A DNA stretch of 64,000 nt from Tribonema minus (Eukaryota > Sar > Xanthophyceae > Tribonematales > Tribonemataceae). Position numbers and translations under genes: made by a program. The stretch lies in the NCBI GenBank assembly GCA_017506865.1, contig JAFCMP010000526.1:558001-622000 (forward strand). Direction: 5' to 3'. Positions within the stretch are counted from its first letter, which is position 1. Every line of letters starts with the position of its first letter. Shown here piece by piece: positions 1 to 64,000 of the stretch. Under the pieces are notes generated by a model. The model was not told the origin of the DNA and made no database searches. It saw nothing but the letters and a program-made list of their open reading frames with translations.

Positions 1-3000
1 TCGACGCCGTCGATCTCAATTGAACCCGCGCACGGCTCAACAATGCGGAAAAGTGCTGTCATGAGACTCGATTTGCCGGAGCCGGTGCGACCGGCGATGC
101 CGATCTTCTCGCCGCCGCGAACTTCAAAGGTGACGTTGTTGAGGACGAGGTCCAGGTCGGGGCGGTACCTGAGAGGGGTGGGGGGGGGGGGGGGGAGTGG
201 GCGGTGCAACATTGTTTGCGGTGAGCAGCGGTTGCCTTAGTGAGGTCTTTGTTGCAGGCGATAGGGTTAACAGCAAACGCAATGTGGTGCATGAAGAGTG
301 CATGAATACTTTGAAGCTAGTCCGGATCGCGCAGTCTACCATTGAACTGCCTCTGCTTCACAGGAGAAAAAGTCAGACTTTGAACTGGCAACTACATGCA
401 TGCAAAGCATACTCGCACCCATTGAGCCATGCTCGAGAGCAACAGTTAAATCCAACCCTGCAACCTTGAAATGTTCAGGAGAGGCGCATCAGATGCCAGC
501 GAGGGGTACTCGGTGACATCACCAGAGCAGCAGCATCGCTCATCCCTGATGCAACTGGCGTTCATTCATGACTAAGCACGCGAATCCCGCGGCCATATAC
601 TTGGAGACATTACCTAACCAATAAATAGCGTTACGTGTGCCTGAGCAGAACGCGGCATTGCACGACTAAGCACGCGGGTCTGTCATTTCAATCAAACAAC
701 GACGCCTCACCTGAGGCTCACGCCGCGGAACGTGATGGCCCCCTTGGCAGGCCACCCCTCAGGGGGGCGGTAGTCGGCGTTGATGGGGGGGGCCTCGGGG
801 GTCAGCGACCCGTACTCGGTGACGCGCTCTGCAGAGGTGATGCGCGCCTCTGTCTCGCAGCCCATGCGGACGACCATGTTGAGCGTGCCGGTGACCTGGA
901 AGGGGGGACGGGGGGGGGGGGGGGGTTATTGGTGAGCAGGGAGAGTGTGTGTGTGTGTGAGTGACAGGGGCAAAAGATGGGGTGGCGAGGGTTTTGGTGG
1001 GGATCCTGGGAGAGCGAAGCGCGCAGCGGAAATAGTGTGAAGCTTGCTCTGAGGTGTATGGGGGGTCAGGTCACTTGACCCGCCCGAGTTCACACATTGA
1101 AGTTGAAGCAGGTGAACTAGCTGAACAGGCGCTGTGCGCATGAGCACGCTGTGCTATGGTGGCGTGTGACGTGCCGCTGGTGAGGATCGTTCCTCAGCAC
1201 GACAATCAGGTGAGGGTTGGGGCTCCGCATGCGTCAGCTGGTGACGATCCTTACTGCACACCACTGTCGACGTATCTATGCATGTTGCGACCCTACTGAC
1301 AGTAGCATCGGACGCTACTTGGCAAGGCCAAAGTTACAGTCAGACTTGAGGTCAGGACGCTCCACACTCACCTGCTGCGTGTACGTGAGGATGAGCCCCG
1401 CTGTTCCGGCGGTGAGGCCGATGACCGCGTTATCGCGGCCAATGGCGATGAGCATCGCTGCAGTGAAGATGGTGAAGTTGCCGAGAAGTTCCAGCCACGC
1501 CTGCAGCCAGCGGTTACATGCCTGCGGGGAGAGTGCACATGCAAGATGGGGTAGTGTGAGGGCATCTGCAGTAGGGTCAGGTGCATAACTCTGTGAGATG
1601 GTGAAAAACAAAGGAGCAAAACCATATTGTTCTACATTGCTGAGATGGGCATGTGAGAGGACAGCTGCAAGCCCAGCTGCGCGCGGAAGCGCGACCCTAG
1701 GGTGAGGATTGGCACAGAGGCGCCTGCTGCTGCGCCGTGGATGCGAGGACGCCCATCAGGAGGCAAGTAAACACGTGCCGCCAACGCTCACCCAAAACTC
1801 CCCCTGAGGCACAACGCGTCATGGTATTGCTACACAGCACCATCACCGCCCGTGTTCATACCTGCAGGTGGTAGTACGCGCCGTCGCACTGGTTGAGACG
1901 CTACAGATTGGTGGGGTAGGTATGTACCAGCCACAACGCTCAGCACCCAACAATGAACAACGACACCTCACTTCAAAGCGCGGCCGCGCCGCCCGTGGCC
2001 AACCCTAGCCCTAACCCTGAGCTCACCTGGAGGTGGCAGAACGTGCAGACTTCAACGCACGACCGCCACCCCTGTTACACCTAACTCTGAGCGCACCTGA
2101 AGGGGGTAGTCCGCAGGGTCGAGGCGCGCCGCGTTGCTAGGGTACGCATGTACCAGCCACAACGCTCATCAACCCACAACATGATCTAAGCGCACCTGGA
2201 GGTGGTAGCATGCGCGATTCGACTCGTCGAGCCGCGCCGCGTTGGTGCGTAGGAACGCCTCCTGCCGGCCGTACGCGCGCAGCGTCTGCCTACCCCAACC
2301 CTCATCCTAACCCAAACCCCAACCCTAAACCTAAGCGCACCTGAAGGTGGTAGTAGGCGCGATTTGACTGGTCCAGACGCGCCGCGTTGGTGCGCAGGAA
2401 CGCCTCCTGGCGGCCGTACGCGCGCAGCGTCGCGACGCCCGTGAGCGTCTCGCTGAACTGCGCAAAGATGGGCGAGCGACTGAGGGACTCCAGCCGCTGC
2501 AGGTCGCGGCTGACGGGGCGGTAGTACTTCTGCACGTGGTAGTAGGTGAACTGCAAGATAAGGGGGGGAGGGGGGGGGGGGTGTCAGGTGGTGATGAATT
2601 GGAAGATACTGTTTGACTCGTGGCCAATTGCTGCAGCAGCGGCGACCACGGTTATTGGTGGAAGGCACTTGCAGCTAACAATCCCTTGTCACCTAGAGCT
2701 CTACGATCTTTTGATTCGTTTTCATAAGGAAGGGGGGGGGGGGGGGATCAAGGTTAGGAGCATTGCTGGCTGATGGAACAAGGCAAGCGGAGGTACTTTT
2801 GGCTGTGGCATTAAATGAACTGCAAGAGGGGGGGAGGATGGGGGAGGGTTCAGCTGACGGGCAAGCAGAGGTCTTCTGGATGTGAACAAGGAATGAGAGG
2901 TCACCTGTACAGAGTACTTCTACGCGTTGTAGTAGGCAAATCACAATGGAAGTGTGGGGTCCATCACAGCTCTTGATGCGGTTTGCACGACAGCCGAGAC

Positions 3001-6000
3001 TTCTTCAAACACAGAAACGCAATACACTGTGATATCAGCGAACACGTGGTTGCAAACACATTGCCGTAATGCGCGGCGGTATCGCCAATAATCACTCACC
3101 ACGAGCTGCGCGACAAAGAGCGCAAGTTGGCATGTACAAGTACAAGAAACCCTTGTACATACATACCCTTGCTCACATCTGCTTCACCCAGAGAGCTGCA
3201 CGGAAAATCCGACACTGCAACAACGAACACGCCGCGATGTGACCCTGGCACTGGCAAAAAAGCCCTGGCTACGTTCGCGCTACGACGCACTGCTGCTCAA
3301 ACATTGACTCACCAGGAGGGGCGCGACGAAGAGCGCGAACCAGGGCAGCACGGCGATGATGGTCGCAAAGACGCCGATCAGCGTCGACAGCGTCATGATG
3401 AAGAGCGGCACGTTGCGCGGCAGCAGCAGGTCGATCGCGTCCATGTCCTTGGAGAAGCGATTGAGGATGCGGCCCACAGGCGTGGTGTCGAAGAAGACCA
3501 TCGGCGCGCGCATGATGCCGCCCACGAGCTTGCCGTGCAGCACGCGCGACGCGCGCACCGCCTGGATCGCGATCGAGATGCCGCGCACAAAGTACAGCGC
3601 GACGACCAGCACCACGAGCGCTATGTACACGGACTGGTACAGCACGTCGACCGTGCCGCCGCGCGCGTCAATGTAGGCATTCGTCCACACGCTGAGCCAG
3701 TACTCGAACACGGACGTCGCGCCCTGCGTCGCCAGCGTCACCACCACGAGCCAGATGGGCAGCGCCCAGCCGCCGCTGCCGTCGCGGAAGTACGTGCGGT
3801 ACACGCGCCAGTTCACCGCGCCCGCCTCCTTGCCCTCGTCCTCTATGAGCTTGATGCCAATGTCGGCGCGCGCGGCCGCCGCCGCCGCGGCCGCGTCCTT
3901 GCCCCCCTCCTTGTGCGAGGGGGAGCGCGGGCGGTCGCGAAGGGACCCTGAGCGTGCGCGCACGCGCTGAGACTCGCTGCGGTCGCGCGAGGCCCTGCGC
4001 TGCGCTGCCTCCTCTGTTGTAACGGCTTTTTCGGCGACCGTTTCGTTGGCGGGGCGCGCGCTGCGGGGGGGGGGGGGGGGGGGGGGGGGAAGGCAGGGTC
4101 AGAAGGGAGGGGGGGGGCACCGAATGCTGATCGTTGCTGCAGGTTATATCCTCGCCATTCACATCATCGCTGTCTCCAGCACGAGCCCCAAAGCGTTCCC
4201 ATTCTGGTTCGCATGCAGACGTCACTGCCAAACTTCAACTCTGAAACTTCAAAAGAAGCTCCCTGTCTGACAACTTCCTCTGCCTCCCCATCAATGTCGT
4301 CGCTATCTATCGCGCCCCCGTCTAACGTGTCCATCTAACTTCCAGCTGTCATTATGACTTCAACTCTACCTGAAAATCACTCTCAACTTCAACATTACCT
4401 TACAAACGCCTCCTCCTCCTCCTCCTCCTCGTCGCTGTCCCCCGCGCCCGCGCCGAACGTCTCCATCAGCGCCGCGAGCTCACCCCCCGGCACCTTCACC
4501 AGCTCCGCATACGGCCCGGCCTCCGCGATCCCCCCCCCCCTCACCACCATGACCCTGTCGCAGTCGGCCAGGAATTGGAGCTGGTTCGCGCACAGGAGGC
4601 GCGTCTTCCCGCGCAGCTCGCCCTTGATGCAGCGCTCGAAGATGTGGCGCGCGACGTGCGCGTCCACGGCGCTCAGCGGGTCGTCGAAGACGTAGACGTC
4701 GGCATCCGCGTACGCCGCGCGCGCGAGCGAGACGCGCTGCTTCTGCCCGCCGCTCAGGTTGATGCCCTTCTCGCCGATCTCCGTGCGGTCGCCTGCAGGG
4801 AGCATGGCAAAGTCCTGTCGCGCGCGCAGCGGAACGCAAAAGGGTACTGGGGTGAGATCACACAAAGAAATGAGTCATGGCATTGGGCCTTAGGGATCAA
4901 CTTTAATGGCAGTTAACTGCAATGCAACTTCAACAGGTTGGTGCCCTTCTCGCCGATCTCCGTGCGATCACGCGAGCAGCATGGCAAAGTCCTGTCGCGC
5001 ACGCAGTGTTGAGTAGGGGACTCACTAGGGTGAGATCACACACAGGAATGAGTCATGGCATTGGGCCTTCGGGATCAACTTCAACGGCAGTCAAGTGCAA
5101 TGGAACTTCAACAAGTTGATGCCTTTCTCGCCGATCTCCGTGCGGTCGCCCGCGGGGAGCATGGCAAAGTCCTGGCGATGCGAAGCGCGCGCGGCGGAGG
5201 GACACACTAGGGCGAGAGCACGCAAGGGACTGAGTCATGTCAACTTCAATGACAGCTGAGGGCAATCAGGAGTGGTAGGCGCAATGGTCCACGAGTCAGC
5301 ACGGCCGAGTCCTGGCGAGGCGAAGCGCGGGGCGGGGCGGGATGGAGCAGAGCAAGACATGAGTTGAATGAGACGCGCGGCAGAGTGAGCCGTTGCAGCG
5401 GCGTTTGAGGCGGAGCTCGGGGCATCATAATGGCGGGCGCAATGGACTGCGAGTCAATAGCAGCCTAACCCTAACCCTAACCCCAACCCCACCCGCACCC
5501 TAACCCTACCAGCTTACGGCGCTAACCCTAGCTTGGGGTTGGGTGATGGACTGCAACGCTCTGCGTGACGCGCGCTGATGAAAAGCGCACCCAAGCACCT
5601 GAGCACAGGTGCTGCCGTGCACGCGCGCGCCGCACGCACCTGCTGCAGCGCTGGCAGTGCGGACGACATCCTCTGTCCGAAGCTCCTGAAAAGGTTCATA
5701 ACGTAATGGCTGAGCGCTGACGCACCTGCTGCAGCGCGCAGACCTCGACGACACGGTCGTAGCGCGCCGCGTCGAAGGGCAGCCCCATGAGCACGTTCTC
5801 GCGCAGCGTCGCGTTGACGATCCACGCCGTCTGCGCGACGTAGGCCACGCTGCCGTCCACAGTAACGCGCCCGCGCACGCGCGTCATCTCGCCGAGCACT
5901 GCCGCGACAAGGCTGCTCTTGCCGCTGCCGACCTGGCCCACCACGGCCACCAGCTCCCCGGGTCCGACCTATAGCGGTTTGGGCAGCAGTTGGAGAACAA

Positions 6001-9000
6001 GGAAAGTCAGCAACGTCGACCGCCGCATCACGAGGTCCAACTCGCACAAGCCTCCGATAGTCCCACCTACAGGGTGCAGCCACACCTCAGTCCTCAGATG
6101 AAACACGGTCACTGTTGCATGCAACTTCAAAGACAAAACAGACCAGCACCACAGGACAAGCCACCACGCACCTCAAAGTTCAGCCGCGACTCAAACGGCA
6201 CCACGGGCGCCACCGCCACGACCTCCTGCTCCATCTCCCCTTCTCCAGTTTTGCCATCTGTAACTGCCGCCGCGCCGGGGGCCCCCTTCTTCTTCCCCCC
6301 TCCGCGCAACCACCCCCCCTTCCTCTGCCCCTCTTGCTTCTTCCCTTCTGCTGGCTTGGCGGTGGCATCAGGCATGCCGCTGGCGCGCTTTTTGTCAGCG
6401 GCTTCGTCGGTGTCTGCCGTCCACGAGAAGACGCCGTCGGAGACGGAGATGGTGCCCCTGCCCTTGCCCGTCCCCTGCCTGGGGTATGCAGGGTATGGGA
6501 TTAGGATTAGGATTGGGGTGACAATTAGGGTTAGGAATGGGGCGCGGAGACTGAACATGTGACGCACCAGTTGTATGAAGACTTGAAGGTAAACCCAGTA
6601 CATTGGGCAATGCTGTGGACAAGCCTGGGCAGTGCTGCACCTGTCTGGGCGCCGCGCTGCTGCGCGTAACTGCGGACACACTTTTCTTCCAAAACAATAG
6701 GGGCTGTCGTGTAAAGACCTCAGCTTGAATATTGCATCCATGGAGCGATTGCGTCCATGCATGCAGCGCTCATACCTGCCCCCCTCCCTCTACAGCAGAT
6801 ACCAGCACAGCAGCCAGCAACTCTCGCCGAGCGGCACTGCTGACCATGACGCTATCACGGAGAGAGGCGCAGCAGCAGGCAACTCTGCACTGGATAACTT
6901 CAACTTCAAGAAGGAATGTGAAACTTGAACTTGAAGAACGAATTCACCTGTGCGTCCATGCGCGACCCTCCTCGTCCAGCTCCTCAAGCTCGATGAAGCG
7001 TTGCAACCGACCCAGGCTGATCTTTGCCTGGATGTAGTTGGCGATTGTCATGGGCTGCATTCGGGAGGGAGGAGGAGGGATTGTGTCAGTTCTGCATGTG
7101 AGCTCCCATGCTCTGAGAGAGGGCAGTTCAGCTGTAATGAAGTTTTCAAACTCGGCAGTGCTCAGACGGCAACCGTTCAGCTTTGATAGGGTTTTCCAGC
7201 TCAGTTTTTCATTGGTGCCATGACAGAACACACACAGGACCAGGTGCAGAATGGTGATGCAGAAGTACAAGGTGGTGTACACATGCTTACTGCCAACAGC
7301 TAGCACTTCATGTTCAGATACCGTCATCTCAGCAAAAAACGACTGAACTCATTGCGATGCCACACCTGCTGCTGCACAGTGTTGACATGAAGCAGGATGA
7401 CTGAGAAGCTCGCGATTCAACCGGTTGAGATACGACACAAAAGCTTGCATCTAACTCTCACCGTAACCCTACCACTAACACTAGTTGTAACCAGTGCGGA
7501 TAGAGACTTCCTTCACCCAAACACTCCCCTGCAGCTCTTGCTAATTCTCACACAATTCCCACTGCATGCCGTAGAGACTTTTCAACGGCAGCAAAACGAG
7601 ACCGCTCGCAAGCATTCTTGCAAGCATTCGCATCCAATGCTGACCCATTCTGTCACAGGCTGTGCACTCATATTCCGGTGGTAGTGACCTGAATAGCCAT
7701 CGACAACAACAACAAACCCACGCATTGACAACACGTCATTGCACTTCAACTTAAACCTGGGGGACTCACCAGCATGATGAGCGGGAACCTGATGACGAGC
7801 AGCAGCGAAACCGCCGTGAACACGGTGGCGGGGTTGAAGTCGCCGCCCTGCGAAAAGAACACGGTGACCGTAATGGCTGCGGCAGCACGCATCGCAGCAA
7901 TGACAAGGGGGTTGCTCAGCTCAGCAAAGACGAGGATAGGCCATGTAGCAAACAGTGAATTTGAGCGCTGCTGCAGGGTGATGATGATGCCAGAGCTCAG
8001 CCTATAAGCACTCTGTTCATGCCGGCTGCCAACTTCAGCCCAGCGAATACACTCAAGGTTGTGGTGGCATTCACCGCACAGGACGAACGGCGTCGCGGCG
8101 AGCAGCACGAGCGAGTACGCGCTCGCGAAGGCGAAGCGCTTGGTGCTCTGCAGCTCGACCCCGCACAGCACGTCGCTGCAACTTCAAGCACTCACTACTT
8201 CAAGCGGCGGCACTCACCGCACATGACGAACGGCGTCGCGACGAGCAGCACGAGCGAGTACGCGCTTGCGAATGCGAAGCGCTTGATGCTCTGCAGCTCC
8301 ACCTCGCGCAGCGCGGTGAGCCTCTCCGCAAAGGGCGCCTCCCACGCGTAGTACTTGACAATCTTGATGCCCTGCAGGACCTCGTTGACCAGGCGCAGGC
8401 GCGCGTCGGTGCGCTTCATCTGGCCGCGCTGCACGCCCATCTGGTGGATGGCGATGGTGGCCTGGAGCGATTTGGGGGGTAGCAGGGGTGGGTGGGTGGG
8501 GGGGTCAAGCTCAGCTATTACGCATGTGCTCTGTCCATGGTCACATAATGCCATGTCAGTTTGGTCAACGTACACGTCCAAGTGACGGGCGCCGCACGCT
8601 TTCATTCTCATCTTAGTTGCTTGTCCTGCGCACATGCTCCTACGCACGGGACCACGAGAAGCAGTAGACCAGTGAGATACACCACCAGTTTTTTTTTCAA
8701 ACAGTTGCATGTAAGATACATTTGCTGCCCACCTGCAGCGGAATCATGACCACGTGGAACTGTGAGGGCTGCCACGCCCACCATTTCAGTTACATTTCAG
8801 TTACACATTACGTCCGCTGCGCACCTGCAGCGGCATCATGATGACGAGAAACGCCAGTCCGGCGAGAGCTGCCACGCCCACCAATACAGGTATGTTTCAG
8901 TCACCACTTTCAGCTACGCACCTGCAGCGGCATCATGACAACGAGAAACGCCAGCCCCGCGAGCGCCGCCACGCCCATCATTCACATATCAGTTGCATTA

Positions 9001-11774
9001 ATTACGTTTCAGTTACCATTTCAGTTGTACATTGCAATTTCACGAGTACACTGCGCACCTGCAGTGGCATCATGACGACGAGGAACGCGAGTCCGGCGAG
9101 CGCTGCCACGCCCACGAGGTTCACCAGCAGGTACACGGTGACGGCGACGATGAGCGGCGAGGTCCAGATGTTGTGCACAGAGAAGGCGACGTCGGGCAGG
9201 CGCTGCGCGTCGTTGGACATGAGCGTCACGCACTCGCCCGTGGACGTCGTCTGGCGCGCGCGGTTCGACAGGTTCAGCGACTGCAACAGAGGGGAGCATG
9301 AACAGAGAGAGTGAATGGGGCACATGCAGTTATTGAATCGGACGTTGTGACAATGGGCTTTTTTGGCATTGTGATGAACACAGGCATCCAACTGTCGTTG
9401 GACATGAGCGTCACGCACTCGCCCGTGATATCATCTGGCGCGCGTGGGTCAATATTGAGGTTGAGCAACCGCAACAGGGGTGGGGTGGGAGGGCGGGCAC
9501 AGGTCAGAGACGCACCCGGTCAGAGCGGCGAAGCGAACCGCCGGGCATGTGCTCAGTGCCCAGGAGTTGACAGGGTGAGTGAAAGTAGCAAAGTGCGAAG
9601 CCGTCAAAGCGAGACTTCAAAGGTCCGCCTGAAACAGGTGTCCAGGATGATTGGAGAGTCACATAGGATGGCTGACCGCACTTCAAGAGCATGTAAGCTG
9701 CGGCAGTGGGAATTGCGCGCCAGCATCAGGCGGAGCAAAAGACGTGAATGACCCTCATGAAGGCTGGCGCACACCACACATGGAGCTGTCGACGTAGGGT
9801 CAGACTAACCCTAACCCCAACCTGATCCTAATTCTAAAAGGCACAGGCAGGCAGGGAGCGCCCCGCGAAGATGCCATCACACACGCAAACCACCCGAGTC
9901 ATCAGCCGACATCACGCGCACTCGCGCAAAAGCCACCAACATGAAAACGAATCACATGGACCGTAGGACTCCAGGTGACAAGGTGTGGTTAGCCGTCAAT
10001 TTGAATGCCTTCCACCAATAACCGCAGTCGCCACCAACATACTCGCGCACTGAGTAGCGCAGCGGCCACCGGCGTATCTTTCTGTAGATGAGCGCGTTGA
10101 CGGTCATGTGCGCGGGCTTCGGACTAATCCTTATCCCAACCCTGACCGTAACCCTAAGATGCGCAGGCAGGCAGGCAGCCCCCCCCCCCCCCCCTGCGCG
10201 AAGCCCATCACACACGAACCACCAGCGTGTCCAGGCGATGTAACTGTATAGTTGCGTGGGGGCATCGGCGCGCACCTTCCTGTAGATGAGCGCGTTGACC
10301 GTCGTGCGCGCGTCCATCCCCATGTTGTACAGCTTCATGTACAGGTGGTTGGCGATGATGCCGTTGCCCACGCAGCCCACGCAGAACAGGATCGCCGCGA
10401 GCATGTAGCCGCGGCCCACCGGCTGCGTCGGGTCCTGGTACCACTGCAGCAGCTGCTGCACGAGGAGCGGTATGACGAGCGTCGCCGCCTGCTGCACGAG
10501 GGCCATCACGCCCGTGACGAAGAGCTGCATGCGGAACATGCGCATCAGCGCGCGCGCGAGGCTGCTCTGGCCCTGCAGGTGGCGAGCGTCACATTGGAGT
10601 TGAAGTTGAATTAGCAGCGGTATGACGAGCGTTGCTGCCTGCTGCACGAGGGCCATCACGCCCATGATGAAGAGCTGCATGCGGAACATGCGCATTGGCG
10701 CGCGCGCGAGGCTGCTCTGGCCCTGCGGGTGGAGGGCGCGCGCGGCCTCAAGTTAAAGTTGAAGGCGGGGGTGAGAAAAGACCAGGCTGGTTCATGCCGG
10801 TCCATGAGAGATTCATGCTGCGCATGCAGCGGAATTGTGGTGGTGAGTAGGTGGTGAGTAGGTTTGGGAGTAGCACCAATGCGCGCGAGAGGCTGCTGTG
10901 GCCCTGTGGCGGAGGACACGGCGCCGAGTTGAACTTGAGGTTGTGAAAAGGAGAAGGCAGTTGATAGACAGAAGCTATAGACAGACGCACACACTGTCAG
11001 CTCAATGAGTTGCATATTCTGGGCTGTTCATGCTAGCTAGCATTGCATCGGACCACCGCGCTGCCAGCGCGCCCGCGGTCTTCAAACAACTTGGCGATCC
11101 GAGCACCCCCTCATGCCGCATAAACTAGAGCGCTGGTGACGTTCGCGCATGCTGACATCGCGGGCGTGCGCTTGCACTCCCTCCGACACGCCGCATCAAC
11201 CCATGCCGTCAGCGTCGATACGCACGACACCACGCACACACCTCGGGGCGCTCGCGCTCCTTGCGCCACGACGCGTCAAAGCGCGCCGTGAGCGCATTAA
11301 CACACACTTCATGCAACTTGGTCAATCTCAACACGCCCATCTCGACATTAACTTCAAACATGCGCCGCTAGAGTCACCAAGGCAGCTGCGCACGCGCGCA
11401 CGCACCTTGGGCCGCTCGCGCTCCTTGCGCCACGACGCGTCGAAGCGCGCCGTGAGCGCGTCCGCGCCGCCCGTCGCGGGCGGCGCCCACAGGTTGGACA
11501 GGCGCAGCGGCTGGTGCCCTGCGAGCGCGATGAGCGGGTTGATCCACCAGAAGAACAGCCGGCTCACGAGGCTCGCCTTCTGGTGGCCGGGGCCGGGGAC
11601 ACCGTCGTAGCGGTCGAGGCGCTGCTCCCAGTGCGCCTCGCGGCGCTTGGCCTTGTTGACGCGCAGCGAGGCGAGGCGCGCGGAGCCGAAGCGGCGCGAG
11701 CCGAGGCGCGTGGACGCGAAGGAGGGGCCCATGGAGGGCGGCGCGGTGGTGACGACGGCGCCGCTGAGGGGCAT
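1..11774 (-). CDS. ABCC/MRP-type full ABC transporter, 3' end off window
   Basis: ATP-driven exporter of the ABCC family, which moves organic anions and conjugates across a membrane. Fourteen exons read on the minus strand with consistent GT-AG sites and phases: 11774-11406, 10572-10276, 9280-9059, 8461-8218, 7876-7770, 7054-6948, 6478-6172, 5968-5726, 4814-4399, 4060-3313, 2550-2341, 1521-1372, 895-711 and 168-1, giving about 1,257 residues. Membrane domain 1 covers residues ~65-450. NBD1 has Walker [10 protein letters not shown] (~562), signature LSGGQKQR (~652) and Walker B VYVFDDP (~673). A linker with seven consecutive Glu follows. Membrane domain 2 covers ~800-1130, and NBD2 Walker [10 protein letters not shown] (~1228) lies just before the window edge. 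There is no extra N-terminal TMD0 bundle, so it resembles short MRPs. A C-run plus GGCAG acceptor at 11790 suggests a further upstream exon, so the ATG at 11774 is provisional. Substrate and membrane are unknown. Confidence 0.93.
1861..2300 (-). repeat. Four tandem echoes of the 3' end of ABCC exon 2550-2341
   Basis: The intron following exon 2550-2341 contains diverged copies of that exon's last 40-95 bases plus the donor site, at about 1861-1960, 2021-2060, 2091-2175 and 2196-2290. The nearest copy still encodes a near-identical peptide (ending YHLQ) and keeps a GT donor. Copies farther from the exon are more decayed. Confidence 0.8.
2281..2335 (-). repeat. Degenerate CCCTAA-type repeat in ABCC intron
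   Basis: A run of CCCAACCCTAA-like hexamers directly follows the donor of exon 2550-2341 on the minus strand. It resembles a degenerate interstitial telomere-type repeat. Confidence 0.5.
2900..2946 (-). repeat. Echo of the 5' end of ABCC exon 2550-2341
   Basis: About 45 bases resemble the start of the exon (the part encoding [10 protein letters not shown]). They lie inside the preceding intron, about 350 bases upstream of the real exon in transcript direction. Confidence 0.6.
4925..5330 (-). repeat. Echoes of the 5' end of ABCC exon 4814-4399
   Basis: Copies of the exon start (encoding [17 protein letters not shown]) with flanking intron lie at about 4930-5050, 5110-5230 and, more weakly, 5290-5330. 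Spacing is roughly 180 bases. They sit in the intron between exons 5968-5726 and 4814-4399. Confidence 0.75.
5465..5515 (-). repeat. Interstitial telomere-type repeat (CCCTAA)n
   Basis: Several perfect CCCTAA hexamers followed by degenerate units, in an ABCC intron. On the gene's sense strand this reads TTAGGG. Confidence 0.8.
8060..8175 (-). repeat. Echo of the 3' half of ABCC exon 8461-8218
   Basis: A diverged copy of the exon end, encoding a peptide close to [20 protein letters not shown]. It retains the exon-intron junction but is separated from the real exon by about 40 bases. Confidence 0.8.
8730..8985 (-). repeat. Three echoes of the 3' end of ABCC exon 9280-9059
   Basis: Copies lie at about 8733-8795, 8822-8885 and 8920-8985, with a period of 90-95 bases. 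Each has the exon end plus GT donor. Two still encode [11 protein letters not shown](V/I)MMPLQ almost unchanged. None has a clear acceptor upstream, so they are not obvious extra exons. Confidence 0.85.
9385..9460 (-). repeat. Echo of the 5' part of ABCC exon 9280-9059
   Basis: A copy of the region encoding [10 protein letters not shown], lying in the preceding intron about 190 bases from the original. Confidence 0.75.
10060..10125 (-). repeat. Echo of the 3' end of ABCC exon 10572-10276
   Basis: Resembles the exon end encoding TVNALIYRK. It lies in the following intron and is followed by degenerate CCCTAA units. Confidence 0.7.
10603..10738 (-). repeat. Echo of the 5' part of ABCC exon 10572-10276, with acceptor
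   Basis: Repeats the acceptor (CCCGCAG near 10738) and the first ~130 exon bases. The reading frame stays open through to the real exon, so it could act as an alternative acceptor. A shorter third copy lies at 10865-10910. Confidence 0.8.
11237..11300 (-). repeat. Echo of the 3' end of ABCC exon 11774-11406
   Basis: Copies about 60 bases of the exon end and its donor, roughly 175 bases into the following intron. Confidence 0.8.
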
Positions 11775-11789
11775 GGGGACGTCGTTGAG

Positions 11790-14611
11790 CTGCCGCAAGG
11801 CTGGGAAGGGGGGGGGGGGGGGAGAGGAGGGGAAGGGTGTGTTGAGGAATGGCAAGTGTGCAGGGCACGAAATGTGAGGGCGGTGCGACTAGCGCTAGCT
11901 CTAGCACCATGAAAGGCTTGTGAAGAGGATCATGGGAGTGATGGCAGAGGCTGCAGGGGGTCATGGTTTACGAGCCTGTGTGTGTCATTTGTGGGTGTGG
12001 TGGTGGGTTACCTTCAAGTGTAACTTCAACTATACACGGTGATACTCACAACGCGGACATGTGATGCCTGCAATGTTGTGTGCGAGTGCCCACCGTCACA
12101 ATAAGCCGGTGTCTAAACTCTGTTCGTTTGAACTTCAAATGTAACTTCAACTATGTCACATGCGTCACAGCACCCACAGGTGATGGCTGATGTGAGCGCC
12201 ACCTGGCTCAGGAAGCCCACAGCGTCTGTGGTCAGCAGTTAATTAAAATCTGCATACCTCCATGCACTGCACGTGTGACACTGTTCAACTTGTCGACTGA
12301 TGCACAAAGAACATATGCAAATGGCCAAGCCTGCATTTCACCACCAACATGCAAGCAAAGCGAGCTGCAAGGCCGCATGCATCCGAGAAAATGTGCGCGG
12401 ACTTCATCACTGCATCAGCAATGATGACTTTGGCATTGTCGCTTTACAGGTTCGCCGTCAAACAATTTACAACGATTGACTGTTCAAAAAGGAACATGTA
12501 ACCGCAGCCCTACGTCAGTACAAGCAATCTGCACCTGTAAAAGTCCTCGCGATAGGTCGTTTCAAATCATGTATGTACAGCGATATGCGAACCACAGTTT
12601 TAAAGATTGGGGTATGAAAACTAAATTTGCAATGCAGCAGCACACTGCGCAGCAGCCCGGGGGGATAGCGCCCCGTATCACATGCAATGAGCAAAATGAG
12701 ATTGCCACAAAATGACAGATGGGCCAAACAGTGACCGTTGCTCCCCAGACCCTGACCCTTGCATCACATGAAAATGAGAAGGCAGTGTATCGAGGAGCTT
12801 CCACATTACATTACTTCAAAAAAAGTAAGAACTCCCACACAATAGTCTGACGATGCCTGTTGCCAAGACTGCTACTGCATCCACTAGCACGTCAGCTCCA
12901 TTGTGCAGGAAGCATAGGCACCTGAGTTGTTTTCATGTCTTCTGCTGAAGCGCAAACTTTCAGCGCGACCTTGCTGGGCCAGTCACTTGTCGATGATATC
13001 ATAATTTCAGCTAAGTCAGTAGGATGAGTTGAGTGTAAAAGTGTGTGTGCGTGTTTCTATGTGAAAAGCTGAGCACTGAGACGAGGTGAAGCGTCATCAT
13101 CGCTGCGACAGGCGAAGCTGGTCTCTGGGCTTCAGAACAACAGGCCTTGACAACATGCTACTGCTGACCCTCTGCATAATAGCCGCATGTGGCTATGGTT
13201 AAAAGTTGATCAAGCGCAGTATTGTAGACTGCAGCCCAGGCGGTACGTGTGTGATTGACTTGTAAGGCAGAGCTGCGCCTACTGATGTTTTTTTGTGGAT
13301 AAATTACATTTTCTGAACAAGGTCATTTCTCATAGCAACACTGAAGCGCACGACAACAAACAGTGGTTCAGGCAGACTGATGAGACAACTGAAATGACAA
13401 GACGCTATTTATAAGTATGTAATGTGACATTACCACTATATTGAAAGCTGATGTACCAGGTGCCTGACGCAAATATTTGCCAACAGGTGCCACTTGGTGC
13501 AACAGGCCCCTTGCTCATATTTTGAATACTCTGTATGTGTTGGGTTTTGTTGATGCTGCCGTTGTACTTGCAAGCGGCACACGAAGCGATGCCCATGACC
13601 AAGATTGCCGCATTGCAGCCACGTGCCGGAGGCGGACAAACGTTGCACGTGTCAGCACCTCGAGCGGCCAGACTGTTCTGGAGCTCGAGTGTGCAATGCC
13701 CACGTTGCTACGGTGTTGACATTGTCGGGCACAGGCAGCAGCTATTCAGCTGCAGAATTAAAAATTGCGTCCGCGGAGTACAACACGTGCAAATGGCACT
13801 CTTCGTCAACTTGACAAAAGCAGCTCCAGTCAGCGTGGATGTAGCTACCAAATTAATGTTATGCAGCTCCAGCAATCAAAGCGCTTACAGCATGAAGTGG
13901 AAAGCTGCCAGGCTGCGCTATGCTCAGGTTAGTCAAGTAAGTGCCGGCTGACGCACATGGTGTGCGTCGCGCGGCAACTTGAACGGACGTACCGACTGGT
14001 GCTGTGTTGGAAGCTGAGACTGTATTAAGCAGCCACACAAGTAAGTAATTTTTCAAATCAGACCTGGTGCGAGCAGCAGACTGTGTAGCAGTAAATGGTA
14101 ATGTGCACTCTTACCTTCCGGATCCGCAGCGTGTTTCACGAACTCCACCAGATGCGAAGGCTCCCGCGATCTTCTCCCCTCTCCCGCAGCAACAGTCGCC
14201 GCATCCGATGTTTGCCGCTCCACATGTGGCACGCCGGGCTCAATCTTGGTCTCCTCTGCAACGACAACATCGACACCGCCAGGTAGCGATGCTACGTTGT
14301 TCGAGGTCATCTGAGGCGGTGCAACCCGACACAACGAGAGCGCTTGTGCACCGCTGAGCCTCTACGCTACGACACAGGCAGCTCCCAATCAGCGGGACCG
14401 ACGACGCTGAGGTGAATGGGCTTCCACGCACTCTGACAGCCGTCAGGCGTGGGTCGTTCAGAGAGAAATTAGGGTTTAGTTCTGACTCGCCTGATGAGCC
14501 TAAGTAGGGTTGAAAACTTTTTTATTGACATGTCAGCTTTGCCAGATTGGTCAGACACACTCAGGCCTTACAGCAGTCCTCACTTCTTCCGGATACTGAC
14601 AGACTGCAGCC
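11790..14611. other. Divergent intergenic region between ABCC and FtsH
   Basis: About 2.8 kb, less GC-rich than the genes. It should hold both promoters and any short upstream ABCC exon. No conserved coding region, RNA gene or repeat family was recognised. Short unrelated open frames near 13.4-14.3 kb show no familiar motif. Confidence 0.5.
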
Positions 14612-21615
<7,004 letters not shown>

Positions 21616-23298
21616 ACGCGCCGCGCGCACCTGGCGAAAACCCAGCTCGGATGCTGCCACACAAAAACACTCTATTGGGGATGCACATCACCACAGCGCT
21701 CAGCGCATGCGCAGCAGCAGTGCTCAGCGGTCAATGCCTGGCAGCACGCGCTCTTGTGCACACACACGCGCTGTCATTGCAGTATGGTGGCGGTGCGTCG
21801 CGCTGCTGCCCGGAATACAAGCTGGGATGGCTTATGTTGGCCCATTGATGTGCGCCACTGCTGTTAGCTTGGGAGGCGGCACATTCGCAGCACTGGTCTG
21901 CTGCTGCGCTGTGCAAAGGGGGCATTTTCATGGCCGTTCAACTTTGAGTCTGAGCCGTGCGCTGCATTGCGTACCCACCCCTCTGATGAGCGGTCGCGGG
22001 CACGCTTAGCACTATTACACTTGCAGGGGCGCCACATAATAGATGCTTGTTGAATTTGTAACTACTTCTTGGCCACATGATCTCTTTTTTCAATTGTGTG
22101 TCTGCAGCTGGTGACCAATGTGTGGGAGAGCATTGTTTTGTTGGTCTGCAAGGCATTGATGGTGAAGGTATCAGGTGTTCCGTATTCTTTCTCAGATCAT
22201 GTTGAGTTGAATGGGATTAGGGTCTGTTGCCGACAAGAGCACTTATGCCTGCATCCAAAGTGAACGCTTATGTGGTGGCTAGATCATCGTTTTCTGCGTG
22301 AAATATTTTTTGTGCCTGAAAGATGCTCTAGAAATGAGGTTGGCATTCCCAATGTGTGAGTATGTATTCTGTAGGTGCTCGACGGCATTCAGGGCAAAAA
22401 CAAATATGTTGCACGCGCCAGTTGGGCTACACATGTGCATATCAGGTTGGAGCCTCCTCTCTGAGCTCTCACACATTTGGGAGTATTGTCCTCTTTTTTG
22501 TTCTGATCCACCACACATTTGCTGCCACTATGTAGTGCCAATTAGGATGTGATCATGAATCGATCAGGCGTGTGTGCATTCATTCTCTGCTCGTTAGCAC
22601 CGAGAGGTGCGGCAGCGCTCGCGGTGGCGCTGATGGTGGCGAGGGTGCATCAGGCAGCAAGGGGATGGGAGATGCTGGCTGTGAGCAGGAGCTGCGGAGT
22701 CGCGTGTGGTGAGGATACGGCTTTGGGCAGCAGCAGGGGATATTGGAACATGGGGATACGGATAGCATCAGGGCACACTGTAGATCGTTTGCTTGAACAC
22801 GCAAGAAAGAGAACCTCGGCCAGGCACGTCAGCGGCGTGCTTAGGCAAGGAATCGAGGACCGGGCGCCTCTGGCCTAAATGTATACTAGAGGCATAACCG
22901 CGGTCCTCCGGCGTTTTCGCTCAAGAGATGGAGACATCGGCTACGATAGGTGTGGCTCAGACTGGGTGCCGCTGTGTCTGCCCCCCATGAGTCTAGTACA
23001 AGCCTGCAACGCAGGGCTCTAAGGGCCCGTCCGATTTTAGTTTTTTGCAATCTTATCCAACGCATCAAGCCCACCTTGGAGCTGCTATAAATACAAGATC
23101 ATAAGTACAGACATCGTTATATTCGAGGTTCTGTCGCGATCAGTCCTCACGAGTGATTCGGACTTGTGCTCTTACCACTGCCGAGCGAGTATCCGGCCCT
23201 ATAGATATCTGAACCAGCTGCTGCTAGCGAGAGGAGTATTCGAAGCCGGAAGCAGCGGAGCGTGTGTGACGTGCTCTTAGGTTTGGCAAGGGAGCATC
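21616..23298. other. Intergenic region after FtsH
   Basis: Contains the FtsH 3' UTR and presumably the promoter of the next gene. No coding region, RNA or repeat family was recognised. Confidence 0.5.
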
Positions 23299-26200
23299 AT
23301 GACGTCAATGCAGGTCAGTGCAGCCGCTGTGTAGATGAAAAATGCGGGTGTTCTGGCTCTTGGAAGATTGCAAAAAGCGAAGTGCCATGCAGTGTGCGCC
23401 AGGCAACAGGATCCAGTTACGCGAGAAGGGCCACATGCTGACTTGATGAATTTCGCAGCTGTCGGCGTCGACGCGGGCACGCCGCTGATCCTTTGTTGTG
23501 CGCTCGGCAACTCGAGGCGGCTCCGTAGAGGCTCTCATGGCGCAGACAGCCATCCCCTTGCGGCTTGGTTCCTTGTGTAGTCTTTTTGCTTGTTGTACAC
23601 TGCTTTGCTTCTGTCCTTCTCAAGGAGAGTGACGTGGATGCTTCTCCTGCTAGTGCGTTGGAGTCAGCTTGATCAAAACGGCCACCTGGTGATCTCTACA
23701 GCTTTTGCAGCTTTTGCGTTGAAAATCTCGACCTGTGCGTTGAGCGTGGCACATCAAAATGCGGAGATTCGTAAGGAACATCATGCATCGATGCACAGCA
23801 GCAAGCTGTGTGCCTTGGCACCAACCTCCAATTACGAGATGTGAATCAGCTCTGCGGGCCCTATCCCGACCTGTAGGCTCTAGCCTCAGGCAGCTCGCAC
23901 TATGCAGCAGCAACGCCGTTTCCCCAGCAACATTCAAATGAACCACGTGTGACAGTACAGCCGCCTCTGTTGGCAGGCGCCAAAGCAATTTTCCACAAGA
24001 GGTTGCTGCTCACTGACATTGAACCCTGCCTGTCCTGTCCCTGTGTTGCGCTGCGCCCCGCCGCCAGGGCGTGCCGCTGCTGTTTGCGGCGTCGCTGGTG
24101 TATGTGATCGCGTCATCAATAAACTGTGACAACAAGAACAGCTGCAAGGGCACGGACGCCTACGCGGTGTCAGTGGGCATGGTGTCGCTTGGCATCACTT
24201 CCCTCCTGATTGGGCTCAGGTGGGTTGCCGTTTGAAGTAGCATGGAGCAGTTTGAATTTTCACTGGACATTTCCAGGGCTCAGGTGGGTCGCACGAGGTA
24301 GTACGGAGCATCAACGTGGACCGTAGTGGAACACGACGAGGAATGTTGGCGCTTCTGCAAAGTTCAGGATGAGGGCTCGGTTTAGGGTTAGGGTCAGGGT
24401 TGGGGTTTGCGCGATGCTCATGGACCCTGTGGGATTCATCATTCCATACAGCCACACTGCGTCGTTTGTACGGCGCACGCGCATGAGAAGCGAGCTTGGG
24501 AGCTGCGCTTAGCAAGACACGCATCCTCAGTTAAGTACGGGTCTTACTTGCAGCGATGACTACAGCCACGCCAAGTCATTGGTGCTGCGCTCAGCATCCT
24601 GAAGCAGTGAAGCTGGCACATGTGGTGGTGCATATAAGCATGGTCGCGGAGCGCAGATGTCAACAACGTAGCCACCCCACCTTTACTTACACTGGATCGA
24701 TTTACTCGGCGCAAGTGGTTAACGGCAGGGCGGCAGGCGTTGCCACATGGTCTTGCGTGAGGATTGTTGTAATCATGTGTCTATCCTGCGGTGGCTCAAT
24801 GTGTTTGACCATCTGTATCGAGCTTCACGCTGCCATGTTTGTGTGCAGGGACTAGCAAAAGCAGGCAGAGTATCTTGCAATGCTCTGGTGCTGTGCGTTT
24901 CAGTTTGTGTGATTGAACATGTTTTACTTTCCTGAGCGGTTCTAGGGAGCTGGCAGACCATCTGGCTGGCACTTTGCCTGCTTCTTGCTCCTGCCCGCAG
25001 AAGGCAAATTGCAGACCTGTGTCAGCTAGGCATGCAGCAGCAGAGAAGCCAGTTTGGCGGGCTCTTTACCCGGCGCATCTCTTGATGCAGAATACCGCCA
25101 TCAGGTTTCGGAAGTTGGCACAAACAATGACAACCTGTGATGATATAGACTACTTATAAATAAATGCGCAAACATCTCTATTGATGTTCAGAGAATCTGC
25201 CTGGTAGTCCACCATTTCAACGACAGTGGCTGCCACCTTCACGTTAGCAACCCGCCACAACAACACGTGTGCTTTCTCACAGAAATGCCCAACTTTATGT
25301 CTGACCGCGCGCGCACCGTTATCCTGTGACCTGCACTGCTCTCTGCTCTCGGCTGGCACCATCAGGGTGGTGAGCAAGGAGGACATGCTGGAGGGAAAGC
25401 ACAAGTTCCTGGCGACGTTCCTGTTCCTGTGGTGGGGCGTGGGCGCAGCGGTTGGAACATTGTGAGTGCTGTAGGGCTTCACGATCAGACGTGCCTGCGT
25501 TGAACATTGATGCCTTGGTCATCAGCTGGCATCAAGGATAGGATGAAGCGGTTGGCACATTTGTGAATAGGATGAAGCGGTTGGCACATTGTGAGTGCTG
25601 TAGACTAGGGCTTCACCATCAGACGTGCCTGCTCTGATCATGGAGTGAAATTGAGGATAGGATGGATAGGCTGAAACATCGAAAATGCTATGCCGGTTCA
25701 CCAGCAATCGTGCCTGCATTGATCGTGAGTGAAATTCAGGATAGGATGGCGAGATTGAAAAATTAAGAGTGCTGTAAGGCTTCACCATCACTCGTGCCTG
25801 CGCTGATGATGGAGTGAAACTGAGGATAGGAATGGATAGGCTGGATCATGGTGACTGCTGTAGGGCTTTACCATCAGCAGTGCCTGCTTTGATTGTTGGG
25901 TGAAATTGAGGAGAGGCGCAGAACCTGCATGGTCGCCAAATGCTTACGCGGTTTGCATTATTGATTCAATGAAGGCATCTCTAGCACGCCGCTGTTTGTA
26001 CCTTTTGTCTCCCAATCGCCATGTAGGTGTGTTCTGTAGTTCACCCTGGCATGCAGCCAATGCAAGTACTTCAAGTTGAAGTATACACTTCAAGGGAAGA
26101 GGATGTGATTCATTATTCTTATGACTTTGTGCAGTGCCGTGCACGCGCTTCGTGATGATCGCAACCCCAGCCTCCTCACACATTTCTCCCGTGCGTTCAG

Positions 26201-26519
26201 CCACCGAGCAGGCAGCTCCAGCCGGCGCGCTATGCTAATTGCCATCGCCTCGCTGCACCGTGTTCTCTGACATCAGTCTCTTCGTGCAATTCATGTGAAC
26301 TTCATGTTTGCACGATGGTTCATGTGAATTCCATGTTCGCGCGTGCTGCGCAGCGACGGCCCCTTCACGGTGGTGAGCAACGGCTACTTCTCGGCGTGGG
26401 CGGGCTTCCTCTTTGCCACGCAGTACGCCTACGCCAGCAGCGACGTCGTGCGCAACGTACTTGACCGCGGCGCCAGCGCCATGGGCCCCAAGGACGACCA
26501 GGCGGCAACCGTCGGCTGA
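23299..26519 (+). CDS. Small four-helix membrane protein, function unknown
   Basis: Four exons: 23299-23313 (five codons, MTSMQ, inferred from an ATG and a CAG|GTCAGT donor in the right phase), 24068-24219, 25366-25461 and 26354-26519, encoding about 145 residues. Four hydrophobic segments are visible: GVPLLFAASLVYVIASS, AYAVSVGMVSLGITSLLIGL, FLATFLFLWWGVGAAVGTF and YFSAWAGFLFATQYAYASS. The loop between helices 1 and 2 holds a Cys pair (CDNKNSC). The DGPFTVVSNGYFSAW segment looks like a family motif. The size and four-helix layout resemble MARVEL-like proteins, but I cannot assign a family. The first exon is the least certain part. The three other exons have consistent phases and hydrophobic coding content. 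Confidence 0.75.
24270..24312 (+). repeat. Echo of exon 24068-24219 donor
   Basis: The stretch GGGCTCAGGTGGGT and the following ~25 bases recur about 65 bases after the real donor. Confidence 0.7.
24379..24406 (+). repeat. Short TTAGGG-type repeat in intron
   Basis: GGTTTAGGGTTAGGGTCAGGG-like units, about 28 bases, in the second intron of the four-helix protein gene. Confidence 0.7.
25440..25880 (+). repeat. Tandem array built on an exon-intron junction
   Basis: The end of exon 25366-25461 (GCGGTTGGAACATT) with its donor and ~70 bases of intron is repeated about five times, at ~25545, ~25575, ~25665, ~25750 and ~25835. The period is about 90 bases and similarity falls away from the exon. 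Shared words are AGTGCTGTAGGGCTTCACCATCA-like and GTGCCTGC. Confidence 0.85.
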
Positions 26520-26645
26520 GCTGCGCTGCCGCCGCCGCCGCTGCTGCTGCCGCTGCCGCCGCTGCTGCTGGTGGTGCTGGCAAAGCTGCTGCCGCGGCGA
26601 TGCCGGGCGCGCAGTGCGCGCTGCCGCCAGCGCTGCTGCTGCGGT
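26520..26645. repeat. Imperfect GCC/GCT trinucleotide repeat
   Basis: Starts right after the stop codon of the four-helix protein gene. It is a GCN-rich low-complexity stretch, probably in the 3' UTR. Confidence 0.7.
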
Positions 26646-28056
26646 GGCGCTTACTGCGGTAGACGGTGCGCCAGGGGGGGGGGCGGTTTGTGAGCTGCAG
26701 TGCTCAGGAGCAGCAGCGTTGGAGCCGTGTGGCTGCTGCTGCGCTGCTGCTGCTGCTGGCAACAGCGGAGGCGGCAGCGCTCAAAAGTGGGGAGCGGAGC
26801 TCTGCAGGCTGTGGCGCGGGCGAGGGAGGGTGCGGCGGCAGCGGTGACTGGCAGCGGGCGCAGCGCTGCGCGCTGCTGCTGCTGCCGCGGCGCCGCTGCT
26901 CACCTCTGACTCGTGTTGGTTCTGGCGCTGCGGCAGCGCCGCGGGGCGTCGCTGAGCAGCTGCTGTGTGGTGACGCACCACCTGCTGCGCGCTTACGTTT
27001 AGTGTAGATGAGCCCCCCTTTTCCACCAAGCCGCCATCCAGAGGGTGGGGCGGGGGCGGGGAGGGGGACATGTGTGCGTGAGGTACCCTATTTTCTGCTG
27101 CACTCTGTGTTGGGCCGTGTTCGACCACCACCTGCTGCTGCTGCTGCTTCTGCCGGAGTGCACGCATTTTGGTTTCTTTCTTTCCAGACAGTGCGTGCGC
27201 GCGCGCGGTGGCAGCACACGATGGTGGCGAGGAGCGTTTGTGCAAAGCTGTCACATCGTGGCTCCTGAACAAGTTTTTGTATCCATTTGATGTTCCTGTG
27301 TCTCTGCGCCATGGCTGCTGTTTGCCGCGTGTGTGTGCATATGCATCTTGGGCAAACCTTTGTACATGAACAGGCTCGGGGTGTGATCATGACAACACAA
27401 CCGGTAATATGGGCAGAGCGGTGGCGTTGCCTGCTCTGGCATGCTTGTCAGAGAACACTCTAAGTAGCATGATCAGATGATGGAGTTCCTGTCCGCTCTG
27501 TGTACGCTGACATACAGGAATGATTGCGCGACGTCCTGTACCATGGCATATGGATGATGCGGGCGGTTGCAATCATCTGTACAAAGATCCCCCAAGGCTG
27601 TGTGGGGATTGACAACAAGTGCACGGCTACACACATGGACTGACTCAGAAAGTCGATTTTCCCCTTGCCTCCCCTTCAAGCCTTGCAGTGTTGCAATGAG
27701 ACCTATATGCATTCCAGAATCACATCAGTTGCAGCAATTCGTGACATGCCTTTGGGCATGGCTGATGCGCAACATCAGCCTTCAAAGCATGCTGTCAGCA
27801 AACTCCGGGTGCACCCCGGGAGGGGAGGGAGAAACCTGTGGACAGCGGCGGCGGCAGCGGCCTTGTACGCAAATTATACAGCTGACCAACAGGCAGCGGA
27901 GCGGCCTTATACGCAATACTACAGCTGACCAACAGCGCGGGGCAGTCAAACTTCAACCAGAGAGTCTCATAGAAGTCTGTTGCAATCGCATGCCATACAT
28001 GCTCTATTGTAGACTATTCTGGTCATTATGATCAGAATTGCTACAAACTTGCCACT

Positions 28057-28338
28057 TTGGCAATAGGGTCAGTTGGCAGCATCGGGGAGCAGGTGCGGAA
28101 GCTGCTGGAGGCTGTGGCGACGGAGTATGCCAGCAGGATGTCAGTGCCCGGAGGAGCGCGTCCTAAAGCTCTCAAGGGCATCACCCTGGCGTGCTTACGC
28201 TCGGCACTGTCGGCAGCGCTCCACATGGCGTACTCTGGCCGTGTCATGACACACATGGCAGAATCCAGGGGGGGGGGGCACATGGAGGAGGACGTAGGGG
28301 AGGACCCCGAGATGCCATTTGGCGGCGGCGGCGTTTGA
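28057..28338 (+). CDS. Possible unrecognised exon or small ORF, about 90 residues
   Basis: An open stretch starting near an AATAG acceptor-like site and ending at a TGA. It encodes a helical, Ala/Leu-rich segment (for example EQVRKLLEAVATEYASRM) followed by an acidic tail and GGGGV. No start ATG is in a good position, so if real it would be the last exon of a gene whose upstream exons I cannot find. No family is recognised. A G-run lies within the frame. Coding status is doubtful. Confidence 0.25.
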   Translation: MAIGSVGSIGEQVRKLLEAVATEYASRMSVPGGARPKALKGITLACLRSALSAALHMAYSGRVMTHMAESRGGGHMEEDVGEDPEMPFGGGGV

Positions 28339-28584
28339 GTGGTTGTCGTTGCGACACTTTCAGACTGTCATACGACATGTAGATTCCTTACAGCTAGATG
28401 CCAATCATCTGGGCTTTTTCGCGCCCTGAGCGAAAATTAATAAGAAGTACATATGAGTGTCCTGAAGGCGCAGAAGTTGTGCTGGTGCCAAGCGCTTATA
28501 AGCAGACTTCAACATGTGAGAGTATGGCAGCGCATAGGCGTGCTTGACTTGAGTATGCCTGTGTCATGGTCGAGGCTAGTGTTG

Positions 28585-28630
28585 GGGGTGGGGGTGGGGG
28601 TGTATGTGGGGGTGGGGGGGGTGGGGGGGT

Positions 28631-28691
<61 letters not shown>

Positions 28692-28700
28692 GGGGGAGGG
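28585..28700. repeat. Giant G homopolymer tract with an uninterrupted run of 60
   Basis: Positions 28631-28690 are an unbroken run of 60 G. It is flanked on the left by GGGGGTGGGGG-type units and on the right by GGGGGAGGGGG. This is a strong G-quadruplex or triplex former. By analogy with C-runs before acceptors elsewhere here, it may mark a minus-strand intron, but no exon was recognised beside it. Confidence 0.9.
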
Positions 28701-31239
28701 TCTTGGTTTCTTGATGGAGATGATGGTTGGAGAGGGCGCCCCCCCCCCCGCCGCCTGCGACAAAGAGCTAGGCAGTTACTCAATCGAGTGAGTGTAGCTC
28801 TACAGGCTCTGTACTGTGCCGTTGGCCTCCTGAGGCCAGTTAGATGAGCACGAAGGTCCCTGGGGGTCCTAGCCCCAGGGAGGTGTACGGGTTCATTGGC
28901 CCAGGCCCCCCCCCACACGCATGCAAGGTTTTAGGTCAGTACGAATTAATACGTTCTGAGGGCCCAAAGACTCCCTCCGGTATATGATGAAACGCTGGCA
29001 ACATGAGACCGGAAGGGTCTGACAGCATAACCACGCGCCAGATCACACTGGCTTGCTTTCTTGAGCGGGACGCTCAGAAATTTCCGTCTTCGAAAAGCCG
29101 TTGTGCATGTCTCCCAAAAACGTCCGTTACATGATGCGGGGGATCAAGCAAGAAAGCAAGTTTGTGTGCTAATGGATGAGGGTTGGAAAGGTGAACATGC
29201 TGGAACGCTGGACCAGGTGCGGGGCGACAGGCTGCAGAGGATTGCTCAACTGGTGTTGCCTTCGTCGCTGCAAGCAAATAAGATGGCCATCACCTGCTGA
29301 GAGTGGATGGGCGTACACGAGCGAGCGGTGCTGCAGTAAAGACCTAGCTGCCGTTTCACTTTGATCTCATGGAAGTCAGGCACTGTGATGCGGGAAGGAT
29401 AGCTATAGTGACCTCACGCCATGCTACTGGTACTTAGCAAAGTTATCCCTTCGGATGGAAGATTACTAGTAGTGTGCAGGTCTGCCAGTTTGCTCTCGCT
29501 GATCACCTTTTAGTCATGTTGAGCAAGGGTCTGCAGAATGAGCCCAAGACAGCAAATGTGAGATGTGAAGCAGAGAGGCGTACCTTACACACTTTCTGGG
29601 TGCACTTGATGCGGAAACTTCGAGGTCAACTCATCAAGGACGTCAGTGTCCACCACCCTTCCACACTTGTTCACTGTGACAGTGCACATCTGTGTGCAAT
29701 GAGGAAAAGCAACACGTTGTCGTAACGGAGCTTTGGGCTGGCATCATGATTATCCTGCGAAGGATGTCGATGTACACATGATTGCATGGCTCGTCCAGGG
29801 AAACTTTTGAATCTGCAAGTGCGTCACTGCATGCTTAGGCAATTGCACAGCAATCATTGTCACATTATGCCAGGGCGCCCCTTTATTACTGCTGGCACAA
29901 TGGGGGGCCCTGTGGTGGTGTGCTTGGTAGGCTTCGTCAGACTGGAAAATCGGAGAGAGGGGGGAGAGAGAGGGGAGCAGCCATGCCCTGGCCGCAGGCC
30001 GCCCGCAGGCGCCTCGAGCTGGGAGAAGAAGAAGTGATATTATTGCTGACACAGAACAGGGCCAGCAGGAACCTTCCGTTCCATAGGGGCACCAGAACCT
30101 TCAAGAACTTGCTAGAACTTACTGGAGAACCCTCAGAACTGGACCGTGCCCTACCCCTAGGGTACGCACTGATAAGTATGGACCATCTCATATTCCAACA
30201 GTCAGCAAGTCAACGTTGGAGTGCTTCCACAGGGTGTGCAGTTCCACATTACCAGACAGGACGCGCTTGAGTTGATTGAGTCCCGTGTGCCAAGTTGTTG
30301 GGGGTTGGACACCCTTTTTGTTCATCTGTCTAGGGATGCGGTGATGAAGCAATATTTGTCAAGACAGAATGGCACGGTAGCACACACCACGAATCAGACC
30401 TGCTGCTTTTGCCGCAGCCATGTCAGAATGACCCAAATCGGTTGCAGCATCTCAATTGATGCACCACGAAAGCTTGGCACCAATGGCGGGTGGTGTCAAT
30501 TAGGTGTCAAGGGGGCTGCCATCGTATCAGCATGGGTCAGTGCTCCAACGCCATTGCGTGCAGTCGCCTCTTCAAGGCCGCTGACAAACGCACGTGTTAG
30601 GTGCCGCACAGGCATGCTTCTGGCAAAGTGGACTGCATTCACTACCCCCTCTGTGCACGGTCACATTTGCAGGCAGTATTGGATGCTGATGGGCGTAGAC
30701 GGCTGTCTGCGAGGCTTGGTCACTGGCATCAAGTTGCTGGCGCCCCTATGTTCGTCACAGAGCTCCAAAGCATTCCTGGCACACAATAAGCGCTGCACTG
30801 CTGCTGCCTCAGTAATGTGTTCTGCAGGAAGGTCATTCACGACAGTGGGGCAGTAATGCAGGACACAATATCGTCACTCATGTAATACATCCTTCAGAAC
30901 CGCTCTGGCTATATTGGTGGCGCCGACAGAGCTGCTGCCAAGACTTGAGAGGACACATGTGTCCTGTGCTTGCAAGTAATTCGGGTCTATGTACTGCACT
31001 ATGGATCCCTGGCAGTACACCGAGACTGACCAAAACGCCAAGTGCTGCGTGCCACGACGCCGATCCTATATTGCCTGTGGCCGGCAACCCTTTGTTAGGG
31101 CGGCAGGAAACTCCAAACATCATGCTACTTCAAACTTCAACACCGCCGCCTAGCCTTGAAGCTACTGCGCTACCAACAAGCCCTTATACATCCCCTCTCC
31201 CCAATGCCGCATCGCTCAGCCCTTTACTTCAACACCCTA

Positions 31240-31307
31240 TTCCCTGTGACGCTCCTCAATCAGTCGCACGACGGTGTCGATGAACCGCAGTCCCTTACTT
31301 CAACACC
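31240..31307 (-). repeat. Echo of the last exon of the alpha/beta hydrolase
   Basis: A ~66-base tandem copy of the stop-codon region (CACCCTATTCCCTGTGACGC and the following ~30 bases), lying just downstream of the gene. Confidence 0.85.
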
Positions 31308-34300
31308 CTATTCCCTGTGACGCTCCTCTACCAGTCGCACGACGGTGTCGATGAACAGCTGCGGCTGCTCCTCGTGCGCGACGTGACCGCAGTTCTCAAA
31401 CTTCACCAGCTCCGCGCCGGGTATCAGGTCGCGCAGCTTCTGCGACGACTTGATGCTGAAGATCTTGTCGTTCTCGCCGTGGATGATGTAGACTTTGAGG
31501 CCCTCCTCCGCCTTATGTTTGAGATCGTCGACGATCGGGCCGTCGGCCGCTGCGCCCAGAGCATAGAAACTTCAAGTGTCAGGTGCAAGGTGAAGTTGCG
31601 TGTTTCTTGTGTACATGTGTGTCTTTGTGTACTACCATAGGTGTTGAAGTGCAGAGCATGGGGGGTAGCTTCATAAGACCAAGCGGCAGAGCTTGAGACA
31701 CCGGCAACGCATTTGCTACGTAAGGCGTGTCAAGCACACACAAGACACTTCATGTAGACCACCAGAGAGACTCATTTCTCGTCACGCGTGGATACATAGC
31801 GGGTGTAAGAAGTTGCGGTATATTATTCAGGCAAACATTCAGCTCATTGCAGCAACAGCAGCGCGTAGATGGGTTGAATGCTCACGCCCAGTTGAACTTC
31901 ACAATTGAAGTTCACTGCTGAGAGGTGCGCGCTTCTACTTCTACCCTGATCCTCCCCTAAACCTCTCTCATTAGCTTTGTGCGAAGCCCAGTGCGCAAGC
32001 TCAGCATCACTGCCCCCTTGCACCACCTAGTTTTTTTTGCGGCGCAAAATTGCAGCTTACTCGCCATTTACCTTGAGACCGCATGGGTATGGCGCGTACG
32101 ACAAGTACTTGAAGTAAATGTACTCACCGGCGTCGGTGCCAAAGAGAACAGCCCTCAGTTGAAAGAGGGTAAACAGTACCAGGCCGTCGTCCCAGTTGCG
32201 CGTGAGGCTGGGCCAGCGGTAGCGGTCGACCGTGGTGGGATTCACCTGCGTCGCAAGTTCAACACGCAATCATCAACAACGCAGGTTTGAAGTCTGTTCA
32301 TGAATACGAATCAAAAGATCGTGGAGCGCTACTGTAGGTTACAATGTATGGTTAGCCGCAAGGGCCTTCCGCCAATAACCGTCGCCGCCGCTGCTGCGGC
32401 AATTGGCCACGAGGTTTGGCCCATCGGGTCGATGCGTCACATTATTACGCGCACTTCTCCCTGCACATCGCAGAGAGCGGCTGGGAATTCTGTTCACGTG
32501 GGGCACGTCGTAGCGGCGCGTCACACGATGAAGTGCGCTTCAACTTCATCATCATTGCCGTGAGCAGCCAGACTGCGATGAAAGATGAAACTCATGTGCA
32601 GAGTGAGTTGTGTCTAGAGTTGAGCCGCTGTTCAAAACGCTGGCTTGAATCGGCAGAAGAAGGCGTGCAGCACATATTGTGGCGTGAGTCTGAATGGCTG
32701 ACACCGAATGTGGCTTCTTCACGGGACTGGAGTTAAAGTTGAACCACGGTGCAACCTGTCATGTGCACAGGGCAGCTCTTCGATGGGCACTAGGGGCAAA
32801 AGCAGTAGACGGAAGCAGTGTGATCTGCAATATACTTCTATAAGTGAATCCTTTTCAAGCACGAGATCTCGCCAGTTACAAGTAGCAATGGTCGCCAACA
32901 CACAAGAGTTCCGACGAACTCTGACATTTGCTTTGCTTGGCGCTAGATTCATCTGTTTGCCGCCGTAGAGCGCGGCACCGTCCTTGTTTGAGAACCTCAC
33001 GTTGAAGTTTACAAAGAAGAATGCAATCGGACGTACATACCTTGCTCTTGTCCTGAAACACAAAGTTCTCCAGGGCAAAACGCCACGCGTCGCCGTTGTA
33101 CACCAGCGCGTGCAGCGTCACCTTGATCAGCGACTCGCTGGCACGCAGCAGTAGGTATCCCTGCATGCACGGCGGCGGCAGTGGCAGCGGTGGCGGCAGC
33201 GGAAGCAGCGGCGGCGGCGGTAGCAGCAGCAGCAGCACCAGAATCAGCAGCATGGCGGCGGCAGCAGCAGCAGCAGCGCCAGAGTCGCAGCAGCAGGTTC
33301 AGAGGCCAGTGCCAGCCTCGGCTGCGGCGGCAGCTGACATGAGGATATGGCAAGGTTGTGTCCAGAGCGAGCCAAAGCATGCATGATTAGGAGTCACAGC
33401 GGAAGGGACAAAGCAGCTGCGCCGAAGAATGAAGTACTGTTCACTTCAAGGTACATATGCAGTCGCGTAATGCAGAAGGCGCCACGCGCGCGCGCCCAGC
33501 GGAGCGCTGCCACACATTGAGCGCTGCCGCACCGCATTTTTGCGTCGCGCCTTCGTGCAACTCACTCGCATGCGTGTCCTGGCATGTGCTAGAAAGAGTC
33601 GTCGTGTGTGAACCTTTCAGAATGCCACAAGCCCAGTCCCCACTGCCGGCGCACCTTGAACGCACTTGTGGGCCGTGAACACGGCGATAACAAATAGTCC
33701 AAAGGGCCCATCACGAACACCCAGTCCAGCGGAGCGCTGCCGCACTGCGCACTTCAACGAGCTGAGAACAATACCCAACCATCAATAATGTGGATGGCAT
33801 GCGCGCCCAGTGGAGCACTGCCGCACTACCTGCGGACCTCAAAAACACCGAGAGCAAAAACGATTTTTTTCAATTCATGAACACGCAGCCCTGCGGAGCG
33901 CTGCCGCACTGCGCGCGCGCACCTTGAACGCGCCCAGGAAGATGGGCGACAGCTTATCGCGGTTCCACAGACTCCACTTGGCAAACAGCACGGAAGCCAC
34001 GAGCCAGTCGCTGCCTGGGCCTGCTCGCCCTGCGTCCAGAACGCTCGCTAGATTTGCCACCATGTACTCTTGCTCACAGCATGCGGCGATACACCGCGGC
34101 GGCGCACCTTGAACGCGCCCAGGAAGATGGGCGACAGCTCTACGCGGTCCCACAGGGTCCACTTGGCGAACAGCACAGAGGCCACGAGCCAGTCGCTTCC
34201 GGACGACAGTGCGAGCGAGCGCACCACCACAAAGGCCAGCGCCGCGTAGGCGACGAGGGCCCCGGGCGGCGGCGCACGCTGCAGACCCAGGAACTCCGCC

Positions 34301-37300
34301 AGGTCGCCCAGTTGAGACGCCGCCTGAGTTGCGTCGAAAAAGGGGGGGGGGGGGGAGGGGGGGGTGTCAGATCATGGTGAAAAAAGTCATGGCTGCGTGG
34401 CTCCCGCTTTTGGGGAGGGAGGGGGGGGGGGGGGGTCGGATAGTCGTGACGAGAAAGCCATGGCCTGCATCCGGAAAACGAGGTTTGATTGGTAGTGATG
34501 CGTCATGTGCAGTCGGGAAGCTTACTGCTGACCCTAGAGCTTCGGTATGCATGCAACGGAACAGAAAAGGATCTCTTCCCATGTTCGCACACGCAAGAAT
34601 GGCACGGCACCATGGGGCGACGTTTCAGCTGTTCCGGGGACCGCCATGAGAAGTCACCGCCGAGGCAAGCGCGTTCGGGGCAGTGCGTGCGAGCTTTGCA
34701 TGTAAGCAACGCTGAGGGCGGCCGCTTGTACGCTGCGCGATGCTGCTCATGGTTGCTTGTACGCACTCAGGGACTGTCGATGAGCCGGAGGTGTGCCTGA
34801 TGATGGGATCTCATTTCCTCATCGCTCAACGATGAGTAAAGTTCCCTGGAAGCTACTTCAACTTGAAGTACGCCTATTGTGGCGGGCTGACTTTGCATCT
34901 AGGGCTTGCCGTCCAATTGGTACCGTCATTTGAACCACAAGCCGTGGCTCAATCGGTATCGTGATTCTACCGCCAGACGCATACCGTTTCGTGCACAAAC
35001 AACAGCTTCGTCGCTGGCAGTGCCAGCCCTAAACTTTATTCAAATCCTTACAAGAGGAAGGAGGCAAGGGACCCCTGCTGCATGTGGCAGAGCTGCTGTA
35101 ACTGGCAATGCCCACCTCAAATCTAACACTAACCCTCACAAGTCACCTGTGCGGGCAGCTCCGCCGCCGCGCCGCGCAGCGCCGCGCACCAGGAGAAGTC
35201 GCCGAGCGCCACGACGAGCGCTGCTGCGGCAACAGCTGCCAGTGGGGCCCAGGGGATGGACGCAGGGTCCAGTGTGAAGCGCTCCTTAGTCTGGCCTAGC
35301 AGCGCGGGGCTGACCAGTATGAGTGTTGTGGATTTGGCGTCGAACTCCGGCTTGAGGGCGGCGCCGGCGGCGGCGATGGCGCCGACGCTGTGCCCCATGA
35401 AGATGACGCGGCTGCCGGCCTGGGCGGGGAGGGGGGCGCGGCGGGGGGGGCGCGGGGGGGGGGGGGGGCGGTTGAGAGGGTGCTCGGCAGCACATACATT
35501 GGGTGGTATGTGAGGAGCAGCAGGTTCAAGATTGGTGTGGTCATGTGAGAAAGGGGGGTGAGTTTGAGTGCAAGCGCTTTGTAGCTGCCGTGTACGCGGC
35601 TTGGCTGCGGTCATACCCTGGCTTGACAGACAAAGCAGATCATCCACAGATTTGTGATGCTTTGGTGCAGCTGCACTAGATGCAATCATGGACGTAGCTG
35701 TGAAGCCCGACGCTCATTCAGCAAGCAACCGCGTTCACACCTGACAGCAAGCCACACGCACCTATCAGCAAGCCACACACGTCAATGCGCTGTTGCACAC
35801 TCCTGCAAGCTGGGGCCTGCGCGTACTTTCACCACAGGCGAACATCAACTTCTCAGGTAACATCAACTTCTCGGCATGCTCACAATGCATGCTCACAGCG
35901 CACCTCCATTTGGCATCGGACTCCGGACTGGCATACGCACACGCGGCTCGCCTGCACACACGGCCCCGCCCGGCACCCAACTTGAAGATAACTTCACTAT
36001 TGAACTTCACTATTGAAGTTCAACCGTGCTCACCTCGCGGTCCGCGCGCACGAGCTCCGCGCTGATGTATGCGCCGTTGGCCTGCGTGTAGCCCGCCTGC
36101 GCATTGCCGCTCAGGCCGATGCGCTCCGTGAGGCCGAAGCCCGGCTGGCAGTGCGCGAGCGCGTGCGCGTCGAGGGCAGCGCTCAGCGGAGCCAGCACCG
36201 GCACCCACGACAAGCTGCACGCGCCGAAGCCGTGGTTGCAGTGCAGCACGTATTTGGTGAGGGGCGGGGGGGCGGTGCTGGGCGCGGGGGGGGTGGCTGT
36301 CGCGGCGGGGGGCCTCTCGTCTAGCAGGTGGACCTGCAGGCCGAATACCTGTTTCGTGAGTGGGTGGGGGGGGGGGTGGGGGGGTTGAGCTGTGCGCACA
36401 TGTGACAGTGCGTGCGATGTACGAGAGCCGGTCACATGAGCAGCACGCTTCAGCAGCTTTGTACCGTACCGCCCCGTGGGCAAAACGACAGCGAGCTGCA
36501 GTCGTTCAGCATGTGAGTAATCGCGAGCGTTAACGTGACAGTGTCTATCATTTGCAGCACGCAGCGCTGAGACCTGTCACGTGACCAGATTGGCAGCGCA
36601 TCAGAAAGGCGCTACGGTAAAACGAGAGCGGTACACGGCGTTGCCGACGCAGCAAACAGTGCCGACAGGCCTGTCGATATCACTTTGGCAGCGCGTCAGA
36701 CCCACGATACGATGATACCTACATACCTCTTTGAATCTGCTGCTGAGCTTCGGCGCGACACAAGGACAGCGCGCTGCAGGCATCGTTCACCATGGAAGTG
36801 AGCAGCAGCGGCACGCGACGTTGCCAACGGAGCGGCTTGCAGCGCACAGTGCCGAGAGGCCTGACACATTGGCAGTGCGTCAGACCCACCAGACGTTGAT
36901 ACCTACATACCTCTTTGAATCTGCTGCTGAGCTCTGGCGCGACGTCGCGCGGATCGCTGAGCCGCGGAGGCAGGATGATCTCGCAGTACAGGGTGGCCAG
37001 CACGAGACAGCTCGGAACCAGCGCGATCACCCTCTCGATGTTGCCCAGCAGCGTGTGCTGGTCTTCCTGGAAGTAGGTCCAGGCGCTGAGCGCTGATGAA
37101 ATGCATGGGGGGGACACGGGGGGGGGGGGGGGGGGGGGCGGGGGGCGGATGGCAGTAGTCAGCAAGCAAGCAATTCGGCCTGTCATCAAGCTGACAGCAT
37201 GTGGTTTTCAAGTATCATGTGGCTATCCGCCATGCAAGGAGGGGGCATACCAGTGGTCAGCAAGCGTCAACCACGCCTGTCGTCAAAATGACAGCTTGAA

Positions 37301-38859
37301 AATCATGTGGCTATCCGCCATGCAAGCGATCGCGCAGCACGAAGATGCTGAGCAGTGTTGCCCGCGCTGCTGCGGTGACAAGGCACTGGCATCATGCACG
37401 TGTGCCAATTCACACCAAACTCGGCAGGCAGGTGCTTGGCGGCGCACCAACAATTTCTAGGGTTAGGGTTAGAACTAGAACTGGTGGGGCCTGGCAAAAG
37501 TCAGTGGCCAATCATCTTGCCATGTGCCTCTCTGCATTGACTTTTTTGTAGCACACAGTAAGGTTGGGTTCAGAGTTAGAAATGGGCTAGTCCTGATCCT
37601 GCAAGACAGATCACGCTTGTGAAAGCGTGATCATGCATGATGATGCTGATTCACGCATGCATCATGACTTGTCGTCAAACATGAAGACAAACAGTTGGTG
37701 AGTGTAATGTCAGCCACAACAACAATTGTGATGCCTAGAACGTGGCATGTACGTCTTTCGCGTTACACTACATAGGCAAGACGTGCAGTGGAACAGGTGG
37801 CGACTCTGACGCATGCAACGACCAGTACTTTCCAGTGTACGGCATGGAGAACAGGCGCATACTCTGAAGCTTTGATGACTGGGGGTTTTACAGCCAGTGA
37901 AAGTGCTGACCGTATGTCATACTGCCAGTGTCACTTCCTGCGATCAAGAGTTCAACTTGCGCACAGTCGGGAAGGGGGGTACAAACCCCAAAACCGTGTT
38001 TTTCGAGGTGCCACTTGACAAAGCAGCAAGTGCAAGTGCCATTTGTTGGTGTCACATTGTAGTCGGCACCAGTCTACTGCAACAGTAAACGCGCTGGCTT
38101 CGGAGGCTGTGACTTACGCATCAGCATGTGCGAGCGAGGGGGGTGTGGCAGCGCTCAGCATGAACGCTGGGCGCAATCACATTGGTCATGCTGCAAGCCT
38201 GGCTGGGGTCACAGAGCGATGCGCATAGGCACAACGCTTTCTGAGAACCATGCGACAGCGGAAAAAAGAGCGGTGCAGCTCGAAAGGAACACTGCAGGCT
38301 CATATATTCAAGACCTCAAGTAAAGACTGCTGCTGCCACTGGTTCTGCAGCTGCTGATGATAGCATTGCTGTTTGTATTAATCAATGCGTTGCCGCCAAC
38401 GCGCAGCAGTTCAAAAAGGCCGACCATTCATATTTCAATGATGCCTGATCACCACAATCAGCTATTGCAAGCTTAGAGCTCACCTATCATGGCACCAGCG
38501 ATCAGAGTTCGCTCCAGCGTGGTCAGTGGCCGGGCATAGCCTATCCTGACTTTGCGCTTTCTGGGCTCCTGTACACTGCGCTCCGCGCCGAGCAAGCGTG
38601 TCGTAGGAGGTTCTGGTTCTGGGACTTTGACAAAGTCAAGCACTTCGAAGTCGTTTGGTTTGCTTTGCAAGCGATGCAACGAGGCCCTTTGTTGTCTAGT
38701 CGCATCCAGTCTCGAGGACAGCGAGCATGAGGCTAGGCGAGTCGGTTGTGCAGATACAGCAGCACGGACGCTGGGAGGAGTGAAGCCCAGGCCGGGTTGC
38801 ACCAACGCCAGAGGTAACAACAACAACAACTGCGCCAAGCGCACCATCGTCTGCACCAC
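31308..38859 (-). CDS. Plastid-targeted alpha/beta hydrolase with long lid
   Basis: Hydrolase of unknown substrate, predicted to act in the plastid. Eight exons on the minus strand: 38859-38484, 37092-36911, 36348-36034, 35419-35147, 34323-34108, 33160-33041, 32245-32128 and 31549-31308, phases consistent, about 612 residues. The N-terminus is a hydrophobic signal peptide ending GLG-F (~26) followed by a basic Ser/Arg-rich stretch, the usual complex-plastid presequence. The oxyanion motif HGFG and the nucleophile elbow GHSVG (~365) are clear. The acid lies in HGENDKIFS and the catalytic His in NCGHVAHEEQP near the C-terminus. Between Ser and Asp is an unusually long insert (~190 residues) with two hydrophobic stretches (APLAAVAAAALVVAL and ALVAYAALAFVVV), which may bind membrane or lipid. 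EMC2 starts 253 bp away on the other strand. Confidence 0.9.
33169..33290. repeat. GGC/AGC trinucleotide-rich tract in intron
   Basis: Imperfect GGCGGCAGC and CAGCAGCAG units in the intron just upstream of hydrolase exon 33160-33041. Confidence 0.8.
33915..34015 (-). repeat. Echo of the 3' half of hydrolase exon 34323-34108
   Basis: About 100 bases with the donor copied. It still encodes a peptide near-identical to SDWLVASVLFAKWTLW with four or so conservative changes. Shorter remnants of the same junction occur near 33650. Confidence 0.9.
34335..34440 (-). repeat. Duplicated G-run acceptor region
   Basis: Two similar blocks, each with an AAAAAGG or GGGAGGG lead and a G-run followed by TGTCAG/TCGGATAG and ATGGTGA/GTGACGA, lie upstream (in transcript direction) of hydrolase exon 34323-34108. 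They look like a tandem copy of the polypyrimidine tract. Confidence 0.6.
36715..36790 (-). repeat. Echo of the 3' end of hydrolase exon 37092-36911
   Basis: Repeats the ACCTACATACCTCTTTGAAT junction and the exon bases encoding ELSSRFKE, 180 bases into the following intron. The surrounding intron is also duplicated. Confidence 0.85.
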
Positions 38860-39112
38860 TGCGTGTATGCCTTAAGGTGGTGGTGCTCACAGCACCCCTG
38901 GCCCCGCCGCCGTTCCTGCAATTCAGAACACAAAAATAACACTTCAACTCGTAGTTGAACATTTTCGCCTGTGAGAAAGGGGGTGAAAAGCCTATTCGTC
39001 ACTGCTGGACCAGTGCTGGTACAGGACCACAGAGGCTTCAGCAGTTCGTCTACATTGACAATCAGAAGGCAGCAGCCGCTCAAACCGCAGCAGCGAAGAG
39101 AATCCCAAAGCG
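38860..39112. promoter_or_regulatory. Compact bidirectional promoter region
   Basis: Only 253 bases separate the start codons of the hydrolase (minus) and EMC2 (plus), so both promoters and 5' UTRs must lie here. No TATA box is obvious. An inverted ACTTCAACT...AGTTGAA motif lies near 38941-38960. Confidence 0.6.
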
Positions 39113-40051
39113 ATGTCAAAACAAGAGTTGGATTCGTTGGCAGATGCGGCAGGCAGAGGCCCCTCCCAGGCAGCCCGCGACTTGCTGCGATTCATACGCA
39201 AGGAAAAGCTGAGGGAGCCAGGGCTGGTCATGGAGTATGGCATACCCTTGATCAATTCCAAGGGAGCTCTGGGGGAGGACACCTGGGTCGTGCACGAGCA
39301 GGTCTGCTGTGCAGCGCTAGATTGCGCAGACCTGGCGGCAGCGGAGGCGTGCATAACCGCCCTGAGGCGCAAGTTCCCAGGCAGCACGCGCGTCAAGCTG
39401 CTGGTCAGCATGCTGTCGGAGGCCCGGGGGGACCTGGAGGCCGCCGAGACGACCTACGCCGGCATCCTAGACGCCAACCCGGCCAATGCGGTCGCAGCCA
39501 AGCGGCGCGTGGCGACCCTCTTGGCGGCGGGGCAGACGGGAAAGGCAGTGGCAGCGCTCAACGACCACCTGGAGCAGTCCCCTGGGGACCCCGAGGCGTG
39601 GACGCAGCTCGCGGCCCTCCACGTGGCCCTCGGCAGCCTCGACGAGGCCGCCTTCTGCTACGAAGAGCTCATCCTCATAGCGCCCGCAGATCCCCACCAC
39701 CACTGCCGCCTCGCGGAGGCCTACTTCACGCTGGGCACGCCCGACGCGGTGCTGCGCGCGCGGAAACACTTTGCGCAGGCGCTCGAGCTGCGCGGCCGCG
39801 GCGGCGGCGGCGGGCGTGCGCGCGCGCTGCACGGCCTGTGCGCCAGCTGCGCGGCGCTCGCGGGCGACCGCGGCGCCGCCAAGCTGCTGCGCGCGGAGCA
39901 GGGCGGCGAGGTCAACGCGGCGCTGCACACGTGGGCAAAGGAGGAGCTGGCGGCCGTGTACCTCGACGCGCCGTCCGATGTGGCGGCGGCGGTGGAGGCG
40001 GTGGCGCAGGAGCAGGCGGCGATGGTGGCGAGCGCCGTCACAAAGGGATAG
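39113..40051 (+). CDS. EMC2: ER membrane protein complex subunit 2 (EMC2), intronless
   Basis: Cytosolic TPR subunit of the EMC, the insertase that places tail-anchored and multi-pass proteins in the ER membrane. A single open frame of 312 residues, close to the usual ~300. Family features in order: HEQVCCAALDCADL (~62), FPGSTRVKLL (~87), EARGDLEAAE, ILDANPANAVAAKRRVA (~120), NDHLEQSPGDPEAW (~148), EEAAFCYEELIL-like DEAAFCYEELILIAP (~178) and ARKHFAQALEL (~215). These form TPR helices. The C-terminal part is Ala/Gly-rich. It is the only confidently identified gene here without introns. An AATAAA at 40394-40399 is a possible 3'-end signal. Confidence 0.95.
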   Translation: MSKQELDSLADAAGRGPSQAARDLLRFIRKEKLREPGLVMEYGIPLINSKGALGEDTWVVHEQVCCAALDCADLAAAEACITALRRKFPGSTRVKLLVSMLSEARGDLEAAETTYAGILDANPANAVAAKRRVATLLAAGQTGKAVAALNDHLEQSPGDPEAWTQLAALHVALGSLDEAAFCYEELILIAPADPHHHCRLAEAYFTLGTPDAVLRARKHFAQALELRGRGGGGGRARALHGLCASCAALAGDRGAAKLLRAEQGGEVNAALHTWAKEELAAVYLDAPSDVAAAVEAVAQEQAAMVASAVTKG

Positions 40052-40944
40052 TGGGGGTGGGCGTTGTTGAAGTTGGTTTTCGTCGCAGGATCGTTGCTGC
40101 CGTTTTTGGGGCCGTGTTAGCCATCGCACAATATCAGACGCCGTTGTTGATTGCGTCGCCTGCCCCCTGTCACTCTATTGCACGCTTGTACGTGATACAT
40201 ACCTCCTGATTTGCATCGGACGCCCGGCCTGCATTGATGTGGTGTTCCTATGGTGATGGCATCATCGCTTGTCGTCTCGACACAGAACACGGCGCTCAAG
40301 CATCAGAGCGGTTACGTTGGCCGCTAAAACAGCAACTCCCTGCTCACTTGATCAGTTTCATGATGAGTGCAGCACGATTCCTAACGGCCATGTAAATAAA
40401 TTCATCAATGTCCTCTATGCTCATTACGTGCATAGATACTCAAGCGATCGACAGAATATCACTGCTCTGCAGGTCATTTGGGTATGTGCATGTCCACGGC
40501 TACAGAGTCATGCATACATGCATGCTGCGGCACAGGACACACCATTGACACGCTGCAGCAGTGTCACCTATCTGCACGTGCGCATTCACTGCAGTACACC
40601 TCACCAATCTTCGATCAGGCTGTTTGCGAAGCATAGGACACGGTAATTCCATGCGCATTGTCCGCCTTTTAAGTAGAGCACAGACGCAATGCTGTGGCAG
40701 TGAACTCTGATGCAAACGCAGTGTGAGGTGCCGAAACACCAGCTATGTACCGACTGGCAACGCGTATCAGGCGGCAAACACACAGCAGAGTGCAGCAGCA
40801 GAGACGAGAGCAGCAGGCTGCTGCGCCAGCGTCGCCATTTAGCCTTCGACAGGGCATCAGCTGCGGCCGTTCTTGTGACCTGCCAGATGATGCCCCGACC
40901 CAGCCGTCCCAGAGCACCGCACCTATTCCCACAGGCCCGACAGT
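40052..40944. other. Convergent 3' region between EMC2 and RPL9
   Basis: Holds the two facing 3' UTRs. No further gene or repeat was recognised. Confidence 0.5.
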
Positions 40945-43581
40945 TTAGGCCTCCTCCTGAACGATGTTCGTTTTCTGCAGGCAAGAGGGGGGGGGGGGGG
41001 GGGTTCAGCAAGGTGGCAGTTGCGAACCACCTTTGTGGCAAGCAATCACCTAGTGCTTGGCATCTGGCAGCATGTGTGAGAATGTGACGTCACTCGCCAG
41101 CGCCACACACCTTGTACCATGATCAGCGCGCGCGCACGTGACATGCGATGCCTGTAACACAGTGGCGCAGCTCTGCAGGGTATTTCTCCCATTGTGTGCG
41201 TGACAATCGCTGAAGCCGTAGCGAACTTCAAATACTTCAGAAGTAGCCAATACAGTGGGGGCGGGGTACAATGTGCATGTTACAGTGGCAAGGCAAATAA
41301 AATAAAGCAAAAGGGCGTGCGTGATAGCAAGTACGTTGACTGACCCGGCGGACACGGCCAAAATGGTCTCATGCACACGTCAACGATCCACAGCGCAGCC
41401 CTCTATTGCGACAGAATAGCCCGGCGGAAGCCTCACTCAGTGGGATGCACGCATCCGTGGTTGCCACAGCAGGGGGGCAGGTCAAACTTCAACTTGTGAC
41501 TTCAACACGTGCCGCGTCAGCAGCGCTCACCTCTGAGACGTAGATGCCGTCGAGGAACTTGCGGATATCCTTGTTCTTGACGGTGCACGCCTGGGAGATG
41601 CGCGCCGCCATGTTGGACACGTCCGCAATGTCGTTGCCGCTCAGCTCAATCTGGTCCTTGATGGTGGTGGAGCGCACGTAGTCGACGCCGTCGCACAGCA
41701 CGACCCTGGGGGGGTTGGGGGGGAGAAGGAGGGGGGGGGGGCGCAGTGGTCAGCAGGATGCTAATAATGCAGTTCTTGATGGTGGTGGAGCGCACGTAGT
41801 CCATCGCACAGCACGACCCTCCAGGGGGGTGGGCAGGGGGGGGGGGGCAGAGAGTGAGCAGTGCCTCAGTCAGGTGAAAATGATGCTCAGCGCGCTCAGC
41901 TATGTGTGCTGATGGTGGCGGGCAGCGCTCGGTCAGAAGTGCAACAGGAATCAGCCAGGCGCATGACGATTGCAGCAGCGCGCACGCGTCAAGATGCTTC
42001 TGCAGCACAACTGAGCAATATGGGCTGCTGCGCAGTGCGCGGCATTCAGCAGCCGGCCCAATGGCGGTGGTGCATGCGCGGGGTACACCGTGTGGCCCAT
42101 TGGCGCCATCTGTTGACCAAGCAATAGCAACGTCAAGGCATGACAGTGAATGGCCACTGGAGTTGAAGTGAGAGTCGTCTCTAAATCTTTATGTGTCAGG
42201 AATAGGGTCACACTAACCCTAGATGTGTTGGTGGCATCCCGGTGTAGCTGCTCGCTGTTGCTCGATATAACGACAGCATGACCGTGTGAACTCAGAAAGG
42301 TTGAATGAGTGCGCTGTGAGTCAACTGGCAGCGACGCTGCCAATGATTCAATTCAGGTGCCATCAAACAGGTCTCAACACCCCACCTATTTGGGTCCCCA
42401 CATACATGCCTGCGCTCTTTCATGTCCATGACTTGCCAGACTAACGATGTCGGCTTTTCTGACAACACTTGCTGAGCGCCACATCACCTGACAGCATCCT
42501 GATGAAGTGGTAGACTCGCAAGCCATGCGCTGATGGCCACTGCCAGAAGCCACGTTCCTGCAGCAACCCTCTGTCACCCAGGCCACGTTTCAATAAAATA
42601 CAATTGCAATCGAGGCCTGCAATGTACAAGGGCTACAACACAGATCGTGCAGCTGTTTAAGCTCCAGCCCCCCTCACACACCGAGTACAAACTTGAACTT
42701 TTGACTTGAAGTTCACCTGCGCACGCGCTTCTCGCCCAAAAAGTTCCTGATCTCCACAGTCCTGTCCGTGAGGGTGACGTTGATGGGGAAATGCGCATAG
42801 CAGAAGCGCATCTTGTACAGGAACCCCTTGGTCACGCCCGTGATCAGGTTCTCAATGTGCGAGCACACTGTGCGGATGCAGGCCAGCTGTTGAAGCGCGT
42901 CCAGTCGGATGGAGAAAGGAGAGAGGTTGTGCGTGAGTATAAGCAGAATCAGCACCTGCGTCTGGCAGCAGTTCAAGCCGGCAAGGTTGCACTGCAGCCA
43001 GCAACATTGAATGCTGCGCCTCGCTGCCTATGCGTATGCAATCAATGTACCTGCGACGCCGCAGCTGCTACCTGACTTGTTCATCACGAGTTTAAGCTAA
43101 GGCTGCAATCCTCATCAGAGGTCGCCCACTGCGACGCGCTGAAACCACCACACCCCGGCGTCACAGCAGCCTGTATGTATAACACCCGTGATTACCCGCT
43201 ACGCAGCGCAAGCCGCAGCAGCAGCAGACCGCCACTCGCCGCCAGGCGACGCATGGACAGCACGGTGCACGCCAGCAATACACCGCATCTCGCGTGATGC
43301 GCACAGGGGGGGGGGGGGGGGGGCGCAGCATGTGCAAGCAACAACAGTGCCGCACGCTAAGAAGACAACACCGCAGCACGGCTCACCTGCTTCCTGTTCC
43401 CGAACCACAGGTCCACACGCAGCTTCTTGCCCCCGTCCGCCTTTTGGATGTCCAGGTTCAGGTGCTTGAAGTTGCGGGTCAGGCTGCCGCGGGGCCCCTC
43501 GACGGACACCACGCGGGACTTGACGTCCACCTTGACCCCCTCGGGGATGTCAATGTACCGGGTGGCCAGCACGGTCTTCAT
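40945..43581 (-). CDS. RPL9: Cytosolic 60S ribosomal protein L9 (uL6)
   Basis: Structural protein of the large cytosolic ribosomal subunit. Four exons on the minus strand: 43581-43387, 42886-42717, 41705-41531 and a 30-base last exon 40974-40945 encoding KTNIVQEEA and the stop. Phases 0, 2 and 0 agree, and the ~190-residue length matches the family. Recognisable segments are [21 protein letters not shown] (start), [19 protein letters not shown] (middle) and [16 protein letters not shown] (end). The last exon was identified from its C-run plus CCTGCAG acceptor and the family's short charged tail; the previous exon otherwise reads into intron. Exon 41705-41531 has an echoed 5' end at ~41765-41840. 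Confidence 0.96.
41760..41850 (-). repeat. Echo of the 5' end of RPL9 exon 41705-41531
   Basis: Copies the exon start (encoding [15 protein letters not shown] with a small deletion), its acceptor and its C-run, about 100 bases upstream of the real exon. This gives a second candidate acceptor. Confidence 0.85.
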
Positions 43582-45121
43582 GGCTGCTGCGGCGCAGACG
43601 CAAGCGAGCGCGCAAGCAAGGGGGGCTGAGGCGGGGGTCGTGCTGCAGCTGCACGTCACTAGCTGTGTGTGTGTAATGATCTTTTGAGATAGTAAGACTT
43701 GCAGGCTTGTGGTGCGCAGGGCGTTGGTGGCGCGCTGGGTTGGTCTGGCGTAACAATGTGGTGCAGACTCAGTGGCACACCTTGGTACAAGGGCCTGGCT
43801 GCTGTTAGTTCTGGATGAAGGTCGTCGCCAGCAGCCAGCCTTCAGCGAAAAGAAAGATCTCCGTAAGGTGCAACTGCGTTGCAATATCATTTAACCAACA
43901 GCAGCACTAAAGGCTCTCAGTTTGCAACAACATCACTGCCAGATCGTCAACAAGTCGTTTGTTTGAACCTATTGCGACAGCCAGTTCCGCAGCTTCTGGC
44001 CCATATCGGTGCGCCATCAGGTCCGACATCTGACACTCAGAGTTGGTGTTTATCAAAACCGGTCTGTGGATATGCAGCTAGCGTATTAGCAGCCGAGGTC
44101 GCCGCTCCCAGGATGTGGCCCCCCCATAGCTCAAGCGAGCTTACAGCAGAAGCACTATAGCTCCGATGCTATATTCAAAACAGCGCGCTGCAATATCTCC
44201 CATTGCACTGAAGTGTCGCTGCCTGAACCCCCTCTGCCATAAGCGATCCGCTCCTCCGTGCTGCTCCTGGTGCTCCCTCTGTGTGGCAAAGCTTTTTGGC
44301 TGCTTCAGCAAGCGCCACGCCCCGCGCGCACCAAGCCACCGCGATAAGCGCACCCTCAGCGTCTTACGCCACCAGCGGTGTTAAGGTGGACCCAGGCTGC
44401 TCACCTGCGCACGCCTGCTTCGCTGCCTGGGAGTAGAAAAGGCTGGGCCAGCCAAAATATACATGCATACATACCTCCTAAAAGTTGAAGTTGGGCTTGC
44501 AGCAGAAAAAGGCGGGTTGGGTGACACTGGGACAGAAAGTCGATGTTTTTGTTTTTACTTCTTGGTGATGGTCTCATTCTAGACGACTGTTACCTACGAG
44601 TCATCTGTATTTTTCGGGGGGTGTTGATGTTGAAAACACAGATCTCACACAAGGAAGTCACCATATGGCCCCACCCCCCATCTTGCATTGTGTGACTCGT
44701 GCCCATTTGATCTACATCTCATGGCATGTACGCAAGATGCAACAATCAGCACACGCCAGCACCTTCAGGAGGGAAGCCAACTGCATCTGTGAAAGGCAGC
44801 AATCACCATGTGTTGCATAAGCTTGCCACTTCCAAGTCAGATCAACATGCAGCAAATGCAATCAAGATCGTTCAGAAATGAACACCTGCAACTGGCTAAT
44901 GGCACACAAGACAGAAATTCAGGACCAGCAGGGACCAGGCGTAATGTAGTATACATACATACATACCTCCTCAAACTTGAAGTTGCATGGAGAACTTGCA
45001 GGAAGAACTTGAAGTTGCAGGAAGTAAGGGGGTAGGTATTGAACAGGGCAGGGTTGGTGCACACACAGCTGCCAGCTGGTGATCTGTCCTGACCGCAGCA
45101 GTCGTTAGTGGATTTTCAGCT
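43582..45121. other. Divergent intergenic region between RPL9 and SART1
   Basis: 1.54 kb carrying both promoters. Two similar blocks, near 44460-44500 and 44950-45010, share ATACATACCTCC and TTGAAGTTG words. No coding region was recognised. Confidence 0.5.
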
Positions 45122-48100
45122 ATGGCCCGCGACGATGGCGCCAGCATCAGCAAAAGGGAAAGAGATAGGGAACGGGATAGGGAGAGGGACCGGGGCGCTG
45201 GGCGAGACAAGAGCAGCAGGCATGAAAGATCCCGTAGCAGGGAGCGACGGAGGAAGCGAGCTCGCGGCAGTAGCCGCAGTCGCAGTCGAAGTCACAGTGC
45301 CGAACGGTCTAAGAGGGACAGGAGCGGCAGTAGGGAGCGGAGGCGCAAAACTTCAAGCCGCAGGCAAGAGGACGACAGCGACAAGCAAATACCTCCTCCA
45401 CCACCGCCGTTGCCTGAGCCGAAGCAGCCGAAAACTGTCAGAATAGACTACGGAGACGAGGACGAAGACGAGGAGGGCGAAATTCCACTGCAGCCCCCTC
45501 CGCCACCGCCTCTGCCGTCGTCCCCGTCTCGCTCCGACATGCAGCTGCGTGGTGACATGGCACCACCGCCACCACCACCAGCTGGCGGCGATGTGGTATA
45601 CGAGAAGATCAAGCCAGCCGTCAGCGAGTCCAATGGCGAGATCAGCATGTCCATCGAGGAGACCAACAGGGTGAGGGCCATGCTGGGCCTGAGGCCCCTG
45701 GCGGTAGGCAACTCCAAGGAGCAGCAGGCAGTGGACAACCTGCGCAGGAAGAAGGAGGAGGAGGCCAAGGTGCGCGAGCTCGCGGACATCGAGGCGCGCC
45801 TCGCCAAGGCGCGCAACCGCCGCCAGCTGCACGAGCGCCTCAAGGGCAGCACGCTGGGCGAGGTGCAGGCGGGCGAGGACGGCTCCGTGCTGAGCGCTGC
45901 GGACTGGGTCGGCAAGAGCCGCCAGCGCGCAGCCGAGGCGGAGGAGCAGCGGCTGCTCGCAGAGAAGCGTGCACGCCTCCTGGAGGAGCAGGAGCGCAGC
46001 GACGACGACAGCGACGGCGGTGGAAAAGGCCCCAGGTACACGGAGAAGGACCTCGCGGGGCTGCGCGTCGCGCACGGCGCCGACGCCTTTGACCTCGGCG
46101 ACAGCGCGATACTCACGCTCAAGGACGCGGAGGTGCTCGAGACGGACGACCACGGCGTCGTGCGCGGCCTCGCCGACGGCGAGGACGAGCTCGAGAACGT
46201 CGCCATGACGGAGGCGCAGCGCCGCGCGGACGCCGAGGCGCGCGCCAAGCGCGCCGCGCAGGGCGCGTACCGCGCGTACGACGACGAGGAGTTCGAGGCC
46301 GCCGGCCCCGGCGGCGCGCCGCCGCAGCGCAAGATCCTCTCGCAGTACGACGAGGAGCTGGAGAGGAACCGCAAGAAGAAGGCGGGGGGGATGGTGCTGG
46401 GCGAGGCAGCAGCGGCGGTGAAGCCGACGGCGGCGGAGGCGGAGGCGCGCGTTGCAGAGTCGCTGCACACGGCGGCGGCGCGCGCGGCCGCTGCCGACTA
46501 CTACACCGCGGAGGAGATGGCCACCTTCAAGAAGCCCAAGAAGCTGCGGCGGAAGAAGGCGGCGCCGCGGCGGCGCGCCGCGGACGAGGAGGAGGGCGAC
46601 GAGCGCAGCGGCACCACGGCGGTCGAGGCGGCGATGCTCGTCGACGGCAACGGCGCGAAAGCGAGCGCGGACCACGGCTCGCGTGCCGCACGCGCCGCCG
46701 CTGCCGCCGCCGCTGCCAACGGCGCCGCCGCGGAGAAGAAGGCGCGATTCGACGCCGCGCTCGCCAAGGCATCCGCGAAGGCGGCCGCCAAGCTGCAGGA
46801 CGAGACGCCGTTCATGCCGCCGCCGCCGCCGCCAGCAGCAGCAGCAGCGGAGCCCGAGGAGGAGGAGCTGGACGGCGACCTGGCGGCGTCGCTGGCGCGC
46901 GCGCGGCGACTCGCGCAGCTCAAGGAGCGCGCGCAGGCGCGGCACGAGTCCGCGGCGGAGGTCGCGGAGCGCATCGCGAAAGCGAAGGCCGCCGCCGCCG
47001 CCGCCGTGGCGGTCAAGTCGGAGGCGGGCGAGCAGAACGGCGGCGAGGCGGCGGCGGCAGCGGCGGCGGCGGCGGAGGCGGAGGGCATCGTGTTCACGCC
47101 GGCGACGGAGTTCACGAGCCGCATGCAGGCGGTGCTGCAGGAGCGCGTGCGCGAACGTGAGGCGGCGCTGCGCAAGGAGGCGGAGCGCGCGGCGCGCGAG
47201 CGCGGCGCCGGCCACGTAACTGTCAAGCACGACGCGAAGCGCGAGGAGGCGGCGGCGGCGGCGGCTAGCGGCGGCGCGTGGGAGGAGCAGGCGGAGGCGA
47301 TGGACGTGGAGGGGGAGGGGGAGGCGGGGGAGGGGGGGAGCGACGCGGAGGGGGATGATCAGGTACGTATGCTTGCAGTGTTGGGGAAGGGTAGGTATAG
47401 AAGCGCGACGCGAGGGGCGGCAGCGATGCGGAGGCGGACGCATCAGGTGTGCATGATTGGCAGTGTTGAGAAAGGGTATACTTGGTGGTTGATGGTATCA
47501 CAGAAGGGGTCGGCGACAGACATGCGGAAGCGGATGCTCGGGCATGACGTTGCTGAGAAGGGTATGCATAGCGTAGCATCACTGTGGAGCGTGCACCGGC
47601 CGCGTGGGCGTGCGTGCAACTTCAACTTCATGTCACGTCTTGAGGGGAGATCCCTGCGTGCTGCCCCCGCGCGCAGTGATTCGCATGAGGGTGGTGCATG
47701 CAACCTGCTGCATAGGCAGGCTTTGATAGTGTTCATGCACACTTGCACGTGCGTGCAAGTTGACGTCTATCCAATGTGGCATTGGGGGTCGGTCGCGCTG
47801 GTGTTTGATGCGGCTTTGTAAACTACACATGTTGCAGTCTGCAGTTCATCGCCTTAGCAACATCACATAACTGAAACGGTGATTGTGTGTGCTGAAGAAG
47901 AATGAACTGGTTGCGCTCATTGTACATGTGATAGGCACCGTACTGATGGACCGTCAGGTGCCGATTCACTGTGCATGGCCAGCTAGTTATGGCAAAGTTA
48001 AAAAGTAGCGCCGCTGTGCGTTTCTATAGCGTCGTGCAGACATGTGTGTACCTCTTCTTACGACCCACAGTGTGCACACGAGCAGCAGATTGTGCAACTG

Positions 48101-48968
48101 GGTGTGATACATCGCTCATGGCACGGCGAGGCATGCAGCTTCAGGAAAGCAGCCGGCAGCGCACGCTGGTGGCTTGAGAAAGTGAACATGGTTGCCCCAA
48201 TTCTGTCCGCGAGCGTATTGGCAGGGGCACACCCTCACATGCCCTTGCAACCACTGTTGACTTTCAGAGTACCTCAGTTTGTCGCAGCCACATGATGTCA
48301 TGCACATCCGCTGCCTGCTGGTCCAAACCCCCTCCCCCCCCCCCCCCACCCCCTCGCGCGCTCGCGCCGCTCCGCAGGCGGGCTTCATGCTGCGGCAGCC
48401 GCTCGTGCGCTCGAGCATGGCGGCGGCGCTCTCGCTGCTGCAGCAGAGCGGCGACCTCAAGCACAAGACGGAGCTCGCGGGGCGCGCCAAGGACAAGCGC
48501 GAGTTCGCCGGCGAGGCGCCCGACGACGACGGCAGCGGCGCCGGCGCCGTCAAGCTCGAGTACCGCGACGAGTTTGGGCGCCAGCTCACGCGCGCGGAGG
48601 CGTTCCGCCAGCTCAACTACCAGTTCCACGGCTACGGCCCCGGCAAGAAGAAGCAGGAGAAGCGCCTCAAGGCGCTGCAGGAGCAGCGCATGCGCGAGCG
48701 CGCCGCGGACGTGTCCACGATCAGCGCGCTGCGCAAGGTGCAGGAGGTGACGGCGCGCCCGTTCCTGGTCGTCAGCGGCGGCAGCGGCGGCGGCGGCAGC
48801 GGCGCGGCGTCCGTGCTGCCGGAGCGGCTGGACCTGAAGAAGGGCAGCAGCGGCGGCGGCGGCCGCGGCGGCGCCGCGAGTAGTAAGCCGAAAGCGGGCG
48901 GGGGAGGCGCCTCGATGGTGCCGGGGCAGCAGTCCGCGCAGCGGTCACGGCCGCCGCCGCCGACGTGA
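45122..48968 (+). CDS. SART1: SART1/Snu66, U4/U6.U5 tri-snRNP protein
   Basis: Splicing factor that joins U4/U6 with U5 in the tri-snRNP, nuclear. Two exons, 45122-47362 and 48378-48968, phase 0, about 943 residues. The N-terminus (~10-85) is an RE/RS-rich domain, followed by polyproline and an acidic patch. Next is the family hallmark IEETNRVRAMLGLRPL (~178), then a long charged helical region (~200-745) with ADWVGKSR and repeated Ala/Glu/Arg-rich coiled-coil segments. Exon 2 carries the conserved C-terminal part LEYRDEFGRQLTRAEAFRQL, FHGYGPGKKKQEKRLK and PFLVVSGGSG, as in animal and plant SART1. The Gly/Pro-rich tail is extra. The intron contains two echoes of the first donor. Confidence 0.95.
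47395..47575 (+). repeat. Echoes of the SART1 exon 1 donor
   Basis: The block GCGATGCGGAGGCGGACGCATCAG|GTGTGC near 47425-47460 and a weaker one near 47518-47565 copy the exon end, the donor and the following TTGGGGAAGGGTA-type intron start. Period is about 75-95 bases. Confidence 0.8.
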
Positions 48969-50118
48969 TGTTCGTGGCAGCGACAGCGTTCAATATAGTA
49001 TACACGGCGTATTGTGTGTGTGTGAGAGAATTGATGGTCTGCTTGTTGTCGGCGCGCTTCAAGTGCTTGAGGCGGCTGTGCATGGAGCGGCTGTTGTCAG
49101 GTCATGTCGCGATTGACTGCTCGACCGCGTGTGTGCACGACAAACCTTCAAATCATGGCGAGACCAGGCGCCGTTCTCGGCATCGAATGCACTGCTCATC
49201 TATCTCGAGCTGACTCATGTTTGGGTGCGCTGCAAGCCTGCCTAAATGCCTTGAGTCCTTGTGGTACCTGTCTCACGTCCGATACATGAGGAACATGAGA
49301 TACTTCAAGATACTTCATTTGCGCTGTTCTGCAGGTTGTTCACCGGGGAACCCTCTCCTGCTGCAAAGCCAACGCAATTTGCCCTTCCTGTCATCACTGC
49401 ATTTTCCTAGAGCGCCAATTTGTGCTTGCCTGCTCAGCCATCTGCTCAGTTGATGGGAAAGCTGGAAAACATGCAAATTTGCAATTTAGCAAATGTCATG
49501 TGATCTTGTGAAGGGGGGTCATGTCATCATTTGAAATTGACTTTAGAGGTACAGTGAGAAGTGGGAGAGTCACCTGCTTTGTCTGCTGGAATAATGATCA
49601 CTCCATGCATGGATCCGGTGGTGTGTAGTACACTGCTTCTTGCACAGCGCAGTTCTGTTTTTTCCTCAAACAGCCCAAGGGGCGCCCAATGCTTTCTTTT
49701 TTTTTCAACCGCAGTCATGGGAGTTGAAGAACGTCCGCAAGTGCAACTCTGGGAAGCGCGCGATCGAATCCTGGCTGTGCTGTTTCGATTTTTTTTCCCT
49801 TTCCTCAGCATGAAACTCAACCTCAAAGCTGGCCAGCCGGGAGAGAGGAGTAGTGTGCACGCGAGTGTGCCATTGAGATTGAGCGGGACTATCGTTAAGT
49901 GCGGTGGCTGATACTGCCACTGAATGGTTGCCCTGTGAAGGCTGAGGCGAAAGAATTCGCTGTTTTGCAGCCAACCAAACCAAAGATCTCAGGCTGGTCA
50001 CACACAGAGCCGAGGCTCTCAGGCTCCGGCCTATACTGTGATTCATTTGCTCAGAGGCAGGGTTCTGCCCGAGTGACATTCTTGCACGTGTTGGCGCAGG
50101 TGCCGCGTCTGAATCCAC
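48969..50118. other. Intergenic region and 5' UTR of the PHD/PLU-1/TFIIS gene
   Basis: About 1.15 kb between a SART1 stop and the next start codon on the same strand. Nothing conserved was recognised. Confidence 0.5.
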
Positions 50119-53100
50119 ATGTCCTCCATAGAGTTTCTCTGGGACAATATAGCGCAGCAGCTGCAGGGCTCGCCAGCTCGTGCACTCTGGAAGCAAAGTA
50201 CCGGCGCCAAGGCGTCAGCATGTCGCTTATGCAAAGACAATACCGCAGGCAAATGGCTTGTCCGCTGCAGCCGGACAGGCTGCAACATTTGGTTCCACGC
50301 CAGCTGCTGCGCCGCCAAAGTCGCCAATGTAAGGACCGCCGACTATCAATGCTCGTCGCCGGATCCATTGGTTGCCTCTGTCTGGGTTGCCGTAGCCTGT
50401 CAGCAAGCGGTGCTTAAATTTTCTACCATCTCGCTTGTCATGTCTCGGATGTACAGGACGCAGGCTGTGGCATGCGGGCGACTGCAGCAGGCGGTGAGGC
50501 GCAAGGCTACCCGACCATCTCGTTCCTGTGTCCTACGCACAACGAGAGCCCCCTCTATTGTTCCTGCCAGCAACCGGACAACGGCGACGAGCAGTACATT
50601 CAGTGCAGCGTCTGCGCGGAGTGGTGTCACTACAGCTGCGAGGGTGTTCCTGTCGATGAGCCGGCTCCGGAGGTAAGTCACCCAGTCGCTTTCATGCATC
50701 CATGTCATGTAGAACATATTGATGTTGCTGTTGATGTTTACACAGATGCTGCCAGCGATTTACAAAGGCCTCTTGGGAGGTCCGACCATGATCTTGGACG
50801 TGAGGAAGTCCCAACCAATATCACTTGATCCCTGTTTGCAATCACACAGGTCTACACCTGCAAGGCGTGCCAGAAGCGAGGCGGCAAGGCTCCCGCGGCG
50901 CTGCGCGAGCGCAACATTGCCAAATCGAAAATCTACGAAGTGGAGGTCGCGGCGCAGCACATGGTGAAAGCAGCGCAGTGGATTGCGAATGCGCAGGAGT
51001 TTGTGGCGCGCACACTAGCGGCGGCGGAGGCGGGCGAGGCGCGCGGCACCGGCGGCGAGCTGCGGCGCGCGGAGGAGCTGATGGAGCAGGGGGAGGCGTT
51101 CAAAATGGCAAAGGCGGGAGGCGAGGACGCAGCAGCGGAGGAGGATGCGGTGAGTGCCAATCTCACCTTTATTAAAGTCATTGGCACGCTTGCCACAGTC
51201 GCGTGCTGAAGTAGGGCTCGATGTCTCAGACCGAATGGTGTTGCAATGGCGCGGCGGTACGCGCTGCGGAGGGACGACTCGTGTCTCAGCTGACAGGTCA
51301 TCACAGGATGCGTCGTTGGCCTTTTGCTAGCTCAAATGCCGTATTGACATTCAATGGTTGAGGCCACTTGGAAAGAGAACAATCGCAAGGGTTTGTATGA
51401 CTGCAGCTGCTGCTGCACCCAGATGCTGTTTTGTCAACGTGCTCAGCCCTATTGACGACGCGCCACCGATTCAGGCTGGAAAGTGACAGCAACAGCGGCT
51501 TTGTGCGATCCGCGCAGCGCCGCTGCAGCCATTTAGTGGCACTGTAGTGCACTGACGCCATTGCAGGCGGCGCACGGCGCGCTGCCACCGACTGCCGACG
51601 CGATCAGCGACGAACGTGTCTGCTGGTGCGGCGCCGTGCTTCTCGCGCGATGGCGCTGCAGCACCAGCCCCAGTCATGCGTTCGGAGCGCTCTTGCAAAT
51701 CCATCTGTCCATCTGGTGTGCCAAGCCGAAGTGTAAAGCTGCCGCTTGCGTGGCTGAGCCGGCTATGCAGGGAGACGTGCATGCGGTGCGCGCCCAACCC
51801 CCCCCGGAACCTCTCCGCTGCTGTGAGTATCGTGCTGTTCCAGAGCGTTGCTGTTGAGCCGTGCCACTTACTGTTGAAGTTTGCCTCGTCCGCGCAGGAG
51901 GAAGAGCCGCCAGCGGTGGTGCCCCTGGGGATGCAGGCGCAGTTCAAGGCGCAGCTGGAGGAGCTGAGCGCGATCCTGCAGGGGACCACAGAGTGGCAGG
52001 AGCACCTTGAGGTAGGCGCAGTGCTCAGGCAGTCAGCAGTGCTCAGACATTTAGCAACTGCTCAGTCAGCAGTGCTCAGGCAATCAGCAGTGCTCAGTCA
52101 GTCAGGGGTGCTCAGTCAGTCAGCAGTGCTCAGGCAGTGCAGGCAGTGCTCAGTCAGTACAGCTGTGCTCAGGCAGTCTGCAGTGCTGAGTCGCTCAAAC
52201 AGGCTCTGTTGGCGATGCTCACTCAGTGCGCCCATCCACAGTCAGCAACTGTTCAGTCAGGCGGCAGCGCTCAATGGTCAGTGAGGGCAGCAGTGCTGAA
52301 ACAGTCTGCGCTGTGCGCAATCAGTCAAAGTGCTCCGTCAAGCAGCAATGCTCCGTTGCACAGCAGGTCTCAGTCATCATGCCATGCACTCAGTCAGCAG
52401 TTGCTCCGGTCGGCGCCTGTCCAGTCAGGCAGCAGCGCTGAATTGCTCTGGTAGTCATTCAGCAGTGCTCAGTCGGTTGGCGGACTGAGCATCTCTGCAG
52501 ATCTTGCCGTGCTCTCGGTCAAGCATGCAATGTGTTGCCGGGCTCAGACCCTGTGCCCCCTGTGAATGCTGGGTGTTGGACGCAAACGGAAGCTCTGGAG
52601 GGACACGGGCATGTCAACCTCAAGTGACTGAACCGCGCCACTGGTCAGGTTCGATGCCCCTGCTGCTGCGGTGGCTGCGCCACTGACGCCTGCGGCCTAG
52701 TTGCCATTGACTATTTCAACTAGAAGTACTACAGCCGACGGGCGGGTGGGTGCTGCCCCACCTACCATATGCACGCGTGTCAGTGTTCAGCTGCAACACA
52801 GTCACGCTCGCGTGAAGTCTCGTCGACCTTCAAATCACGGCAATCGCCGTGGTAGCAGCGCTCAACTCTGTGCTCGCTGCGCGTGCGCAGGCGTGGCAGA
52901 TGGACCATCAAGCGGCATTCTGGACGCAGGACAACTCGGGCGGTGGCGGCCAGTGGGCGATCACCGAGGAGGAGATGGCGAAGGAGGCGCAGGATGTGAG
53001 TCCCAATACCGTATGTATATGTGAGCGAGAGAGTCTCGAAGAGCGCTATGAACTCGCGCTCGTAAGCGCACTAGCGATCGCCGAGGAGGAGATGGCGAAG

Positions 53101-56100
53101 GAGGCGCAGGACGTGAGTTTTAATACCGCATGTATGTGGGAACAAACCAATGGGATCTCGAGGAGTGCTGTGCACTCCTGTTTGTAAACGCACAAGTACT
53201 GAAGTACACATGAGCACTGCACTTTGTTCCGCCATCGTTCTCGGGCCACACTCAGGGACGGCGGGAGCAGCAGAGCACTGTGCCTGCTACATTACACATG
53301 CTCTGTTGTCGTGCAAGTCATCAAACGCCAGGTGCAAGTGCGCGCGCGAGGAGGCCGTCTCCGCAGTGCTCAGCATCCGCTGATGCCGTGCGCGTGCACC
53401 ACGCACTCACGCCATTGCGCCACCGGCACCAACCATCCCTCCATTGAATGCAGCGGGCACTGGATGCACCTCCGTGTGCCTGCCGCACACCCTTTGCATG
53501 GTCCTCATCCACCACCGCCCCACCGCGCACGACAGTCATTCAAGTGCATTCTCACCATCGCTCCCCCCCCCCCCGCACACACACACATTGACCACCGCAC
53601 GCGACGGTCACTAAATGCATTGCCCCCCCCCCCCCCCCCCCCCCCCAGCTTGAAGAGATGCGCACGCAGGAGCGGCGGCTGCGGCTGCGGCCGCCCAACG
53701 CGCACTGGCTCGACGAGGCGCTGGAGGCGCTGGCGTGGACGCAGCGCGCGCACCAGCTCGTCTCCGCGCAGCCGCCGCTGCCGGTCGAGGCGCTCGCGCA
53801 GCACCTCGCGCTCGCGCAGCGCACCAAGGTGGCCAACGCATTCAACAACAGGTGAGCGCTGAGGGCGGGGGCGGTGTGGGTTTGAGCGTGCGCGACGTGA
53901 GAACAGAAGCTGTTGGCAGCGACTCGATGTGCACCTCGCGCTGGCGCAGCGCACCAAGGTCGCCAACGCCTTCAACAACAGGTGCGTGTCGCAGTGTGTG
54001 CGGCGAGGGCGGGGGCGGTGCGCGCGCATCGCCGCCGCGACGTAAGAAAAGAATTGATTGCAGGCACCTCGGTGGTCAAAGCAACTGTTTGGTGCGCAGC
54101 ACCTCGCGCTCGCGCAGCGCACCAAGGTGGCCAACGCCTTGAACAACAGGTGCGTTCGTGTGCGCTGAGGGTGCAGTGGGCGTGCGTGCCGCGAGGAGCT
54201 AGCTTCGTCGCCGGCAGCGCGGTTCCTTCGCGGCGGCGCTTGTTGCGGTTGCTGAGCGCGGCGGCAGCGCCATACGCTGACCATTGCATACAGTGGGCTT
54301 GGCATTGTGCTGCCCGTTTTTTGGGCGTCCGAACGTGAACGTTTCCTCAACCTGTGTCGCAACAGAGCGCTTTTCGACAACGCCTGACGAGGTGTGGCGA
54401 TGTATGCATGCACTGCAGCACAACCGCATGCAACACGCTACACAGCAGCATGGCCCTGAGACAGCATTATCAACCACAGCCAAAAGGACAGTTTGCCCCT
54501 GGATCAGCGCACGCGGCCGCATGCGCCGTTCCGGCAGAGGTCACCGACACCTCCCGTCAAGTTGAAGTTGTCACCTAACCCCCTGCCCCCCCCCCTCCCC
54601 AACAACCAGGGCATTTTTTGCGGTGGAGCGCGTGCAGTTCGTCATCCGCGCGGCGACCATCTGGCAGAAGCGCGCGCGCCAGATGCTCGGCCTGCTGGCG
54701 CCGGCGCGCAGCGCGGCCGCGACGATCCGCCTCGACCAGCTCAGGCAGCAGCTCACCAACGCGCCGGACGTGCCGGTGGCGCTGCCCGAGCACGAGGAGC
54801 TGCGCGCCGTCATACAGTTCTGGATGCAGTGGGAGGCAGAGGTGAGGGGCGGCGCGCTGATCTGCAGGTTGAAGTGTATGAACTTCAATTTCAACTTGAA
54901 GTTGCTACATACGTTTTGGCATGCGTTGGCATCGTCAGGAGCGAGCGAGTCTGGTCTTCCGACGGCGGTGCAGGCGAGCTTGTTGAACGTGTGTGGCTGC
55001 GTGCGCAGCTGGGAGCTGCCGCGCTGGAATATGCCTTGTGCGGCAGGTCTTGGACTCATTGCGTACTTGTCGTGGACTCCACTGAGCACTGACTGCACTC
55101 AGCATCCACGTGCGCCTTCGCAACAGGCGCTACGCCTTTGCTGCGTCGTCATGACAAAACTGCCGTGCTGGCCACGACGTGCGCTCCGCTGCCCGACGCC
55201 GGCGCCTTCTAGCACACCTCTCGCCACCCGCATCCACAGTCCTACGCGCACACCACCACCAGCTGCTGACGCTCACTCGCTTCACACCCCTTGCGCCGCC
55301 GCGCCGCCACCGCCGCTGCCGCCGCCGCCGGCAGGCCGACGCCGTGCTGCAGACGACCGCGGCGCGCGGCGGCGCGCTCAACGCGCCGCTCTCCGCGCTC
55401 GCGGACGCGGACGCCGGCGCGGCGCTCATGGCGCGCGTCGCGGCGCTCCTCGACAGCGCCGCCGCGCAGCCGCGCCAGGTGCGCTGCGCGCAACGCGAGA
55501 CGCTGTCACGCATGGAGGGCTGGCAGGCGTGGGCGCAGCGCGCCTCGGAGATGCTTTCACGCGCAGGCGGCGGCGGCGGCGACAATGGGCAGCTGGCGGC
55601 GGCGGCGCCGCGCCGCGCCGACTTTCAGGCGCTGTTGGGCGAGGGAGCGAAGCAGGTGCGTTTCAGGCGCCGAGCGCTGCGGCTGGTGCTGTTGAAGTTG
55701 TGCCATGCGGTAGCTGAAGTTGTGATGTGCGCGATGCGCGGGGGGGAGCTGTGGGGAGCGCTGCGACCTCGCCGGCGCGGGTGCTTCCTCTGCGGAGCAC
55801 TGCCACCGCTTGTCTGCAGCATCAGCGCAACGTGCCGACACAGCCATCCACGTCGGTACGCTCGCGTCATTCCACAACACCACGAACTGTGCACCCCCCC
55901 CCCCCCCCCCCCCTCCCGTATGCAACATAGTCTATGCAACTCACCACTCGCGTGCCACCGCACCCTCCCCTCATCCGCAACCGCCACGTCCCCCCCCCGC
56001 AGGGCCTGAGCACCGACTCCGAGGACCCCCTCATGCGGCGCGTGCGAGAAGCCGCCAACGGCGGACCCGCTGCTGCGCGCGCGCGCGCGCTCCTCGCGCC

Positions 56101-59100
56101 CGGCGGCGCCGGCGGCTGGGACGCCGCCGCGATAGCGGCGGCGCTCGACGAGATCGCCGCCGCCGACGTCGACTGCGCGGAGGAGGCGGCGGCGCTGCGG
56201 CTGCGCCTGGCGGCGGTGCGGTGGCGCGACGACGCGGCGGCGCTGCTTGGCGGCAGCGGCGGCGGCGGCGATGGCGCAGCTGGTGAGGGCGGAGAGGGCG
56301 ATGGCGGAGGGGGTGATGGCGGCGGCGGCGGCGGCATCGGCGGCGGCGCGGCGGTGTCGCTGGAGGCGCTGCAGGCGCTGAGCGACAGGGTCGCTGCCGT
56401 GGAGGGGCTCGATGAGGAGATGGACGAAGTGCCGCTGTACATGAAGGTGTGTACGTAGGTATTGTGTGCAGCAGGACTTGCATTGCATCATGTGCCTTGT
56501 TGATGTTGGCGCATGAGTTGCTGCCTCAGGTCCTTGCATGCATCACGTCGCGTGATCCTGCGTACCTCCAGGTTGAGTGGCTCGCACACGCTGTATTGCA
56601 AATATCTCGCACTTCCCAAGTATGTGTCCTCTGCTGTGAAGATCTAAGCAGCACAAGGCAGGCGCATAGCAGGTGCGCCGTCTGACAGCTCACAGCACCC
56701 CCCTCGAGCGTCAAACTGTCAAGTACCGTCAGGCTGCAGCTCGGTCGTGCGCATCAGCAGCCTGCCCCCATGCCAACAAGTGGCACACGACCCCCATGTT
56801 CGCCCTGCGCCGCTCTGACCTCTGCAATTCCTTTTACCCGCTGCTGAGCACTGCAGCTCATGGTGAGGCTCAAGGCCGCGCGCAAGTGGCAGAAGGACGC
56901 GGCGCAGACGCTCGCCGCGGCGCGCGCGCTCGTGCAGCGCAGCACCGGGACGCGCACGGGCACCATCAACCCCCGGGCCGCGGCAGAGGTGCGTGGTCTG
57001 CAGTTCTCAGCCCCCCACTTTCAACCCCCATTAAGAAGGCATGTGTTTTTGAGTCTTCGGGGCTGGTGACCCCTTCTCCTGGCGCATCTTTGATAGGCCC
57101 TCTCCCCCCCGCTGTTACGCGCAGCCGTTGGAGCTGTGGTGTGCCGCAGCAGCGCGGCGGAGCACTGTTTCGGCGCAGCGAAACGTGTGCAGAGCGTACG
57201 CATGCCGCGGTCTGCGGGGGCGTCGCACTCCAGTCCACATCACGCATCCACGCCAGCACCATTTCGCCAGCGTGTGTGATTGTACGTGATCAAGTCAGCA
57301 GCGCCTTCCACTCAATCGTGCACATGTACACACACGTGTACATATATACACCTTTGCTGAAGTACTTGTATGCACAGGAAGCGTTAAACCCGCATCCACT
57401 ACACTCAAGCATACGAACTCTTGGTTTTTGGGGAACAGCAGTCGCGGCATCGTCCCCATCATGTGCTTCAGTGCAGATGTCTGTTGATGTGCGGCGTCTG
57501 AGAAACTGCCACAAGCCTCATCTCACTATGATCTCCTGCGCCCCCCTCACCTTCCAATCACCTCCCTCCCCGTCACCTCCGCGCCGCCGCAGATGCTGCG
57601 CGCCGTACACACGCGCCTGTCCGACCTCGCGGCGCTGCGCGTCACCGGCGCCGCCGAGGAGACCGAGCTGCAGGCGCTGCTGCAGCGCTCGGCGGCGTGG
57701 ACGCAGCAGGCGCGCGCGCGCTTCGCAGCCGCCGCCGCCCCCCTTGCCGAAGCGGACCTGCAGGCCCTGCTGCAGACGGGCCCCGCGGCGCTCGCGCCGC
57801 CGGTGCTGCTGGACGCCGTGCGCTGGCGCCTGGAGGCGGCGGCGGCGCTGGCGGCGCCGCTGGAGGCCGGCGCCGCCGCTGCCGCCGCCGCCAAGCCGCT
57901 GCAGCGCCTCGTCGCGCGCAGCGCCGAGCTGCGCAGGGCCGCCGCCGCCGCCGCTGCCATCACTCCCGGGCTCGTGGAGACAGTGGAGGCGGCGGTGGCG
58001 CCGGCGGTGGCGGCGCTGGAGGCGCAGCTGTGGCGCGCGCGCGCGGGCGCACGTCGCCGCCGCCACCGATGGCTCCACGACAGTTGCGCAGGCGCGCGAG
58101 ATGCTGGCGGAGGCGGCGGCGGCGGCGGCGGATGCCGCGGCGGAGCGCGCTGCGCTGGAGGCGGCGGTGGCGGCGAAGGTGGCGGCGGAGGGGCCCGCGC
58201 AGGCGGCGCTGGACGCGGCGATGGCGCAGCCGCTGCTGGGGCCTGCCGACGTTACGGGCGGCGCGGAGGTATGTACCGAGTGTTTGTGACCACGTACCCT
58301 GAGCCTGTTAAGTTGTGATGTGCAGTGCTCATGCGGGCAGCAGTCTCGCAGAGTTGTCCCAATGTGCTGCTGCGGCGCGCTGCAGAGAAGATGACGTGAG
58401 CGCGCGCACACTCTGCTGGTGCAGCATCGGGCTGACCCCTGTGCAGTTCGGATTGTGCATGCACCTTTTGAGGCGCAGCACGTTGACCTTGCGAGCAACG
58501 TGTTGATCACCAGCAGTGCTCATCAGCCCCCTTCCCCCTCCCCTTACCATTGTCCTGCCGCCTCCCCCCCTTCCCGCCGCTGCGCAGGTAGCGCAACTCG
58601 GCGCCGCGGCGCAGCAGCTGCGCGCCGCGCTGCAGGCGCTGCGCGCGGCGCACGCGGGCCTCGCGTCCGCGCTCGAACCGCGCGCCGAGCAGCGCTGCGG
58701 CCTCCTGGAGTGGTGCGCGCGCGCGCACCGCCTCTGCGGCAACGCCGCCACCGGCGAGCTGCAGACGCCGCTGTCGGAGGTCGACGCGATCGCGGCGCGC
58801 GGCGCGGCGCTGGCGGCGGCGGCGCGCAGCGGCAGCAGCGACGGCAGCGGCGGCATGGCGGCGGCGGAGGGGCCGGCGGTTGCGGCGCTGGCGGCGCGCG
58901 CCGCGGAGGTGGCGGCGGCGGCGCAGCGGTGGTCGGCGGCGGTGCGCGCGGCGACGCTGCCGCACATGCCGGAGACGCCGGAGGCGCCGCCGGACGCTGC
59001 GGCGCTGCCGGCGGAGCTCGTGACTGGCGCCGGTGAGACTGCGTGTGGTTGTTGGGGTGTGTTGAGGTGAAATGCCTTGCTGCTCAATCGGGTGTGCTTT

Positions 59101-61478
59101 TTGATTGGTGGCTCTGGTGCGGTTCACAGTGGTATGAGCGGGATTTGTGATGGCCTTGGGCCGTTAGGGCCAGGGGTCAGTGTCAGTCTTGCAGTTGCCA
59201 GTGCGTCCGCTGGCCGCAGGTGGCTGCGCCTGCTAACCCTAGCCCTAACCCTACCCGCAGCGGCATGAACACATCTGAGCTTGGGGTCAAGATCTGCTAA
59301 CCCTAACCATAATCCATGCGACAAAGTACAGCGCGCCATAACCCATGCAACGAGGTTGAACGCGCGTGCTCAAACAATGTGACTGTGACTCTCCTACACT
59401 TGCGTGCGCAGGCCTGGGAGCTTTCCTGCGGGACCCGGTGCTGGCGCTGGTGCAGGCGCCGCACCTGTGTGGGATGATCTGCGAGGCCATGCAGGGCGCG
59501 ACGGCGTGGGAGCAGGGCGCGCTGGCGCGCGTGCGCAACGAAAGCACAACGCAGGTGCGCATATGGATTCGCTGATAGTTTGTCTGAGACTTGAAGTTTG
59601 ATCTTTGAGTCAGCACCGTCTGCTGTTGAGCATCACCACAAAAGCGACGCTTTGCTCAGAAAGTCTACGACGGCATCACAGCGCACGCACGGGCGTCACT
59701 ACATGAGGAGCCTGTTTGTCCGCAAGCACAGCAGACAACTGGTTGCCGCCTGTCCCAACCCCCCCCCGGTTGGTGCAGTGCACTGACTTCAAGATTACAG
59801 GTAGGTGAGGGGTGGTGCTCGAGTTTATGTGCCCAACACAAGAAGCAAAGCGCCAAGCCAGCGATACTTCTACGACCATACTTCCTCCTGCTACTCCAAA
59901 GCCCCTGGGCACCATCAATGCCATCTGCCTTCAAGCCCAGACCTTCTCACCCCCCCCCCTCCCCCCCACCCCCCTGCGCCACTCATCACCGCCCCCCAGG
60001 AGGAGCTCAGCGAGCACCTCAAGGCCGGCGGCGCCGCGCAGCTCCCCGCAGGCCTCGGTGCATGGGCCGTCGCGCAGTGGGCGTACGAGGCCATGGCGCA
60101 CGCGGCGCGCGTCGACGACATGCTGAGCGGCGCCGCCGCGGCGTCGCCGCGCCTGCCTTACGCCGCCGCGCGCAACGCCGCGCTGCGCGCGCGCGCGCTC
60201 CTGTGGCCCGACGCCGACGCCTTCGGCGTGGCGGGCGCGTACGCGCCGGGACCGCTGACGGCGCGCGCCGTCAAGGCGTACGCCGCCGCAACTGGGCTGG
60301 CGGCGCCGCCTCCGCCGCAGTGCGCCGTGGCGGCGCTGCGCCGGCTGCTGTGGATCTCTGATGTTGTCGCGGAGGCGGACGCGCAGCTCGCGCAGGCGCA
60401 GGCGGCGCTGCCGGACACGCTTGCAGGCGGGAGGGAGGCGGCGGCGGCGGCGGTCGCGCGGCTCGAGGCGGCGCGCGGCGTGCAGCTGGAGGGGCCGCTG
60501 CTGCAGCGGCTGCGCGCGGCGCGCGACGCGCCGCAGGGCGCCGCAGCGGCGGCGCTGCCGCGCGGCGACGGCGGCGACGACGACGACGTGCTGGACTTCA
60601 TGGCGGAGTCCTCGGGAGGGGAGGGCGGCGAAGATGATGAAGCTGACGCGCTGTCGGACGGCGGCGACGCGGAGGAGGACGCCGTGGACATGTCGCGCGG
60701 CGTCGACGACGAGTACGAGGGCTCCGACGACGAGACGCCGCTGCGCACGCTGCAGCAGGGCTCGCCGCCGCTGTCCGTAGCCACGCGCGAGAGCGCCGCC
60801 GCCGCCGCCGCCGCGTCCGGCGGCGCGCTGCTGCGCATCAAGCTGCCGCTGAAGGGGGTGGATGCGGAGAAGGCGGCGGCGCGCGCTGCCGCCGCCGCCG
60901 CGGCCGCTGACGGCAAGCCGCGCAAGGTCATCCTCACGACGCCGTTTGGCCGCGCGCTCAAGCCGTGCAAGCGCTGCCGCGGCGCGCACACGGGCGCGGT
61001 GCGCTGCCGCATCTACAAGGCGCACCACGCGGAGCCGGACTTTGACGCGCCGGACGGCGCGACGTCCTGGTCGCCGCCGCAGGGCTTCGCCGAGTGGTAC
61101 GAGACGTCGGAGAAGGCGCGCGAGTACAGGGCGGACGCCGCCGCGCAGGCGGCGGCGCGGCAGCAGCGCGCCGCGCCCGCCAAGGCCGCGACGCCCGTCG
61201 CCAAGCCCAAGGCCGCGCAGGCGCCGCGCAAGCCCATGATGGCGCCCGTTTCGGTGGCGCCGCGCGACGCGGCGGCGGCGGCGGCGTCTGCGGCGGCGGC
61301 GCCGCGCATGCTGCGGCCGGAGTGCCTCGGCGACGGCTGCAAGCGCGTCGCAGCGCAGGACTCGGCGTACTGCTCAGACAGGTGCAAGGCGGAGTCGGGC
61401 GCGGCCGTGCTGCGCGCGCTGCGCGGCCACCGCGCCGCGCTCGGCGGCAGGTGGTCACACCGCCTCACCAGCAACGGC

Positions 61479-61511
<33 letters not shown>

Positions 61512-62342
61512 AGCGCGCCCGTCGCCGCGCCGAGCGTCGACAGGGGCAGGGCGCGCGCAGCAGTAACAGCGGCGCGTGCTGCGCTGGGGCTCACTGCCGA
61601 CGGCGCCAAGGCGGCGGCGGCGGTGGCGGCGCCGAAGCAGGACGCCGTGTCGGCGGCGGCGGCGGCGGCGCTGCAGCGGCTGGCGTCCGGCGAGGGGCGC
61701 GACAAGTTCTACGGGACGCGAGTGCGCGTGCGGCAGCGCTTTGAGGCGGTGTTCGTGGAGGGCATGGCGTACATCGGGCAGCCGCCAAACGCGGCCACAT
61801 GCCAGCTCCTTGCGTGGGACCTCGAGAGCGAGATACACAGGCTGTCGCTGAGCCAGAAGGACGCCGCGCGGCCGCGCGAGTACTACAAGGTTAGGGTTAG
61901 GTTTAGAATTAGGGTTAGGGTTAGGGTTAGGGTTAGGGTTAACGCGAGTACTGCAATGGCGCGTGCGCGTGCGCGCGGCGTGAGCTCTTGGTGCGCGACG
62001 CGTGTGTTGAGGCTGTCAGCGCTGCGCCGACAGTTGCGCGTGTGCGCCGCTTCTTGATGAGTTTTTGGTGTGCGCTTTCAAACAATCGTGTGCCGCCGTG
62101 GTTAGAATGTGCGCTGCAGTCAGCACTGCGCAACGGTCTCGCACTGCAACGCATGCCGTGCCATCCATACTCCCTCGCGCCAGCTGTCTCCCTCTGCTCT
62201 GGGGTGCCCCTGTTTCCGCCGTCCGCAGCAGCCGCAGCCCCAACTTACCTCTGGCTTGCCTTGATCAGTCATCGCTCAGCTCAGCTGCAGCAGTGCTCTC
62301 ATGCCGCCCGCTGCTGCGCGCCCGCACTGACTCTCTCACACG

Positions 62343-62375
<33 letters not shown>

Positions 62376-64000
62376 TCTTTCGCTCTGTCCCTCTCACACA
62401 CACACCCTCTCTCTCTGCCTCCGCTGCCTCTGTCTCTCTCCCTGTGTACCGTCCGCAGGAGAAGCAGCAGATGCTGCGCTTCAACCTGACGGCGGAGAAG
62501 AATCCGGAGCTCTTTGTTGAAGTCGTGGCGGGCGACAAGGCGCTGGAGGACCTGTGCGGCATGACGGCCACGGAGCTCGCACCGCAGGCGCAGCGCCAGA
62601 AGCGACAGCGCATGCTCGACGAGAGCGTCGCGGACCACTGGATCAAGGAGGTGCGCCGAGCGCTGCTGCTCGCACGTGTGCTTGCGTGCGTGTGTGCTTC
62701 TGGCATGTTCCACGGGACGCTGCGGATGCGCCACTTTCTCCGGTTGATGGCAGACATGGAATCGGCATGTTTGCAGTACCTCAAATTAGAGTTGACGTGC
62801 GGCGCGGCGCTCGTGTGCGCCTCAAACCACTCCTCTGCTGATGCTCGCGCTCGAGCCCTCGCTCTCTCGCTGGGGGAGGACTTTGGGTCAGGACTACTAG
62901 GGTTAGGGTCAGGGTCAGGACCACTAGGGTTTCCACGCACTGCGTTGGCGTCGCTGATGCTGTATTACTTATCCGTGCCGGCGCGCAGAAAGCGGAGGAC
63001 ACGGAGCTCGTGTGGGACAACGCGGGCGGCGGCCTCATGCGCAAGACGCAGCTCAAGGGCGAGTCCAAGAAGGCAGCGCTCACCAGGTGTGCGCTGAGCG
63101 CTGCTGCACCTGCTGCTGCACCCCGCGCGTCAGCATCGTGGATGATGACACTTATGGCGACGCTGTCATGTAGCGTCTCTGAGGGCTGCAGCTTTCCGGG
63201 CTGTTTGCATATGTGATTGCAAATGCTAAGCAGCATGTATATGGTGCTATATACTACACGTATATGGTGTAGTGAGGTGGATGCTGCTGGCCTGCTGCTG
63301 CAGTCCTGCGCGTTGTGCAGTCATCGCATGCCTTGGATGCAGGCCACAGGGGTTGAAGTGTAGTGTAGCCCGCTGTAGCCGGTCCTTGCCGCTTCTGATT
63401 GATTCATCTTATTCAATAATTGGCAGAGACGGTAGTGGGGCCCAACTGAGTGTGTTGTCATCACCGTACAGAGAACAGTGTGGAATGACGTATACCAGAT
63501 ATGCCAAACAGTCTGATCCTATTCTATGTATATCTACTTCAACTTTAACTTTACACTATTGTCAAGGTGGACCTGCGCCACTGACCCAAGAAATCAGGGG
63601 GTAAGTTTGCTGCGTCGTCCCTAGCAATGCATCAGAACTGCTCCCTCCCAAAGCTACATGACACACAGCTGTGTCATACGCTCCACCATTCAACGAGCAC
63701 GCATCAAGTACTTCTCCCCACCGTCGCCAGGAACTGACACGACTCCCCCCATGCACCTCCATCAACTGCTGCCCCCCCCCCCCTCTTGAACAGCCTCGCG
63801 GCAGTGCCAGAGGGCGCGGCAACGGGGGCCGAGGCCCCCCCCCTCAAGCCCCCCCCCAAGCGCACCCCCTCCGATGCCTCCATCGACGTCAGCGGCGTCA
63901 AGAAAGAGGGGGGGCTCAAGCGCCAGGCGAGCATCGACAGCCTGGAAGAGGGGGCGAATGGGGAGGACAGCGGTGCGAAGCGCGCGCGGCGCGAGTCGCT
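50119..64000 (+). CDS. Giant chromatin protein: ePHD, PHD, PLU-1-like repeats, TFIIS central domain; 3' end off window
   Basis: Predicted nuclear histone reader and transcription regulator. Seventeen exons: 50119-~50370 (end uncertain), 50457-50672, 50850-51149, 51898-52011, 52891-52995, 53649-53851, 54610-54841, 55335-55655, 56003-56446, 56857-56988, 57593-58268, 58588-59032, 59412-59554, 60000-61889, 62459-62650, 62989-63086 and 63794-64000 (open), about 1,990 residues. An in-frame TGA precedes the ATG. An extended PHD (CRLC...FLCPTH, ~33-110) is followed by a C4HC3 PHD (YCSCQQ...YTCKAC, ~115-165) with the H3K4me3-reader-like WCHYSC. Then come ~1,000 residues of Ala-rich helices with a recurring Trp and one classic PLU-1 word (VALPEHEELR). 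Exon 60000-61889 adds acidic and Lys-rich stretches and a CLGDGCK...YCSDRCK knuckle like that of CFP1. A TFIIS central domain (~1765-1888) recalls Bye1, DIDO and PHF3. No JmjC is seen. The reading frame slips near 58045. Confidence 0.85.
52012..52500 (+). repeat. Intronic minisatellite CAGTCAGCAGTGCTCAG
   Basis: About 25 imperfect copies of a 15-17 base unit begin directly after the donor of exon 51898-52011. Units are purest at the start and diverge towards 52500. Confidence 0.85.
53075..53120 (+). repeat. Echo of the end of exon 52891-52995
   Basis: The 36-base end (encoding EEEMAKEAQD) and the donor plus ~12 intron bases recur almost exactly 105 bases later. The copied GTGAGT is a stronger-looking donor than the original. 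Confidence 0.9.
53920..54152 (+). repeat. Two echoes of the end of exon 53649-53851
   Basis: Copies at ~53922-53982 and ~54095-54151 repeat the segment encoding HLALAQRTKVANAFNN with its AG|GTGCGT donor. Both translate to nearly the same peptide, and the period is about 150 bases. Confidence 0.9.
59233..59310 (+). repeat. CCCTAA-type repeats in intron
   Basis: Two clusters, CTAACCCTAGCCCTAACCCTA at ~59233-59255 and CTAACCCTAACC at ~59298-59310. Their orientation is opposite to the TTAGGG block at 61889. Confidence 0.75.
61889..61942 (+). repeat. Telomere-type (GGTTAG)n block forming a 5' splice site
   Basis: About eight TTAGGG-like units begin at the exon boundary itself: the exon ends TACTACAAG and the intron begins GTTAGGGTTAGG. 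The GT of the donor is therefore part of the repeat. Confidence 0.85.
62336..62420 (+). repeat. CT/CA microsatellite in intron
   Basis: (CT)n and (CA)n tracts in two tandem blocks, ending about 40 bases before the acceptor of exon 62459-62650. They probably serve as its polypyrimidine tract. Confidence 0.85.

Follow-up and report, generated by a model that had tools for sequence, protein, structure and literature searches.

Do the introns of this locus carry copies of the exon ends that flank them, and if so, what kind of process produced them? The window, by which we mean the whole 64-kb stretch of probably algal nuclear DNA analyzed, had been predicted from inspection of its letters to contain pervasive tandem copies of exon ends and their splice sites within the adjoining introns.

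Gene Models and Tests

We modelled six split genes, those of an ABC-C type transporter, FtsH, RPL9, SART1, a PHD/PLU-1 (KDM5-like) protein and an alpha/beta-hydrolase-like protein. The models contain 35 introns with a total length of 22,034 bp, and all 35 are GT-AG introns, GT-AG boundaries between open reading frames having guided the choice of sites. In the ABC-C gene, 13 exons were placed (for the last one, only its start) and 8 of its 12 introns contain at least one exon-edge copy.

Four tests were used. In test 1, a 60-nt exon edge was compared with its own intron, and 200 equal-length pieces of other introns served as control. In test 2, 150-nt exon edges were aligned using a Smith-Waterman score of at least 30. 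In test 3, the exon edge was compared with the intron on the wrong side of the same exon. Test 4, which is independent of annotation, detects direct repeat pairs at most 500 bp apart with a score of at least 36, and was controlled by five dinucleotide shuffles. Strict extension, lenient scoring, the codon-position test and a decay simulation were performed on a set of 19 units, i.e., the nearest copy per junction (19 of 29 copies). The PHD.6 acceptor match was left out of all four, and matches lying over 14 nt away from the junction were left out of the strict extension, the decay simulation, the lenient scoring and the expectation for intron-only events; the latter was computed only with the 18 founders that have a period of up to 260.

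Exon Edges Are Copied into Their Own Introns

In test 1, the smallest possible p value (1/201) was obtained for 22 of the 70 exon edges, against about 0.35 expected. Test 2 resulted in the identification of 29 copies at 20 of the 70 junctions (one of them doubtful), distributed over 16 of the 35 introns, whereas exon edges matched other introns in 10 of 1400 trials and the reverse strand of their own intron in 1 of 70. Eighteen junctions were common to both tests, four were found by test 1 only and two by test 2 only. One of the 29 copies, the PHD.6 acceptor match, lies 94 nt from the junction with a period of 682 and appears to be a chance match. Wrong-side introns gave no match in 58 comparisons, as opposed to 15 of 58 for the right side of the same exons (test 3).

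Test 4 revealed 49 direct and no inverted repeat pairs, and the shuffles contained 0 or 1. The 49 pairs consist of 29 that join an exon edge to an intron, 10 that are intron-only, 9 in unannotated DNA and a single exon-exon pair, which is located in SART1 and is weak (score 36). Nearby copies in direct orientation are what a tandem duplication spanning the junction leaves.

All 13 examples listed in the original prediction hold. Twelve of them are exon copies according to test 2, and the other, 25440-25880, holds by way of a sketched membrane-protein-like gene, in which six local repeat pairs with a unit of ~84 bp are located downstream of the putative donor. The junction query of this gene scores 52 (control maximum 22) and the exon tail alone 25 (22); no Pfam family was found for two of its open reading frames. 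At SART1 exon 1, the exon part alone scores 36 versus 41 for the reverse-strand control, and the junction-spanning query scores 63 versus 25. The copies run across junctions on both strands, on the donor side in 13 introns and on the acceptor side in 7, and the intronless EMC2 reading frame, as stated in the original prediction, lacks any local repeat pair. Of the 35 introns, 19 are free of copies by test 2, and no test 4 pair begins between 55.3 and 63 kb. The claimed drop in similarity with distance is seen in four of the seven multi-copy arrays, but not in the remaining ones. The features are listed in Table 1.

Table 1. Modelled genes and exon-edge copies in the window; fractions are identities, and numbers in parentheses are junction positions
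Feature	Position	Strand	Remarks
ABC-C type transporter gene	895..11774	-	Pfam ABC_membrane/ABC_tran on exon ORFs; models; copies
Donor-side copy, ABC-C exon 1 end (11406)	11242..11295	-	51/54, period 164
Acceptor-side copy, ABC-C exon 2 start (10572)	10613..10722	-	103/110, period 150
Second acceptor-side copy, ABC-C exon 2 start	10873-10903	-	26/31
Donor-side copy, ABC-C exon 2 end (10276)	10078..10114	-	33/37; AT at copied donor GT
Acceptor-side copy, ABC-C exon 3 start (9280)	9394..9450	-	52/57; match starts 14 nt inside exon
Three donor-side copies, ABC-C exon 3 end (9059)	8733..8977	-	88-91% identical; periods 137, 234, 326
Donor-side copy, ABC-C exon 4 end (8218)	8075..8172	-	89/98
Two acceptor-side copies, ABC-C exon 9 start (4814)	4934..5171	-	52/58, 56/60
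Weaker donor-side copy, ABC-C exon 9 end (4399)	4276..4335	-	44/57; 12 nt short of junction
Weak acceptor-side copy, ABC-C exon 11 start (2550)	2913..2936	-	21/24, period 390
Further acceptor-side copy, ABC-C exon 11 start	2787-2856	-	blastn
Donor-side copies, ABC-C exon 11 end (2341)	1862..2286	-	2196-2286 82/91; 2117-2136 18/20; 1862-1901 31/40
Further donor-side copy, ABC-C exon 11 end	2080-2110	-	blastn
FtsH gene, AAA and peptidase M41 domains	14612..21012	+	Exons 1-10 placed (last: start only)
Donor-side copy, FtsH exon 3 end (16046)	16199..16238	+	37/40
Further repeats, FtsH exon 3 donor side	from 16130; 16280-16321	+	blastn
Donor-side copy, FtsH exon 8 end (19493)	19586..19669	+	70/83
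Two acceptor-side copies, FtsH exon 9 start (20126)	19893..20023	+	25/26, 25/30
Sketched membrane-protein-like gene	24023..25916	+	Putative donor after 25461
Alpha/beta-hydrolase-like gene, 6 exons	33041..38847	-	Pfam match below curated cut-off, one exon; models
Donor-side copy, hydrolase-gene exon 5 end (34108)	33923..34015	-	85/92
Donor-side copy, hydrolase-gene exon 2 end (36911)	36727..36759	-	31/33; ~104 nt intron copied too
EMC2 reading frame, intronless, negative case	39059..40051	+	No local repeat pair
RPL9 (uL6) gene, 3 exons modelled	41531..43581	-	
Two acceptor-side copies, RPL9 exon 3 start (41705)	41772..41931	-	45/47, 33/37
SART1 gene, 2 exons	45083..48968	+	
Donor-side copy, SART1 exon 1 end (47362)	47412..47446	+	29/33
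PHD/PLU-1 (KDM5-like) gene, 7 exons modelled	50119..54841	+	
Donor-side copy, PHD exon 5 end (52995)	53074..53111	+	37/38; ~73 nt intron copied too
Two donor-side copies, PHD exon 6 end (53851)	53931..54149	+	48/51, 54/56

Spacing, Junction Inclusion and Decay of the Copies

The spacing between successive copies has a median of 150 bp and is 84-198 bp in 26 of the 29 cases, a range that raised the idea of nucleosome-sized spacing, and 25 of the 29 copies are located in the half of the intron closest to their junction. The match reaches to within 2 nt of the splice junction in 21 of the 29; because a contiguous unit must reach the junction, these 21 fit a tandem duplication. Contiguity through the junction is also evident from the donor motif (-3 to +6), which shows 22 mismatches at 144 positions in 16 donor copies. 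The ABC-C exon 9 acceptor unit (~178 bp) was copied together with its intron part. Of the splice dinucleotides, GT survives in 14 of 16 copied donors and AG in all 5 copied acceptors.

With lenient scoring, the intron flank is homologous in 14 of the 19 units (12 of 19 when the control still contained the own intron). No intron homology was detected in the other five, even leniently, and for these, plain tandem duplication may be an insufficient explanation. With strict scoring, the match extends beyond the first 30 nt of the intron in 8 of the 19 units, and alignability is lost within 16 nt of the junction in 11; simulation of decay at the copies' own rate (6% per copy) gave 0 of 19. The strict extension suggested that homology stops abruptly at the splice site, an idea that we abandoned: lenient alignment regains intron homology in 6 of these 11 units, and we therefore report fast decay rather than a sharp breakpoint. 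In the copies, the intron flanks have decayed faster than expected and far faster than the exon parts (ungapped mismatches at 80 of 160 sites for donor positions +7 to +16 versus 146 of 1486 in exon parts).

Copy-bearing introns are longer than the others (one-sided p = 0.0026), in line with the idea that copies lengthen introns. Longer introns are also bigger targets, which is a second possible source of the length difference.

Do the Copies Retain a Coding Signal?

Inspection by eye confirms that the peptides encoded by many copies are nearly those of the exon, although recency can explain this. The raw mismatches by codon position in all 29 copies (25, 36 and 85) were suggestive of coding constraint. 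With one copy per junction, the counts are 15, 28 and 59 over 361, 361 and 363 sites, not far from what a freely decaying copy combined with synonymous drift in the exon would give (46-54 mismatches predicted at position 3; p = 0.035-0.26). Once base and CpG strata and exon synonymous drift are also considered, the signal is borderline, and coding constraint on the copies is not established. Spacings divisible by 3 account for 11 of the 29.

A Probable Tandem-Duplication Origin and Its Alternatives

The explanation that we favor builds on the observed copies, their direct orientation, spacing and inclusion of the junction, the residual intron homology in most units and the near absence of repeat pairs within coding sequence (a single weak one). 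We consider it probable that they are recurrent short tandem duplications spanning exon-intron junctions, likely derived from break repair and hidden by splicing, which lengthen the introns. A tandem duplication of ~80-200 bp would cover a junction and, in the donor case, would repeat the exon tail and intron head downstream or, in the acceptor case, the intron tail and exon head upstream. We infer that the spliceosome would keep to the original site, which is the first donor or the last acceptor, leaving mRNA and protein unchanged, and a junction duplication would then be near neutral. The extra copy would turn into intron, which would gain length; duplications wholly within coding exons would alter the protein and be removed by selection. 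As the real exon would be held by selection and the copy would decay freely, junction copies would be more visible than those confined to introns. Staggered nicks or breaks that undergo error-prone repair would be the likely source. The fast decay of the copied intron flanks speaks against this explanation, as does the apparent shortage of intron-only duplications under uniform placement.

Junctions may be targeted, or they may merely be the sites where duplications survive and stay visible. We give a fairly small chance to targeting, in which a process linked to transcription or splicing (nicking at RNA-DNA hybrids close to splice sites would be one example) would produce duplications specifically at the borders. 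Under uniform placement, intron-only and junction events are predicted at a ratio of 1.96:1, and with a detectability of 0.21-0.74, 7.4-26 independent intron-only events are expected, whereas we count about two as independent (P for two or fewer = 0.02 to 2e-9). In this count, which is a matter of judgement, 8 of the 10 intron-only pairs are assigned to junction arrays. The strict homology ends near the splice site described above also point to targeting. However, it is uncertain how well two copies that both decay freely can be detected, four events combined with the lowest detectability give P = 0.14, and lenient alignment restores homology in part of the truncated units. We likewise regard as rather doubtful a more far-reaching version, in which exon-intron borders would be duplication hotspots through copying coupled to transcription or splicing, introns would grow outward from their ends and genes would hold a stratified record of duplications. 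Should junctions indeed be targeted, a mutational process linked to splicing or transcription would be indicated.

It is unlikely that the copies are selected spare exons or splice sites, i.e., alternative exon ends, decoys or recursive splice sites. The original prediction spoke of spare splice sites, and GT and AG are indeed largely retained, but about as many would remain after neutral decay near 6% per site. Better conservation of copied exon parts than of copied intron parts speaks for function, as do the copy-specific changes in the seven multi-copy arrays (10, 8 and 21 by codon position), but the latter may include exon changes between duplications. The third-position excess is notable against the lower-bound neutral prediction (59 vs. 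46, p = 0.035) and ordinary at the upper bound (59 vs. 54, p = 0.26). Moreover, mismatches at position 2 exceed those at position 1, the spacing is frameless, and several copies contain stops or frameshifts (by eye).

The arrays are very unlikely to be the trace of intron birth through the duplication of an exonic AG|GT segment (the Rogers model), the link suggested in the original prediction. AG|GT is present at many copied junctions, and, as in that model, duplication sets AG|GT at a new spot. The Rogers model predicts that the start of an intron resembles the downstream exon and its end the upstream exon. The geometry found here is different, with the copies lying by their own junction and no wrong-side matches, and we rejected intron birth on these grounds.

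Insertion of introners or other mobile elements is barely credible: one short interspersed element is present three times in the window, but self-blastn of the window revealed no family of shared sequence among the 35 introns and few distant pairs (this element, telomere-like arrays and some short GC-rich pairs), and exon edges rarely match other introns. Assembly artefact or annotation error, for which we found no supporting point, is equally hard to credit, since the copies are 77-97% identical to the exon (3-23% different) with gaps in 9 of 29 alignments, and the introns were modelled as GT-AG between open reading frames, with sites chosen with that in mind.

Relation to Known Systems

The type of duplication event is already known; what is surprising is its density, in one 64-kb window. 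In the potato RdRp gene, a junction-spanning tandem duplication made an intron from exon sequence, according to passages of Ma, Lan and Niu (2016, PMC4974935). As described there, the intron tail and exon head were tandemly duplicated, part of the exon copy became intronic and most splicing signals were inherited from the parent junction, all of which resembles the present case. However, the potato account concerns a single gene in which one event gave rise to a new intron with a cryptic donor, whereas here 16 of 35 introns are involved, on donor and acceptor sides and some with several copies, and existing introns seem to lengthen. Earlier work on within-gene duplication, as represented in passages that cite it, shares with our data the frequent duplication of segments inside genes; in that work, duplications can span whole introns and many gains are imprecise. 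Insertions of 10-1000 bp in rice are reported to be tandem, partly tandem or copied from at most 200 bp from the break, and were blamed on asymmetric nicks (Vaughn and Bennetzen 2014, via PMC7407515). The copies described here are similar to these, but the cited passage concerns insertions in general and does not describe them as exon-junction arrays. In the portions of the open-licence literature consulted, we found no genome with this density of copies.

Searches for relatives in non-eukaryotic collections found none. The EMC2 protein scan of viral contigs gave no pattern match, and that for one ABC exon gave five stretches, none of them confirmed as relatives. The 18-base pattern of the interspersed element was found in 1 viral and 19 genome stretches of non-eukaryotic collections, and blastn matches at E 1e-3 were obtained for 2 of these 20; as they comprise only 20 and 21 bases, we take them as chance. 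In the window, ARAGORN detected no tRNA and no Rfam family reached its gathering threshold.

Inferences on intron growth and the origin of new splice sites usually draw on single, ancient events. In this window, with copies of different ages at about half of the introns, rate, breakpoints, decay and splice-site competition would become directly measurable in one organism. They are also a warning for gene annotation, because predictors may take copied exon ends for real exons.

Finally, TTAGGG-like arrays are present in the copy-bearing introns ABC.2, ABC.8 and ABC.11, and telomere-like arrays also occur in ABC.6 and ABH.1, which lack test 2 copies. The inserts in the three affected introns fit repair without proving it; insertion of telomere-like arrays at repaired breaks is described for mammals in passages of PMC7215372 and PMC2246262.

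Gene models of the window

The window is nuclear eukaryotic DNA with a GC content of 49-77% across 2-kb steps, and contains genes encoding an ABC-C type transporter (ABC), FtsH, an alpha/beta-hydrolase-like protein (ABH), EMC2, RPL9, SART1 and a PHD/PLU-1 protein (PHD). The gene models are our own and were built from the sequence alone: exons were placed from three-frame translations using GT-AG sites, continuous frames and motifs known from relatives. The six modelled split genes contain 35 introns (total 22,034 bp; median 614), all of which are of the GT-AG type. The PHD model stops at ~55 kb, the remainder of that gene being outside the modelled set, and an exon may lie hidden within PHD intron 3. 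One more split gene, located at 24.0-25.9 kb, was only sketched and lies outside the six. The leader peptides of FtsH and the hydrolase resemble the bipartite plastid-targeting leaders of algae with secondary red plastids.

Exon edges are copied into their own adjoining introns

The original prediction that exon edges are copied into the adjoining intron is borne out within the window. When 150-nt exon edges were compared with their own adjoining intron (score of at least 30), 29 copies were detected at 20 of the 70 junctions, in 16 of the 35 introns, eight of which belong to the ABC gene; the controls gave 10/1400 for other introns and 1/70 for the reverse strand. With 60-nt edges, 22 of 70 reached the minimum p value against 200 pieces from other introns, and 18 junctions are common to both tests. 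Exon edges matched the intron on the right side in 15 of 58 cases and that on the wrong side in none of 58. One of the 20 junctions, the acceptor of PHD intron 6, is doubtful. For SART1, the exon part alone scored 36, below the reverse-strand control (41); the junction-spanning query is clear (63 versus 25).

An annotation-free scan for repeat pairs at most 500 bp apart gave 49 direct and no inverted pairs, against 0 or 1 in each of five shuffles. These comprise 29 exon-edge/intron pairs, 10 intron-only pairs, one exon-exon pair and nine in unannotated DNA (29 kb, partly genic), six of the latter in the array at 25.4 kb. All 13 examples listed originally hold, one of them adjoining the sketched gene, and EMC2, which had been named as free of copies, is touched by no local repeat pair. 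The duplication process looks uneven along the window, as no local repeat pair of the annotation-free scan starts between 55.3 and 63 kb. This region (55300-63000) is very GC-rich, up to 77% in 2-kb steps, and carries the rest of the PHD gene beyond the model.

Anatomy of the copies

Copies on the donor side are found downstream of the exon, those on the acceptor side upstream. They are present on the donor side of 13 of the 35 introns and on the acceptor side of seven, four introns having both; the difference in frequency is not significant (p = 0.19). The median spacing of successive copies is 150 bp (84-198 bp in 26/29), and identity is 77-97% across 20-110 exon bases. Matches extend to within 2 nt of the junction in 21 of 29 cases, and the copies that reach it mostly keep the splice dinucleotide (GT 14/16, AG 5/5). 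The predicted fall of identity with distance was found in four of the seven multi-copy arrays and fails in the remainder. Introns with copies average 754 bp versus 525 bp for those without (one-sided p = 0.0026), which would also be expected from their being larger targets.

Probable tandem units and decay of the intron flank

If the copies arose as tandem units, the intron flank should have been copied together with the exon part. By strict scoring, 8 of the 19 units have a match that continues through over 30 nt of intron; lenient scoring reveals flank homology in 14/19, so most units look like tandem units. Strict matches end within 16 nt of the junction in 11/19 units. Simulated decay at 6% change per copy gave 0/19 such units, and approaching 11/19 takes ~20% per copy plus 4% indels (simulation mean 7.4, maximum 13). 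Ungapped mismatches amount to 80/160 at +7 to +16 and 146/1486 in the exon parts. The copied flank decays too fast for the simulation. Possible explanations are slippage in repeat-rich intron starts, conversion of the copies by the nearby exon, a true breakpoint at the junction, and weak constraint on the copies. In intron 5 of the hydrolase gene (33711-33914), decay is uneven: two later flank copies are 90% alike over 40 nt, and between the first copy and the flank beside the real donor no homology is detectable.

Coding constraint on the copies was examined by counting mismatches by codon position, using one copy per junction (19 pairs). Positions 1, 2 and 3 gave 15, 28 and 59 mismatches over 361, 361 and 363 sites. 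Mismatches at position 2 exceed those at position 1, which is evidence against coding constraint. For a neutral copy with synonymous drift in the exon, 46-54 are predicted at position 3, so the observed 59 lies between borderline (p = 0.035) and ordinary (p = 0.26). Copy-specific changes in seven arrays number 10, 8 and 21; this pattern leans towards constraint, although the counts may contain exon changes. Spacing is divisible by 3 in 11/29. Read from translations, some copies would be read through in frame if used, such as the acceptor copy of ABC exon 2 with period 150 and the donor copy of PHD exon 5 with period 117; others hit stops.

Why junctions, and a possible source of the duplications

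A duplication inside an exon would alter the protein. One that spans a junction may leave it unchanged when the original outer splice site is used, and one inside an intron would be likewise harmless. Intron-only duplications are harder to see because both copies decay. When units of the observed sizes were placed at random in the modelled genes, a fraction of 0.51 fell within introns only, 0.26 across a junction and 0.18 within exons only. Given 18 junction founders, the number of independent intron-only events expected to be visible is 7.4 to 26, depending on detectability; about two were counted, as 8 of the 10 intron-only pairs were judged part of junction arrays. The probability of so few is 0.02 or less (0.14 with four events and the lowest detectability). 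The data lean towards junction enrichment over intron-only events, subject to the array judgement and the detectability range.

Junction-spanning duplication is a known type of event: in a potato gene, a segment that spans an intron-exon boundary is duplicated in tandem (PMC4974935), and citing papers credit Gao and Lynch (2009) with describing internal duplication of genes as common. Titles and abstract openings in the open-licence literature yielded no comparable density of junction copies. In rice, tandem, partly tandem and nearby non-tandem duplications have been attributed to asymmetric nicks and end joining (PMC7407515); the copies agree with these in size and direct orientation.

TTAGGG-like arrays are located in the copy-bearing ABC introns 2, 8 and 11 (15 matches, versus none in shuffles), and none match among labelled exons. 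In mammals, such arrays were inserted in the course of break repair (PMC7215372, PMC2246262). A tie between arrays and copies is suggestive only, because ABC intron 6 and ABH intron 1, which lack copies in the 150-nt edge test, carry arrays as well, in the opposite orientation.

Other repeats

Repeats of the window. The interspersed element has three copies, with 78-84% similarity to the first; the telomere-like arrays are internal, partly degenerate and located in introns and unannotated DNA.
Feature	Position	Strand	Location
Short interspersed element, ~100 bp	2617-2725	-	
Short interspersed element	32300-32413	+	
Short interspersed element	9941-10032	+	
TTAGGG-type array	2292-2334		
TTAGGG-type array	5464-5508		
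TTAGGG-type array	9805-9838		
TTAGGG-type array	24379-24414		
TTAGGG-type array	61889-61941		
Array, 18-bp unit	52018-52187		PHD intron 4

Two ABC introns carry the interspersed element, one in sense and one in antisense orientation; pattern scans of two sequence collections for relatives gave apparently chance matches alone. The 9-mer GTTGAAGTT occurs nine times in introns (0.03 in shuffles) and never in labelled exons; the overlapping TTGAAGTTG has eight intronic occurrences and one exonic. The introns concerned are ABC introns 6, 8 and 9, FtsH intron 6 and PHD introns 3 and 6.
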